From NCBI RefSeq assembly GCF_022376445.1, contig NW_025955038.1, forward strand, positions 1-64,000: DNA of 64,000 bases, written 5' to 3'. This document shows, in pieces, positions 1 to 64,000 of the stretch (its first letter is position 1; every line of letters starts with the position of its first letter). A program made the position numbers and the translations under genes. Under the pieces are notes generated by a model. The model searched no databases, was not told the origin of the DNA, and worked only from the letters and a program-made list of their open reading frames with translations. This DNA comes from Fomitopsis serialis (Eukaryota; Basidiomycota; Agaricomycetes; Polyporales; Fomitopsidaceae).

Positions 1-1869
1 GAGCAATTCGCGTCGATATCTATAGGATCTACTTCAGCTGGGTCGTCCAAGGACAAGCCATCCTTCGCAAGCCCATCGTCAGTCGCACCTCTCCAGCCTC
101 GCACGGACAGGCAGCTGCCGACGGAGGTCATCATCGCTGCATCTCCAGTTGAGGTCGAAAGGGCCGTCCGCGCTCTGCTGAACGCACTCACCATGGAGCG
201 TTTCGACTCGATCTCGGACAAGATCATCGCGTGGGCGAACAAGTCGGAGAACGAGCGCGACGGACGGACACTCATCCAGGTCATCCGGCTCATATTCGAG
301 AATGCGACGGACGAGGCGACGTGGTCAGAGATGTACGCGCGGCTGTGCCGGAAGATGATGGAACAGATCAGCCGAAGATCCAGGCAAGGGTATCAAGAAT
401 GTGAGGGGCAGACCCGTTGCGTGCAGCTCTTCCGCAAGTACCTCCTAAACCGGTGCCAAGAGTTCCAACGCGGTTGGGCCACGAATGAAAGCACTGACGC
501 CACGGCTGCGTCGGCGAAGGACGAGTCCGGCGAAACGCTCTGACTCGGAAGAATATAACTGGCAGAAGGCGAAGCGGGGGGTCTCGGGCTTATCAAGTTC
601 GTCGGTGAGCTGTTCAAGCTGCAGATGCTGATGGAGCGTATCATGCATGAATGTGCCAAGAAGCTCCTGGGCAACATCGACACCTGAGGAGGAAGAGATC
701 GAGCGTGGCGTGCTCTTCACGACCGTCGGGCAATTGCTCGACACGCCGAAGGCTCGCGCGCACATGGATGTCTACTTTCGCGTATGAAGGAGCTGACGAA
801 GAACCCGAACGTCAACTCACGTATGCAGTCATGCTTCTCGTAAGCATTCCTGAATTAGAACAGTCCTTGTGTTAACCCCCTCCCTTATAGGACGTTATCG
901 AGTTGCGCGAACGCAAGTGGATACCGCGTATCCAGACCGCTGCTCCACCACAATCGCTGCTGTCCATGCCCAAGCCGCGGAGGAGACCGCTGCGAAGGAG
1001 AAGGACTACCAGCGCACTCTAAGCATGTCGCGTAACGGCTCCGGGCGTGGCGGCCACCGTGGTGCGCAGTTGCAGGTCGGCCTGGGTCCCGATGGCTGGT
1101 CCGTTGCCGGCAATGCCCCTTCGCGTGTGCCCCAAAGGCGGGCGACCTGTCTAACTTCGGCAAGATCAGCAAAACCAACGCCATAACCTTTGGTCCTACG
1201 GGTGTGTTTGCGAATAAGGACTCCGCATCATCGAATATGTTCTCGAAGTTGACGGAGAACCCAGAGCCCGGAGCAGAGGCTACGACCGCACGACCGAGTT
1301 GGCGACCAAACCACGAGGCTTCTGTCGACTTGGGCTCCGATGGCTCGCCCGAGGCTCCGCCCCAGCGCAGGAAGCTCAACCTGCTCCCACGTACCCTGCC
1401 TCAGCGCAACGAGACGCAGGACCTCTCGATGTCAGAACCATCGGACTCCACTGCGCCATCAATGTCTGAGGAGGAGGCGAAGACCCGCGTTGTCGAGGAC
1501 TCAAAAGAGTTCTTCAGCGTCCGCGATCTGGGCGAGGCTGAGGTGTACTTCAGCAAGCTTCCTTCAGAGCACCAATGGCTGCTCGTCGACAAGCTCGTAA
1601 CCTCTGCGATCGAGTCGAAGGACAGTGACGCGCGACTCGTTGCCGACTTTTTCTCTTGGGCGGTATCGAACAACCTCTGTTCACCGGAGACCTTCGAGAA
1701 GGGCTTCACGCCGACCGCGGACATCCTTGATGACATTGTAGTTGACGCGCCGAAGGCACTCGACCTGATGGCGAACATGATGAAGGGTGCGCAGCTTGAC
1801 GAGGAGCGACGGACCAGGCTTGCGAGCAAATCTATGGACAGTGATAAGTTAATCAGCCTGCTATCATAG
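1..1869 (+). pseudogene. eIF4G copy A, frameshifted (MIF4G + MA3), 5' end outside window
   Basis: Fragment of translation initiation factor eIF4G, the scaffold that links cap-bound eIF4E to eIF4A and the 40S ribosome. An open frame runs from base 1 into the MIF4G domain (TMERFDSISDKIIAWANKSE near 190-250), close to the canonical basidiomycete sequence. Around 375-420 the frame shifts and returns. A stop at 541 follows, and the rest of MIF4G (about 560-835) is split among frames. The intron after MIF4G is recognisable at 840-890 (GTAAGC...TATAG) and is followed by codons for DVIELRERKW. The linker is frameshifted again at about 945 and 1130-1200. The MA3 domain is open from 1204 to the stop at 1869. 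With at least four disruptions this is almost certainly a pseudogene, although the MA3 reading frame is intact. The N-terminal eIF4E-binding part is either missing or lies upstream of the window. Confidence 0.85.
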
Positions 1870-2717
1870 AACAGTAGTACGTCCTCTGCTTCATTATCTG
1901 TTCCCGTCTCGCTGGTCATGGTTCGCTCGTCCTCGTGCATCATCCGCATCTTGTTATCGTTCCACACACGTCTGCGCTGGCTGGCCTGCGTCGCAATGTA
2001 CAACATCCATAGCTCACTGTCAATGAATGCCCGGGATCGAGCGCTCGGAAGTGGCCGAGACCCTGAGCCGATACGTTGATAACTTGATTAGCCTCCGCAC
2101 CGTGACGTCGACATGAGTACTTACTCAGACGGTCACCGCCTCCTCGCGCAGCAGCGCGCTCAGGCTCGTCCTTGGTCACATACAATATGTGGAGTTACTC
2201 TGATACCCACTGGTCAGGACCATACTCCTCGGAACGAGATTCACGTATCCTCATGCTTGGTTCGTCAGTCATTCCTACTCAGGCTGCCTTCCGAACATCA
2301 TATTTTTCTTAGCACCCGTGCAGACCCTCGATATGAAAAGAAATATCTTGTGTACGACAATGCAAGAGGGAACAGTAGTCGTGGCCGGTACTCAGGATCG
2401 TGCTCGGAGGTGCGATGCCTCATGCCTAGTCAGTACTTCAGTGAGTTTACTTGAATTGACCCGATCAGGCGCTCAGGGAACGGCATATAGCAAGGTTTGC
2501 TGATTGGAAGTTGCCGTAAACAACCCTTCCTGTTGGATCACGAGGAGACGGCGCAGCCCTAGAGTCACTGAGCCTGTGAAAGCATCAAGCCGACGTGCGT
2601 CATCCAGTTCGCTGCGTACGCCGTCTGTCTGAACCATCTCCTCATCTACCAAGTCGTCGCTCGCCGCCACAATCCCTCTTGTAGATCTCGTATAGGAGAA
2701 GGCACATCCGTGACGCA
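1870..2717. other. Intergenic spacer, nothing identified
   Basis: The stretch between eIF4G copies A and B holds only short, compositionally ordinary open frames on both strands. None resembles a known protein. I see no repeat, promoter motif or RNA gene that I could defend. Confidence 0.5.
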
Positions 2718-4320
2718 ATGGAGGAACAATTGGCATCGATATCCTTGGAACCTGCTGCGGCCGGGTCGCTCGAGGGCGAGCTCCCGTCGGCAAGCCAATC
2801 GCCAGTTACACCTCTCCAACCTCGCACGGGCAGGCGGCCTCCGACAGAAATTATCGCAGCTGCCTCCCCAATGCGGGTCGACAGAACCGTCCACGCGCTG
2901 CTGAACGTACTCACGATGGAGCGCATCGACCCTGTCTCAGGCGCAATCATTGCGTGGGCGAACAAGTCAGAGCACGAGGAGGATGGTCGCTCGCTCATCC
3001 AGGTCATTCGGCTCGTGTACAATGCGGCGATCAGCAATCCCACCTCGTCAGAGGTGTACGCACTCCTGTGCCGACGGATGATGGAGGGGATCAGCTCTAG
3101 GGTTCAGGACAAGGACATCAAGGATGCGGAGGGCAGGCCTCTGGCGGGAGGGCAGCTTTTCCGCAAATACCTGCTGAACCGGTGTCAGGAGGACTTCGAG
3201 CGCGGCTGGGCTGCCCATTCTACCGCTGAGAGCGACAGGTCGCGCGATACAGCTCCACGCGCGAACGAGGACTACCCTGCGCGATGGACAGCAAGGCGGC
3301 TGGGGCTTGGTTTGATCAAGTTCATGGGCGAGCTGTTCAACGTGCGGTTAATTCCGGAGCGTATTATGCACGAGTGTGTGAAGAAACTCCTAAGGAACAT
3401 AGAGAACCCCGAGGAGGAGGAAATTGAGAGCTTATGCATGCTTCTCACCACCGCCGGCGCGCTGCTTGACATACCGAAGGCCCGTCTCCACATGGATGTC
3501 TACTTCGAGCGAATGAGAGGGCTGACGAGAAATCCGAACGTCAGCCCCCGCATGCAAGCAATGCTCCAGGCAAGTCTTCTCAAACAAAGGTTATCGCAGC
3601 TAACAGTAACCCCCCACAGAATGTCGTTGAACTGCGTGAACGGGAGTGGGCTCCTGTTGACCAGGATGTCACGCCTCACTCAGTCGTCTCACCGAGGGGC
3701 ACTGGATCAACACCACGTCCCAATCCTGGCGTACCTCCAATAGATCGCGCGGCGGATCTCCACGCGCTGGTAATCGTGCCCAAGGCGCTGCAGATGCCAG
3801 TGGCCGGTCTTTTGGTGGCCACACTAGTTCGCGCGCGGTGGGTGACCTTGACTCACTTCAACAAGCCAAATAGACTACTGACATTTGGGCCGTAGGGTGT
3901 ATCTTCGAGGGACGAGGGCAAGGGCGATTCCGTATCAATGCCACTGCGGGACCCGAATATCACCTCGACGGAGGGTCCTGGACTCGCAACAGAGACTGCG
4001 ACCGCACGAACGAGTCGCGAGGCCAGTCCCGAGACTCCGCCGCAGCGGCGCACGAAGCTCAACCTGCTTCCACGCACTCTGCCTCGGCGTGACGAGACGC
4101 GGGCTCACTCGACGTTGGATCCGTCGGACTCGGCTGCGCCATCGATGTCCCAGGACGACGCGCAGATCCGTGTTGGTCCAGGTGAAGCCTCCGAGTCGAT
4201 AGAATCCTTCAGCATCGTGACCGAGCCGGGCGAACATGATGAAGGGCGCGCAGCTTGACAAAGAGCGACGGACTCGGCTTGAGAATAAATCCACGAACAG
4301 TGATAAATTGATCGGACAGC
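2718..4320 (+). pseudogene. eIF4G copy B: open MIF4G domain, nonsense codon and MA3 internal deletion
   Basis: The open frame from ATG 2718 covers a short leader and a complete MIF4G domain (from about 2895 to 3569), which includes the conserved [20 protein letters not shown] segment. No eIF4E-binding region precedes it. The domain ends at the usual splice position (ATGCTCCAG), but here the donor is GC: an intron 3570-3619 (GCAAGT...CACAG, 50 nt) gives an in-frame continuation NVVELREREW, matching the other copies. That exon meets a TAG near 3891 and continues in the same frame afterwards (LRTLPRRDET-like linker, about 4050-4100). The MA3 domain is reduced to its first and last pieces. The C-terminal piece (about 4232-4320) is in another frame. 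The translated product would be a MIF4G-only protein of about 375 aa if the intron is spliced, or 341 aa if it is read through. Probably a pseudogene, but the MIF4G frame is clean. Confidence 0.75.
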
Positions 4321-5200
4321 TTTGCGTAGGGCATGGAACGTCTGTATAACGTAGGTGGAACATATCATAGACATTAAAATACTTCATTACATAAGCCACG
4401 CAGAAGCGCGCTGCGGCTGCAGCCTTTTGAGTTGACTACTTCTGCAACTTCACCGCAACCTTATGGTCTTCGCAAGGCTCAGGGCTTGGACTTGAAAAAC
4501 ACTCCAAGTATCACCTATACGCTGCCCAAGAACTGATTGCCATCTCACTACTTCTGGGCGGCCATACTGGAATTGCATGTCTAGCGGCACTGCGTGTCTG
4601 GCTGGATCGGACGCCAGCCGCCACAAACACTACGTTTGCTTACGTCTGTGAGGCTTTGAAGTCTCGAGGGCCCACGAGGTAGCCGCCGGGTTGCCCGTCG
4701 AGCTGCGCAGTCCTTACGCGCGCCCAGGAAGTGGCTATCCCCGTCTCTGAATGAGGAACGACTCCGGATCCAGCGCGAGGAAGGCGTGGGAGGCGGTCAG
4801 CGGGCGAGCCCTGTAGCGGCCGCGGAGAGTGGCCAACTATTCGTTTCTAGAGGAAGTCGGCGACCGGAGGAGTCGGCGAGAGAAAGACAGCAGAGGCACC
4901 TCTATGTACAAGCCCGGGGGTGGGCGGAGTACGCGAGCGAGAGAAAGAAACTGAGAGACCAATGTAAGGATCTGTAGGCCTCCCGGAAGACCCTCGTCAG
5001 GCCTGCCGCCAGGGCCCTCACAGCATGTAACAATGCCACGCCTCGAACTCTATCAAACCAACTGAGCACTTCTGTCCAGGATCCGGGCCGACATGTGTGC
5101 ATATGTGTATGGACTCGCAGCGATGTGACATGGACACTCCAGCATGGAAGAATCACAGCTTCAGGTATGCATACCATACATATAATGGAATACGTACATC
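4321..5200. other. Intergenic, nothing identified
   Basis: After the copy B remnant there is about 880 bp with no open frame that I can relate to a protein. The stretch ends exactly at the left terminal repeat of a MITE. Confidence 0.5.
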
Positions 5201-5490
5201 TACTGTAACGTTTCGACCATAGGTTCGGTCACAGGTCGCACCCTCCCTCGAACTAGGGTTTCAGTTGATATGTCACAGGTCACAGAGGGGTCCGAACTCA
5301 GTATTCCCGTCGGCGGTCACAGGTATACAAATGCACTTTCGGGCCTGCGACGCAGTGCTTGCAAAGGCGGTCACCGGCGAACTATCCAAGTTCTGTGTTC
5401 ACAGGTCACCAGGCCCTGTGAACTGGGGATTTCGCCAGTTCGTTGGTCACAGGTCACACCCCGCGAACCTATGGTCGAAACGTTACAGTA
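5201..5490. mobile_element. MITE-1, 286 bp, perfect terminal inverted repeats, TA duplication
   Basis: The left end at 5201-5227 is the exact reverse complement of the right end at 5464-5490 (27 bp including the flanking TA). Taking TA as the target duplication, the element is 5203-5488 and its ends begin CTGTAACG. The interior holds repeated GTCACAGGTCAC-type motifs (about 5226, 5270, 5314, 5366, 5400 and 5444), typical of subterminal transposase-binding repeats. There is no coding capacity, so it is non-autonomous. TA duplications fit the Tc1/mariner superfamily, but a 3-bp ATC duplication (5198-5200 and 5491-5493) is an equally literal reading. It lies upstream of eIF4G copy C. Confidence 0.85.
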
Positions 5491-5944
5491 ATCCGTGCTG
5501 CCACCAGTGAGTAAATTCGACTGGAAGGCATCCTCAGCGATCATGTCTTAGACGTGGATGACCGTCAGAGCAGGGCTTTTTGCTCAGAGGCTTTTGACGA
5601 TCTGAGCGCGGGTCAGCTTCTGAGCTTCCTAATGAAAAGGATCCTTCTGTCAGATGAACACGAGGACCAGGTGCACAACCTCAACGCGCAAGCCTGGCCT
5701 GCACCACCTGTTATTCTCCACGTATCGTCGTTGACTGCGGTTTGATAAAGTTCTAGCCGGGTGGTTATATGACAGTCGAAAGTGCGGTGTGCGAAACGCA
5801 GCTTCCCACCACATCGACTTTCCTCGTCCACCAATACCCCACTGTCTAGTGTAAGGAAAACCACTCGTTCACAGAGGAGTCTCAGCTTTCTACGTGCGAC
5901 GCCGATGTGCCTGACTTACTCCCGTAGCACTTGTCAGAATCAGA
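5491..5944. other. Presumed upstream region of eIF4G copy C
   Basis: This 450-bp stretch lies between MITE-1 and the copy C start codon. No protein-like frame is recognisable and I do not see a clear TATA box. It should contain the promoter and 5' UTR of copy C if that gene is expressed. Confidence 0.4.
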
Positions 5945-8900
5945 ATGAGCAAATCCTCGACACCAACGGCATCCAAGCCATCGCCCCAGCTCCCGTCCAA
6001 GTCAGCTTGGGCCAAGGGCCCATCGCAGTCGGCTGCCTCAGCCCCCTCGCCACATTTCGCATTACGCGCGCCGAGCCAGGGCCGTCCGCGACCGATTTAT
6101 CCAGTCAAGGACGTAGCATTTCAGGACGGCGTCGCAGGCGCACGAAGCCTGACGAACGTTGTGAAGTCAGGTATAGTACTGTCTATTGTCTCTCGTGACG
6201 GTACTGATGAGGTGTCAGCGTCTGCTGTAACAGTCGGTTCGATGAGCGACGTGTCTGCACCGATTTCTTCCTCCCCTGCCTCAGTCCCTATGATTAAGTC
6301 GGCGACGGTCTCTTCATTCGGCACTGTCCCAGCGACACCCACCTCCGCCCCGAACGGCAAGTCAGCCGGCTCGTCCACACAACCTCCCACGTCTGCCACG
6401 ACTCAGCCCAAGTTTGATGTCAAGAAGCTTTTCAACAACCCGAGCAGCGTGCCGCCCGTATCCAGTGTGCCTTCGCAGGCGCCTTCTGACGTTGCCTCTC
6501 CATCGACCCACCCCTCACCTCTGCCGCACGCCTCACCCTTACCGACACATGCCCAGGCACAGCCGTCTCAGATGGGCGCTCACCCATACCCCCATTACGG
6601 CGGCGGGCAGCTAAGACCTCAGCAGAATGGCGCACCTCCTCAAAGCGGGCCACCCCGTTCCCCGGTGTTCCCGCGGCAGATGCCTAATGGGCAGATGAAT
6701 GGCGTGAATGGACGACCAAATGGTGGCTCTGCGCCCACGCCTGTGTCGGCGGGCATGTCGAGTCCGCGGCTGGGTGCGCCGCATGGCGGGCAGCCCCCTG
6801 CAGGCATGCCACCCACTTCTCAGCCTGTTCCGCCCCCAGGATGGTATGGCGGTTACTACGTGAGTCTCACTATCCCTTTCGCTGACGAATACGCCGAGTA
6901 ACTTGCTTCCTCGTTCTTCAGTATGGACCATACCCCGGCATGCCATCGGAAGCTTATATATCCTACACGCCGTGGGTGCAGCCGCACGTCGGCACACCTC
7001 ACCAACAACCGCAAGGCCTACCTAGTCCGCCCCAGCCTAGTATGTCAATGTCGCCCCGCAATCCCCCTCATCAACTGCACGCCCCTGGCACGCCGACGAT
7101 GGCGCCGGCCATGCCCAACACGGGCCATCCTCCACATCCCACCCCGTCGCCACACACGCATACATCGTCCCTGTCCTCTGTGTCCTCGCCCCCACCTACA
7201 CCATCATCTGCTGGACCTGGAAACCGCCTAAATACGCTCGCACCGACGTTCCAGCCACGGGCATCGAAGGCCAAGATCACGTCGTCGGACGGCACGGAGA
7301 GGGACGCGGAGAAGAAGGTCAAGCAGCAGGCGGAGGAGAAGATCAAGCAGCAGGCAGAGGAGAAGCTGAAGAAGGAGAGGGAAGCCGAGGAGCGGAGGAA
7401 AGCTGAAGAGGATCGTGCACGGAAGGAGAAGGAAAGGGAAGAGGAGGAGCGGAGACGGAAGCAGGAGGAGGAGGCTCGCAAGGAAGCGGAGAAGGCTCAG
7501 CCGCAGGACAAGGGAATTTTCAGGATAGACACTGCTGTGACAGCGGGGGAGACATCCAAGAAGCGGCGTGCTGGCCCTCTCGACCTTTCTTCTACTCGCA
7601 GCCAACCCGTCGCCCAGCCCCTCCCTTCCGCCCTGGCCACCGCGCGGACCATTGAAGATCTTGGCAGCGTGTCGTACCCCGAGGGTATCAAGGGTCCCAA
7701 GGTCGAGCTCAACATGAACGCCAAACATGGCAAGTTCAGGTAAGAGCCCTCTTTTGCAGCGTGTATGTACGCATCACTGACACTTGATCTTAGGTATGAC
7801 CGTGACTTCCTCGTGCAGTTTATGAAGATCTGCAAGGACAAGCCTGACAACCTCCCGCCACTCGATGCCATCGGTCTCGAGCCATCTGAGCAGGGTGCTG
7901 GTGTCCCGATGAGTCGTGGTGGTTCGCAACGGCGCTCGGCGTCCGCCATGGGCCCGCCGCCTCCGAACTCCGCGCGCCAGCTGCAGGGCCTTGGTCTTTC
8001 AAATCTCAATGGTCCGAGTGGCAGTTTCACCATGGGCAAGTTCGCGACGCCGGGCATCAAGACCAGCGAGGACCGTTTCAAACAGGCGAGTGTTGGCACG
8101 CAGTTCGGCACACTACCATCTCCTATGGTCCGCCCGTCCAGTCAAGACGGTCCCAGCGCGATTGTCAGCAAGCGGGATGTCGACTGTGGAGAGGCGAACA
8201 GGGGTGGACCTGATCGCTCGTTGCACGGATTGTCATCGCTGCAGGCTGACGCTGTGCCACCCGAGTACCTCGTGCATCAATTGCATCTGACGAGCCTTGA
8301 CGAGCAACAGTACGAAGTCGACCTGCACTCGCTAGAGCTGCTTTCCAGCAAGGTCCGTGCGTTGCTCAACGGACTTACCATGGAATCCTTCGACTCGATC
8401 TCAGACCAAATCGTCGTGTGTGCAAACATGTTTAAGGATGAACATGACTGTCGATCGCTCAGCAAGATCGTCCGCCTCGTGTACGACACAGCAACCAACG
8501 ATCTTACCTCGTCTGCGATGTATGCACTCCTGTGTCGCAGAATGATGGGCAAGATCAGCCCTGGGGTTCGGGATGAGGCCGTCAGGGACGCGGAGGGCAA
8601 GTCTATTGCGGGAGGGCAGCTTTTCCATAGATTGCTGCTGAATCGGTGCAAGGAGCACTTCGAGCGCTGCTGGGCTGCACGTTCTACTATGGAGGAAGGC
8701 TACCAGGAAACCGCTGCGCAGCAGACAGCAAGGCGGCAGAGTCTCGGCCTCATTAAGTTCATGGGCGAGCTGTTCAAGATGCAGATGCTTACAGAGCATA
8801 TCATGCACAAGTCCATCAACGAACTTCTGGCCAACGTCGAAGACCCCGAAGAAGAGGAGATCGAGGGGCTGTGTTTACTGTTGACCACTGTCGGCTTGCA

Positions 8901-10104
8901 AATCGACACGCCGAAGGCCCGTCGTCACATGGATGGCTACTTCGCATGTATGAGAGGGCTTATGAACAAGCCGAACGTCAATCTGCGTATGCGAACTATG
9001 CTCCAGGTAGATTTACACGCCTCAAAGTCTGCGTCGCAACTAATTTGAACACAGGACGTCATTGATCTTCGTGATCACAAATGGCTAGCTGACGATGAAA
9101 CTGCTGTTTCTGATTCTGCTGCTACTACTCACATGCAAGATACAGTAATCGCCGCAAGGGAAGAATCAGGTTACTCGCACGTATCTGAGGCGTTCTGTGG
9201 TGAGTTTCTATGCAGCGGTCATGGTTCCCACCTGTCGGATGTCGATGCCGATGGCTGGTCCGATGTCCGAGCCCCCACCCTTCCCAGTATCCGTACGATA
9301 TCGAGCTCGGAGGTGGAGGTGGGCGGTCCATCCCCATCCACCGAGGCCAGCGGAGTAGCATTCGAAGCGGACAAGTCAGCAAACATCCCTGCAAAGGATC
9401 AGCAGCAGGAGGAGGCCCTGTCGTCATGGGTACTCTCGAGCGTGGCTTCAGAGTCGATGGACAGTCCCAAGTACGCGATAGAGTATGCTGCGGCAGAGTC
9501 ATCGCAAACCTACTGTCGCAAGGCAAGTGTGGGAGCTGCCCATACAGTTGTACCGGAGGGAAATTCTACGACCGCGGAGGAGCCGAGTCCCGGTATCCGA
9601 CGAAGACTCGGGCCCCCTCAATCGGATCTCGGAGCGCTGTCCATATTCGACGTTCATACCCCCAATGTCAACCGCCTCCGCATGACGCCAATGACTGAGC
9701 AGCTCAAGTTGCAGCTCAGCGACAACTTAAAGGGGTTCTTCGAAGTGCGGGACCTGGACGAGGGCGAGGCGTATTGTCGCAAACTTTCGTCGGGGCACAG
9801 GTGGCGCCTCGTCGATATGCTTGTGTTATACGCTGTCGTCTCCGCTAGGGCAGTGGATGCGCGGCTCGTGGGTGAGCTGTTCGCGCGTGCTGCAAAGAAG
9901 GACTTCATCTCGCCAGATGCTTTTGATGACGGGTTTTCACCAACTCTAGAGAACCTTCACGTCTTCGCATTGCATACGCCGAATGCTGCGAGCATTCTTG
10001 CCGTTATGTTAAAGAAGGCGCAGCTCGATAGTGCACGACTGCACAGTTTGATCCGTAGAACCGCAGGCAGTGACTATGATATGCTCGTCGGTCTCCTACT
10101 GTAA
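5945..10104 (+). CDS. eIF4G copy C, apparently intact full-length gene
   Basis: Four exons (5945-6859, 6922-7739, 7794-9006, 9055-10104) join in frame to give 1,331 aa. The order is that of fungal eIF4G: Ser/Pro-rich N terminus with FDVKKLFNNPSS near residues 157-168, a Pro/Gln-rich region, a Glu/Lys/Arg coiled coil (about 428-502), an eIF4E-binding motif YDRDFLV (579-585, consensus YxxxxL plus hydrophobic), MIF4G (about 762-982) and MA3 (about 1192-1331). Introns are 62, 54 and 48 nt with consensus ends. The first half is close to the canonical factor. The MIF4G domain has unusual substitutions (for example IVVCANMFKDEHD where the other copies have IIAWANKSE) and the linker and MA3 domain are strongly diverged. 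It is the only copy here that is uninterrupted. Inference: a paralogue under altered constraint, with the canonical eIF4G elsewhere in the genome. Confidence 0.88.
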
Positions 10105-13100
10105 ATGTTACCTTGAATGTCTTGTCACGAAACTTCGTATCCCCGGGGCCGCCAATGTTATGATTTGGGCTTCAATTTTCATCCTCACGTATGCCAACGC
10201 CTCGCCGTACAAAACATATGTATAGCTTGTTCAACTGTCCACGTAAGTCGGAAGCCTTTGCTATCGGGCAAGTTTCCGGAATCATCACAGAGCCATGCCT
10301 ACTCATCTTGGTAGTGGAGACGGGGTGTCGGATGGAGGAGGCACCGATGTTGAACTTGAAGAAGCCTACACTCCGTAACAGAAGTACTGCCGATAACGTA
10401 CGCCAAGTGAAGCGAGCTGGGCGACTCAGAGCCATTGGTGCATAGGCGGAAGATGGCTACACTTGTGTATCACGGCAGAGAAACAAGGCAAGTTGTCACG
10501 GTTTCAGGATACGAAACATCCGGCTGAGTACTACTAGATTTTCTTCAGGCTCGCCACTAGTGTACTGCAACGTATCGCTCGTTGAGCGAAACCATGAAGT
10601 ACAGAAGAGAGAAGATGGGGCGGACGTCATAAATTCTCATGTGGCAAAACCGCCATCCGAGCCAGAGGTGCAGTTATTAGCGGTTGTGGTGGTTCTTGCA
10701 CCGTAAGTATATCGTACATTGACGAGGAAAAGTCGTGCTGGCGGCTGAAGAGGACATTGCAAAGATCAAAATGCCTTTCCACAAGAAGTTGTACATCATC
10801 GTCGCACATTGCCCTGTGGATACGCGCCGAGGTAGACGTGCCCGCTGATTAGTCGGTACAATATTAATGTCAATGTTGAATGCCCGAGTCGCACGCGCGT
10901 ATGTGGCGGAAGCGAAGCGCTCGACGTTCCAGAGTGATCGGCAATAGCCGGAATGTATGATCGGCTCTTGATCGGTTCCGACTCGGAACTGTCGACGTCG
11001 CGGCTCCGAGCACAGTAACTTCTTTAGTAACTTAGTATTGGTCACTGCAGCAGAAGCTGGATGAATCCGTTTACAGTTGGTACTTCATTTGGTATCCTCA
11101 GGTTGACTAACGGAGTGGCATACTTTCCAGATCTTTTCAGGTTTCTACTGCGTACAGTCGGAAAGACAACGGAACAGAAGGGGTAGGTACTGTGGTATAT
11201 GCGAACAGATGCGTAACTCAAGGAGAGTCTGTATGACAAAATGACCCTGTGATTGAAAGGAGGTGAGTGATTGTATGATTACAACACGAAATACCACAAA
11301 TATTCATATCAGAGAGAGTTTCACGTCCCTGCTTAAGCAGGCAACATGGTCATTCGGGCACCCCAGGCGTTCACAGAAACACTGCGGTCTCCCATCGGAT
11401 GATGTCGGTTCGTTTTCCATCACGAGTGTAATGATCAAGGTGCTGTAGCGACTCACCTTGCAACGTAGAATTTGAATGTGTGACTCCATACGAGGGGATC
11501 CGTACTCTACGGGTGTCGTCTGCCCTAAGCCACATGGAACTGAAGGCTTAAGGTCTGGCGCAGTGACCAAGAACACAGACTCCTGGTGATAGATCAGCTG
11601 AGTCTCCAAGCTATGATATTCTCGTAGGACTGACCGAAGGCAGTAAAAGTGGGCACCTAGAAGACCGCGTTAACCGTACACCGGGGAAAAGACTAAATCA
11701 GACGGTCGATGCGACGGTGATGCGTGGACCGCAACCCAGTCATAGGTTGGTTACGGGGGCGCAGGCACGGAATTCGGTGCTTTGGATATGCTGCGGAAGG
11801 CCAGCTCCCCAAGGGTCTGCTGTAGCCTGGGCAAAGTGAGCATATGACCAGAGATAGACAGGAAGAACGGTCGCTCACTCAGGTATGGGTCGTTGATTTT
11901 TGTCGCATTGTGTAGAAATAGAGCGCGTCCAAGTTGCGGACGGTAGCATGAGCCCCGACTCGATGCCGGTTGTCGAGTAGAGCGACTGTACAATACCTCT
12001 ATATATGCGACGGCTCGGGCGGGCGTCACAGGCTTCGCGGCGCAGAGGTTGTAGGCCCGGCAGATCCGCAGCTGACTCCTGGATCGGCGGAAGTAGACGA
12101 TGACTTGCTCTAGCAAGCGAACGGTTCCGCGAGCGGCCAGGAGCACCGTTGGTTCTCGGGGTTCTTGCTCGTGTTCAAGACACTCAACGTCACGGTCCGG
12201 CGTGCATCGGCAAGCAACATAATTTGTGAGGTTCAGTTCGATGTATATAGTACATGAGGTTGTGAAAACGTTCCATAGCGAGGCCGGAAATTAATTGAAT
12301 CATAACAATTCACGGCTCGCAACACCCTCGCTCTAGTTCCCAACTCGGAAGTCCATTGGCGGAAGGATTTCAACAGCTCATACGACGCATATCGTGGCAT
12401 AGCTGGTGTGTCATGAGCGAGGCCATTTCCCTGACACTGTCATTGTCAACAGTTGCTTCGTCTCAGAATATGCTGTTTAAAGTTAGCAACCTCTCAGCGG
12501 AGCCGTGTCATACCTCGGGAACGTCCCTTCGGTGCCGCAGCCAAAGCCGATCATAAGACGCCTTTCCTCCTCCGGCGGCGTCGGACGAAGTTGACCCTGA
12601 CCTTCACTTCTACTTATCCCCGAACTCAAGTAGCACGCAATGGAAGATTTAGAATACATTGAAGTACCATAACGATAGACAGGTACATGCCGAGCCATCG
12701 CCAATTGGACTAGGGCCTTTAGCCTACCAATTGGTCACCCGGCACCACAAAATGTTCTATATAGCCTGGGGTGATCAACAGCACTGCGATATAGCTGGAT
12801 AGCGTTGCGACGCCGATGACTCCTAGGCCGCGTGAGTGGTGTTGTTGGGAATGAAGTAAAGACGCTTCGCGTGACTCGCCATGATGGCCTTCAGAACACC
12901 GCCAGACGAAGCGGGAGATTCTGTCGGCCTACGAGCATGAGGCGTGCCAAAGACGTACTAACTAGTAGGGTCGTACGCGTGCCGAGAGTCATGCGGAGAG
13001 TAAGAAGGGCAATTCCCCTTTGAACCTGTGAACGAGCGAGGCTTTGGGCCGTAAGCATGACGGCTGACTAGGGCACTGGCATATGGCACGAACGACGAGC

Positions 13101-15292
13101 CTTCACCATAATCTATGGCGTATGCTGCGCTCGTTCTACGTCCTGCCCTCCAGCACCCCGATTTTCAACGCCGAATGGCTCGGGACCACCTGAGTCGATG
13201 GAGTCTGAGCGAAGGCGGAAAGGCGCACGAACGTGACAGCATGCCGCGCACCTCTACAATCCCCACTCTGCCGCGTCCTGCAGTCACCTCCTGGGGAACA
13301 GCTAGCTTGAACACTTGCGGTGCTCGGTCCTTAGGGATCTGCCTGCAGCCCCCTCACCAGCGATTCCGGCGCTGTACCGTTGACTTGTCAAGACAGAGTC
13401 GAGTCGGCCCCATTGTTATCCACCTCGTATCGGGCACCTCCTCCTTGAGCCCAGCCACTCGACCCGGCCACCACAGTTTTGCCAACGCCGTCCATTTCGA
13501 CGACGAGCCGTTCATCCCCCGCCAACATCTAACTTGCTTCCTCCTGTGTGCTGAGCTGCCCTCCCACATACTATCTGTCTACTCGTCTCGGAGACCGCGT
13601 CATTACGCCCCCATCTCGAGAGACCCCCCTCAGTGCTGGAGGCCTTCCGACCGCGCCACGACCGCAGCCAGCGCTGGCTCGGAACGATGACCTCCCGCAT
13701 CCCGCGGGGCGACTAGAGTGATGACGAACGCCGCAACGACCAGGAAGCCAGAGGTAGTGTGAGTCACCCTGCTCTGTTTCTATGGCCCATGGGTGGATGA
13801 TACGCGGCATCGTCTCGGAGCCTGTGCCGATGTCACCGCGCCCGCGGACTTGGCCTTCGGCGATTGCACATCTATCTCGCAAGCACCGTGACATCATATA
13901 GTGATGTGCATCTGTACTGTAGAGAAAGTCTTTGGGCAGACAGAGCGATCGTTAATCGAGAGCCATACCATGCAGTGCCTGAGTAGGCAGTGATCGAGCC
14001 AAGTCAGAGTCGGACGGTCCGAGAGAGAACACATTGTCGCACCTTCTCACCCCGCCAGGCTCGTCGTAGACCCGGAATGCACTGACCTCTGTGGCAGCAC
14101 ATACATACAGAGGCACGGCGACTCCGTCTGCATATCCTGGAACAACATTGTAAGCAACAATATTTTATGCAGGATAGGCTCAGCTGACAGCCATCACCAT
14201 ATCGCTAGACACGCATTTTCAGGACAGTGGATCTGGCCTTCAAGCGTACCAGCAACACTTAGAGCACGCAGCCACAATCACTGGCTTGAGCCCAGTGTTC
14301 TCCCACTGATGCTGTGAGGCGCGAATAGCTCGCGCACTGGGACGAGACTGGCTGAGTCCTTCGGCGCACGGGTCTACTAACATGAGTAACCTTGCGACAA
14401 CGAAAATAGCTCGATTGATCACTGACATGCATAGTACGCAGCCTGAGCTGGCTCTTGGGATCACTCGACCACTGGTGGGACTTTGCCAGGTCGCAAACTG
14501 GAGAGATTCTTGCCCGCGATCCCGATTGCCTGCTCAGCGCTCAGTGCCGAGGCCTGATATACAGCGTTCCAACGCCGTTACCCATGTACTTGTCCACATG
14601 ACTTTGAATGGCGGATAAGTATTTGACGGATCTGGAAGGTGCCCTTCCGAATGAGGAAGGTCCTGTACTTCACTCTGCGCTCCTTGCTCTTCCTGTCACG
14701 TATTGAAACACCGCCGCGGCTTCTGAGCAGCTCCACTCTGTCCGCTGTATATAAGGCGAGGCTGAACTGCTCTCGTGCATGACAACATTATCCCCCTCTT
14801 CCCTTCCCTCATCCTCTCACTCAGGCTGTCGAACGGCAAGAGACTGGCGCGTGCCCCTCGAGCTCGAATCAAGACGCACCCCCTTCCACCTCATGCGCTG
14901 TAGCTCGTGGCTCCAGTATACACCCTTCAGGCTCTCAGGCCCCCGGGTCTCATAGGGGGCCTCAATTTTCGTAGGAGGTAAGTACTGTACACTTACTGTA
15001 CATCCAGCAACTTGACTCAGTCGTGAATGCTTAGTAATCGTGGCCTCGCTCCATTTCTGGAAGGTCTTGGCAGGCTTGGCCGCTACGGATGAGCGAGCGC
15101 CTAGCTGGCTCCTCGAGCGGACACCCACTCTCGTCGCCCATCCCTCTGGCCTTCGCGAGGCTCTGCCCGTTCTGCTCACGGCCCCCACACGACTTGTAAA
15201 CATACCAGCGGCGCTTGGCTTCAGCTCAGATCCCTCATCCCGAGCAATGGGACGCTCGCGGCGCCTCGTCCTCTTGCTATCGGTCTCCAAAT
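10105..15292. other. 5.2-kb stretch without an identifiable gene
   Basis: Several open frames of 60-191 codons occur here, for example 13115-13690 (+) and 11751-12146 (-). None shows a recognisable domain, and their composition fits chance frames in GC-balanced DNA. I found no terminal inverted repeats, long tandem repeats or RNA genes by eye. It may hold decayed mobile elements or long non-coding transcripts. The last few hundred bases should include the promoter of the membrane-protein gene at 15293. Confidence 0.4.
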
Positions 15293-16867
15293 ATGTTCTG
15301 GCGTCGAATGTCACCAGAGGGTACGCCTCAGTGTCTGCCGCTGCTACACGCCATCCTGACTGCTCGTAGGTCCGAGATAGATCCCATACTCCAGTATCGA
15401 CCTGTCTTCGCCCGTTCGCTCCCTGTCCAGCTCCTCGTGAACGGGATAGTGCTCACGCTCATGGCCGTCCTCCTCCTGCAACTCATCTTCACCGCGCAGT
15501 ACCACTTCCGCCTCGCACCGGTCAACTACGCATTCCAGTTTGCCGGCGTGTGCATGCTCCTCACCAATGCCATTGCCTCGCTGCACGTCATCATGTCGAC
15601 CGTCTCCGACGAGAGCAAGACCTGGCCGTACATGCTCAACTACGTCGCCGTCGACCTCCCACCGTCGGGGAGCGAGGGCTGGTCGACCGCAATGCTCATG
15701 GGGTGGCTCTTCATGATGGCCGCTACGGGGCTGCTCATCCAGGCCACGCATATTCAGTTCCTCGGTCTGCTCTTCCCCTCCAAGCTCGAGAAGCGCCTCA
15801 TCTTCTGGCTCCTCGGGCCCCTGGCCGCGACATCCGCGGTCATGCAGCTCATCCGCGTCATCGACACCTTCGCGGTCGCGCGCACCGCGATCGCGATCCA
15901 AAACGTGTGCAACGCGACGCTCTCGCTCCTTTTCACCGTCTCCCTCGCGCTCTGGGGGCTCCTCGTGAACCGCAAGAACGCGTGGCGCATGGACGGCGGC
16001 ACGGCCGCGTTCGGCGTGGGCGCGCTCATCCTCGCGGCCATCTCGACCGTCATCTCGCTCGTGTACATCCCCACCCGGTTCGAGTTCTCGTGGATGAAGC
16101 CGCTCATGTGGAGCGTGATCCTCTGGCAGAGCTTTTTTGGGTGGTGGTGGTGGGTCGGCGCGGGCATGGGCGTTGGGGAGCTGGACGAACTGCTGAGCAG
16201 GCAGGAGAAGCGGCAGCGCAAGCGCGCGGGGAGGGCGAAGAAGCGTGCACGCGGCGAGCGCGAGGGGACGCTGCTCGGCGGGGTGGCACATGCGATGGGG
16301 CTCACGCGTAGGAACACGGCGTCGGACCGCACGCCGCCGCCCCCGCCGCCGGAGGTGCAGCCGCAAACTGCGTTGGGCGGGGCGAGGGGCGGGTGGATCC
16401 TGCGGCATACGAAGGCGTTCTGGATGTTCCTCCGCCACGAGCACCTCACCGCGGCGCGGGCGCAGGCGGAGGAGTGGGTCGAGCGCGTGAACGAGGTGTA
16501 CGGGCCCGGCGGGGACCGCGGGTGGGGGTTCGGCCAGTTTGGCGCGGGTGCGCGGCGTGTGGACGCACGCGACGCGGATGCGGACGTGGAGACGATCGTG
16601 GCGGAGGAAGAGTACGAGATGGAGGAGATGGACGGGCGGGAGCACGTCGTGGTCGAGATGGACGGCGCGGGGAAAGGTGGTGAGGGCGAGGACGAGGGTG
16701 AGGGGAGGGACGGACGGAGAAGGGTGCGCAGGAGAGGTAGGCCGCGAGATGTGGATGGTGCGCGTGAGCCGGGGAGGGGGGGAGCGCAGGATCCGGGGCG
16801 GCCGCGGTCAATGTGGTGGTGGGGCCCGTTCCGCCGGTGGCGACTGCAGGACTCGACAGAGTATTGA
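15293..16867 (+). CDS. Conserved Agaricomycete polytopic membrane protein of unknown function
   Basis: A single uninterrupted frame of 524 aa from ATG 15293 (an upstream in-frame start would need a non-ATG codon). The first two thirds contain about seven hydrophobic segments (for example LLVNGIVLTLMAVLLLQLIF, then stretches around TWPYMLNYVAV, LIFWLLGPLAATSAVMQLI, FGVGALILAAISTVISLVYI and WSVILWQSFFGWWWWVGAG). A basic cytosolic-type region (QEKRQRKRAGRAKKRARG) follows, and then a long acidic and basic low-complexity tail. I recognise the arrangement as a family common in mushroom-forming fungi with no assigned role. A plasma- or endomembrane location is inferred from the helices only. The tail is very GC-rich, so shadow frames on both strands are long but not meaningful. 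Confidence 0.85.
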   Translation: MFWRRMSPEGTPQCLPLLHAILTARRSEIDPILQYRPVFARSLPVQLLVNGIVLTLMAVLLLQLIFTAQYHFRLAPVNYAFQFAGVCMLLTNAIASLHVIMSTVSDESKTWPYMLNYVAVDLPPSGSEGWSTAMLMGWLFMMAATGLLIQATHIQFLGLLFPSKLEKRLIFWLLGPLAATSAVMQLIRVIDTFAVARTAIAIQNVCNATLSLLFTVSLALWGLLVNRKNAWRMDGGTAAFGVGALILAAISTVISLVYIPTRFEFSWMKPLMWSVILWQSFFGWWWWVGAGMGVGELDELLSRQEKRQRKRAGRAKKRARGEREGTLLGGVAHAMGLTRRNTASDRTPPPPPPEVQPQTALGGARGGWILRHTKAFWMFLRHEHLTAARAQAEEWVERVNEVYGPGGDRGWGFGQFGAGARRVDARDADADVETIVAEEEYEMEEMDGREHVVVEMDGAGKGGEGEDEGEGRDGRRRVRRRGRPRDVDGAREPGRGGAQDPGRPRSMWWWGPFRRWRLQDSTEY

Positions 16868-18258
16868 CGGATAGAGGTACGCCGCGCGTTGTGCTGCTAT
16901 TGCGCCCACGATGGACTACTCACGGCTTGTAGGTTTAGACGTTGTGATCTATTGGGTGTATCATATCGCAAGCTTGTATCATTATTCGGACTTTTGGTGT
17001 TGCAGGCCAATTAGGGTGCTGGGCGCTGATGCGTTGCGAATGTGGGTGCAGGCTCAGGTTCGTCGTGCCGTGCCCTTGCTTGCGTCGTGTTTACGGCGCG
17101 CCGCCCTTAGTTCACAGCATCAGACAGAAGGCAGCCTTCTTTCCCGGCATAAGGCTGACGAGTCTGTGCGGCATTGCACAGCGACGTCAGTTCCGTCTTT
17201 CAAGTCACCTCGATTGCAATGCCCACCCTTTAACTTCCGAAGTTGTGGGGGCGGACCTACTCCTCAGCCCGAGTCCCTCACGTCAATCTCTGCCGGCAAC
17301 GTCAAGATTGTCACGGTGAAACAGGAAGAACACCACGGTGTACAAGCAAGCACCCCAAGGCCACCGTGATAGGTTCGTGAAGAGTTCAGGTCGAGTCATC
17401 GATGCCTATAGTGAGTGGCGTGTAACTTAGCAGTGACATTGATCTTTCATCAAGACCACTCTGGAACAGATCTTGCTCTAGCGTCTCGAATTCGTTCGGC
17501 GATGCCGTGAGCTAGTGCCTGCCACTTACACCGGAGCAACATCTAACTGCTCTGCAACAGCGCGTGTGATTCATCTGCGGAGCATGGACGTTGGCTATCG
17601 TATTGGACGTCGACTCGGGATTCGAGATGCGTTGTCGCTGATTGCCAGTGATGGGCAGCACGGTTCTCACACTCACGCGACGTGTCGATTGCATTGGTGA
17701 GTACTGACTCAAGGACGTACTAGAGAAGCTGCTGATGCCTTCGCGATTTAAATTGACCGCTGTTGACGCCTTGAGGTGACTCAGGAAGTGTTGATTCGGC
17801 GATGAACTCGAGAGACCGTGACAGATCTCTGCCATGGAATATCATTGCTAAGTCCTTGGCAACTGTGGATTGCTCCTTCGGGGCACACCATGCATGATCA
17901 GAAGTTTGGAGCGCGACCGCCAACGTTTGTGACGGCGAACCAAACGGGGAACAGCCTGGAGGGTGTAAGTGATATCAGCGGTACCGCTGAGCGCCGATCG
18001 CTCGCTGTCAGAGCCAAGTCAGAGCAGGTGTCAGTGAGTAGCGATTTTATTACTGCGGAGCTATCAGGGAATTGACATATCTGACATGTGCGATCCGGGC
18101 CTATAGGGGCTAACACTTCAAGACGTTGCGTTGTCGAGCTGTACGCCGCTGTGCGCCGTATAAAACGAAGTGCGTCTGGGGTGTGCTGTCTTCGACAACC
18201 CACCTCCCACAATCGTCATTACCTTTGCTACGTACTCGAATAGGAATAGATCGACACG
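16868..18258. other. Intergenic, nothing identified
   Basis: About 1.4 kb between the membrane-protein gene and the monooxygenase. One open frame (16911-17369, +) has no protein-like features. The 3' UTR of the former and promoter of the latter presumably lie here. Confidence 0.4.
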
Positions 18259-20461
18259 ATGTCTCAGGAAGAAGTCGCCCCAGTCCTTGTTGTAAGCCAT
18301 TGAACATGATCATCGTCTCCATATCCTCATTTTTGTTTTTCAGGCCGGAGCAGGCCCCGCGGGATTGACCCTTGCTCTCATCCTCGCGAAGAGCGGCGTC
18401 CCCGTCCGTATCATCAACAAAGCCTCAAGCTTCCATAAGGAGCAGCGTGGTCTCGGCCTGCAGGTATTTGTGGCGACCATCATGCTGCACTTCCGCCGTC
18501 ACTGAGATCTTTGGATAGCCCCGGACACAGGAGATCTTCCACTTCCTGGGTGTCTTGCCGGAGATGCGGACCTTGGGAATCGACCTGCAGCCGCTCAAGT
18601 TCTACAAGTTTCCGGGCGGGAAAGAGGTGCTGACGACGCTGCATCTTGTCATGCCGGAGGACCCCACGCCCAGTCGGCCGTTTGTACGTCGTTCGCGGCT
18701 GGATGCTCATAGCCACTGGCGAAGCTAAATCGATGTTGTGTGCATGCGACAGAACAACCCCATTCAGGTGCCGCAGCATCATACCGAGGCTGTGCTGCGA
18801 TCGCATCTTGCGAAGTACGGCTGCTCGGTGGAGCTGAACACGGAGCTCATCGCGCTTGAGCGGTTCGACGATCACGTCGAGGTCACTGTCAAGAAAACCG
18901 TGGACGGCGAGGAGGTACTCGAGACGAAGAGTTACCGATGGCTCATCGGCGCGGATGGGGGCAGAAGTAAGGGTATACGCGTCCCCGGGATGTTCTGCTG
19001 TTGACGACTCGATAGGTGTGGTGCGTAAGCAGAGCGGGCTCTCGTTCGAGGGAGAGTCCAGTCCGGAGAAAGCGGTACTAGGAGAGGTGTACTTGGATGA
19101 ACTGGATCCCTATGTGAGGCTGGCTTTACATCTATTAGGCCATATCGAATACTGATCGGCGCCGATCCCTAGCACTGGCACATGTGGCTCAAGTATACAG
19201 ATGGCCCGCCGACGAAGTAGGTCACCCATCCGCGCGCGTCGATGAAACTGATTATCGTTTTACTCAGCCTACTCATTCGTGCGACGGAAGTCAAGGGGAA
19301 GTTCTGGTTCATGCTGTCCGGCAATGTCGACCCGGAAAAGATCCTGGAAAGCGACGAATCCGTGAAGGAGGCTCTGCGGCTGGCGAGCGAACGTGACGAC
19401 CTGCCCTTGGGCGAGATCGTCCACAAGACCGACTACAGGTGAGTATGCTTCAACTGTTTGATTCACCTGGATGCGACCTACGACGATATAACAGGCCCAG
19501 TGTCCGTATGGTCAACAAGTTCAGGGAGGGGCGTGTGTTCGTTGCCGGAGACGCAGCCCACGTGCATACACCCCGGGGAGGACAGGTGCGTATCAGCGAC
19601 TGCATTCCCTGGATATATTGACAACGGCATGCACTACATAGGGCGTAAACTCGAGTGTACAGGACGCGGTAAGTCCAGTCAAACCTTGCACAGGCCCAGC
19701 TATACTCACCTGCCGTCGTGCAGTTCAACCTCGGGTGGAAGATCGCCTTAGTGGAGAAAGGCCTCGCCTCACCTTCGCTCCTCGACACCTACTCTGAGGA
19801 ACGATTCCCCGTCATCACACAGATGCTGCAAGAGACCGTAAACATGACGAAGGACGTCTTCACCCAAATGCGCGACCCGGAGTCGCTCAAGTCCGCGTGG
19901 CAGCGCGGCACGCACCTGAAGCAGTTTGGCATCAACTACAGATGGAGCTCGATCATCTTCGACGAGCGGTTCAAATCAATCGACTCCGCCGGCGCGGAAG
20001 CGGGGGCGCTCAATGCGTATGGCAGTGACGGCGACGCACTGCGGGCGGGCGACCGTGCGCCGGACGCGACAGGGGTCGTGCGCATCGGCGGCAAGGAGAC
20101 TGGTCCTCAACCAACGTCGCTCTTCGCCACGTTCAGTCCAACCCATCACACCGTGCTCATCTTCGGTGCGGATGCTGCAGCGACAGGTCCCGTCGTCCAG
20201 AGACTGAAAACATACCCGCCGGGCACGGTGTTCTCTGCCACCGTGCACCCGGGTGCAAGTTCCATTGTTCTGGAGGCGGCGGGCGGTGCGGACGTAGTCC
20301 TGCAGGACCGTGATGGCGTCGCATACGCTGAGTACGGCATGTCGGAAGGACAACCTTTCGTTGTGATCGTAAGGCCGGACGGATTCGTGGGCGCCGGTAC
20401 ATCTGGGGAGGAAGGGGTAAGGAAATACTTCGACGCAATCTTTTCTGCTGTCGCGACATAG
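18259..20461 (+). CDS. FAD-dependent monooxygenase, phenol 2-monooxygenase type, ten exons
   Basis: Exons 18259-18291, 18344-18463, 18519-18683, 18753-18966, 19016-19113, 19173-19216, 19268-19438, 19495-19585, 19642-19668 and 19724-20461 join in frame to 566 aa. The N terminus carries the dinucleotide motif GAGPAG, followed by GADGGRS and, near the middle, VFVAGDAAHVHTPRGGQ, the FAD-ribityl GD motif of this family. The segment GVNSSVQDAFNLGWKIALV completes the FAD-binding domain. The C-terminal 200 residues resemble the thioredoxin-like domain of phenol hydroxylases. Such enzymes use NADPH and O2 to hydroxylate phenolic rings, plausible here for aromatic or lignin-derived compounds or a secondary metabolite (substrate inferred, not shown). 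Exon 9 is only 27 nt. All junctions are GT-AG and phases agree, so the gene looks functional. Confidence 0.9.
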
Positions 20462-20792
20462 ATGGGTTCATTGAGGGGTATGTGGTGGCCGTTTATTAAT
20501 TTACCTTGTATCACTATGTTGTTGTCTAGTGAGAGGCGCAACGATTGTCCCAGTCCAACCCTCGATGCGATAGGCCCAGCGTTTATATGGCCAAAACATT
20601 CGCGACGCGTTGGATGCGTATGGTGTGGAGGCTGGCGATACGCTGCAGGCGGTTTGACGAGCTCCTAATGGCGCGGGGTTCGTACGCATCAGCGCTGCGG
20701 GTATGCCAGGACAACGCCGGCCGTGACAATACGTCCGAGGTGATTTGTTTGGCACAAGAGACGCCCGTGGATCGAAGCTATGATACGACAGT

Positions 20793-22298
20793 TTGACCTA
20801 TCCAAATCGAGCGTACAACAACATTTGTTGCTCTCACCCTCAATTGGTGGAATCAATAGCAGCCTCCACCGTACTGGATCCCCCTCCTCCTGGTCTCGTA
20901 CCCATCCGTGTGGACGCACCCCACCACCGCTCCGGCGAGACCACCTCCTCCCTGTCGAGAGATTCCCATGTCCTAATTCATGTCCACTCAAGGTGTGTGT
21001 CATACATTGACGCATGGCGGTGACCGAGAGCTCACACATATCTTGCAGCATTGACCTACGCTGCGCCCTCGGAAGAGGCCCTCAACTCTGCTTTCCACCA
21101 AAGATACACTGGGATATGTGGCGTCAACATCGAGCACCTCCTCGACGCCGCCCGTGCTGTCCCACTGACCTCCGCGTTCTCGCTCATGGAGCGTATAACA
21201 AGGTCTTCCTCCTTCAGTTTGACTCGATTGCCCTTGTGGCGAGGGTTCCACTCCCCCAACCCCCAGCGACTCGAGACCCCCTTCGGCTCAAGTCTCAGAT
21301 CGCGACAATAGCATTCATGAATGTATACAGGCCGGACGTCCCCATTCCGCGACTCTTCTCTGCGCAGCTCAGCAGCGCCAACCCGGCTGGCGTACCTTAC
21401 ACGCTCATCAAATTCTGCGAAGGCACGCCGATTGCCCATCATGAATGGCGCAACATGTCGAATGCGAACAAAAGCGTTGTAGTGGATCTCTTGGCTGAAC
21501 AATGGGCCAAAATAACTGCGCCGGCCCCTTTTAGTGCGATAGGAAGCATCGTGACCGATATCAGTGCGAACACTTCGCATCCGCTGTGGCACAGACACGA
21601 CGTATCGCAGTGCGGCTTCCGCGTCATACCCATGATTCCACAATATCCTGACGACTCTACCAAGATGCTCGAGCCGTCGATCGAGGTTCAACGTTCAGCG
21701 CGGGCCCACTACCCTAGCCGAGCACTGGCACTACCACCTTGACGCCACACGTCGCGATATGATGGAGATGTTTCCACAGCTGGACGACGATGCCAGGCGT
21801 ACGCTTATACGGTGCGCTGATATTCTGCGGGACCTCGTCAATCTCGCCGTCTCTCTTGACCCATTGACCAACCCCGCCGCGCGCTCCGCTGCGCCTAACC
21901 TTGCGTTGATACACGCCGACTTCGCTTGCTGGCGTAATGTGCTTTTTTCGGCGGATCGCATGCGCCTCGAAGGCATAATCGACTGGGATGACTCCGTAGT
22001 CGTTCCCCGAGATCTCGCGGCTCGGTATCCCGAGGAGCTAACCCACGTCAGAAGCTGGCGTCCTGACCCAGACGACGTGTTCGCTATACCACCTGAGGTC
22101 TTGTCTGAGGATATGTCTTCGTGGCGGATAGCAATTGAGGATATGCAGCTGCGGAAGAGATTCAGGGACACCGTGCAACGATTTGATCCACAGTTGGCGG
22201 CGCTCTACACGGACCGCAGGGCGAAGTTCAGGCGGCGGGTGGACCATTTGGCGATGCGAGGATGGCAAAGCTGGTATTCCTATAGTGATTGGATATGA
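20793..22298 (+). pseudogene. Aminoglycoside-phosphotransferase-family gene, two frameshifts
   Basis: Sequence of the APH/choline-kinase-like family that is expanded in mushroom fungi. An N-terminal part (about 20800-20990, PPPPGLVPIRVDAP) is followed by a probable intron ending at 21048. Then comes YTGICGVNIEHLLDAARAV in one frame. At about 21185 the frame shifts into GAYNKVFLLQFDS, the nucleotide-binding part. At about 21670-21690 it shifts back and runs cleanly to the stop at 22298. The catalytic loop HADFACWRN and the metal-binding IDWD are both present near 21920-21990. The two indels compensate one another, but the intervening 490 bases read in another frame with conserved residues, so the ancestral frame was broken twice. 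I could not find an ATG for the first exon. Read errors are the alternative explanation. Confidence 0.65.
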
Positions 22299-22831
22299 GA
22301 AGGCGATGGACGAGGCGTATGCATTGTCTGGGATCCTGAGGGCGTAACTCATACTGGCAGAGACCCATCACATAGTTCCCAAATCAATGCCAACAAGTTG
22401 TACATAACTGTCATTTGTATCGATGCGTGAATCTGTGTGCGTAGGCGACTCGAAAATAAGTTGCGTCATGTATAACGAGTAATAGTACATTGCATCTTCA
22501 GTCCGCCATCATGACAACAACTTGCTCTACATATAGTAGTACTCATATGTCAGCATTCTCGTCTCATGGGGCCCGACACACGACGGCCAGTCAACTGAAT
22601 GGATTACGCACCTGCGCACCGTGAACCTCGTCGCTGACAGCAACTCTGACCAAGGTTCCGAGACCACGTGTTTGCAAATGTGTCAATCATGAGTAGCTTT
22701 TATTCGAACCTGTTCAATACAGCCGACCGCAAACGTCACTGAGGCAAATCCTCCACTGGCAGGCCACTATTACCAGCACCTGAGGCTGAGGCCACTCGCA
22801 GGAGCTGCGTGAGTCTTGGCACCTATCGCCA
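22299..22831. other. Intergenic, nothing identified
   Basis: This is the spacer between the phosphotransferase relic and the 3' end of the F-box gene on the other strand. It is relatively AT-rich and carries no protein-like frame. Confidence 0.4.
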
Positions 22832-24965
22832 TCATTGACTGCCCGGCTCAGCCTCTGCTTCCTCGTCCCCGTCGTCCTCGAGGTCGGGCCCTTCTACCCA
22901 CTCGTTATCGTGCGTGACGGACCACAGACGAGGACGCCGTGCGCTTGACTGCTCGTATGAGTCATCGTATTCACCGTACATACGGATAGCAATATCCGCG
23001 TCATAGACCTTCTCGAGATATCTCTGCGTCCGGTTGTCCATCTCCCAGATCTCCCAGGCTGGATAGAAATGCTAAGTGAGTTGGATGAAGGAATCAACAT
23101 GAAGGACAGACTCACGGTCTGGGTGCCGTGCCCCGAATTCCCTTTCTTGTTCGCCAAGATTGACGGTCAGTGACTCGAGCTTGCCTCTGTCTCGCTGCTC
23201 AGTGTTGTCCGTGTCGCACAGACTGGGATCCAGAATTTTCGATGCGTGTTCTTCGAGGACATACAAAGGGTCTCCTCCCTCCAAGATGTTGCCTTGTGCT
23301 GATACATTCGCTCTGTCCATGAGGCCGAGAGGAGCCCAAAGCGTGATGTGCCGCAGAGAAGGGAAGTAGGCCGTCGAGTTGACAACTGCCGCGAAAGACT
23401 CGCCCTGTGCACGCAGATGATCAGCGAATGTCACACAAAGTGACAGTCAATGTCAACTTACTTCAGGAACACCGGGCCCCGGGAGAGAGTAATCGGCCTC
23501 TACATCGACGCCTAAATTTCTGAGGGATGCACATGCGTTCCCCAGCACGATTAGGTCGGCGAGGTTGAGCGTGCTCCTCTGCGGTGCCCGGGCGTGCTCG
23601 CTCTCGTGCAGAACTAGTGAGCGCAGGGTCACCCCGTGGCGCTCCGCGATAGTAGACACCAACGTCTGCCAAGACGCTTCGACATGCAGGTCACGGAGCC
23701 CTGAAGTCATGGTCGCCAGGAATTGTTTGAGGGCGTCCTGGAAAGCTCCTGGATTGAAGGGGTGAGGCTCCACTAGCTTGACTTCCTTAAGTGCGGGAAA
23801 CGTTTCACGGGTAGGTATACAGCCTTCTAAGAACGGGGCGGAGTTGCTGTGCATCAGCGTAAGACAACGCAGCTGTGACCAGCGCATCATCTGAAGACAC
23901 TGGCGGGCACCCTCAAGGGACCATAGCAACCAACGCATGGTGAGTTCTTCGATTGCTGGATAGGCTTCTCTGGAGACCGCTAGGATCGGGTCGTGCGCCA
24001 TGAAGGGCGGCGCACCATGCGTCGGTAAGGAACGACCCGTAGGCCGGAACGACACGATATCCAGAGTGCGGAGTCGTGGAGCGCGAAGCAAGATTGGCTG
24101 GTAGTACAGCAACGCCTCAACGTTGTAATAGGCGGTAGATGACAAGGAGACGAGGTTGGGCAGTGGGGGCAACGGGTTCCCGGAATACGTAGAGATGACC
24201 CAAACACATCGAGGGAATGCATTATGAATAGTGTTCGCGAAGGTCGTGGTTATGATTTCTTCGTTGTCCCACCTGGATTGCCTGTCAGCCTCACATCAAT
24301 CAATCAATGCTAGATTTGCCTACTCCAGCTTCTGAAGGTTTGTCAATAGGCCGTCTTTCAGCGCGTTCTCCAGGGCATTCATGTGACTGATGACTATAGG
24401 ACCTTCTCCCTGGTGTTGGTTTAGCATGAGTTGTAGGAACGGCGCGTTGATGCCAGTGACGACGAGCTCCTGGACGTAACCGCACACATCCGGCCTCGAG
24501 CGTAGGAACTCGAGTCGGCCACGAAAGCTTTCGGTGCCATGAATCCATATGGAGATCCGACGAAACACGAGGGGCCGTGATATGTTCGCAAACTCGCGGT
24601 TGACTAGCGATGCAGACTCAAGATCGCGTCGATTGACCTGAATGCGGAGTCAGCTCTCGAGTTGGAAAGAAACCGACCCTCACGTACATGAGGAAGGATA
24701 CTGTATACTTTTAAATGATTCGTCGGTCACGTGTCACAGGCGGCCCCGACGAAACGAAAATCCGGTGTGAATAACGTGTCACAGGGCCTTTGAGACGGGC
24801 GCTAGACCTGCGGCGCCGGCGCTACGCGCCCAATTAGGTAGGCAGTATACCTAATCGGGTAATTTGACGAACACAAATTTTCGTCAGGCCGGTCACAGTC
24901 ACACTTGGGTGACGAACCATTTAAAAGTATACAGTACAATGTATGACGTCCGCGGGCAATGCCAT
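22832..24965 (-). pseudogene. F-box/LRR-type gene with a MITE inside its first coding exon
   Basis: Reading down the minus strand, ATG at 24965 starts MALPADVIH, the beginning of an F-box. After 29 nt it is interrupted by MITE-2. The other flank (24698-24688) continues with CILPH (shared codon across the target site), then an intron 24687-24638 (GTACGT...CAG, 50 nt) and the exon 24637-24324 starting VNRRDLESASLVNREFANIS, a normal F-box continuation. Further exons 24273-23462 and 23404 to about 23117 form a leucine-rich-repeat-like body, as in Agaricomycete F-box proteins that would recruit SCF ubiquitin-ligase substrates. The last exon ends at 22832 in an acidic tail. All downstream exons are open and splice in frame, so the gene was probably functional until the insertion, which brings a TAA about five codons into the element. 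It could survive only if the element is spliced out or an internal ATG is used. Confidence 0.8.
24701..24934. mobile_element. MITE-2, 234 bp, related to MITE-1, TA duplication
   Basis: Terminal inverted repeats at 24699-24724 and 24911-24936 match at 25 of 26 positions including the flanking TA on each side. The ends start CTGTA like MITE-1, and the interior repeats the same GTCACAG-type motifs (about 24729, 24776 and 24893), so the two belong to one family or sister families. A hairpin (ATTAGGTA/TACCTAAT, 24833-24855) sits in the middle. It has no coding capacity. It splits the first exon of an F-box gene. Removing the element and one TA restores a continuous F-box reading frame, which shows the insertion is real and recent relative to gene decay. 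Confidence 0.9.
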
Positions 24966-25455
24966 ATTGCTGTGATGACGAAGCTATGAAGAAGATGATG
25001 TCTTTTCTATATGTAAGCAGCTATGGTTTTCGTCAGAGCGACTCACGTAGGACTGGTGGCAGCGGGGCCGCAGGCGAGGTGATGGCGGTCAAGGGTATTT
25101 ATACGCCGATCTTGCTGCGAGATTGGCGACTGTCACCCCACAGGCGCTGCTCCTAGGTTGAATTCGCATTAGTGGAGTTCGGATTTCCGTCAATATGACG
25201 TGAACCGACAGAGCAACCGACTCGGAGCCTCCCGAGCTCTGCGCTCCTGCGAGACACACCGTGACTTGCCATTCGTATCCGGTCTCGGTCCATACGCATC
25301 TGCTGCTTGAAGTATCCATCAGAGCGCTCGAACTTTGACTGCGCCTGGCCGGATGGTTTCCAGCTATGAAGCGCCAGAATACCATCATCGTGATCCTATG
25401 TTATACGTTACGTACGAATGCTCTCCGCCTTGCCGTATGCTCGGTTCGATCCCTG
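24966..25455. other. Upstream flank of the F-box gene, nothing else identified
   Basis: This spacer should hold the F-box gene promoter (minus strand). No other feature was recognised. Confidence 0.35.
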
Positions 25456-25890
25456 CTACGACTCTTCATCCGAAACGTCATCCAACGTGTTTGCTAGTGC
25501 TCCTACCAGTTCGGTATCACAGGTGGCGGACCAGATATGGGAAGGCTCCACGCTCGACCGCCTGCGAAACGACTCGCGCAGACCATACACATGTAAGGTG
25601 TACCGCTTGTTGTGGGCGCTTTGAAGCCATCGTTGCTTCCGGTTGTCCTGTTCGCAGGTCACCCAATCTGCGCAGAAGCATGAATTGGAAGGGGCGAAGT
25701 GATGAGAGCTGGATGCATTACTTACGCGCTGGCAGTCCACCTCCCGTCTGCCCAACGTCTGCCTATCTTGCTCTCCGATGTTGACCGTGAGTTGAGCTTT
25801 CCCAAGCCGTACACGTTGCCAAGGCCCGGGTCCAGAATTGCAGGGGCGTGGCGTACGAGGATATCTAATGGATTTACCGAGTCATCCCTG
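25456..25890 (-). pseudogene. C-terminal relic of a second F-box gene
   Basis: On the minus strand, sequence near 25870-25740 reads LTVNIGEQDRQ, parallel to LTVNLGEQEREFGARHPDR of the F-box gene at 22832-24965. The next segment (about 25690-25460) reads DNRKQRWLQ and SHIWSATCDTELV, parallel to DNRTQRYLEK and RLWSVTHDNEWVEG, and ends in a similar acidic stretch. The preceding LRR body and the F-box are absent. It is a truncated duplicate of the neighbouring gene, without a start and with frame breaks. Confidence 0.6.
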
Positions 25891-26310
25891 ACCCGATAGT
25901 CGCTTCGAGATAGAGCTACTTACCTGGCTCATGACTCGGACGCCGAGGAGGGTCCAAAATAGTGAGGTACTACCGAGCAGGAAAGAGAGTCTCCGGGTTT
26001 ACAACTTGACAGCAGTGCATACAAGGGATATCGCGTGCTGGAAGGACAGGTCTGCCGTGATCGTGAGGCCGGATAATTTCTTTGCGCTATTGACGGTCTC
26101 TGGAGAAGAAGATATTTAGTACAGCGTGATTGCATTGATTGGGATTGGGCTGCAGTCTCCCGCAGATAGCCTTCAAAACTTCGAGTTGTCTGCACGTTGA
26201 GTGGCATATCAGCATCGACCATTTGAGTTCTGTACATACACTAAAGTTACACGAACATGCACCGCAAAGCGTAGGTCAGATCGAGACGTCAGTACTTACT
26301 TCTATGTCTA
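25891..26310. other. Intergenic, nothing identified
   Basis: Short spacer downstream of the eIF4G fragment E. No feature recognised. Confidence 0.35.
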
Positions 26311-27381
26311 CTACAGTAGCAGAGCAAGGAGCAACTCGGAGGCATCACCCATAGCCTTACATACCAACCTGTTCAGCTGCTCTCCATTAAGCTGCGTGCC
26401 CTTCAACATAATCGTGACCAAGATTAGAGCGTTCGATGAATGCAACACGATGACATCAAGAATCTCCATAATCGGGGAGAATCCAGCATCGAAAACATCT
26501 GGTGAGCAGAGCCCCTTTGACGCGACGCGGGAGAAGAAGTCTCCGACGAGCCGTGAATCCGCTACACCAGAGACGGCTGCGAACGACACCAGCCTGTTGA
26601 CCAAGCGCCACCGATGTTCAAGAGGAAGCTTGCGCAGATATGCCTCGCCTTCGTCCAAGCTGCGGGAACCGAAGAACTGCTTCGCATGCGCGCTCAGATG
26701 CAGTTTTACCAGTTCCTCGCTCAAAGGCGCGCAGGCTTCTTCGTCATAGTCTGCAGCTTGTCTTGCAGGCATCCCCTTGTTCTCGACGGATTCTTGAAGG
26801 GGCTGTGGAGGGGAATACACTGGCGATCGTGAACCTTGCGGTACTGGTGGTACTGCTGTAGAGGTGATTCCCACGCTTGCTGGCTGTGGCATTTGCGACC
26901 AGTCCGTCGCCGCCGGACCACTGGGCCCTCGCGCACTGCACGACGAGTAGTGATCTACATGTTTATCGGCAGCGAAAGCATTCTCTTCCTGTCTGTGACG
27001 GTGGAAACCGCTGAAGTCACCTGAAGACGAAGACAATGAGATTGAAGACACCGATGATGGACTGAGCGAAGTCGTGTACGAGGACCAGGCGCAGTGTGGA
27101 GGGCTAGGAAGGAGCGTGGGTTCATCGAGTTGTTTGGGCTGGGCCGTCACGTCCTTTCTGTATAGCTGGCTGAAGTGAGTCGGGCCCAGATGAAGAAAGG
27201 GTTCACCAGTGCTATGGACTGGGTGCTGCTCGCGCTGCTCATCGGCGGAAGCTGGCCCGAGCGGTCCGATATCATGCGTGTGTTGGGCAGCCTGGTCCTC
27301 CATGGGGTCGTCCTTCGCGGCTTGTACATGTGCGATGATGGGACACGGAACCAACCGGCGTCCACACAACCGGATGTCGTC
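26311..27381 (-). pseudogene. eIF4G copy E: MA3-only fragment, diverged, open frame
   Basis: The exon begins at 27381 just after a canonical intron (27427-27382, GTAAGT...GTAG) and is open to the stop at 26311 (about 356 codons). Its first codons (DDIRLCGRRLVP, then IIAHVQAAK) correspond to the exon that follows MIF4G in the other copies (DVIELRERKWVPR, TIAAVHAQAA). A Ser/Pro-rich linker and a complete MA3 domain follow (about 26730-26320: LDEGEAYLRKLPLEHRWRLV...). The MA3 sequence groups with copy C rather than with A, D, F or G: both have DEGEAY and HRWRLV where the others have DEAEVYF and HRWLLVDKLV. There is no MIF4G and no obvious own start, so it is either a dead fragment or the last exon of a fused D-E transcript. 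Confidence 0.7.
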
Positions 27382-27427
27382 CTACGAAGAATCAGACGAG
27401 AGCGGCTTCAGCATTCGTGATACTTAC

Positions 27428-30121
27428 ACGACGTGTGGACTGCCTGCACGAATCGCCGTTCGCAAGCCTTTCAAATGACTTGGCACAGACCATAGACTTG
27501 CTCACAAGCCGGGTCCATCGCTCCTCGTCAAGCTGCGCGCCCTTTATCATGTCAGCCATCAGGTCGAGTGCCTTCGGCGCCGCGCGCGTCAATGACAATG
27601 TCGTCAAGGATCTCGGCGGTCGGTGCGAAACCCTTCTCGAAGGCCTCTGGTGAACAGAGATCCTTCGACACCGCCCGAGAGAACAAGTCGCCTACGAGCC
27701 GCGCGTCGCTGTCATTTGACTCGATCGCAGAGGTAACAAGCTTGTCCACGAGCAGCCATCGGTGCTCTGAAGGAAGCTTGCTGAAGTACACTTCAGCCTC
27801 GTCCAGATCGCGGATGCTGAAGAACTCCTTCGAGTCCTCGCCAACGCGGGTCTTCGCCTCCTCAGACATCGATAGTGCATTGGAGCCTATTAGTCGATCC
27901 GGCGTCGAGCAGTCCAGCGTCTCGTCGCGCCGAGGCAAGGTACATGGAAGTAGATTCGGCTTCCTGCGCTGTGGCGGAACATCGGGCACGCCAGCGGAGC
28001 CGAAGTCGACACTGGCATCGCGGCTGGGTGTCCAAGTCCGTGCGCTCGCAGTGTCTGCAGCGGGCTCTGGGTCCTCCATCATGTCCGAGAGCTCCCGAAA
28101 TGATGGCGATGCGGTCTCATGCATGTTCTTCACAAGAACACCCGTATGACCACAGGTCATAGAGTTGGTTTTGTCTAAGTTAGATACGTCGCCTGCCTTT
28201 GCGGGCATACGACGAGGGGTACTTTCGGCGACGGACCTGCCATCGGGATCTAGGCCGACCTGCGAATGCGTAGCAATCGCAGCCTCTGCCTCGAGCTCAG
28301 GCTTCCCCATCACCTTCGAGAACAAATGCGAGCCCCATGACGATGGCGAGGATTCGTGCTTGTTCTTCTCCTTCGCAAACACACCCGTAGAATCAAAGGT
28401 TGTGGAGTTTGTATTTCTGATCTCGCAGAGGTTGTCCAAGGCACCCGCCTTTACGGGCACACGCCGAGAGGCGTTGTCAACAGAGGACCAGTCATCAAAC
28501 TCGGCTTGCGCCAGCTCACAATGGTCACCGTCACGCTTGCTGCCACTGTACGACATGCTATGCGCCCGGTTCGCAGCGGTCTCCCTCGCGGCTCGTGCAT
28601 GGACAGCAGCAATCGTAGTGGGGGTGGCAGCCAGGTTACGCGGTGACCACTTGCGTTCGCGGAACTCGAGGAGATTCTGTAAGGGATGTTAGACACGAGC
28701 AATTAACTGGCTTTAGCAATACATACGAGAAGTATGGACTGCATACGCGAGTTGACGTTCGGATGCCTCGTCAATTCCTTCATGCGCGCGAAGTAGACAT
28801 CCATGTGCGCACGGGCCTTCGGCGTGTCAAGCGTCTTGCCGACGGTCGTGAGGAGCATGCACAGACTCTCGATCTCCTCCTCCTCGGGATTCTCGACGTT
28901 ACCCAGGAGCTTCTTGACACATTCGTGCATGATACGCTCCGTGAGCATCTGGAGCTTGAACAGCTCACCGAGGAACTTGATAAGACCGAGACCTTGCCGC
29001 TTAGCCTTCTGCGCAGCATAGTATTCTTCTGAATACAGTGCAGTCTCGCCATCCTCGTCCTTGTCAGCGGCGTCCCTGGCTGCCCGGTCCGCGGTGGCCT
29101 TGGTGGCTGCGGCCGCGGCAGTGCTTTCCTTCGCAGCCCATCCGTGCTCGAAGTCTTCCTGGCACCCGTTGAGGAGATATTTACGGAAGAGCTGACCACC
29201 CGCAATGGGTTTACCCTCCACGTTCTTGATACCCTCGTCCTGGACCTTCGGGCTAATCTGCTCCATCATCTTGCGGCACAACCGCGCGTACATCTCCGAC
29301 CACCTTGCCCCATCTGTTGCATTCCCTAACACGAGCCGGAAAACCTGGATGAGCGTCCGCCCATCGTGCTCGTATTCTGACTTATTCGCCCATGCGATGA
29401 TTTGGTCAGAGATCGAGTCAAAGCGCTCCATCGTAAGCTTGTTGAGCAGCGCGCGGACCTTGCGGTCGACGACGTCCGGCGAGTTCTGGCTAGGACCTGC
29501 GTGCTCCTGTATCTCCCGGATGCCCGCCCGCTGCGAACGGTCTACAGAGTTGCCGAGTGTGGTGCTCGAAGCGGTCGCACTCTCCGTCGTGCTTCTAGGC
29601 TGGTTCAACATTGGGGAGATGTACGGGGAGGATGAGAGTGACGGGAGCGCATGGCGACCGTGCGGCACGCAAGGGTAAGATCTGTTCAAGATGGGTGGTT
29701 CCCCACTCGGGATTTGAAAAAGGGTTCTAACATCGAACTTGTTCTGGGACGTGGCGGATTTGGGAGATTGTGTGGACGAGACAGGTGAGTGGCCCTTCAG
29801 CGTGACCTGGACGGGTTCCGACGCAGAGAGCATCTCCGAGTCTGACATGGTCGTTGAAATCGACGCGGAAGTGCGCGCAGGGACGTCACCCGTGAATGGC
29901 GACGTTGAAGCAGCAAAATCTGAGACCCGGTTAGTGCAGCGCCCAGTGATGAATATGGCCGTACCTAGCACTGCAGTGCTCCTCGAGCATTGTGCACGCT
30001 CACACGTTCCGCCACGAAACGGCTTGCACCCTGCACCCACACAATTTCCTTGCAAGCAAAATTGGTCTGGCGAGTGTGAGGCAGATAGACACACCGAGGG
30101 CCTATGGTCCGTATAACTCAT
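27428..30121 (-). pseudogene. eIF4G copy D: MIF4G plus most of MA3, no eIF4E-binding region, late frameshift
   Basis: Exon 1 (30121-28727, 465 codons) and exon 2 (28676 downward) are joined by a 50-nt GT-AG intron at the conserved position after MIF4G. The N terminus matches copy C up to NKFDVRTLF, then jumps directly to MIF4G (from about residue 220). The coiled coil and the YxxxxL eIF4E-binding segment are missing. MIF4G is uninterrupted and canonical. The linker carries an internal duplication (two VFAKEKNK/VLVKNMHE-type units). MA3 reads normally until about 27590, where a small insertion shifts the frame and ends the protein at 27552, giving 839 aa. The true C-terminal MA3 part continues in the other frame to about 27470 and then changes into unrelated codons that run to a splice donor at 27427. 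It could still yield an eIF4E-independent, DAP5-like protein. I call it a probable pseudogene. Confidence 0.78.
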
Positions 30122-31272
30122 TGTTTGCCTTGCTGAGAAGTATTCACTGGACTAAAGATTTGTTGCGACGACCAGTGAGCATTATTCCGACAACATATGA
30201 GAAGCAGAAGTCGGATACGTACGTAGTACAGATGAATGCGAAGTTACGCAAGGCCACGTGGAAGGTTAACACCTAGACGATGACGAAGTAGCCAGTCTGG
30301 ACCCTGGAGCAAGGGTGTTTGGGGCGAAACTGGATTGGAATTGAGATCACTGAGCCAAACGGATAAAGCTTTGGAAAACATACCTTCCGAGAAAACCGAT
30401 AGGACGACGGTGAATGGGACTGAGTGTGTGCGGGACTGGGACCTCGTCGCAAGCCGGCGTGTTCAGCTAACCTGTTCCTCGTCACCAGTCCCTATGAAGT
30501 ACGATAGCGCATGACAGAGATAAACCTTATCACCTGCAGGCAGTCATGGGGCAACCCAGTGCAACACGTAACTGAGATTTCAAAGCGAGCTGACCAGCTG
30601 GGTACTTAGTCGAGCATCCGTAATTTATGAGTCGTTCGTCCCACACCTCTCAGAAGCTCGGTGCAGTTTAGGCTGCATAAAGTTGAATGAGGATTCGAGC
30701 TTGCCGCATCAATATTGGCACCAGGTACCGGAATCTAGGACGCAAGGCCCAAATCAAGAGCGGCATGTCCAAGAAGCCTCCAGCGCTGCAAGTACTGAGT
30801 TAGAGTTCATGACAGCTTGAGGCCAGCGCCGCCGCGCCGGATAGCGGTTGCCATCCCAAGACATATTCAGTACAGGCCAGCGGCGAAGATGTTATGATGC
30901 CTGACAAGATGGAGAGAGCGTTGCGGCAGAGTCTATCAAGCACGACGAGTCGACAACCGCTGGTTCCAACTGACTTGAGGAGGAGCGTGCACATGTACAG
31001 CGCCGAAACGGCCGGATGATGCAATTACATAAGCATACCGCCTCAGCCAATGCGGGCCTGCCGCAAAACCGCCACCGTGACTCGGAACTCACATAACTTA
31101 CTGTACAACGAAACGAACTGACTTGCACTGCGGCACACACTAAGTAGTAGTATGCTCTGGGTGCTTAGATCGCAGCCAACTTGCCTCATGAAGCCGGCGG
31201 ATCTGCAAGCTCACAATGTAATGAGTGTCAAAAAATTCGTTGTCCAATGATATTAACCCATATAACGCTGTC
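30122..31272. other. Intergenic, nothing identified
   Basis: This stretch lies between eIF4G copy D and the kinase-like gene, both on the minus strand. It contains only short frames without recognisable content. The promoter of copy D would lie here. Confidence 0.4.
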
Positions 31273-32286
31273 TCAAAAATGCATTGTAACCCTCTTGGAC
31301 GATCCCTTCGCCGGCTTCGAGGTACCGCCAACCCTCGGTCCCCCCTTCGGAGGAGGCGCGGTCCTACAGAAGCCATGCGACGAGAACATGTGGTACGCCT
31401 CCGCCTCAATATGTGCTTGGTTAGGCTGGACAAGTGTCCCATCAGGACAACGACGTCGCACCGACTTCGAGTTAACGAGCTTACCGGTGTATGCGAGTAC
31501 CTTGCCTGCCCCCAGTCAATCAGATGGGCAACTGACATGTGGTCGTCGAAGAGGACGTTCTGCGGGTTGGGATCGTTCTGCAGCCAGCCATGTGTATGTT
31601 GCCAGTAGTGCACCATCGTCGCCGCCGCCAACTGCGCAGCATGACGAAGCATGGCATCGCAGTGCACCGGGTCATGCGCTACGTGCCTGAACGCGCCCGT
31701 CTGTGTGATGTGCATGCCGGGCGACCTCTGGACGATCATCCACCGCCTGCCCGTAGAGTCCAGTCCGCTGAACTTTACAGCACCAGCCTGCACAATAGTC
31801 AAAAGGAGAGGTTCGGGCAGCAAGGGAAAACTCACGGCAGTCGTGGCATGCAGTTCGTTCTCCGCGACGTTCGTCTTTGCGAAGTCACCGTGCATAGGTC
31901 CGGGTGTTGCTACGGTGTAGACTATACTGTGCGAGTTTCCCTGGTTTGCGAACCTCTCCAGATGAAGTTCGTGGCCCTGCAGGTGGATTACCAACACCTC
32001 TGGGACACAGATGAGCTTCTGATGAGAACGGCTTGCGAAGGAATTAATGTACGTACGCCCTGCGCGCTTCCATAAAGACATAAAGTCATCTTGGAGATCT
32101 GGCGACCGCTGGACAATGTCGCTGAAATCACGCAGCGCGAGGTCTAGTTCTCCCTGAGAACACAAGTGGTAGGTAAGTCAACTCTTAGCTAGACAGTCCC
32201 TCGAGACTCACCTGATAGCGCGCAGGTGCACTATAGACAAACAGTGTAAGACATGACAAGAGGGAGAGGAGTAGAGGCAAATGCAT
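31273..32286 (-). CDS. Secreted protein-kinase-like protein, three exons
   Basis: Exons 32286-32212, 32153-31485 and 31425-31273 join in frame to 298 aa. Exon 1 encodes a classical signal peptide (MHLPLLLSLLSCLTLFVYSA, cleavage likely after YSA). The C-terminal half holds a kinase-like catalytic loop, WLQNDPNPQNVLF (D and N in HRD-loop spacing), followed by HLIDWG in place of DFG. I see no clear glycine-rich loop, so an active kinase is not assured. The C terminus is basic and low in structure. Such predicted secreted kinase-like proteins occur in Agaricomycetes, with function unknown to me. Without splicing the last intron, the frame would run on to 31140, but the spliced ending is supported by a homologous relic at 48.2 kb that shares the exon 3 sequence. 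Confidence 0.75.
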
Positions 32287-33694
32287 TATGAGAGAAACGA
32301 AATGAATAGGCTAGAAGGAGAAAGAGGTGGAACCGGCCACGCTGGAGGTGCATCCCGTACTCGCCTGGCTTTTATACAACTGGCAAACGCCTAGATGACT
32401 GTTCCTTGTCTCAAAGTCTACCGACGGTCACTGACCATCGATCAAGGCGGGGACCGCGGATCACTTGCAGGGCGCGCACCAAGCACATGGAAAGCGAAAT
32501 CTGGTGAAGCAGTGTGAAGGTGAAGCGCAACTTGCAAGTCAAGCGACCAAAGAGTCCGGCGTCCGCTTCAACTCTTTCTCCAAACACCAGTGGTCTATGC
32601 GGCTTCTATGGATTCCTAGATTGGACATCCGGACCCTGGTGGCGGTCGAGGATCAGTGGTTGGTAACGGATCAGTGTGCCAGACCAATGTGTTCTGTGGA
32701 TCAACAGATTCTGTCAATCTATATGTGTGAGACAGGTCTGAGATCTATATTTGGGCGCTGATTGCCCTCGAGCTCACGATCACAGCTACATGCGAGAAAG
32801 CTGTGTCCAACGAAGAGCCCTGAAGGCCCGACGAGCTTCCTTGTACTTACGTCGGCCCAAGCTGAGGCAACACGAAATCTGGACTGCGAGCGATTCAGCC
32901 GAACATCTATGAATGCAAGACACCGTGGTCATACCGTCCAGGTGAGTCGCCCACGGGAGAGTACCCCACAAGCATGTCCCACACCATGGACACCGAGGAG
33001 AATAACGCCACGGTCCACATGGGCATCGATAGATACGTAACACCAACACCGTCAGGTTCGGTCAATCTCAGGCCAAGTTCGTGCGAGCCAGACCACATGC
33101 TGAGGGCACGACTGCGGCCAGAGACCTGACATCTACCTGCGCAGATGCAAGCGTATTCTTATCAGCGTGTGGCCGGCGGATGACATGTACAGCAGACGTT
33201 ACCGGCTGGCACTGCGCTAGGTACGACCTCATCTTCATCCCACCACTGTGACTATGTGAGATATTGTTCCTCGGCTTCTAACCCCGAGCGAACAACTTTT
33301 TGGACGAGATGTTACTACCTCCAGTGAATCACCACGAAGTGAAACTTCGTCTTATACCGAGACCTCGATACATTGTCAGGGTGCTCGAGCACTGAAGGCT
33401 AAGTTGTCGAGTTCTTCTGGCCAGACGACCGTGCTCGGTGCATTATGATTGAGTCGGCTTCTTGAGCGATGGTCGGCCCGCTAGGATTGAAGACTGAGAT
33501 CCAGTAATCAGCCTCCGCGACTCAAGTGCGATGCAGACCTGAGTAGTTTGATGAGAACGATGAGGCGTAGCGTAATGGAGATCAACACAGTACTGCATGT
33601 CGTCGGGTCCCGACAAAACAACCTCTGCCCATTTTATCGGATGGGTCTATCAAGCAACTCCTGGTGTACGTTGAAATGCCTTCAGACAGCAACA
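32287..33694. other. Intergenic, nothing identified
   Basis: About 1.4 kb with scattered short frames on both strands and no recognisable protein, repeat or RNA gene. The first part should contain the promoter of the kinase-like gene. Confidence 0.4.
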
Positions 33695-34534
33695 TCAGCT
33701 CGCTCCGGTGAAGCATTTCGTGAGGACAAATTGGACGTACCTGACAACTTTCCCTACTGGCCTACATGCTCCTTTCCCGTTCTCATCCCACCGTACTATC
33801 CACCGCCCGACAACGGTTCCTTGCGGCGAAAGTGTTTCAGCGATCGTCTCTTCCCGCGGCAAGGTACCTTCTTTCTTGCCCTGGTCGACCTCCTCCGCCT
33901 GTAGTTGGAATGCCTCTGCTAAGTCGAAGGTCGCGAGCGGCCTCGTAGCTGGCACCAAAAACGCGGTGTCGTACACCCTCGTGATACGCTCGCGCAGCCG
34001 GAGCGTGAGGGTCGTCATCTCAACCCCGCGCCCGCCTTCGAGCCAGCGTAGCTTGGTGACATATGGTCCGCCGGCCCACGATACAAGCCCGGTGGACACT
34101 CCGCTCGTCGCTACTGCCACTCCGGCGAGCGCGAAACGGCCAGACAGCGGGAGATTGGACGTGGTTTCGATCACGAAGATGAACGGCGCAAGAGAGACGG
34201 TGAGCGCGAGGGAGGATAAGGAGAAGATCTTGAGCCGGCGGAAGGTGTTGGTGAGAGGCCCGTAATATACAACATCCTCCGCGGTCGCGCCGGTGGAAAC
34301 CTTGAGAGAGGGTTCCGCATTGCCTTGAGAGTCGCTGCTGGCCGACGCGGGCGTCGCCTCTGGCGGAACATTGGTAGTGAGACTCCGCTGGCTGACAGGA
34401 ATCCGACCGCTGTTGTTCCTATAAGTCCATGTTACTCTTGAGACACCCGGGAGGTATCGCCGTGATGTTATTTGAAGTAGACTAGTCGCTGGGAGGCGTG
34501 TCCGCGAGAGTAGTCGGCACGACGTGGAGAACAT
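33695..34534 (-). CDS. TMEM70/TMEM186-like mitochondrial membrane protein
   Basis: An intronless frame of 279 aa from ATG 34534; an in-frame ATG at 34621 would overlap the neighbouring gene's leader and is less likely. The N terminus (MFSTSCRLLSRTRLPATS) is Arg/Ser-rich without acids, as in mitochondrial targeting peptides. The core YYGPLTNTFRRLKIFSLSS is typical of the TMEM70/TMEM186/TMEM223 family. Two hydrophobic segments follow (ALTVSLAPFIFVIE and FALAGVAVATSGVSTGLVSW). Family members act in assembly of inner-membrane respiratory complexes. That role is inferred here. It shares a 93-bp divergent promoter with the dynactin gene. Confidence 0.8.
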   Translation of the reverse strand: MFSTSCRLLSRTRLPATSLLQITSRRYLPGVSRVTWTYRNNSGRIPVSQRSLTTNVPPEATPASASSDSQGNAEPSLKVSTGATAEDVVYYGPLTNTFRRLKIFSLSSLALTVSLAPFIFVIETTSNLPLSGRFALAGVAVATSGVSTGLVSWAGGPYVTKLRWLEGGRGVEMTTLTLRLRERITRVYDTAFLVPATRPLATFDLAEAFQLQAEEVDQGKKEGTLPREETIAETLSPQGTVVGRWIVRWDENGKGACRPVGKVVRYVQFVLTKCFTGAS

Positions 34535-34627
34535 GGTTGGGGGACGTCTAGCGCGTCTGCCAGGTCGTGTTTGCTCCGGCGCTTGCGCGCCTTGCATGTT
34601 GTCCTCATCCATCACCGTCAAGCCGCC
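34535..34627. promoter_or_regulatory. Compact divergent promoter between TMEM70-like and dynactin subunit 5 genes
   Basis: Only 93 bp separate the two start codons (34534 on minus, 34628 on plus). Both 5' UTRs and core promoters must share or overlap this interval, or use the coding ends. I see no TATA box. The stretch is GC-rich (CCGGCGCTTGCGCGCC). Confidence 0.55.
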
Positions 34628-35427
34628 ATGGACGCTCCCATCTACTACTCCAGAGCAGAGTACATCGAGACGGTAGCGTAATTGTGTTCAACGCGCGCAT
34701 ATGCGCCGTGAAATGACTCGTTTCTTGCCAGGACACGGGGAACAAAGTATCGCGTCGCGCGACCATCGCTGGGCCGCAGAACATCATCCTTGGCGGAAAG
34801 ACCATCATAGCGAGCGGTGCTATCATCCGGGGAGATTTACGTAGAACGGGGCCTGGACATGCGGTAGTCATTTCGTTGGGAAGATACTGTCTCATCGGTG
34901 AGGGCTGTGTTATGCGGTGAGTACAATGATGATGACGCGTCACATATGGATGTTAAGCACTCTGCGGCAGGCCACCGTACAAGACGTACCGCGGCAACTT
35001 CAATTACTACCCGATGAAGATTGGTGACCATGTGCACGTAGGAAACGGGTCGATCGTAGAAGCAGCCACCATTGGGAACCACGTCGAGATCGGCAAGAAC
35101 TGCATAATCGTACGTGGTCGTTCTGGGTGCGCACAGCGGTGACTCTGACGATTTGCGTCGGCAGGGCAAGTTCACGATCATAAAGGACTGCGCAAAGATC
35201 GCGGATAACACTGTCATTCCGCCAAATACGGTCGTCCCTGCGCTGGCGTTGTTTGCGGGTTCGCCAGGTCCGTGCGCACGTCCTACACTACTTCCGTCAT
35301 GTTCTGATGAACTACCATTCGCTTAGGCCGATTCATTGAAGACCTTCCTGAGTCTAGACAAGAGATGGTAGAAGCACATACGAAGGGCTTCTACACCCGC
35401 TTTCAACCTGCGACCACAGAACGATAA
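34628..35427 (+). CDS. Dynactin subunit 5 (p25)
   Basis: Exons 34628-34672, 34732-34916, 34971-35109, 35165-35267 and 35327-35427 join in frame to 190 aa, the usual size. The protein starts MDAPIYYSRAEYIET and has the left-handed beta-helix (hexapeptide repeat) pattern of dynactin p25: GNKVSRRATIAGPQNIILGG, TIIASGAIIRGDLRR, VHVGNGSIVEAATIGNHVEI. It ends in the typical FAGSPGRFIEDLPES tail. p25 sits at the pointed end of the Arp1 filament of dynactin, supporting dynein cargo binding on endosomes. All introns are GT-AG, 51-59 nt, and phases agree. Confidence 0.95.
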
Positions 35428-36165
35428 GCCCACTGTGTCTCCCTTTCGTGACACAGTCGTATACCCATATTTGGAGATACCACAACCTGGCCGCACCTAG
35501 GTGAGTGTCTGAGTCAATTCTGCCTTGCCGAAGGATCGAGCGATTTAGAAGTCAAGCACCGACATGTGTCCATTTAACGGGCCATGGTGAGGAGAATTCA
35601 TCACCACCCTCTGACTTTTCTTTCTTTCTCGTACTCGTCGTGTTCACATTGTCGGCGAGGTTTGCTGACAATTCGATATCTAGACCTTACTTTGTTGGAC
35701 GCGAGAACTTCCGGCGCTCGCAGACGATCGCATGTAGTGTCAAGTCTCGACGACATTCAGGATGATTGTAGCGTCGGGAATGCACATGCTGAGAGTCTCA
35801 TTACTGGAGTGTCCTGTGAGACGGGACTCACGTCTCCATTCCGTGTAATTACCCTCACAGATCATACATGATATCCGTATGTACTGTAGTCTAGGGGTGA
35901 CCTACACCGCTGTTGTACATTGCGATCCTTCATGAACTTTCCTGACTACCGTGTCCATCTTTCGTCCATCTTTCATGAGCACATGGAGTCCTATGTCTGG
36001 TGCGCTAGCAAGGCAGCTGATTTCTACCCCGCGGGGAGGAGGTCCGGGAAACGAAACTCCGAGTCGTGAGCGCGTGAGCAGGTACCCATCACAGACCCAT
36101 CATCATGCTCGTCCCCTGAATTGACCAACGCCGCTACGGCTGGTACGACCAACATCTACGACGAC
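35428..36165. other. Intergenic, nothing identified
   Basis: Holds the 3' end region of the dynactin gene and the 5' region of the phosphotransferase gene. No further feature recognised. Confidence 0.4.
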
Positions 36166-37650
36166 ATGAGTGCGCCGACAGGAAAGATTGGTGGCGAATA
36201 TGGGCCCGTACGGGCGAATATCGACGTGGAGAGGCTAGAGTCGTACTTGGCGGCGCATGTGAAGGCCATCAGGACGCCGGTGGACGTCAAGCAGTTCAAG
36301 GTGAGTGCTGTTATTGTTGAAGACATGAAGCGATGCTGAAGTAGTCTGCAGTTTGGGCAGGTGGGTTCCTTGCTGCCAGTGGGTAGGCAGCTACGCAGTG
36401 ACTGAGACAGACCGGTTGCACAGTCGAATCCGACGTACTTCCTGACTGATGCGACGTACGTCCCAGCTCTATGCTGCCACTGACCTCGCTGACGATTCAC
36501 GCAGTTCGAAGCGATTTGTGCTGCGGAAGAAACCAGCAGGTCAGCTCGTCTCCTCGACCGCGCACCAGATCGAGCGAGAGTACACCATGCTGCGAGCACT
36601 TCACAAGCACAACACGAACCCGTCGACATCCCCTGAGCAGAGAGTGCCCATCCCAGAGCCTATTATCCTCTGTGAAGACGTACAGATCATCGGGACGCCG
36701 TTCTACGTCATGGAATTCCTCGATGGGCGGATATTCACGGACGTGAGGATGCCGGAGGTCTCACCGCAGACGAGGTGGGAATGGTATGTGCTCTGTTATG
36801 TCTGTACGTTCGACTACGTATGCTCTGGTACTTCAGCTGGTTGTCTGCTGTCCGCGCCCTCGCTGCTCTCTCCTCCCTCTCCCCCGCCGACCTCGGACTC
36901 TCCTCCTTCGGCCCCTCCTCCGCGTACTTCCCGCGGCAAATCAAGTCGCTCAGCCGCGTCTCCGCCGCGCAGGCCGCCGTGACGGACGTCGACACGCACA
37001 AGCCCGTCGGCGAGATCCCGCACTTCGGCGAGCTGATCGCGTGGTACCAGCAGAACCTGCCCGACGAGCGCAAGACCGGCCTGCGGGTCGCCCACGGGGA
37101 TTACAAGCTCGACAACCTCGTCTTTCACCCGACGGAGAACCGGGTGATCGGGATCCTTGACTGGGAGCTGTGCACGCTGGGCAGTCCGGTGCGTATCCTC
37201 GTCGGGACTAGCTGGGGTGATGAGTAGCTGAGCGTGGTACTGCAGCTGGCCGACCTCGCGAACTTGACGCAGCCGTGGGCCGTGGACCCTGCGCTGCTTC
37301 CGGCCAGCGAGAGTGCGCTGATCGGCTTCAAGAACGTTAACGACGGGCCTATCTCTCTCGAAGTCTTGGAACGGGAGTACTGCCGACTCGCGGCGCAGCC
37401 ATATCCCATCAAGGAGATGGTGTTTGCGCGAAGCTGGATGTTGTTCCGGGTACGTGTGCTACACTCTCCGTCTTGCATGACTGACGTTCGTTGTGTGGAA
37501 TAGCTCGCGGTCATCACCCAAGGCATCGCGGCGCGTTTTGCACGTCGCCAGGCGAGCTCCGAGAAGGCCCACTTATACGCATCCGTGTTCCCGCTCATCG
37601 GACACTTGGCGTGGCTAGCCACACAGGAAGGTCCAACTTCGCGATTATGA
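36166..37650 (+). CDS. ACAD10/11-type aminoglycoside phosphotransferase family protein, six exons
   Basis: Exons 36166-36300, 36424-36455, 36505-36783, 36837-37188, 37246-37449 and 37504-37650 join to 382 aa. The order fits the kinase-like domain related to the N-terminal part of acyl-CoA dehydrogenase 10/11: SKRFVLRKKPAG (ATP-binding lysine region), QIEREYTMLRAL, FYVMEFLDGRIF, then the catalytic HGDYKLDNLVFHP and metal-binding ILDWELCTLG. These fungal proteins stand alone without the dehydrogenase part. In animals ACAD10/11 phosphorylate 4-hydroxy fatty acyl-CoA. The same chemistry here is an inference. Exon 2 is 32 nt. An upstream in-frame TTG at 36121 is not a usual start, so I chose the ATG at 36166. 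Confidence 0.9.
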
Positions 37651-38528
37651 AGCGCGTACCATGTTATTCTGTATCCAAGTTGGGCAGTACAGTCTGGTCA
37701 CGCGCTTTGTTGTACTTACATCGCTTGGCGTATCTGCCCTCCGCCAATTCCACCTTTCTAGGCGCTCCAAAGATACATTGCATGCCGAGCCTTTTCCACT
37801 GGTGTGACCTTGAATGAGTACGTCCAGTCGGGCTGATTCGATTCACGATATGCGGTGTATACCCTGCTGCGATTCTGTGGTCAGCCTTTGTCTGCGTCAC
37901 TGTATGCTAGTGTGATATTTGTCGTTCTTGTTCCAGTGGCATCTTGGACTGCACCGACTGTAGTCTCCGCGATACTTGCCTAAGATCTCCTGCTGCTCTA
38001 GGCTGTCCTTAGGCATACTTTCGCGTTCAGAACGGCGGTTTATTCGACGCAACGCCGATGACCCTGTTCGCACGTTGAGGACACCTTTGAGATACACGTC
38101 GGGGTTCAACGTTCAACGTTCAACGTTTCAACGTTTATCTGTAATGCAGGGATAGGCAGGGATACACTCGAACTACAAGAGTTGCCATTCTGGGCTCGCA
38201 GTCGGACCAACCGCTCGGCGCTTGAATTTGAGAGGTGGCTTGTCCAAGTCAACCATCATTCAATCGAAACCACTCTTCACAATAACAACTCAGTTGCATA
38301 GGTCGCGCATACCTGGCTCTGACAAAACAGCATTCCCCACGAGCCAACATGAGCGTAGGAGGTCAGTGAGACAAGCTGATGTGCACGGCACCTCTTAAAG
38401 CTGCCGCCGTATTATCGTCGGCCTGAGAGAGTGGGCCGCGATAAGAGTTCAACGTTCAGGTCCTCCGACCTCATCTCTCTATTCAAAGCCTTGACTCTGA
38501 CCCTCTGAAATCTCAGTGTGCAACCACA
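37651..38528. other. Intergenic with GTTCAACG short repeats
   Basis: No gene is recognised. The stretch contains the GTTCAACG array at 38104-38136 and a single further GTTCAACGTTC at 38448-38458. The amidohydrolase promoter should lie in the last part. Confidence 0.45.
38104..38136. repeat. Short tandem repeat of the GTTCAAC(GTT) unit
   Basis: Four overlapping units of GTTCAAC follow each other with the self-complementary AACGTT core. A similar but looser array occurs at 48791-48829. The two bracket a 10.7-kb block holding the amidohydrolase, eIF4G copies F and G and the kinase relic. Confidence 0.7.
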
Positions 38529-40530
38529 ATGTCGCACGGAGACAAGTATCCTGGCTCACCGGAGAGAACGAGGGAGCGCTAGTAAGTGTTGAGTAGTTGT
38601 CTCATTATGCGGTTGTTCTAACCATACACTCTGGTGATAGTCTACCCAAGCTGGCGGCATCCAAGCCGTGGATTAGAACATCCCCCGCCCCGTGGCTCAT
38701 CCTGAAGAATGCCAAGGTTGTTGACCCAGCAACGTCGACCCTCTTGCCTGGCTTGCACACCGTAGTCACCAAGGATGGTCATGTCTCTGCCGTCGTTCCT
38801 GACGAGTACGCCTATGAATTCAGTCAGGAGGAGGAGACTGTTCCTCCTATCGAGGTTGACCTCGCGGGGAAATTTGTCTGCCCGTGCGTAATGCGAACCT
38901 AAGGCTAGGATGACGTGCACTCACCACGGCGCAGGGGATTGGTGGATTGTCACGTCCACATCACAGCAACGCCTGGATCGAAGTCACTAGCTGAATTGGC
39001 TAGAGAACGGCAGGAAGCTGTCTGGTTCCGGTCCACGTACGCCTTGCGAGGTCAGCGCCCTGCGCAGACGCTCGGCCCTTTGCTAACGTCAATGTGATTG
39101 CAGAGATGTTATTACGTGGCTTCACCACCGTGAGGGATACAGGTATGTCTTTCCCTTTTCATGTCTGGACTGGTTTAACGACTGTCGCTTAGGCGGTGCC
39201 ACGAAGACATTAGCAGATGCCGTCTCCGAAGGTCTAATCGTCGGACCCAGGGTTGTCCAGTGCGGACGAGGGCTCTCGCAGACAGGTACGTCTTTTGCTG
39301 GTGCAGCTCAATTCGATCTCTTTATTGTGCTCCTGTAGGCGGACATGGCGACATCGGCAGCACATGCTGTGGAGGCGGACATGGACACATGATTGGCCGC
39401 GTCTGCGACGGCGTACCCGACGTACTCAAGGCCGTGCGCGAAGAACTCAGAGGTGGCGCTGACTTCATCAAAATCCATTGCGGCGGCGGCGTCGCGTCTC
39501 CGACGGTGAGTGCTCTCCTTCCTTCATCAGGCTACACGTTCGTCGCTCCTTGCATTGATACGTCCTCTGTGGTAGGATGCCATTGAGACTGTACAGTTCA
39601 CCGCTGAGGAATTACGAGCGATCACCACCACTTGCAAGCAGATGGGAAAAAATTGAGTGCGTGTCCGGGCTCTGATCATGAGAAGCGTGTTAACGTCATG
39701 CAGCAACGGCGCACGCGTACACCGATACGGCGGTCCTTCACGCAATCAACAACGGAGTCACCGCGATCGAGCACGGGAATCTCATCAGTGAAAGCACTGC
39801 TCAAATGCAAGTCGTGCTCGACGCACAGGCTCCTGCGCAAGTCTCCGATGCTCACTGATATCTTATAGGATGGCCGAGAAAGGAATCTTCCTGACGCCGA
39901 CACTGTCCTGCTACGGCATCATGGTTCGTCCGCCGTTTGAAGACTACCTTCCTCCGGAGGGGAAAGCCAAGAACGAGCAGGTCATGGCGAAAGGGCTGGA
40001 TGCCTTGAAAGTCGCAGACAAGGCGGGCGTTGTGATCTGCTAGTACGCCTAATCTGTTCGATGTAGAGCACAAGGAGTCTAATCATTGACTTTCCCCTTT
40101 TGTAGTGGCTCAGACCTGCTCAACAACTTACAGGCACTGCAGACAGAAGAGGTTCGTTCGAAGGATGGGGGCTGCGTCTGCGATCTATGCTCATACCACA
40201 TGGACAATTAGTTCACAGTTCGTGCGGCTGCGCTTCCTGCAGCCAAAGTCCTTCAGCACGCCACGACCAACGCCTGTACGTCGTCTCCTATGATGACTCT
40301 AGTAGGACCACGTTCCAGCTAACACTGGTTTCACAGCGAAACTGCTGCGGGACTCCAGACTGGGCACCGTGTCCCCGGGGAGCTACGCCGACATGCTCAT
40401 CCTCGACGCGAACCCTCTTGAGGACGTCCGCATCCTCGACTATCCGGAAGACCACTTACTCGCTGTGATCAAGGGCGGTGTTGTGTTCAGCAGTAGGGTC
40501 GAGGGACTACCTGTGCAGGGTGTATATTGA
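38529..40530 (+). CDS. Metal-dependent amidohydrolase (Xaa-Pro dipeptidase/imidazolonepropionase-like), about eleven exons
   Basis: Exon 1 is 38529-38581, exon 2 is 38641-38883, exon 3 starts at 38935, and the gene ends at the TGA 40528-40530. The spliced product shows all metal-site motifs of the superfamily in order: DCHVHI (HxH), GGADFIKIHCGGG (bridging lysine), TAHAYT, IEHGNLI and GSDLL (Asp). The C terminus SYADMLILDANPLEDV is typical. It should hydrolyse an amide or dipeptide-like bond, with the substrate unknown. One intron (39807-39868) has a GC-AG boundary. At the A6 run 39647-39652 the frame needs one extra base: as written the exon ends in TGA just before the donor at 39656. This is either a homopolymer read error or a disabling frameshift. 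Everything else is intact, so I keep it as a gene. Confidence 0.78.
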
Positions 40531-41740
40531 TGCCGCAGTAGTACTGTACGCACTGGTGAGTGTCGAAGTATTGTTATCTTTTGGGATCCTGACTGTGCAC
40601 AGTTCAAGGGGCCAGGTTAACCTTTTGTTGTTGTATCATTTGATGGTGCCCTTTACGCAAGCTGAGAAGTCAACGCGCAAATGATGCTCTCTGATTCATC
40701 AGAGTTCATACCGCTTCCTGCCACACCTTTCTGAAGTATTGCGACAAGACAGCCCACGTCAGCACTGCTTTCTCGGTCTTGGATTGAGGCTACTTAGTCG
40801 ATACAGTGACACTTGAGGAGATGGTCTTGCCATATCGGCGTGCTAATGTAAACTGGCATGCTTTGTTCTGATGTTCGAGCACAACTCGGTAAGTAACCAC
40901 TGTCTTGGATGCATGCCATGGTTCTCATCTTCACGCATTCCAGGCTTTAATGTCTAGTTCAAATGATCCTCGTAGAACATGCAAGGTTCGGACGCTGGCC
41001 ATCCCCACCCGCAATCCTGGAGGTGTCCCTCGTGTCCCAGGGCAGTTGCCACGAACTCTACTTGACGGCGATGCTTGAGCATGAAGCCTTGAGGCATGGC
41101 TTCATACATACATCGTGGACTTCGCGCGACATAGTCAAATCGAGCGTCATTAGACCTGTGCAAGATGCAAATCTTGACCGTGCTCGTACTCCAATATTAC
41201 AGGGTGTACTCCAGAGCTTCAGGTTCTGTTCGGTGGAATTTGAATTGCCCAGTCTGCTCAGGGACGTGGAGAAACATCGTCTTGATGTTCCGTGGTCATG
41301 CATGCAGGTGTTAAGGTTTACTTCCGGCACGTTGCTGTTAGAGCGTCAAAGACGTGCGCAGAGCTTATATTCAAGCTCCAGCACTGCGTGCATCGTTCCA
41401 TCTCCATTGCCACCCACCCATACGATAATACCACCGAAAGGTCAGTCCGTAAATTTCAGGATGTGGCCCAGTGATGTTGACCCTGTCTGGCCTCTCTTAG
41501 GAGCCACCAAATTCTGGCTGCCATCCTACTCTTGGGTGTGCGCCATAACTAGTCTCCCGTCTTTTGCCAGAGCGTCGCTCGAGTCCAGTCCCCGAGCGAA
41601 GGCACCATAGGTTTTGGGTCGTACATAGCCCGGCTATCACTGTAAGTGCCCCTCCCTGACAGATTGATATCTCATACATATTCTGGCCAGAAATCTGATC
41701 GCCAGTTCCTCTTGAAGAATCACACGAAGTGCATTGCACA
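40531..41740. other. Intergenic, nothing identified
   Basis: One 215-codon frame (40963-41610, +) has no recognisable domain and I do not call it. A short piece near 41300 is weakly similar to 44990-45050, in front of eIF4G copies F and G respectively, which may be shared duplication flank. Confidence 0.35.
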
Positions 41741-44700
41741 ATGAATCCACAGCACTCAGCCTTTCCATCACGTTCCGCATCGTCGACATCGCAGTCATCG
41801 GCCCGCTACGGAAAACCGAGCACAGTCGGCCAGAGCGTCGCTTTGAAGGATGGCATAGCAGGAGTACGAAACTCAATGGACATAGCGAAACCAGGTACGA
41901 TGGCCTCTGTCGTTTCCTGCGGCGGTATTGATATGGTACCAGCCTCTGCTTTAACTTCGGCTCGCTCAACGAGTTCTCCGCTACAACCGCGTTGCGTTTA
42001 CCGTCGGCTCCGGCGGTCAGACATGGGACCACCCCATCCATGTGGAAGGGGACACGCAACTCGTCTACGCAACCTCTCGTGACTGGCACGAATCATCAGC
42101 CTCGGGCTGAGAAGTTCGATGCTAAAAGGCTATTCCAAGATCCGAGCAGTGTTCCATCCGTACCCGGCGCCAGTGCACCAAAACCTGGCATGTCGCTTGA
42201 GCAATACATGCCCCCTTTACCGTCGATGCAGCCAAAGATTGTCAGCAGGTCCGCCGTGAAACCGCAGGGCCTGCACAGTATGCCCCAGTCTGGCACACCG
42301 ATGCTACCCCGCGGCAATCTGCTCCCACTGGACGCGTCTCATCCGCGCGTTCTCACTGGCGCGACCCATCAAAAGTTCGATGTCAAAAGGCTGTTCCAAG
42401 ATCCGAGCAGCGTTGCGTCTGTGTCCGGCACGCCGAACCCTGGCATGTCGAACACCGTCAGCGGGTCCGCTGTGAAGCCCCAGGTCTGCCTGGTACGCCC
42501 GAGTCTAGCACGCCGATGCTACCCAATTCGCCCCGAGTGAATGCATCTCGCCCACCATTGTCACCAGCGCTATTCTGAGTACGGGGCACCGCTCGGCGTA
42601 TACTACGCCATCGCCCCACACGCGTCCATCTCCGTCCTTCCCGTCCTCACCGGCACCCATTTCGCCTGCGTTCGCGCCAGAACAGTCTGCCAGCCGCTTG
42701 TATCGTCCTTCAATTCAGCCGCGCACCTCGAAGGTGATGATGTCGTCGACGGATGGAAGGCAGGTGCATCTCGACGAGCGCATGGGGCGCACGACTGGTC
42801 CGTTGTCGCCCACTGTGTCACCCTCGGGCGTCAAGTCATGGAATAAGGGGGTTCGCACTAAGAGCTTGTCGGGAGACCAGACGTCATACCAAGCGCAACG
42901 CGAACTCGAGAGGCTGATTAAACAACTGGAGTGGGTGCGACTAGAGCCGAAGATCGAACAGGAGACAGGGAACAAGCATAATAACAAGGAGGTGAGGCCA
43001 GACAAAGTTGCAGTGGCGGGGGATGCGCCGAAGTCGCCTTCTCGCCCTCTTGCTCTTTCCCCCGCTGGCAATCGCCCTGTCCCACGGCCTCTGTCTTCAT
43101 TGGATACGGCGAGTTCACCGACCCATTCGCCGGATGGCGTTGGCCGTATGGCCCCCGCATTGCTCACCGAGCTCACCGAGCTCACCGAGGAGACGTTTGA
43201 TTCGGTCTCAAACCAGATCATCATGCAGATGAATGAATCAGAGGACGAGCGGACGCTCGTCGACATCACACGTTCAGTGCTCAAGACAGCGGTGGACGAA
43301 CCTACGTTGTCGGAGTTGTATGCCCGTCTATGCCGGAGGATGATGGACCAGCTCAGTCTAAACGTCCGTCACGGTGACGAGGTCGGGGTGAGGAGGGCAT
43401 GTCCGCCACCGGTGGCCAGCTCTTCCGCTGGTACCTCCTCAACCAGTGTCAAGAGGACTTCGAGCGCGAATGGCTACGAGGGAGAGCGCAGCCGCAGTAA
43501 CTGAAGATGACGATCCTGGGGAGCTTTGCATGATGCAAAACGACGGGCTCTCGGTCTCAGCAAGTTCATTGGCGAGTTGTTCAGAGTGTGGATAGTGACG
43601 GAGCACGTAATGCACGAGTGCGTCAAGAAGCTGCTGACGAATGTCGAGACCCGGAGGAGGAGGAATTGAATGTCTATGCGAGGTCCTGACCACCGTCGGT
43701 CAGCAGCTCGACACGCCGGAGGCCCGCGCACAGGTGGATGTCTACTTCACGCATCTAACAGGGTGGGCGAACAACTCAAATGTAAACCTCGTATGCAAGC
43801 CATGCTGCAGGTAAAGCTTTCTACGTCTAGACTAGCATGGCTCTGGCGGCTGATCATCGTACAGAACATCATTGAGCTGCGCGCTCGCGGGTGGGCGTCC
43901 CGCGACCAGGACGCAGCGCCTTGCTCGATCCCCGCTTGGGCTCAGGTCGGCGCGCAGTATACAACAACGACCGTTGCAAGCTTACAGAAGTTTTGCCTCC
44001 ATTCAAAGTATCGAATGGTGGCTTAAACACGAGTGACCTGTCTCACTTTGGCAAGGGCAGCAAAACCAATTACATGACCTCCGGGCCCTCAGGTGTCTTT
44101 GCGAAGGACAGGAGCAAAGGGGGTCCCACGTCAGCACGAGACCCGAATATGTTCTCCCAGCTGATGAAGAATCCGGAGCGCTCGGCGGAGCCTGAGGCGG
44201 CGCAGTCGAGCATTCGACCAGTGCGCAAAGCTAGCATCGACTTCGACTCCGTGAGCACTTCCAGAGATCCATGGCGGCGTAGGGAGCTCGATCCACTTCA
44301 GCGAACCGCTCCCGAGCCCAACGAACATGAGACAGCTTCGACGCCGGCCCAGTCGGATGCTGTTTACTCGGATGATGAAGACTATTCCGTGCCCCCGATG
44401 ACCGAGGATGAGGCGAAGAGTCAGGTTAGTGAAGACTCGCGGGAGTTCTTCAGCACCCGCGACTTGGACGAGGCTGAGGTGTACTTCGGCAAGCTTCCTT
44501 CGGAGCACCGATGGTTATTGGTCGACAAGCTTGTTGCCTCCGCTTTTGAGTCGAATGACGCCGATGCACAGCTCGTCGCCGACTTCCTCTCCCGGGCAGT
44601 GTCGAAGAATCTCTGCTCGCGGGAATCCCTCGAGAAAGGCTTCAACCCCACCGCTGAGGTTCTTGATGACATTGCAGCGTGTGCCTGGAGAGCGTTCAAC

Positions 44701-44778
44701 ATGATGTCGATGATGAAGAAGGGCGCGGGGTTGAGGTCTTCAGCGAGACTCAGTACGAAGCCTGACACGAGCCTATGA
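41741..44778 (+). pseudogene. eIF4G copy F, frameshifted, near full length
   Basis: ATG 41741 starts an N terminus parallel to copy C (KPSTVGQSVALKDGIAG; VSC..MVPASALT). The frame breaks near 41990, where the second frame continues with EKFDAKRLFQDPSSVPSV. This segment is repeated at about 42370. A stop occurs at 42540, and the next part (about 42640 onward) resumes in a further frame. MIF4G begins near 43140 (LTEETFDSVSNQIIMQMNESE), shifts frame at about 43380 and 43500, and is degenerate to the splice site at 43810. The conserved intron is 43811-43864, followed by NIIELRARGW. The linker and MA3 (about 44395-44720, EDSREFFSTRDLDEAEVYF) are open but the last MA3 helices are shifted. The eIF4E-binding segment is not found. 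It is a pseudogene; the MA3 part belongs to the canonical lineage. Confidence 0.8.
42113..42500 (+). repeat. Tandem duplication of the FDVKRLFQDPSS segment in copy F
   Basis: The block coding FDAKRLFQDPSSVPSV at about 42116-42165 recurs as FDVKRLFQDPSSVASV at about 42374-42425. Both are followed by NPGMS/KPGMS and GSAVKPQ/RSAVKPQ segments, so the unit is about 260 bp. Copy C has a single such segment. The duplication therefore arose in the copy F lineage. Confidence 0.75.
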
Positions 44779-45269
44779 ACGTTGCTAACTGATGTGAGCC
44801 ATGCCTGTATGTTCAATCTTCATCTTTTATCTAAGTACAACATCGGTCTGTCACTCATGTGCAGACCAAACCGCACCGAATTTCAAAGACGCGTAGGACG
44901 AACGATTCGGCCCGGGGTTTTGCTCGTTGGGTGCTCGACTGCCAGCTGGTCAGCTCGAGTTTAGAAGCCTCAGTTACCCTTCGCCCTGGGCCAACTCTGG
45001 GCTATCCCATGACTGCCTGCAGGTTATAAGGTTCACTTCTGCCATGCGCCCGCCTATCGTACTTCAAGGGCATGGCGACGACGCCCCAGCCCGGCACACA
45101 CTCAGTCTCATCCATCCGTGGCCCCATTGATTTTCTCGGACGGTCTACTCTGTAACGCTAGTCTGTTGGTCTGGCTCAGCGATCTCGCTTCCAGCATCAC
45201 CCCAAATGCAAGGTACGGCCATATTCGCCAGCGGGCGCGACGCTGACTGCGTACCAGATTCCACTACAG
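44779..45269. other. Spacer between eIF4G copies F and G
   Basis: No clear coding signal. The 5' part of copy G may reach back into this stretch, but I cannot align it to copy C by eye. Confidence 0.4.
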
Positions 45270-47802
45270 CTTCGATGCCTTCCGCCATGGCTACCGCACG
45301 TATTATCGAAGATCTTGGCAGCATATCGTACCCGAAGGAATCAAGAGCCCCGAGGTCGAGCTCAACGTGAACGCCAAGCGTGGCAAGTTCAGGTAAGAGC
45401 CCTCTCCTGCAGCACGCATCTACGCATCACTGATCCTGGGTCTCAGATACGACCGCGAATTCCTCATGCAGTTCATGGAGATCTGCCAGGATAAGCCTGA
45501 CAACCTCCTGTCACTCGATGCCATCGGTCTCGAGCCCTCTGAACAATCCGCTGGTGTTCCGGTGAGTCGCGGTGGTTCGCAACGGCACTCGTCGTCCGCC
45601 ATGGGCCCGCCGCCTCCGAACTTTGCGCGCCAGCTGCAGGGCCTTGGTCTTCCAAATCTCAATGGTCCGACTGGCAGCTTCACCATGGGCAAGTTCGCGA
45701 CGCCGGGCATAAAGACCAGCGAGGACTGTTTCAAGGAGGCGAGCATGGGCCTTCCAGCCTCGATGGCCGGTGGTCCTCCGGGCGTTGGCACGCAGTTCGG
45801 CGCACGACCATCTCCCATGGTCCGCTCGTCCAGTCAAGACGGTCCAGCGCGATTGTCAGCAAGCGTACCAGGAGCAAGCGGGATGTCGACCGTGGAGAGG
45901 CGAACAAGGGTGGTCCGGATCCGTCCTTTGGTAGTTTGTCGCTCTCGCAGCCTGGTATGATGTCTCTCGAGCCGGTGGCGCCGCTCGAGCACTCCACAAA
46001 TCGTTGGCAACCTACGAGCCATAGCAAGAAGCCGCAGCAGGTCGAACCAGACTCGCCGGACGTCGTCGATCGTAAGGTCCGCGCGCTGCTCAACAAGCTT
46101 ACGATGGAGCGCTTTGACTCGATCTCTGACCAAATCATCGCATGGGCGAATAAGTCAGAATACGAGCACGATGGGCGGACGCTCATCCAGGTTATCCGGC
46201 TCGTGTTAGGGAATGCAACAGATGAGGCAAGGTGGTCGGAGATGTACGCGCGGTTGTGCCGCAAGATGATGGAGCAGATTAGCCCGAAGGTTCAGGACGA
46301 GGGTATCAAGAACGCAGAGGGTAAACCCATTGCGGGTGGTCAGCTCTTCCGTAAATATCTCCTCAACGGGTGCCAGGAAGACTTCGAGCACGGATGGGCT
46401 GCGAAGGAAAGCACTGCCGCGGCCGCAGCCACAAGGCCACCGCGGACCGGGCAGCCAGGGACGCCGCTGACAAGGACGAGGATGGCGAGACTGCACTGTA
46501 TTCAGAAGAATACTATGCTGCGCAGAAGGCTAAGCGGCAAGGTCTCGGTCTTATCAAGTTCATCGGTGAGCTGTTCAAGCTCCAGATGCTCACGGAGCGT
46601 ATCATGCATGAATGTGTCAAAAGCTCCTGGGTAATGTTGAGAATCCGAGGAGGAGGAGATCGAGAGTCTGTGCATGCACCTCACTACCGTTGGACAATCA
46701 CTTGACACGCCGAAGGCCCGTGCGCACATGGATGTCTACTTTGCGCGTATGAAGGAGTTGACAAAGGATCCGAACGTTAAGCCACGTATGCAGTTTATGC
46801 TTCTCGTGCGTATTTCCTGAGTCAGTTCCATTGCTTGCGCCTAACATTTCTTATAGGACCTTCTTGAGTTCCGCGAACGCAAGTGGGTACCGCGTAACCT
46901 GGCTGCCGCTCCCACCACGATTGCTGCTGTCCATGCGCAAGCTGCGAAGGAGACCGCCGCAAACCAGAAAGACTACCAGCGTACACTTAGCATGTTGCGC
47001 GGTGGCTCCAAGCGTGGCAGTGACCCTGGTGAAATGATGCAAGGTCCTGACGGCTGGGCCATTGCTGGCAATGCGCCTCTCCGTCTGTCTCCAAAGGCGG
47101 GTGGCTTGTCTAACTTCGGCAAGATCAGCGAAACCAACTCGATGTCCTTTGGTCCTACGGGCGTGTTTGCAAAGGACAAGCGCAAGCGCGAATCCTCGTC
47201 GTTGTCACGGGTCTCAGATTTGTCCTCGAAGTTGATGAAGAACCCCGAGCTCGCTGCAGAGGCTGCAGGTGTCGACTTGGGCTCCGCTGGTGCACCTGAG
47301 GCTCCGTTACAGCGTAGGAACCTCAATCTTTTTCTTCCACAATGCATGTCTAAGCCCGACGGGGCTCGGACGGACTCAACGCTGGCACAGTCGGAGGCTG
47401 GCCACTCGGACGGCGAAGAGTCTACCGCAGGCAAAGACCCGCGTTGGTGAAGACTCGAAAGAGGTCTTCAGGCAGTCGTGGTCCTGAGGTGTACATCATC
47501 GAGCTCCCTTCAGAGCACCGATGGCGGCTTGTCGACAAGCTCGTAACTTCTGCTATCGAGTGGAAGGAGAGCGACGCGTGGCTCGTTGCCGACTGGGCGG
47601 TGTCGAAGAATATATTCACCAGAGACGTTTGAGAAGGGTTACATACCGACCGTGGAGATCCTTGACGCTATTTCCATTGAGGCGCCGAAGGCACTCGACC
47701 TGATGGCGGACATGAAGAAGGCGGACAGCTTGACGAGGAGCGACGGACCCGGCTTGCGAGCGAGTCTATAGACGGTGATACGTTGATTAGCCTGCTAGCA
47801 TC
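45270..47802 (+). pseudogene. eIF4G copy G, multiple single-base indels
   Basis: Starts within the region just before the eIF4E-binding motif (IIEDLGS, then KVELN-like codons with one base lost near 45335). The intron at 45393-45446 matches the position and 54-nt length of the copy C intron. The motif YDREFLM follows. Another lost base near 45845 breaks the frame before DRKVRALLNKL. MIF4G (about 46070-46800) is canonical but shifts near 46432 and again at 46622-46650. The intron 46806-46856 precedes DLLEFRERKW. The linker is open to 47449, then MA3 is broken in at least three places (about 47440-47600). The pattern of one-base indels in otherwise well-conserved codons is that of a young pseudogene. 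The Ser/Pro-rich N terminus and coiled coil are missing. Confidence 0.85.
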
Positions 47803-48049
47803 CAACAGTCCGTTTTCCGCTCCATTCATGGTTCGTGCCTGCAATGATCTGCATCTTGTTATTATTCCACGCACGTCTGCGCTGGCTACTCACTGGTATA
47901 CACTCTCCAGAGCTTCGTTTCTTCCTTCCGCAACTAGCTGTGTGACTAATTAACCAGGAAGCGTTGCGTCGACTATGCCGTGCGCTACGCGTTCCACGCT
48001 GCGATGTGTTGCGGCATTGGCGAGTTGGCGACGAAGATGGGGTAGTATA

Positions 48050-48330
48050 CTAGCAATATACAGGCGGTTGGCTGCGCGACGATCCGAGTCCGCAGCACGC
48101 CCTGCTCAACGACTGCGTGACGACTGCACATCCGGTTGATTGAAGGCAAGCAGAATGTTCACGTACGCACAATCAGTGCGGATCATGGGACTGCCGTCAG
48201 CGACTGTGCTGATAAGTTCGTTTGTTAAGCCGGATGAAGCACACATTGAGGCTCAGGCGTACCAGATGTTTCGACGCATGGCTTCTGCGAGCCAGTCGCG
48301 CCACCACCCATGATGTCGTTCGAGTTTCAA
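48050..48330 (+). pseudogene. Relic of the secreted kinase-like gene (catalytic loop and last exon)
   Basis: On the plus strand, codons near 48065-48150 read GWLRDDPSPQHALL and then HPVD followed by TGA where the intact gene at 31273-32286 has HLIDWG, so the Trp codon has become a stop. After an intron-like gap, about 48215-48290 reads DEAHIEAQAYQMF, parallel to NQAHIEAEAYHMF of the intact gene. The signal peptide and N-terminal half are not found. It is a decayed duplicate lying directly downstream of eIF4G copy G. Confidence 0.65.
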
Positions 48331-48946
48331 ACCTACTGAAGTACGGGAAAATCCTCGCATCACAGCTCATTGGTGCGGTAAAAACGATGAATCGGTGATG
48401 TTTTGGTCGAGTATCTTCCCCTCCTGAACGAGTCCGGCGTAGGCAGAAAGCGCATTGAATTGCAGAGACATGCACATGTCCGGGCGGTCGCACACGAGCC
48501 GATACTGGTATGTTGAGGTGGCATGTCGCTGTCCAGTGTTCAATCAGCCATGCCTACAACACATGCGATGGAGCCTGCTCGACCAAAGGTGTTGTCAACA
48601 GCGTCAGGTAGTAGGTGAATGATAATCGTCACGGCGACTGCCAGGTGAGACTTAAACTTACCAGTGACTCGGAATCTTGAGACTTCAAGCGCACTGGACA
48701 TCAAAGTGGGAATCTTCTTGCGACTTCAAGCCACAAGTGCGATATATCTGGAGGATATTTTTTGAGGAATGAAGGTGAGGATCGAGGCGATGTTCAATGT
48801 TCAAACGTTCAACGTTGTCAACGTTCAAGCCACGGTTTCCAAAGTGGCTGAGCCACTATGCTTACGTAAGTCGGAATTGATCTTGATCGTATCGCTACAG
48901 ATTCGCTATGTAACTACTATTAGTACAGCACATTGACGACTTCGAA
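48331..48946. other. Intergenic, ends in GTTCAAC repeats
   Basis: No gene seen. Contains the loose GTTCAA/AACGTT array at 48791-48829 and the 3' flank of the oxidoreductase gene. Confidence 0.4.
48791..48829. repeat. Second GTTCAAC/AACGTT repeat array
   Basis: Five spaced copies of GTTCAA with AACGTT palindromes, resembling the array at 38104-38136 but with interruptions. It lies about 120 bp from the end of the left arm of the inverted duplication. Confidence 0.6.
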
Positions 48947-50202
48947 TTACACCGTCTCCTGCGGATGCCCGACGAGCTTCACGTTGCTGACCCCCTGCTT
49001 GAGCTTCTCTAGTCCAGCAATAATACCCTCTAACCCGTTCGGCAGCACCTCCACGGGGTTCGGCTGCGGGAAGGTAAGTCGGCAGCACTGAATACAGCAC
49101 GTCGCAATCGCTTGGCAACACCCACCTTGACCACACCCTCTTCCAGCAGAACGGTTATCTTCGAATACAGACTCGCCCCTAGCCTTCGGTTTCCCGGGAC
49201 GTTCGTGTTCCCGTATGGATAGACAATTCGCTTATCGTCCGTCTTGTTCTCTATAGCGCTGGGCAAGACGAGGACGAGCGTCCCGCCGGAAGCGACGATT
49301 GCATAGGCGACGTTCTGCGTCTCGGACTCGGAGATGGCGTCGAACACAACCCTGATAGGTGCCAAAGTGATCTTCTTGACCTCCGCGATCAGGGTGGCAT
49401 CCGGGAGGTTACGATCGAGGACGTGCGTCGCGCCCAGGTTCTTCAGATACTCAGCGTTGTGGAGGGAAGCCGTCGCGATGATGGGGCGGAAGCCAGCGAG
49501 TTTCGCGAGCTGGATGACTGGAAGAGTGTTAGAAGCAAGCGAGTGAGGGCATGTTCAATCTTCGTACCGTATTGGCCGACGGAACTAGCACCGCCGACGA
49601 CGACTATAGGCTCTCCAGCGTACAACGCGCGTCCGCCGTCTTCCCAAGGCGGGAAGAGGCCTACGCTACCGGTAACTGCTCCCTCGTGAAACAGTCCTAT
49701 GGCTGCGGTCGCCAAGCCGAGCGGGATCGTTGCAGCTTGGTCGAAAGAGAGGTTGTCCGGAATCTGTGGGCCAATTGGTGAGCACAATCCACTGTTCGTC
49801 GTGAGGCTCTGCACCTTTCCAGTCGCATTGGCGTATCCGAGCTTGTATTGCTGGAAGGTTGAATGCTCATTTACAGACCGTTTGTCAGCCTGCAGACGAG
49901 TGGTTAGTTCAAGTGAGCAAGGAAGTGATATCAAAGAGAACTGCGCACACTCGGTCTCCCTTCTTGAGGTTTGTGACGCCCTCGCCCACCTCCTCGACGT
50001 TGCCTGCGGCGTCACCACCGAGGATTGCGGGGAAGTGCTCGATGAAGATGCCCCATGCTGGGATCTTCCAGTCGACGGGGTTAAGTGCCGTCGACTGGAC
50101 CTTGATGAGAACTTCTCCCGGACCAGGCTTGGGCACGGGGGCTGACGCGACTGCGAATGGCCCGTGCTTGGACAGCAGGTGAACCACTTTCTGCTGCGAC
50201 AT
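48947..50202 (-). CDS. Quinone-oxidoreductase-like MDR enzyme, copy 1
   Basis: Medium-chain dehydrogenase/reductase of the zinc-free quinone oxidoreductase/enoyl reductase type. From ATG 50202: MSQQKVVHLLSKHGPFAVA, GEVLIKVQSTALNPVDWK, the cofactor-fold motif GGASSVGQYGTKI, and later exons ending in KLVGHPQETV with a TAA at 48949-48947. Such enzymes reduce quinones or alpha,beta-unsaturated carbonyls with NADPH. Compared with copy 2, the short second exon has lost about 7 bp (near 49865-49880), so splicing at the equivalent acceptor gives an early stop. Using the donor after GDR and an acceptor 22 bases downstream (before CATTCAACC) keeps the frame but drops about a dozen residues. It may therefore be functional with a shortened loop, or be a pseudogene. 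The TATA box lies about 80 bp upstream of the ATG. Confidence 0.75.
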
Positions 50203-51260
50203 CGTTGGTGTGTCCTATGTGTAACGGTTGGTGGTAAAGTGATAGTGGGGCCGTGAGGAAACGGAATTCACGCTGGGTCATATATAGAGCGAGCGAGAGG
50301 TTGGGAGGGAGAACAGATCTACACAATAATACTCCGGCCCCGGCCAAAGCGATCCTCATGCTGACGCCATCTCATCTCAGCCCTAGGCTGTGTCGACATA
50401 CTAAGGTTGATGGAGAGTCGACCGCAGTGACGCAGCTGCTCGAAGTCTGGGCTGACCAAGCAGCATCGATGGCGTATCGAGGAGGCGAAGCCATTGCCAA
50501 ATGCCGCACCCCTCTTGATCGAAGCCCTTGCCCCTCCCTCCCAGTGTCATGATGCATACCGGACACCATGGGTTTCGTGGTATTCTTCGCCCCAGGCGCT
50601 CCGAATAATGGTGTTTGATAGTAACAAGGTAAGAATGGCTCCGTGCCTCTATCCACAGACTACTTAGCTGGGAGCGATACTCAAGGCTGCTCATAGCCCT
50701 TAAGTTGCTACGTTTAGATCCAGGTTATCTGACCAGGTGCGGCCGACGCTAGATTTCCTACTGCCTCTCTCGCAGCGACATGCCCGCTCATTTTGGCCTA
50801 GCCTGAAGGTGAGCACACAGTGTGAAATAACCACTGGCGATCGCCATCTGATGGGGAATCTTATTCAGCCAATTTGTCCTCTGTCACTTTAGTCAGCGCA
50901 CTGGTCGCCAGTGAGTGAAACTCGTATGGACGGCGAACTCCAACCTCTGGTCAGTGCGCGCAGTGAAGGTCTGCGTTGAACTTCTGACATGCACTCGGTA
51001 TCTCGCAAGATACGCGCTAGGTACCGTCACGGTCACCTCAATGCATTCACTCCCTCAGCTGGTGACTCTGTGCATTCAGGCTCACCATTCTGCGCTTCTG
51101 TTGCAGTTGCAGTCAAGGGCGTGGACTCAACGTCATATGTGAAGTTGGTGAATTGGTAAGCCTTCCTGTAGAATGACTCATCATGCATGCAGGTCGCTCA
51201 CAATCATGGAATCTACTCAAGGATCGCGGAAACATCATTGTTAGTAATATGCTGCAACAG
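50203..51260 (-). promoter_or_regulatory. Duplicated upstream region of oxidoreductase copy 1, TATA box 50281-50286
   Basis: A TATATA box on the minus strand sits about 80 bp before the ATG. Sequence from the start codon out to about 51.25 kb is similar to the region upstream of copy 2. The conserved stretches include GCTGAGATGAGATGGCGTCA near 50360-50380. Preservation of this non-coding DNA suggests recent duplication, shared regulation, or both. Confidence 0.65.
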
Positions 51261-52029
51261 ATCCACCTTCGAATCCGGTGCACGCGACCAAGCATATCTA
51301 GGCACTCAAGTCCGCTGATATGCGCATTCACGTTGGTGTTGTCCCTGTTCAGTACGTTCGTTCATTCTTGACACGTATACCGGTTGATAGAGGTTATGAG
51401 TCGTAGCGAGGCTGCCATGACATGCCCAGAAGTCTCCTGGTTCAACACAACTTGAATAGGGATAGCGGGGAAGTGTCGCCTGTTCGCTGGTCAGACTCGC
51501 AGCTCTTGCGACAGGGAAAGCGCCGTTTCAAAGGTTTGAAGACGACGACAGCACGGCTCAGACTTCTACGAATTGCGTGACAGATAAAGGATCCTGCCAT
51601 TCGATGTCTCATTCACCGTCACGAGAGGACTTTTGCCAGTTAACAAAGGAAATCCTCCGCCGGCGTCAAAGTCGTCCGACCAACTTGCTAGTCAACGAGA
51701 TGAGTCGTCTGGCCTAGACGCAATCTGCAGAGCATTGTCATGAAAAAGGGCGGGGAACAGCCTCAAGACCTGAGCATTCTGATCCTACACTGGCAGTTGT
51801 TCGCCCGCCGTCGAGACTCGCGAGGTGACTGTACGGGCCTAAGTATACGTCGGGTATCAAGTATTGGTGCCAGGGCTCAGGGATGAGCGTCCACGATGAC
51901 TCCTTGTCGATGCTTTTCTATGACATAGTGATACTCATACTTGCCTTCGAGTCTGGAACCCAGCTTGCACACGCAGAATGTTGGTCCAGTGTACAACGCC
52001 GATGGCTTCTCCGGGGGTAGAGCGCCCAG
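51261..52029. other. Left-arm segment without counterpart gene
   Basis: At the matching place in the right arm lies a hypothetical gene (60.9-61.9 kb), but here I see neither that gene nor another. Confidence 0.4.
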
Positions 52030-53656
52030 CCACGCTGTCGCCTAAAAAGGCAATTCATCGTCGTTCGCCAACTTGAACGCCGCGCGCCACCACCACCTCC
52101 TCGTCCCTCGCAGTCGCCGCGGAGTCTACCCTTCGCAACACTTCTCATATTCACCCTGTCTCCCATACCCCTATCTACATTGAACTGGCGGTCCCGCAGG
52201 GTGTAATTCCAGGGAGATTGGTGTGGAAGGAATTCTTGAAGGCCCACCCGAACGTCAGGATTAAACATCTCCGCGACCTTGATGCAAGCCCTCCCTCAAC
52301 GTCGGCAACGTGAGCGCATCCTTCAAGAAATACCGCATATTAGGACATCATCGTACGCCACCGTGCTCTCCCGCTCGTTCTTTCTCTTGCTGAGCTGTGA
52401 TAGCATCAGTGACACGACCGACTCTGTCGCTCCCCCTATCAGACTGAAGCTACTGAAGACCCAACTCCACCCGCTGAGTTGTTCTATACTGGCAGGTATC
52501 AATCCCTTGCACCTGGAACGTCACGTTTATCCAATGGAAGACACTGCCGGCCGGATGGAAAGATTCGTACGCACATGCTTCCGGAGAGTCGCAGCTTCTT
52601 CGGTAACCTCCTCAAGTTTATGTCGGAGACACTCCGCGTTATCAGCACGTATAAAATGGCAATCGATGTGAGGCTGCCGGTCTGCGAATTCCCTGAACGC
52701 GTTGAGCAGCACCTTGCTACAATCTATCTCTCGCTTTTCCGTCGTCATTACAACGTCAACGATGCGGACGTTGGCGCCCAATGAGTTTTACGGTCTGCTG
52801 GATGAGACATGCAAGCAAGTCGTATCCCACTGGGACACGCACAAGATGCTCTACCAGAAAAGCCCCACGCCAACACAGCTTCGTGAGCAATTCGCGGTCA
52901 CACTAGTCCAGGTGGCTCTGTCGCGGCTAGGAATCGATTGGAGACACTTCATTCTGGTCCGTAACTCTGATAAAGCAACTGCTGGTTTACTGACGACAGT
53001 GCGTGTCTGTGGTAATATAGCCCTGGGTCGATCGCGACTCGGACAACGGAGACCGCTGGCATGATATCATTTTGAGATGGACGACTCCAGGATTGGTACA
53101 TGTTATATGCTTTCAAGGTGGGTTCCTTGACGTTATGCGGATATCTCGGCCTGACGTCTAGACGGGTACAGTCCAGACGACGCAACCGGTTTCGGGACAG
53201 TACTCGACGTCAGGATTTGTTGATTGCATATCGAGGTAAGTCCTAACGGAATTACCACTTGACGACCCTGAACAGTTGACATTCCTAGCCGTAAGTATCT
53301 TCCCTGCTCGTTCGAATCCGCAGTGAGCGATTTGTGAACGTTCTGTACAGTTCCGGAAGCCGTAGCGGACGGGAAGATGATGCACGTACCATATATACCT
53401 CCCGTGATGTACGGCTTATGCAACCTCGTATCCTTGCAGCTATCTCGTGTACGCCCACGATGCCATCTACTTCCTCGACGCCATCGACACCATCCAGGCC
53501 GAGATTAACGAGCAGAGCAAACGAGATAAGCAGGGCTGGGAGGCTTTAAATTTGACACACCGCGACAAGTGCATGCACATGTTCACCAAGCATGCACGAC
53601 CCTGGGCGAAGGGTTTGCATCAGATCCTCAACCCACACCAGTACCAGTGGACGTGA
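52030..53656 (+). pseudogene. Gene X copy 1, unknown family, probably degenerate
   Basis: Coding-like segments read in order: about 52110-52310 (IPGRLVWKEFLKAHP, then RIKHLRDLDA), about 52432-52671 (HMLPESRSFFGNLLKFM, then TYKMAID), about 52780-52960 (NEFYGLLDETCKQVVSHWDT, then LREQFAVTLVQVAL) and 53450-53656 (DAIYFLDAIDTIQAE, then HRDKCMHMFTKHARPWAKGL). The same series occurs inverted at 59437-60629. I do not recognise the family and see no signal peptide or catalytic motif. The exon before NEFYGLL lacks a usable AG acceptor at the position where copy 2 has one, so this copy is probably not spliced normally. Confidence 0.5.
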
Positions 53657-53832
53657 CGGTATCGCGTTTGTCGAAGATGGATCGTGTGATTATGTACGAT
53701 ACTACGGAGTGCAATGTTTCAGGATTTGTTGCAGATCACAGCGAGAGCGGTCCCACCACACATAACTTCGCTCTAGCAAGTTCGATTGCAGCGACGTTGC
53801 TCACAACGACGGAGAAGACGATCAGACTCGCT

Positions 53833-54944
53833 CTAGAATGTGCTTGAGCGTACGATCTCCCTATCTGCATTGATCTCCACGGCGAGCCCACGCCCTAACC
53901 ATGGCGGCCGTCTTTGCACTCCCAAGGCGTCAACGCCTCCCTCCGTGATGCCGTCCCCGAAGAAGACGTAGCCAGGGATGTAGCGATCCACGAACCTAGC
54001 AATCGACTCGCGCTGAGCATGCCCCCACATCCGAGAGAAGACCAACTCACGCTTCCACCTGCTCGTCCGCCATGCCCCGCCCGCCGTTGAGCTCCTTCAT
54101 GTGATGCTCCTGCTGCAGGCGCCACTTGTATATGTGCGAGTACGGGTGCGCCGTCTCCGGCTTGATCTGGCGTGAGGGTCGGCGGCGGCACCCCACAGAG
54201 ACGTGCGCGGACGTGACGTACCTGGATGAAGGCGTCGAAGTGATCCCACCACTCGATGTACGCCTGCAGGCGCTCATTCACGTCTGCGATGTCCTCCTTC
54301 CTGAAGCCCCGCCGCCGGAGGAAGTCCGCATCGAGGTCGGGCACGGGCCGCGTCCACCGCCGATCGATTTCGTCTGCGCTTACCGGGTAGAACCCAGTAC
54401 ACCAACCCTCGAAGATGACGATGTCGAGCGGGGCGCGGACGGTGGTCCCCTCTGGCTCGCGATCGCCCTCTCCGCCGTGGAGGCTCTTGTCGAATCGCGG
54501 GAGCACCACTTCATCTCCGTATGCGCCGCCGTTGATTCGCTTCAGCTTGTGGAGGATGTCGCTGCCCAGCGGGACGTCATGCGTGCCGGGCTGGCCGCGC
54601 CCGCGGAGGAGGCCGTTACCCGGATTCGCAGCAGCAAGGGCTGTGAGGCCGGCGTGCGGGAGATAGAGGTCATCGATCGAGAGCACCGAGACAGAGAGGG
54701 AGTGAGGTGAGGCGGCGAGCGCATCACGCAGGCGCATGGTAAGGAACGTCTTTCCGCTCCCCTGAGGACCTTGCACCCCGACCATCAATGGTGGGACCCT
54801 CTGTCCGTCGGCGAAGCGTGCTCGGAAGTGGGTGAGCTGCGAGAGGACATGCTGTCGCATGAGCTCGACCGCTGGCGGCTCCGAATCGTTGCTTGGCTGT
54901 TGTCCGTCAGTGCTACAAGCTCTCTGCGGTGATTGTACGCACAT
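53833..54944 (-). CDS. D-glycerate 3-kinase / P-loop kinase
   Basis: Exons 54944-54222, 54166-54051 and 53995-53833 give 333 aa. The protein has the P-loop VQGPQGSGKT near residue 60, SIDDLYLPHAGL, RFDKSLHGGEGDR (GKG-type substrate loop), a DIVIFEGWCTGF segment and PYSHIYKWRLQQEHHM, all typical of fungal and plant glycerate kinases. It phosphorylates D-glycerate to 3-phosphoglycerate with ATP, the salvage step into glycolysis. The introns are 55 nt each with GT-AG ends. The gene lies in the spacer of the inverted duplication, converging on the end of gene X copy 1 (177 bp apart). Apparently intact. Confidence 0.92.
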
Positions 54945-55742
54945 TTGACATCCTTAGCACGGCGCGTGTGGGTGTGAGAGATCAACGTTGTCGACTCCGG
55001 ATGCCTACGACGATTGACGCGGGTAGCATATATAGACTGGCCGTCCAGGTGAGAGGGCTGCAGAGAACCGGGTCGTCGATTCCGTCGTTCCGCCCCCGTG
55101 CCGAGGCCTGCTCAGATGACTGTCAGTGCCACCGTCCGTCGCCCAGGAGAGACGTGCGATGTATGCTGTTTTTGGTGCGAGCTAGCTTTGCTCACCGAAC
55201 ATTATCGAGCGGGTCGGATGAGTCACGATGTTGCACGTTGCTGGGCGAGCCTGGCAGTGTATGGTATATGCGCACCGAATGTGTACACCGACAACACAGG
55301 GAGCCCGCTCGGGAAATGAAGGATACAGTAGATGTTAGACTCATCCTGAAGAATCTTAGAGCCCGAGAAGCGATATACATTGCCAGTCGTCGCGATACAT
55401 AGTGCCCAAGACTTCGACGTCGAGGTCGAAGAAGGGGAAGAAAGGTGTTCAGTAGTAAGTTGGCTGTACGGTCAATGAAAGTAAGTAAGTGAGCATATAC
55501 AATTAGTGATAGTAGTTTGTTTGGACTACATCGGAGCTCGAAGATAATGAACAAATCAAACAGCGGTATTCGAATCCCGCAAGCAAGAGGTCGTACCCTA
55601 CATACTCCGCCCCCCGCGGCAGCGCAGTGCCACGAATCCTGTAGTGCTTCACTTTGGCAGACCGCGTACAACTCTCTTCCCCTGCCAGCTCCTCCTCCTT
55701 CCCGCCCACCGTCTTCTGTGACAGGAAACACACGGCAGCGCA
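54945..55742. other. Divergent intergenic region between glycerate kinase and RER1
   Basis: About 800 bp that should hold both promoters. The start proper is CT-rich and no TATA box stands out. No other gene recognised. Confidence 0.4.
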
Positions 55743-56631
55743 ATGATGAACTCTAACGAACCAAGCACCCCCGGTGTCGCGAACGTCTCGATGAAGCTCA
55801 ACGACGCGCAGCGGCAGTACCAGCAGCTCCTCGACCGCATCACGCCGTTCGTCCTCTACAGATGGCTCGGTTCTGCAGGACTTCTCTCGGTATTTCTGCT
55901 GCGAATTGTGTTTTCTCAAGGGGTGAGTAGCCTGTTCGTGTTCAGCGAAGGGCGTCGCTGATTTAGTGCGGGCGTGGCGCTCGTGTCCAGTGGTATATTG
56001 GTGCGTTGTATTGAGATGGTAGAGCGACGTCCGGGCACTAACTATGGGCTTGCTTGTTCTGCAGTATGCTGTACGTCCATCTTATGAGATAGGCCCTCGC
56101 GCGCCCCGCTCACTCCGCGAACAGACGCACACGCAATATACATTCTCAACCTCCTCCTCGCCTTCCTGCAGCCAAAATTCGACCCGTCTCTACAAGACGA
56201 CCTGCTCGCGGACGAGATCGAGGGGGGTGGCGAGGACTCGGGCGAGTCGCTGCCCTCCCAGCGCGACGACGAGTTCCGGCCGTTCGTGCGGCGGCTGCCA
56301 GAGTGGCAGTTCTGGTGCGTGTTCCCGGGCCTGCTCCATGTCAGTGTGATACAACGGAATTCCGGGCGACAGGCTGTCCTCGACGCGCGCGACGGTGATC
56401 GCGCTGTTCTGCACGTTCTCGGAGGCGTTCGACGTGCCGGTCTACTGGCCGATCCTCGTCATATACTTCTTCGTCCTCTTCGCGCTCACCATGCGCAGGC
56501 AAATACAGTGAGTCGCCCCGCGTCCGCCCGATTTATCCTCGTGGCTCAGCTGGCATTTTCGCAGACATATGATCAAGTACAAGTACATCCCCTTCGACAT
56601 CGGTCGGAAAGTACGCTATGGCAGCCACTAG
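55743..56631 (+). CDS. RER1: RER1, Golgi-to-ER retrieval receptor, with two micro-exons
   Basis: Exons 55743-55922, 55991-56000, 56065-56070, 56125-56314, 56373-56507 and 56565-56631 join to 195 aa. The protein matches RER1 throughout: [87 protein letters not shown] and [23 protein letters not shown]1 is a four-helix Golgi membrane protein that returns escaped ER membrane proteins via COPI. Exons 2 and 3 are only 10 and 6 nt; together they supply the codons for WYIVCY, which the family has at this place (WYIVTYA in animals). Introns flanking them (68, 64 and 54 nt) have proper ends and a CTAAC branch site in the second. Confidence 0.93.
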
Positions 56632-56907
56632 TATATGGGCTTATTGGATGGCGAGCGATGGATGGGGCCGAGGCGGCGGGCTGTGGGTCGGCTTTTTGCT
56701 TCCTGCGCACATGTCATTTCGAGAGATATGAACGCGGGAAGCTTGTATACCTCTGTGTGCTAAGTGAACAGCAAGTGGATGCAAGGCATCATACGAAGAC
56801 GAGCAAGGGTAATAGTTTACATCCGTGACCAACAGCCTCGATAGCAAAGACAGCAAAGTGATTTCAAAGATCCGAGTCCGTTCGCGTTCAACTCCAGAGC
56901 CCAAGAC

Positions 56908-57914
56908 TCAGAACAAGAACGGAATGACCGCCTTGCGCTCCTTCGGATAGTCCGGGAAACGGGCGTGGTACCACTTGTGGCCCTTCCACGCCCTCGGGAG
57001 CATCAAGCACACCTCGGCCATCAGGAATACCCACGGCGGGGCGACCGTCGCGAGGAAGTCCGCGCCCGACGCGAGCGACGGCGGTGGGGCCGCCGCAAGC
57101 GCGAACCCGAGCCACTCGCACCACTCGCAGAAGTAGTTCGGGTACGAGAGGAGGCGGTAGAGGTAGCCGTGCGGGATGGCGTAGTGCTCCTGCTTCCGGC
57201 GCGCGTCGCGCGACCCGGGCGGGGGCGACGCGCGCGCCTTGCCCTTCGCCTTGGCGGTGCGCCGGATGTTGAGGAGGACCTCGTCGTGGAGGATGTTCCC
57301 CGCGAGGCCGGCAGCCCATAGGGCGACGCCCGCCCAGAACGCCGGGCGCGCGAAGGCGCCAGCGAGGTACGCTTGCGCGGCGGGCGAGGAGAGGTACGCG
57401 CCGAGGAGGCTGCCGTTCGTGAGGTTGAAGCAGAGCGCGAAGAGGGGCACGATGAAGTGCGACTTGGAGCGGGAGGGCGTGCGCAGCGGCGAGACGAGCG
57501 CGCGGTTGAGGTAGTGCAGCAGGAGGAGCGCGGCGAGGAACGCGGGCGGGTGCGAGAGCGCGAGGGGCGGGTGCGCGCCTGGCGAGAGCGGGCTTTTGAG
57601 GAAGATGTAGGAAAAGGTGAACGGGAAGACGAGCTCCATCGCTATCCATGCCTTGATCCCTGGAGTGCTGGCTGAGCACGGACACAGACTCTCGGATTCA
57701 CTGCTCACCGTCCACCAGGAATATGCTGTCCTTCTTGAGCGAAAATCTCCCGAACGGCGCGTTGATGACGAAGGTCACCGGAGCGATGAGGGGCGGAAGA
57801 ATTGCAAACCCCTTTCGTGCGACTGCGCATTACATGGAAGTCAGTTTCGGTCGGAATGCATGAACCGTACGACTTACTGTCATACCATATCCTCGCTTCC
57901 TCAGTGTTTTTCAT
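56908..57914 (-). CDS. 3-oxo-5-alpha-steroid 4-dehydrogenase family reductase
   Basis: Exons 57914-57878, 57822-57709 and 57659-56908 give 300 aa. From ATG 57914: MKNTEEARIWYDIARKGFAI, then VTFVINAPFGRFSLKKDSIF. Later segments LHYLNRALVSPLRTPSRSK, GNILHDEVLLNIRR, LYRLLSYPNYFCEWCEWLGF and the C-terminal WYHARFPDYPKERKAVIPFLF are hallmark motifs of the steroid 5-alpha-reductase domain. Several transmembrane helices indicate an ER membrane enzyme using NADPH to reduce a steroid or enoyl double bond. The exact sterol or lipid substrate is not determined. It converges on RER1 with 276 bp between stop codons. GC-rich exon 3 produces long meaningless frames on the other strand. Confidence 0.9.
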
Positions 57915-58349
57915 TTGCAGAGGTAGTAGAGTCTCTTGAAGGTTTCGTGATTGTCAGTGAGTTCGCTTGTTGCCACGAAGCGAAACAGCTATATAGTGTC
58001 GTAGCGATTTCGAGCGAGACTCAAGCGAGACTGTACAGGAACTGGACACCAGTTAGATGGTTGGTACGCAACTAGTCAATCCCATATCGACTCACCTATT
58101 ATGCCAGCTATTCACACAGTCAGCTTTTACACTCTGACCCTTCAGCGACACAAACACTATAGTCCTGATTCCGAGCTGGGCCCTGGCGGTGAGTGTCTGT
58201 GAGAAGCTGGAGAGGCGCTTGTTGTAACAGGCCCTACTGGGATTGCACGGGCGCTCCGTAAGGTTCGGACTCGACCTGTTGACTGCCGCGCACACTTGGA
58301 CTGTACCATCCTCCAAGTCGACTTCGAATCTTCGCCGTCGAGTTGCAGA
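57915..58349. other. Divergent intergenic region
   Basis: It separates the reductase start (minus) from the small myristoylated-protein gene (plus) and must contain both promoters. Nothing else recognised. Confidence 0.4.
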
Positions 58350-59115
58350 ATGGGCGGAGCCTCGTCAAAGCCCGTTCGTCAGTTCCCAAAGACACTCAAG
58401 CCACCGCCGACATGGGCTGGCGCAAGGACACCGCGTCCGGACGACCCGGGCGCATCGGCGGGTCCCAGTAGATCTGCACCACCGCGCGCGAGCGAGACGA
58501 AGGATGAAGGTAGCTCAGACATTTATAACTGTTCTCTATGTGACTAACTCGGTTGCGCAAGCCATTGACCGGGACGCGAGAGACCCTCAGTTCGCGGCGA
58601 TGTTGAGCAAGCTGGGGCCGGTCAAGGTCGACCACCACATGCAGACGGTCAGGCCGGTGCGTATCCGCGTATATAGCCTACCGCCAACTACTGACTAGTA
58701 GTGCAGGCAGCAGATCAGGTGCAACGCGTCTTCCAAGCCCGGCAGCGGTCTGAAGAGGACGCGCGCTCGCTGACGCCTACGCGGAACCGGATGCTCGCGG
58801 GCACGCTCTACGAGCTCCTCGAGGAGCGCAAGTCTGTCACGACGCGGGAGGAACTCGAGAAGCTCGCCGTTCGCTATGAGATTGATGTGGACAGGCTGGA
58901 GAACGTTGCGCGGTTTGTAAACAGCCCGAGCGTGGATGAGGGTTCGGTGAGGAGAGAGGTAGATAAAGATGGTGTTGAGCAGACAAAGATGAAGGTGAGT
59001 CGTGCTTGGCCTTAAGCCTTTGCCTAGAGGGTTGCTGACTCGCCGTCGTACTCTCCAGGCGTCGTGGGTAGAGCCCCAGTTACGACCATCTCGGCCTCAT
59101 GTGCCAACCGGATAG
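58350..59115 (+). CDS. Small hypothetical protein, probable N-myristoylation site
   Basis: Exons 58350-58509, 58562-58656, 58707-58994 and 59059-59115 give 199 aa. The protein begins MGGASSKPVRQFPKTLKPPP, a good N-myristoylation context (Gly2, Ser6, Lys7). A Pro-rich stretch is followed by DPQFAAMLSKLGPVKVDHHM and a charged helical region (LYELLEERKSVTTREELEKL, then YEIDVDRLENVARFV). It ends SRPHVPTG. I believe it is a conserved fungal protein, but I cannot name it. Membrane tethering is inferred only from the N-terminal motif. The intron phases agree and the gene seems intact. Confidence 0.8.
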
Positions 59116-59436
59116 TGAACACCTCATGCTTCTAGGTAACGGAGAGACCTCTCAGGCTCATGAGAAAACCCGTCACACTCAATGAAGGGTTCTATTTGGG
59201 GTGGTCAGAGTGCTGCTGCAGTGCATGTATGCTGCACCGAGTACCTTGGTAGCAGAGGCACGGCCTAGTACGTGTATGGTGCGCTGAACGACGTGATACA
59301 GTTGTACTTATCGGATCGCTCCCCCGGTCCAAGCAGACTCAAATCACATAAGAGTAGATATCTGTGATAGTGCTAGACGTGACAGTATCGTACGGAACGA
59401 CCCCCTTCCTCGCCAACAGACACGGAAGGCCATGTC

Positions 59437-60629
59437 TCAGTACATGAGCGGTTCGACGATCTGGCGTAGACCCTTTCCTCCAGGTCTCGCGAACTTGTTG
59501 AACAGATACATGCACTTGTCGCGATGTGTCGTGGACTCCCAACCCCGCAGATTGTCCTTGGTCTGTCTATCAACCTCGGACTGGATGCTTGAGGTGTCGA
59601 GGCAGTAGACGGCATCGTAGGCGTACACAAGGTAGCTAAACGCAAACATAAATGTATATGTTAGCTGTGTTCAGAGGAGGAGGTCGTGGCCCTTACATTG
59701 TTGTGCACTTCCAACCAGAATTAACAGTAAATTGACTCTTCTCTCTTACTATCTCACATTGAGAAGCGTGTTCATTACCCCTCGCAACTAGTCAAGTATT
59801 GTGGATTAGATGATGCGAATCACTCGAACACTGGAAGCACTCACGACTAGATAGTCAGTTCAACGCCTCTTCCAGTCAAGTAATCCAGCGCGGCACGGAG
59901 AGAGATTATTATGGTGCTTACGTCGTTAAGCAATCCACATAACCGAGTGCTACAGATTCGCCCGCTGACTCAGACACTTGTTCCACTACTTGAACTGTCT
60001 TCTGCCTGTCAGACATCACACCAACGATATAACGGGCAGTGACTAGTGAACCCACCGCGGAAGCAGAAGTGCGCAGGCCAACGTAGAAGCCAAAAGTGAT
60101 ACCATTGATCAGGGGTCAATCGCTGCAATGTGGCACAGAATACATAGAATACATTGACATCAACATCAGCATGTAAGGAGGAGCGAGAAAGACCTGGACC
60201 AAAGGATACTAACGAAGCCGAGATTGTCTGAGCCAGTTCCCCATGCGAATTCCGAACACGATGACGCCGTCTCGGCAAGGGTGACCACGAAATGTTCACA
60301 TAACTGGGCCTGAGTGGGGCCCCTCTTGTAGAGTAAACGGTATCTGTCCCAGTATGATACAACTTGTTTGCAGGTGTCGTCGAAGAGACTGTAGATGGCA
60401 TCCCCGTTCTGCATCGCAAAATCGTCTGAGAACGGAACAGCGGGGAGTGAACGAGATCCTGGGATGGTTGTGGGACTGCACTAACCTCCCGCCTCACGTC
60501 GATTGCGGTTTTATACGTACCGATAACGAGGGATCTCTCTGATGTAAGTTGCCGGAGAACTCGCGAAGGCCCAGTCATTCGCCGGCGGGTTTCAGGAAGG
60601 AGAACACAGTAGACGTAAAGTTTGCACAT
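59437..60629 (-). pseudogene. Gene X copy 2, unknown family, probably degenerate
   Basis: Minus-strand segments parallel to copy 1: LLPETRRRM and GTYKTAIDV near 60590-60480, DAIYSLFDDTCKQVVSYWD near 60405-60350, then QLCEHFVVTLAET, and the last exon 59649-59437 with YLVYAYDAVYCLDT, then HRDKCMYLFNKFARPGGKGL. The intron before the DAIYSLF exon is well formed here (GTGAGG...TGCAG). Middle exons are hard to join in one frame. The function is unknown, and the copy shares only moderate identity with copy 1, so the duplication is not very recent. Confidence 0.5.
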
Positions 60630-60901
60630 CGAATGGTGATCATCCCATGACGAACTCGGACGAGTAGGTGAAAACGTGGGTCGCCTTGTCGCTCACGTTG
60701 TGCGAGCATTTGCATCAAGGTCGCGGCGACGTTTGATCGGGCTCATCCTGACGAGTCCGGGTTGGCCTTCAATAATTTCTTCCACGATCCCTCGCGAGCC
60801 TGCGTGAGGTTTCCACCACCGGGTGGACCTCCCTGAGGAGCCTAACGCCGAGACTAGCCCTGAAAGCACGGAACCGGCCGTGCAAGTTTGATCGCCCCGC
60901 G

Positions 60902-61900
60902 TCACACCAGCTTGACGAGATACGGTAGGTCCAGATCATGCCCTGACGAGTCTGTCACGCTGTGGAAGTCGGCGTAGGCGTTGACGACCGCCTGAGACTT
61001 GTAGACATCGTTCAACGATGTGTACGTATCTCAGGCGGTCCGTTGTCGTCCCGCTCCTCGGTTTCCACGTACTGCTTCCAGGCTGCATTCGACCTCGTCC
61101 AGACACTGAACTGGAACCGCCCGATGATGGAGTTCCATCGTTCCACGAATGAATTTCGCTTCCGGGTGTCGTCGCCTTCGTACTTGTCCAGTATGGGCTG
61201 TCAAGTCACATTAAAATGTCAGCACGAAGCACAGTCATGTATCACCAATTGGGCCTACCGAAGCCAAGCCGGCATCCACACATTCCTCGATCGACGACGG
61301 TTGTGCCTCCGAGTCGTCGGCGGTGAGACCCAGCATAGTGATCCAGGCTTTGATTGCGCCGCCTAACGTGTGGTCGTCGATAATCATGGGACCCGTTAAG
61401 GAGACCTCGCCTTTGTCCGTGGCGCGTGCACCCTCGAACAATGACCCTCGTCCGTCTCCCTCCAGTATTGCTTCCACTCCGGTTTGTCAGGGTACAGAGG
61501 TAGCGTCCTGCGTCTGCCTGTACTCTGTGTGTCTAGGAGAGGCATACTTCGGGGACTACTGAACCTTCACAGAGGTCTGGAAAACCGGCTCGATCAGCTG
61601 CTCGTACAGTCCCACAGCACTGTAATACTGATCGAAGTCAGATGTCTGTCTGTCAGTCTGTGCAAGAGACCGACTGGAACCATTGTTCTGCCATTAGCCT
61701 GGTCTGAGTCTTCTGTACACATACCATAGCGCAACTATTGATGAGACAAATGACTTCTTGAGGCTCACCATTCGTTTTGAGACCCGTCTGCTGTAGCACA
61801 TCGCATGTCCGAAGGCGCCTCCGAGCTCGAGAGGGCCCAAAGTTAGTATATACTAGCTGGTTTGTGGATAGGGAGTGCGAGACACAGGGAAGAGGGGGTC
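60902..61900 (-). CDS. Hypothetical multi-exon gene, SAP-like N terminus possible
   Basis: Minus-strand reading gives several coherent segments: about 61860-61735 (CDVLQQTGLKTNGEPQEVI, which has the helix-turn-helix spacing of a SAP motif, weakly), about 61640-61570 (YYSAVGLYEQLIEPVFQTSV), 61477-61265 (SLTGPMIIDDHTLGGAIKAW, then SIEECVDAGLASV), about 61200-61030 (KYEGDDTRKRNSFVERWNSI, then FSVWTRSNAAWKQYVETEE) and 60990-60902 (AVVNAYADFHSV, then LPYLVKLV and TGA). Intron-like gaps with GT and AG separate them. I could not fix the start or every junction. It has no counterpart in the left arm. The family is not recognised. Confidence 0.45.
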
Positions 61901-62099
61901 CATGTGCTGAGAGATGCACAATCCACGGCGACGGTTCGGAGGGACAGGGGGCGACGATAAATTCTCTTTTTAGGGGACAATGTGGCGTGGGCGCTCTACT
62001 CTGTGACCCGGGCAGCCATCCTGTGTGTTACTGTCATTGATCAAGCAATCAAGGTCGTACATTCTGCGTGTGGAAGCCTGTGGAAGCTATCTTTGGCCG

Positions 62100-63083
62100 C
62101 GTACAGGCTTCGGTTTCGGGGTAGACTACACGATTGTGAACGATCTGCATACATGATGTGATTAGAAGGAGATTTCACCAATTCACTATCTTTGTATGCG
62201 GCGTCACCTTGTGTGGGTCGGCCACGTTCCAATTGAGTTCATATACTTGACTGTGATTGCAACAGAAGCGCAGAATGGCGAGATGCGCAGAGTCACCAGC
62301 CTGGAGTGAATGCATTGAGATGGCGATACCTAGCGCGTATCTTGCGAAGTAGCGTGTGCACTCACTGCATTTCATCTTTAACGCAGGCCTTCCTGCGCCT
62401 CAATGCGCCAGCTGACCAGAGGTTTGAGTTCGCCGTCTCTACGAGTTTCGCTCAACGAGTGCGCTGATTACAATCACAGAGGACAAATTGGCTGAATAAG
62501 ATTCCCCACTGGCGTCAGACGGCGAAATCCTTAAATCCGCACTACGTACTCACATTCAGGCTAGACCAAAATGTAGCGGGCATGTGGCGACGCAAAAGGC
62601 AGTATATAGAAATACTAGTGTTGGCCGCACTTAGTCAGGTAACCCGGATCTAGACGTAGCAGCCTCAAGGGCTATTATGAGCAACCTTGAGACTAGAGCA
62701 CACTCCCGCTCTCAGCTAACTCAAGTAGTCTGTGGGAAGAGGCACTGAGCCGCGCTTTGCCATCGAACACTATTTTCCGGAGCTGTGAAGGAGGATACCA
62801 CGAAATACCAATGTCATAGCACATGGTACGCATACGCCATCGGTGCTGCTCAGTCAGCCCAGACATCGAGCGGCTGTTGTCGAGTCTTCGTCGACACAAT
62901 GTTAACCTAGAGCTGAGATGAGATGGCGTCAGCATGAGACAGCTTTCGCCGGGCTGGTGAAAGTATTACTGTGTAGTGTTCTCCCACCCTCTCGCTATAT
63001 ATATGACCTAGCGTGGACTCCGTTTCCTCAGCAGATCCTACTATCACTTTACCACCAACCCTTACACGTAAGACTCACCAACA
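62100..63083 (+). promoter_or_regulatory. Duplicated upstream region of oxidoreductase copy 2, TATA box 62996-63004
   Basis: TATATATAT at 62996-63004 lies about 80 bp before ATG 63084, as in copy 1. The sequence between about 62120 and the ATG is similar to the reverse complement of 50203-51250, including a conserved GCTGAGATGAGATGGCGTCA at 62913-62932. Confidence 0.65.
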
Positions 63084-64000
63084 ATGTCGCAGCAGAAAGT
63101 GCTCTACCTGCAGTCCAAGAACGGGTCCTTCGCAGTCGCGTCAGCCCCGGTGCCCAAGCCTGGCCCAGGAGAAGTTCTCATCAAGGTCCAGTCGACTGCG
63201 CTCAACCCCGTCGACTGGAAGATTCAAGCATTTGGCATCTTTGTCGAGAAGTTCCCCTCGATCATCGGCGGTGATGCTGCAGGCGTCGTCGTGGAGGTCG
63301 GCGAAGGCGTCACAAACCTCAAGAAGGGAGACAGAGTGTGCGTGGTTCCCCTTGGTGTCACTTCTATGGTCACTGGCGCTGAGCGCGCGTCTGTAGATTC
63401 ACTAATGGCGTGTACGGTGTCAATGAACACGCAACCTTCCAGCAATACGCGCTCGGTTACGCCGACGTGACTGGAAAGGTGCGGAGCCTCACGCAGCGCA
63501 GTAGATTACGCTCACCAGCTGGCTTGCAGATCCCAGACGATCTCTCTTTCGACCAAGCTTCAACGATCCCGCTCGGCTTGGCGACCGCAGCCACGGGACT
63601 GTTTAACGAGGGAGCGGAGACCGGCAGTGTAGGCCTCTTCCCGCCTTGGGAAAACGGCGGACGCGCGAAGTACGCTGGAGAGCCCATCCTCGTCATCGGC
63701 GGTGCTAGTTCCGTTGGTCAATACGGTACGCAGATTGAAGGTGCTAGCACTCGCTCCATTTTGATACCCTTCTAGTCATCCAGCTCACGAAACTCGCTGG
63801 CTTCGGCCCCATCATCACGACAGCCTCCCTCCGCAACGCTGGGTATCTGAAGGGCCTGGGCGCGACGCACATTCTCGATCGCAACCTCCCGGACGCTGGC
63901 CTCATCGCGGAGGTCAAGAAGATCACTTCCGCACCTATCAAGGTTGTGTTCGACGCTGTGTCCGAGCCCAGACGCAAAATGTCGCCTACACAATCCTTGC
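63084..64000 (+). CDS. Quinone-oxidoreductase-like MDR enzyme, copy 2, partial at window end
   Basis: It starts MSQQKVLYLQSKNGSFAVAS. The first exon ends GDRV at a donor near 63337, the short second exon reads FTNGVYGVNEHATFQQYAL, and the third begins IPDDLSFDQASTIPLGLATA and contains the cofactor motif GGASSVGQYGTQI. A fourth exon starts near 63775 with VIQLTKLAGFGPIITTA. Near 63968 the codons after DAVSE shift frame relative to copy 1 (which reads DAISESETQNVAY), apparently by loss of a base, so the gene may be broken just before the window ends. Otherwise it is better preserved than copy 1 in the second exon. Expected activity as for copy 1. Confidence 0.75.

What the first reader, a model, noticed from the sequence alone, without database searches (positions are those of the whole stretch)
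1..47802. Seven eIF4G copies in three clusters within 48 kb
Seen: seven regions carry MIF4G and/or MA3 sequence of eIF4G (A 1-1869, B 2718-4320, C 5945-10104, D and E 26311-30121, F 41741-44778, G 45270-47802). Known: fungi usually have one or two eIF4G genes. Shared intron positions show gene-level duplication, not retrocopying. The clusters are separated by unrelated genes, so segments moved as blocks. Inference: an unstable locus that repeatedly copies a core translation factor, either by chance or with selection for variant scaffolds (for example against RNA viruses of the fungus).
Basis: partly seen in the sequence, partly recalled or inferred. Interest (0 to 1): 0.85.

Follow-up and report, generated by a model that had tools for sequence, protein, structure and literature searches.

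The report
Nursery of duplicated eIF4G genes
A wood-rotting fungus carries a cluster of extra, often shortened and fast-changing copies of a core protein-synthesis gene (eIF4G), apparently near the intact original, and many mushroom relatives seem to have made similar clusters of their own.

Summary
The eIF4G copies are real. The window starts at a contig end of Fomitopsis serialis and holds six eIF4G loci: A, B, C, D+E, F, G. D and E splice in frame as one gene in the other haplotype. The intact 1489-aa parent gene lies outside the window. Allelic contigs cover most of the array, so a pure assembly artefact is unlikely; copy A's frameshifts, perhaps also G's, look like consensus errors. Shared introns argue against retrocopying. 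Copies are mosaics: C joins a parent-like N-terminus to a divergent core; D and G share a conversion tract. A, B and D lack the eIF4E-binding motif. Open frames at dS 0.7-1.5 imply past selection, but alleles of C exon 4, D and E now differ almost neutrally. The antiviral idea has no direct support. Beyond the finding: of 39 other assemblies in my hand-made list with two or more eIF4G proteins, 23 have two on one contig (about 2 expected). Extra copies mostly branch with their own species' or genus' parent and evolve faster (25 of 26 comparisons). Best reading: a recurrent birth-and-death nursery of linked, often truncated eIF4G duplicates. My paper searches found no description of it.

The parts
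1..1869 (+). Copy A: 3' part of a short eIF4G gene (MIF4G + MA3), cut by the contig start; no eIF4E-binding motif in the part held
   Evidence: allele on C150:41620-43661 at 97.9% with open MIF4G and exon 4 but a frame change in its 5' part; A-like intron-free environmental protein P0002 at 91% identity
2718..4321 (+). Copy B: MIF4G-only mini-eIF4G; exon 4 remnant with in-frame TAG (3893-3895), most of MA3 missing, in both haplotypes
   Evidence: PDB sequence match 2vso 1.7e-30; model with MIF4G fold
5945..10104 (+). Copy C: full-length-type gene, exons about 5945-6859, 6922-7740, 7795-9006, 9055-10104; eIF4E-binding motif YDRDFLV at start of exon 3; divergent MIF4G and very divergent MA3
   Evidence: mosaic identity; C150 allele carries an 838-bp inversion
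7897..8734 (+). Segment of copy C that is inverted in the other haplotype (C150:49452-50289, 98.8%)
26311..30121 (-). Copy D+E: N-terminal region, MIF4G (29464-28718), exon 4 with internally repeated linker and MA3, then a further exon-4-like exon (E, 27381-26311). In-frame MIF4G-MA3-MA3-like gene in C451; in this contig a 7-nt insertion near 27587 breaks the D frame
41741..44778 (+). Copy F: degenerate full-length-type copy; MIF4G spread over several frames; MA3 part open
   Evidence: no allele in the contigs fetched (C451 ends at 41859, C33 starts at 46193)
45270..47802 (+). Copy G: part of exon 2, exon 3 with eIF4E-binding motif (YDREFLM) and MIF4G, degenerate exon 4; four 1-nt deletions in exon 3 against the parent (possibly consensus errors)
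   Evidence: allele (MIF4G from residue 38 of the model on) at start of C33
28930..29484 (-). Gene-conversion tract shared by D with G
   Evidence: 98-100% to 46051-46606 in most 100-column windows, flanks 67-86%
46051..46606 (+). Gene-conversion tract shared by G with D

Best explanation
The locus is a birth-and-death nursery of eIF4G duplicates. An intact parent gene (outside the window) repeatedly seeds local, intron-containing copies. Copies often lose the N-terminus that binds eIF4E, diverge quickly, exchange pieces by ectopic gene conversion, invert or decay. Several were kept as coding genes for a long time and would make eIF4A/eIF3-type scaffolds that cannot join eIF4E (A, B, D+E) or a divergent full-length scaffold (C), acting as side factors or competitors of eIF4F. 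SHOWN: copies, introns, mosaicism, motif loss, stop-free frames, asymmetric rates, recurrence in other Agaricomycetes. INFERRED: duplication by unequal or ectopic recombination; the proteins' binding partners and function; that lack of the eIF4E motif matters.
For: Copies and parent. Same exon 3/4 intron in six copies. Conversion between D and G, with a second tract shared by D and G on the other haplotype (97-99% there, where the two D alleles are 79-86%). Mosaic C: N-terminal 1.4 kb about 93% DNA identity to the parent, but 60% protein identity over exon 3 and 30% over exon 4. No YxxxxL-hydrophobic motif in the N-terminal parts of A, B and D. Open MIF4G frames despite parent-copy dS of 0.72 (A), 1.38 (B), 1.49 (C); in 500 simulations per setting without selection a stop-free frame appeared in at most 0.8% for A, B and C. 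Parent-copy dN/dS 0.13-0.25 over MIF4G for A, B, C, D. B is modelled as a MIF4G fold (mean pLDDT 76.4; best match yeast eIF4G in 2vso, target TM 0.79). Recurrence: 23 of 39 assemblies with at least two eIF4G proteins have two on one contig, about 2 expected. Extra copy on the longer branch in 25 of 26 comparisons. Nesting by species. 35 of 84 full-MIF4G proteins lack the eIF4E region, and none of the 35 has the motif upstream of MIF4G. Own-genome controls: eIF3c at two loci on two contigs, eIF4E dispersed, RPB2-type genes at three loci on three contigs.
Against: Allele comparisons suggest little present constraint: pooled by hand, A exon 4 part, C exon 4, D N-terminus, D exon 4 and E together show 5 synonymous and 22 nonsynonymous differences, about neutral, against 93 and 25 for the parent's four exons. 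B alleles give 0.29-0.49 and D MIF4G 0.49. Substitutions in B and C hit highly conserved and variable columns about equally once the parent's own match is allowed for (B 124/163 and 16/33; C 108/157 and 13/31; parent 167/168 and 25/42). C is broken by an inversion in one haplotype and D by a frameshift in the other. No expression data for this strain. In F. serialis the link of parent to array rests on contig C150 alone, whose left end looks chimeric, while C601 leaves collinearity 17 kb from the parent gene. Same-contig evidence elsewhere rests on contig length, not coordinates, and on gene models. No other gene family was tested across species as a control.
Confidence: 0.6

Rival explanations
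1. Neutral birth and death: the locus sits in a recombination-prone region and the copies are relics with no lasting function; open frames survive because the copies are young or refreshed by conversion.
For: Near-neutral allele differences in A exon 4, C exon 4, D and E; F and G degenerate; MA3 mostly lost in B and broken in G; a zinc-ADH gene is locally multiplied in the same region too; conserved and variable columns hit alike.
Against: B and C have dS above 1 from the parent yet open MIF4G frames, unlikely without past selection; an A-like protein from another sample is intact and intron-free, as from a spliced transcript (inferred, DNA not seen); the pattern recurs for this gene in many lineages.
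Confidence: 0.27
2. Conflict-driven turnover: variant or decoy scaffolds are repeatedly selected against RNA viruses or selfish elements that use eIF4G.
For: Rapid, recurrent, linked turnover with loss of the eIF4E site is what an arms race could produce. Mycoviruses with IRES elements are reported (PMC5874917, seen as search listing with abstract start only).
Against: No dN/dS clearly above 1 (one comparison at 1.02 rests on four differences; two had no synonymous difference, with 5 and 6 nonsynonymous); no virus link tested or seen; nothing ties the copies to defence.
Confidence: 0.08
3. Assembly artefact: split alleles and misassembled repeats inflate the copy number.
For: Consensus deletions at the contig start; C150 left end joins sequence matching C445/C446 to C413-type sequence; the assembly holds two haplotypes in places only (eIF3c twice; RPB2-type genes once each).
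Against: Six distinct copies lie on one contig with 60-98% mutual identity, and a second set of contigs carries A, B, C, D+E and G in the same order; the public record lists such proteins under F. serialis contigs of the same lengths, 61130 and 187702.
Confidence: 0.05

Closest known systems
eIF4G1-type eIF4G (parent gene; yeast p150/TIF4631, human eIF4G1)
   Same: MIF4G and MA3 domains; the full-length parent and C have the PF12152 region and a YxxxxL-hydrophobic motif (the motif's role in eIF4E binding is recalled). PDB sequence matches of B, C and D are yeast and human eIF4G and DAP5.
   Different: A, B and D lack the eIF4E motif; B lacks most of MA3; D+E has a second exon-4-like unit; the copies cluster and evolve fast.
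DAP5/eIF4G2/NAT1 (animal eIF4G-like factor that does not bind eIF4E; PMC6076257, PMC9977666, seen as search listing with abstract start only)
   Same: Architecture of A and D: MIF4G plus MA3 without the eIF4E site. The modelled B MIF4G also matches 4iul, the DAP5 MIF4G.
   Different: Not an orthologue as far as tested: the copies branch beside fungal full-length eIF4G of the same species or family (DAP5 itself was not in the trees). No W2 domain was found in the ORFs scanned; that DAP5 has one is recalled.
Other multi-eIF4G systems: yeast pair (PMC10484682), plant eIF4G/eIFiso4G (PMC5790229), five in trypanosomes and Leishmania (PMC6075789, PMC13067578), Drosophila eIF4G2 in spermatogenesis (PMC4388691); all seen as search listing with abstract start only
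   Same: Several eIF4G paralogues in one organism, some specialised.
   Different: As I know them those are stable, unlinked paralogues (recalled); here copies are linked, recurrent by lineage, mosaic and partly decaying.
Birth-and-death gene clusters with gene conversion (general concept, recalled)
   Same: Local duplication, conversion, loss, mixed ages.
   Different: Such clusters are usually of immune, receptor or detoxification genes (recalled), not of a core initiation scaffold.

Membership tests
eIF4G | MIF4G domain over Pfam cut-off | tested here: met
   A, B, C, D, F (combined pieces), G; E has none
eIF4G | MA3 domain over Pfam cut-off | tested here: inconclusive
   Met in A, D, F; C below cut-off; no match reported for B or G; E below detection although it aligns to exon 4
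eIF4G | eIF4E-binding motif YxxxxL-hydrophobic upstream of MIF4G | tested here: inconclusive
   Absent from the N-terminal parts of A, B, D; A's 5' end in the window is cut by the contig. Seen by eye in C (YDRDFLV) and G (YDREFLM)
eIF4G | binds eIF4A and eIF3 and supports translation | not testable with these tools
   needs biochemistry
DAP5/eIF4G2 | MIF4G and MA3 without eIF4E site | tested here: met
   A and D; B has MIF4G only
DAP5/eIF4G2 | orthology to animal eIF4G2 | tested here: inconclusive
   Copies branch among fungal eIF4G of the same species or family, but no animal sequence was included
DAP5/eIF4G2 | C-terminal W2 domain (recalled) | tested here: not met
   No W2 match in the window ORFs scanned
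retrocopies | no introns | tested here: not met
   Exon 3/4 intron kept in A, B, C, D, F, G; further introns in C and G
birth-and-death cluster | linked copies of mixed age with gene conversion and decay | tested here: met

The most novel reading that the evidence does not exclude
Across mushroom-forming fungi the eIF4G neighbourhood is a standing source of linked scaffolds without an eIF4E site, which arise, act for a while and die, driven by a recurring conflict (viruses, selfish elements or nucleus-nucleus competition in the dikaryon). The unusually divergent haplotypes around the parent gene would then be a trace of that selection.
Probability: 0.12. Interest if true: 0.85.

Novelty: new variant of a known kind. 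Interest (0 to 1): 0.58.

Why it matters
Core initiation factors are expected to be stable. If eIF4G repeatedly spawns linked, truncated, fast-evolving copies across Agaricomycetes, the mushroom fungi offer a natural series of experiments on what an eIF4G scaffold can do without eIF4E, why extra scaffolds are tolerated or favoured, and whether translation initiation is under conflict in these fungi. It also warns annotators and phylogenomics users: eIF4G proteins of Agaricomycetes are not safely one-to-one orthologues, and short gene models may be genuine paralogues.

Tried and rejected
Mating-type linkage: homeodomain (PF05920) matches lie on C468, C596 and C112, and STE3 (PF02076) matches on C734, C370, C287, C541 and C223. 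None is on C756, C150, C451, C33 or C601. With contigs this short, distant linkage is not excluded.

Structural RNA, tRNA or tandem repeats as cause of the array: no Rfam match at gathering score, no tRNA, and one short tandem repeat inside copy C's exon 2.

Retrocopying: rejected. A uniform older duplication shared by all Polyporales: not what the trees show for most extra copies, but B, C and Rhodofomes P0063 group together on long branches (SH-aLRT/UFBoot 99.4/84), so an older origin or long-branch attraction is open for them.

Whether C601 holds the array too: not settled. C601 is collinear with C150 only up to C601:25449.

Other MIF4G/MA3 matches in the genome (C37, C445, C803, C790) match the Pfam models but were not assigned to a gene family.

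Retention of conserved columns was meant as a test for function. It gave no clear sign of it and is reported as evidence against.

Limits: searches listed 120 of 1085, 120 of 1727 and 120 of 240 proteins, and only about 8,000 candidates each were scored. The table of 39 assemblies was compiled by hand from those lists: named species with at least two entries that seemed to be from one assembly. Left out were, for example, Somion occarium (possible isoforms), Grifola frondosa and Taiwanofungus camphoratus (different strains or records). Same contig was judged by equal contig length. The 20 taxa of the branch-length comparison were chosen by me; one pair (Sanghuangporus) is between two species, and in Daedalea quercina the longer protein lacks the eIF4E region, so its role as parent is uncertain.
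Full report
What the window is. The window is bases 1-64000 of contig C756 (187,702 bases) of a 66-Mb assembly in 806 contigs. Protein records found by search list contigs of exactly 61,130 and 187,702 bases under Fomitopsis serialis, a polypore of the Fomitopsidaceae, so I take that as the organism. Neoantrodia serialis is, from memory, a synonym.

The observation. Searching the whole assembly gave 19 MIF4G and 9 MA3 matches. In the window they fall on A, B, C, D, F and G; E has no Pfam match but aligns to the parent's exon 4. The intact parent gene has four exons and 1489 codons, and lies on C150:16709-21339 and C601:3982-8612, both minus strand, outside the window. A second set of contigs matches the window in order: C150 to 1-19598, C451 to 17514-41859, and C33 from 46193 to at least 60900, mostly at 95-99%. 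I read these as the other haplotype. A recent large duplication is not excluded, because the assembly holds eIF3c twice but RPB2-type genes once each. F and the first part of G have no such match in the contigs I fetched. On C150 the array starts about 20 kb from the parent gene. That join rests on C150 alone: its left end looks chimeric, and C601 leaves collinearity at 25,449.

Errors and real lesions. In the first 2 kb C756 has 19 deletions and 2 insertions against C150, 9.3 deletions per kb against 0.3 further in, so A's broken frame is probably consensus error; C150's A has an open MIF4G but a frame change near its 5' end. G has four 1-nt deletions and one 3-nt insertion against the parent over 1.4 kb, which may also be errors, but its exon 4 is broken in both haplotypes. 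C is open in C756, while its C150 allele carries an 838-bp inversion. D of C451 continues, through a GTAAGT...TAG intron in phase 0, into E with no stop until the end; C756 has a 7-nt insertion that breaks this. B has an in-frame TAG and lacks most of MA3 in both haplotypes.

How the copies changed. The exon 3/4 intron is at the same place in A, B, C, D, F and G, and C and G keep further introns: gene-level duplication, not retrocopying. C's first 1.4 kb is about 93% identical in DNA to the parent, but its exon 3 is 60% and exon 4 30% identical in protein, so it is a mosaic. D and G, in opposite orientation 17 kb apart, are 98-100% identical over about 550 bp with flanks of 67-86%; on the other haplotype a different tract at the 3' end of MIF4G is 97-99% identical between D and G where the two D alleles are only 79-86%. 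This is what repeated ectopic gene conversion leaves.

Selection. Parent-copy dS and dN/dS over MIF4G are 0.72 and 0.13 (A), 1.38 and 0.18 (B), 1.49 and 0.17 (C), 0.18 and 0.25 (D of C756). With 500 simulations per setting and no selection, stop-free MIF4G frames at such distances appeared in at most 0.8% of runs for A, B and C, but in 10.6% for D. Past constraint on A, B and C is therefore likely. Present constraint is doubtful: pooling (by hand) the allele comparisons of A exon 4 part, C exon 4, D N-terminus, D exon 4 and E gives 5 synonymous and 22 nonsynonymous differences, near neutral, against 93 and 25 for the parent's exons. B alleles give 0.29 (N-terminus) and 0.49 (MIF4G), D MIF4G alleles 0.49, C exon 1 alleles 0.20. 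The copies also lost highly conserved and variable columns about equally once the parent's own match is allowed for. I therefore call the copies transient rather than settled genes.

What the products would be. The parent has one YxxxxL-hydrophobic motif, YDRDFLM, at the start of exon 3; the N-terminal parts of A, B and D have none. C and G keep one. B, C and D match solved eIF4G MIF4G domains by sequence, and the B model (mean pLDDT 76.4; residues 1-50 unreliable) matches yeast eIF4G in complex 2vso best and DAP5 also. A, B and D+E would thus be scaffolds unable to join eIF4E in the known way; binding itself was not tested. A JGI protein, P0002, on a 2.1-kb contig, is 91% identical to A over the matched 80% and runs across the exon 3/4 junction without an intron, which suggests a spliced transcript of an A-like gene in a related fungus; I did not see its DNA.

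Recurrence in other fungi. Three protein searches listed 301 distinct proteins. From them I compiled 39 other assemblies with at least two eIF4G-like proteins. 84 of the 85 proteins so tabulated (one more species with a single entry is included) carry at least 90% of the MIF4G region, so these are not split genes. In 23 of 39 assemblies at least two lie on one contig, against about 2 expected for 30-Mb genomes; 16 have them on different contigs, many of these short. The 23 include Polyporales, Hymenochaetales, Boletales, Agaricales and Jaapia (orders recalled). Two pairs have locus tags close together: EYR40_007051 and 007074 in Pleurotus pulmonarius, ACEPAG_3282 and 3283 in Sanghuangporus baumii (names). 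35 of the 84 have no match to the eIF4E-binding region and none of the 35 has the motif upstream of MIF4G; of the 49 with a match, 41 have the motif. Gene-model error can inflate the 35.

Trees. A FastTree of 237 sequences and an IQ-TREE of 34 sequences place most extra copies beside the full-length protein of the same species or genus, for example F. schrenkii (100/100), Daedalea quercina (97.6/100), Trametes versicolor (100/100) and Postia (100/100). In F. serialis, A (with P0002), D, G and the parent form one clade (96.7/99). B, C and Rhodofomes P0063 form another (99.4/84) with long branches, older or attracted. Exceptions to species-wise grouping include Pisolithus tinctorius P0188, several Suillus proteins and the Armillaria set. 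In 25 of 26 comparisons over 20 chosen taxa the extra copy has the longer branch; Rhodofomes roseus P0005 is the exception.

Controls and print. In this genome eIF3c lies on two contigs with one locus each, eIF4E-type genes are dispersed over six contigs, and RPB2-type genes lie at three loci on three contigs. Mating-type genes are on other contigs. No cross-species control gene was run. Searches of the held open-access papers for eIF4G with basidiomycete or Agaricomycete terms and for eIF4G paralogy found nothing on this (searches show only the top rows). Papers cited were seen as listings with abstract starts only.

Verdict. Observation: real with corrections. The wider pattern, a recurrent linked nursery of eIF4G duplicates, is the interesting part and needs coordinates, controls and expression data.

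Noticed in passing
C150:10502-38001 against C601:1-25449 (L017-L020, L024, L025, L036): The neighbourhood of the parent eIF4G gene is unusually divergent between the two haplotypes (83-95% identity), against about 99% over much of the array.
   Followed up: partly
C150:1001-9000 (L017): Left end of C150 matches C445 and C446 at 100%, interrupted by a multi-copy repeat, then switches sharply to C413-type sequence at 99%: possible chimeric contig or recent transposition.
   Followed up: no
window 48936-50477; 62832-64000 and on to C756:64359; C756:65761-67253: A zinc-binding dehydrogenase gene region is locally multiplied (about 83% identity), so eIF4G is not the only gene duplicated here.
   Followed up: partly
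window 53895-54953 (-): ORF with weak, below cut-off matches to AAA_16 and NACHT models.
   Followed up: no
window 21011-22298 and 36676-37227 (+): Two aminoglycoside-phosphotransferase-like (APH family) kinase gene pieces between the eIF4G clusters.
   Followed up: no
window 15413-16228: ORF region without Pfam match shares about 67-71% identity with C601:28128-28997.
   Followed up: no
proteins P0097, P0237, P0102, P0235; P0081; P0110: Some eIF4G-like proteins of Armillaria and Mycena also carry a BTB domain, one of Hermanssonia dynamin domains, one of Marasmius kinase domains: fusions or merged gene models.
   Followed up: no
C451 end, matching window 31001-41859: 20 single-base gaps on one side relative to the window suggest consensus errors in C451 as well.
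   Followed up: no
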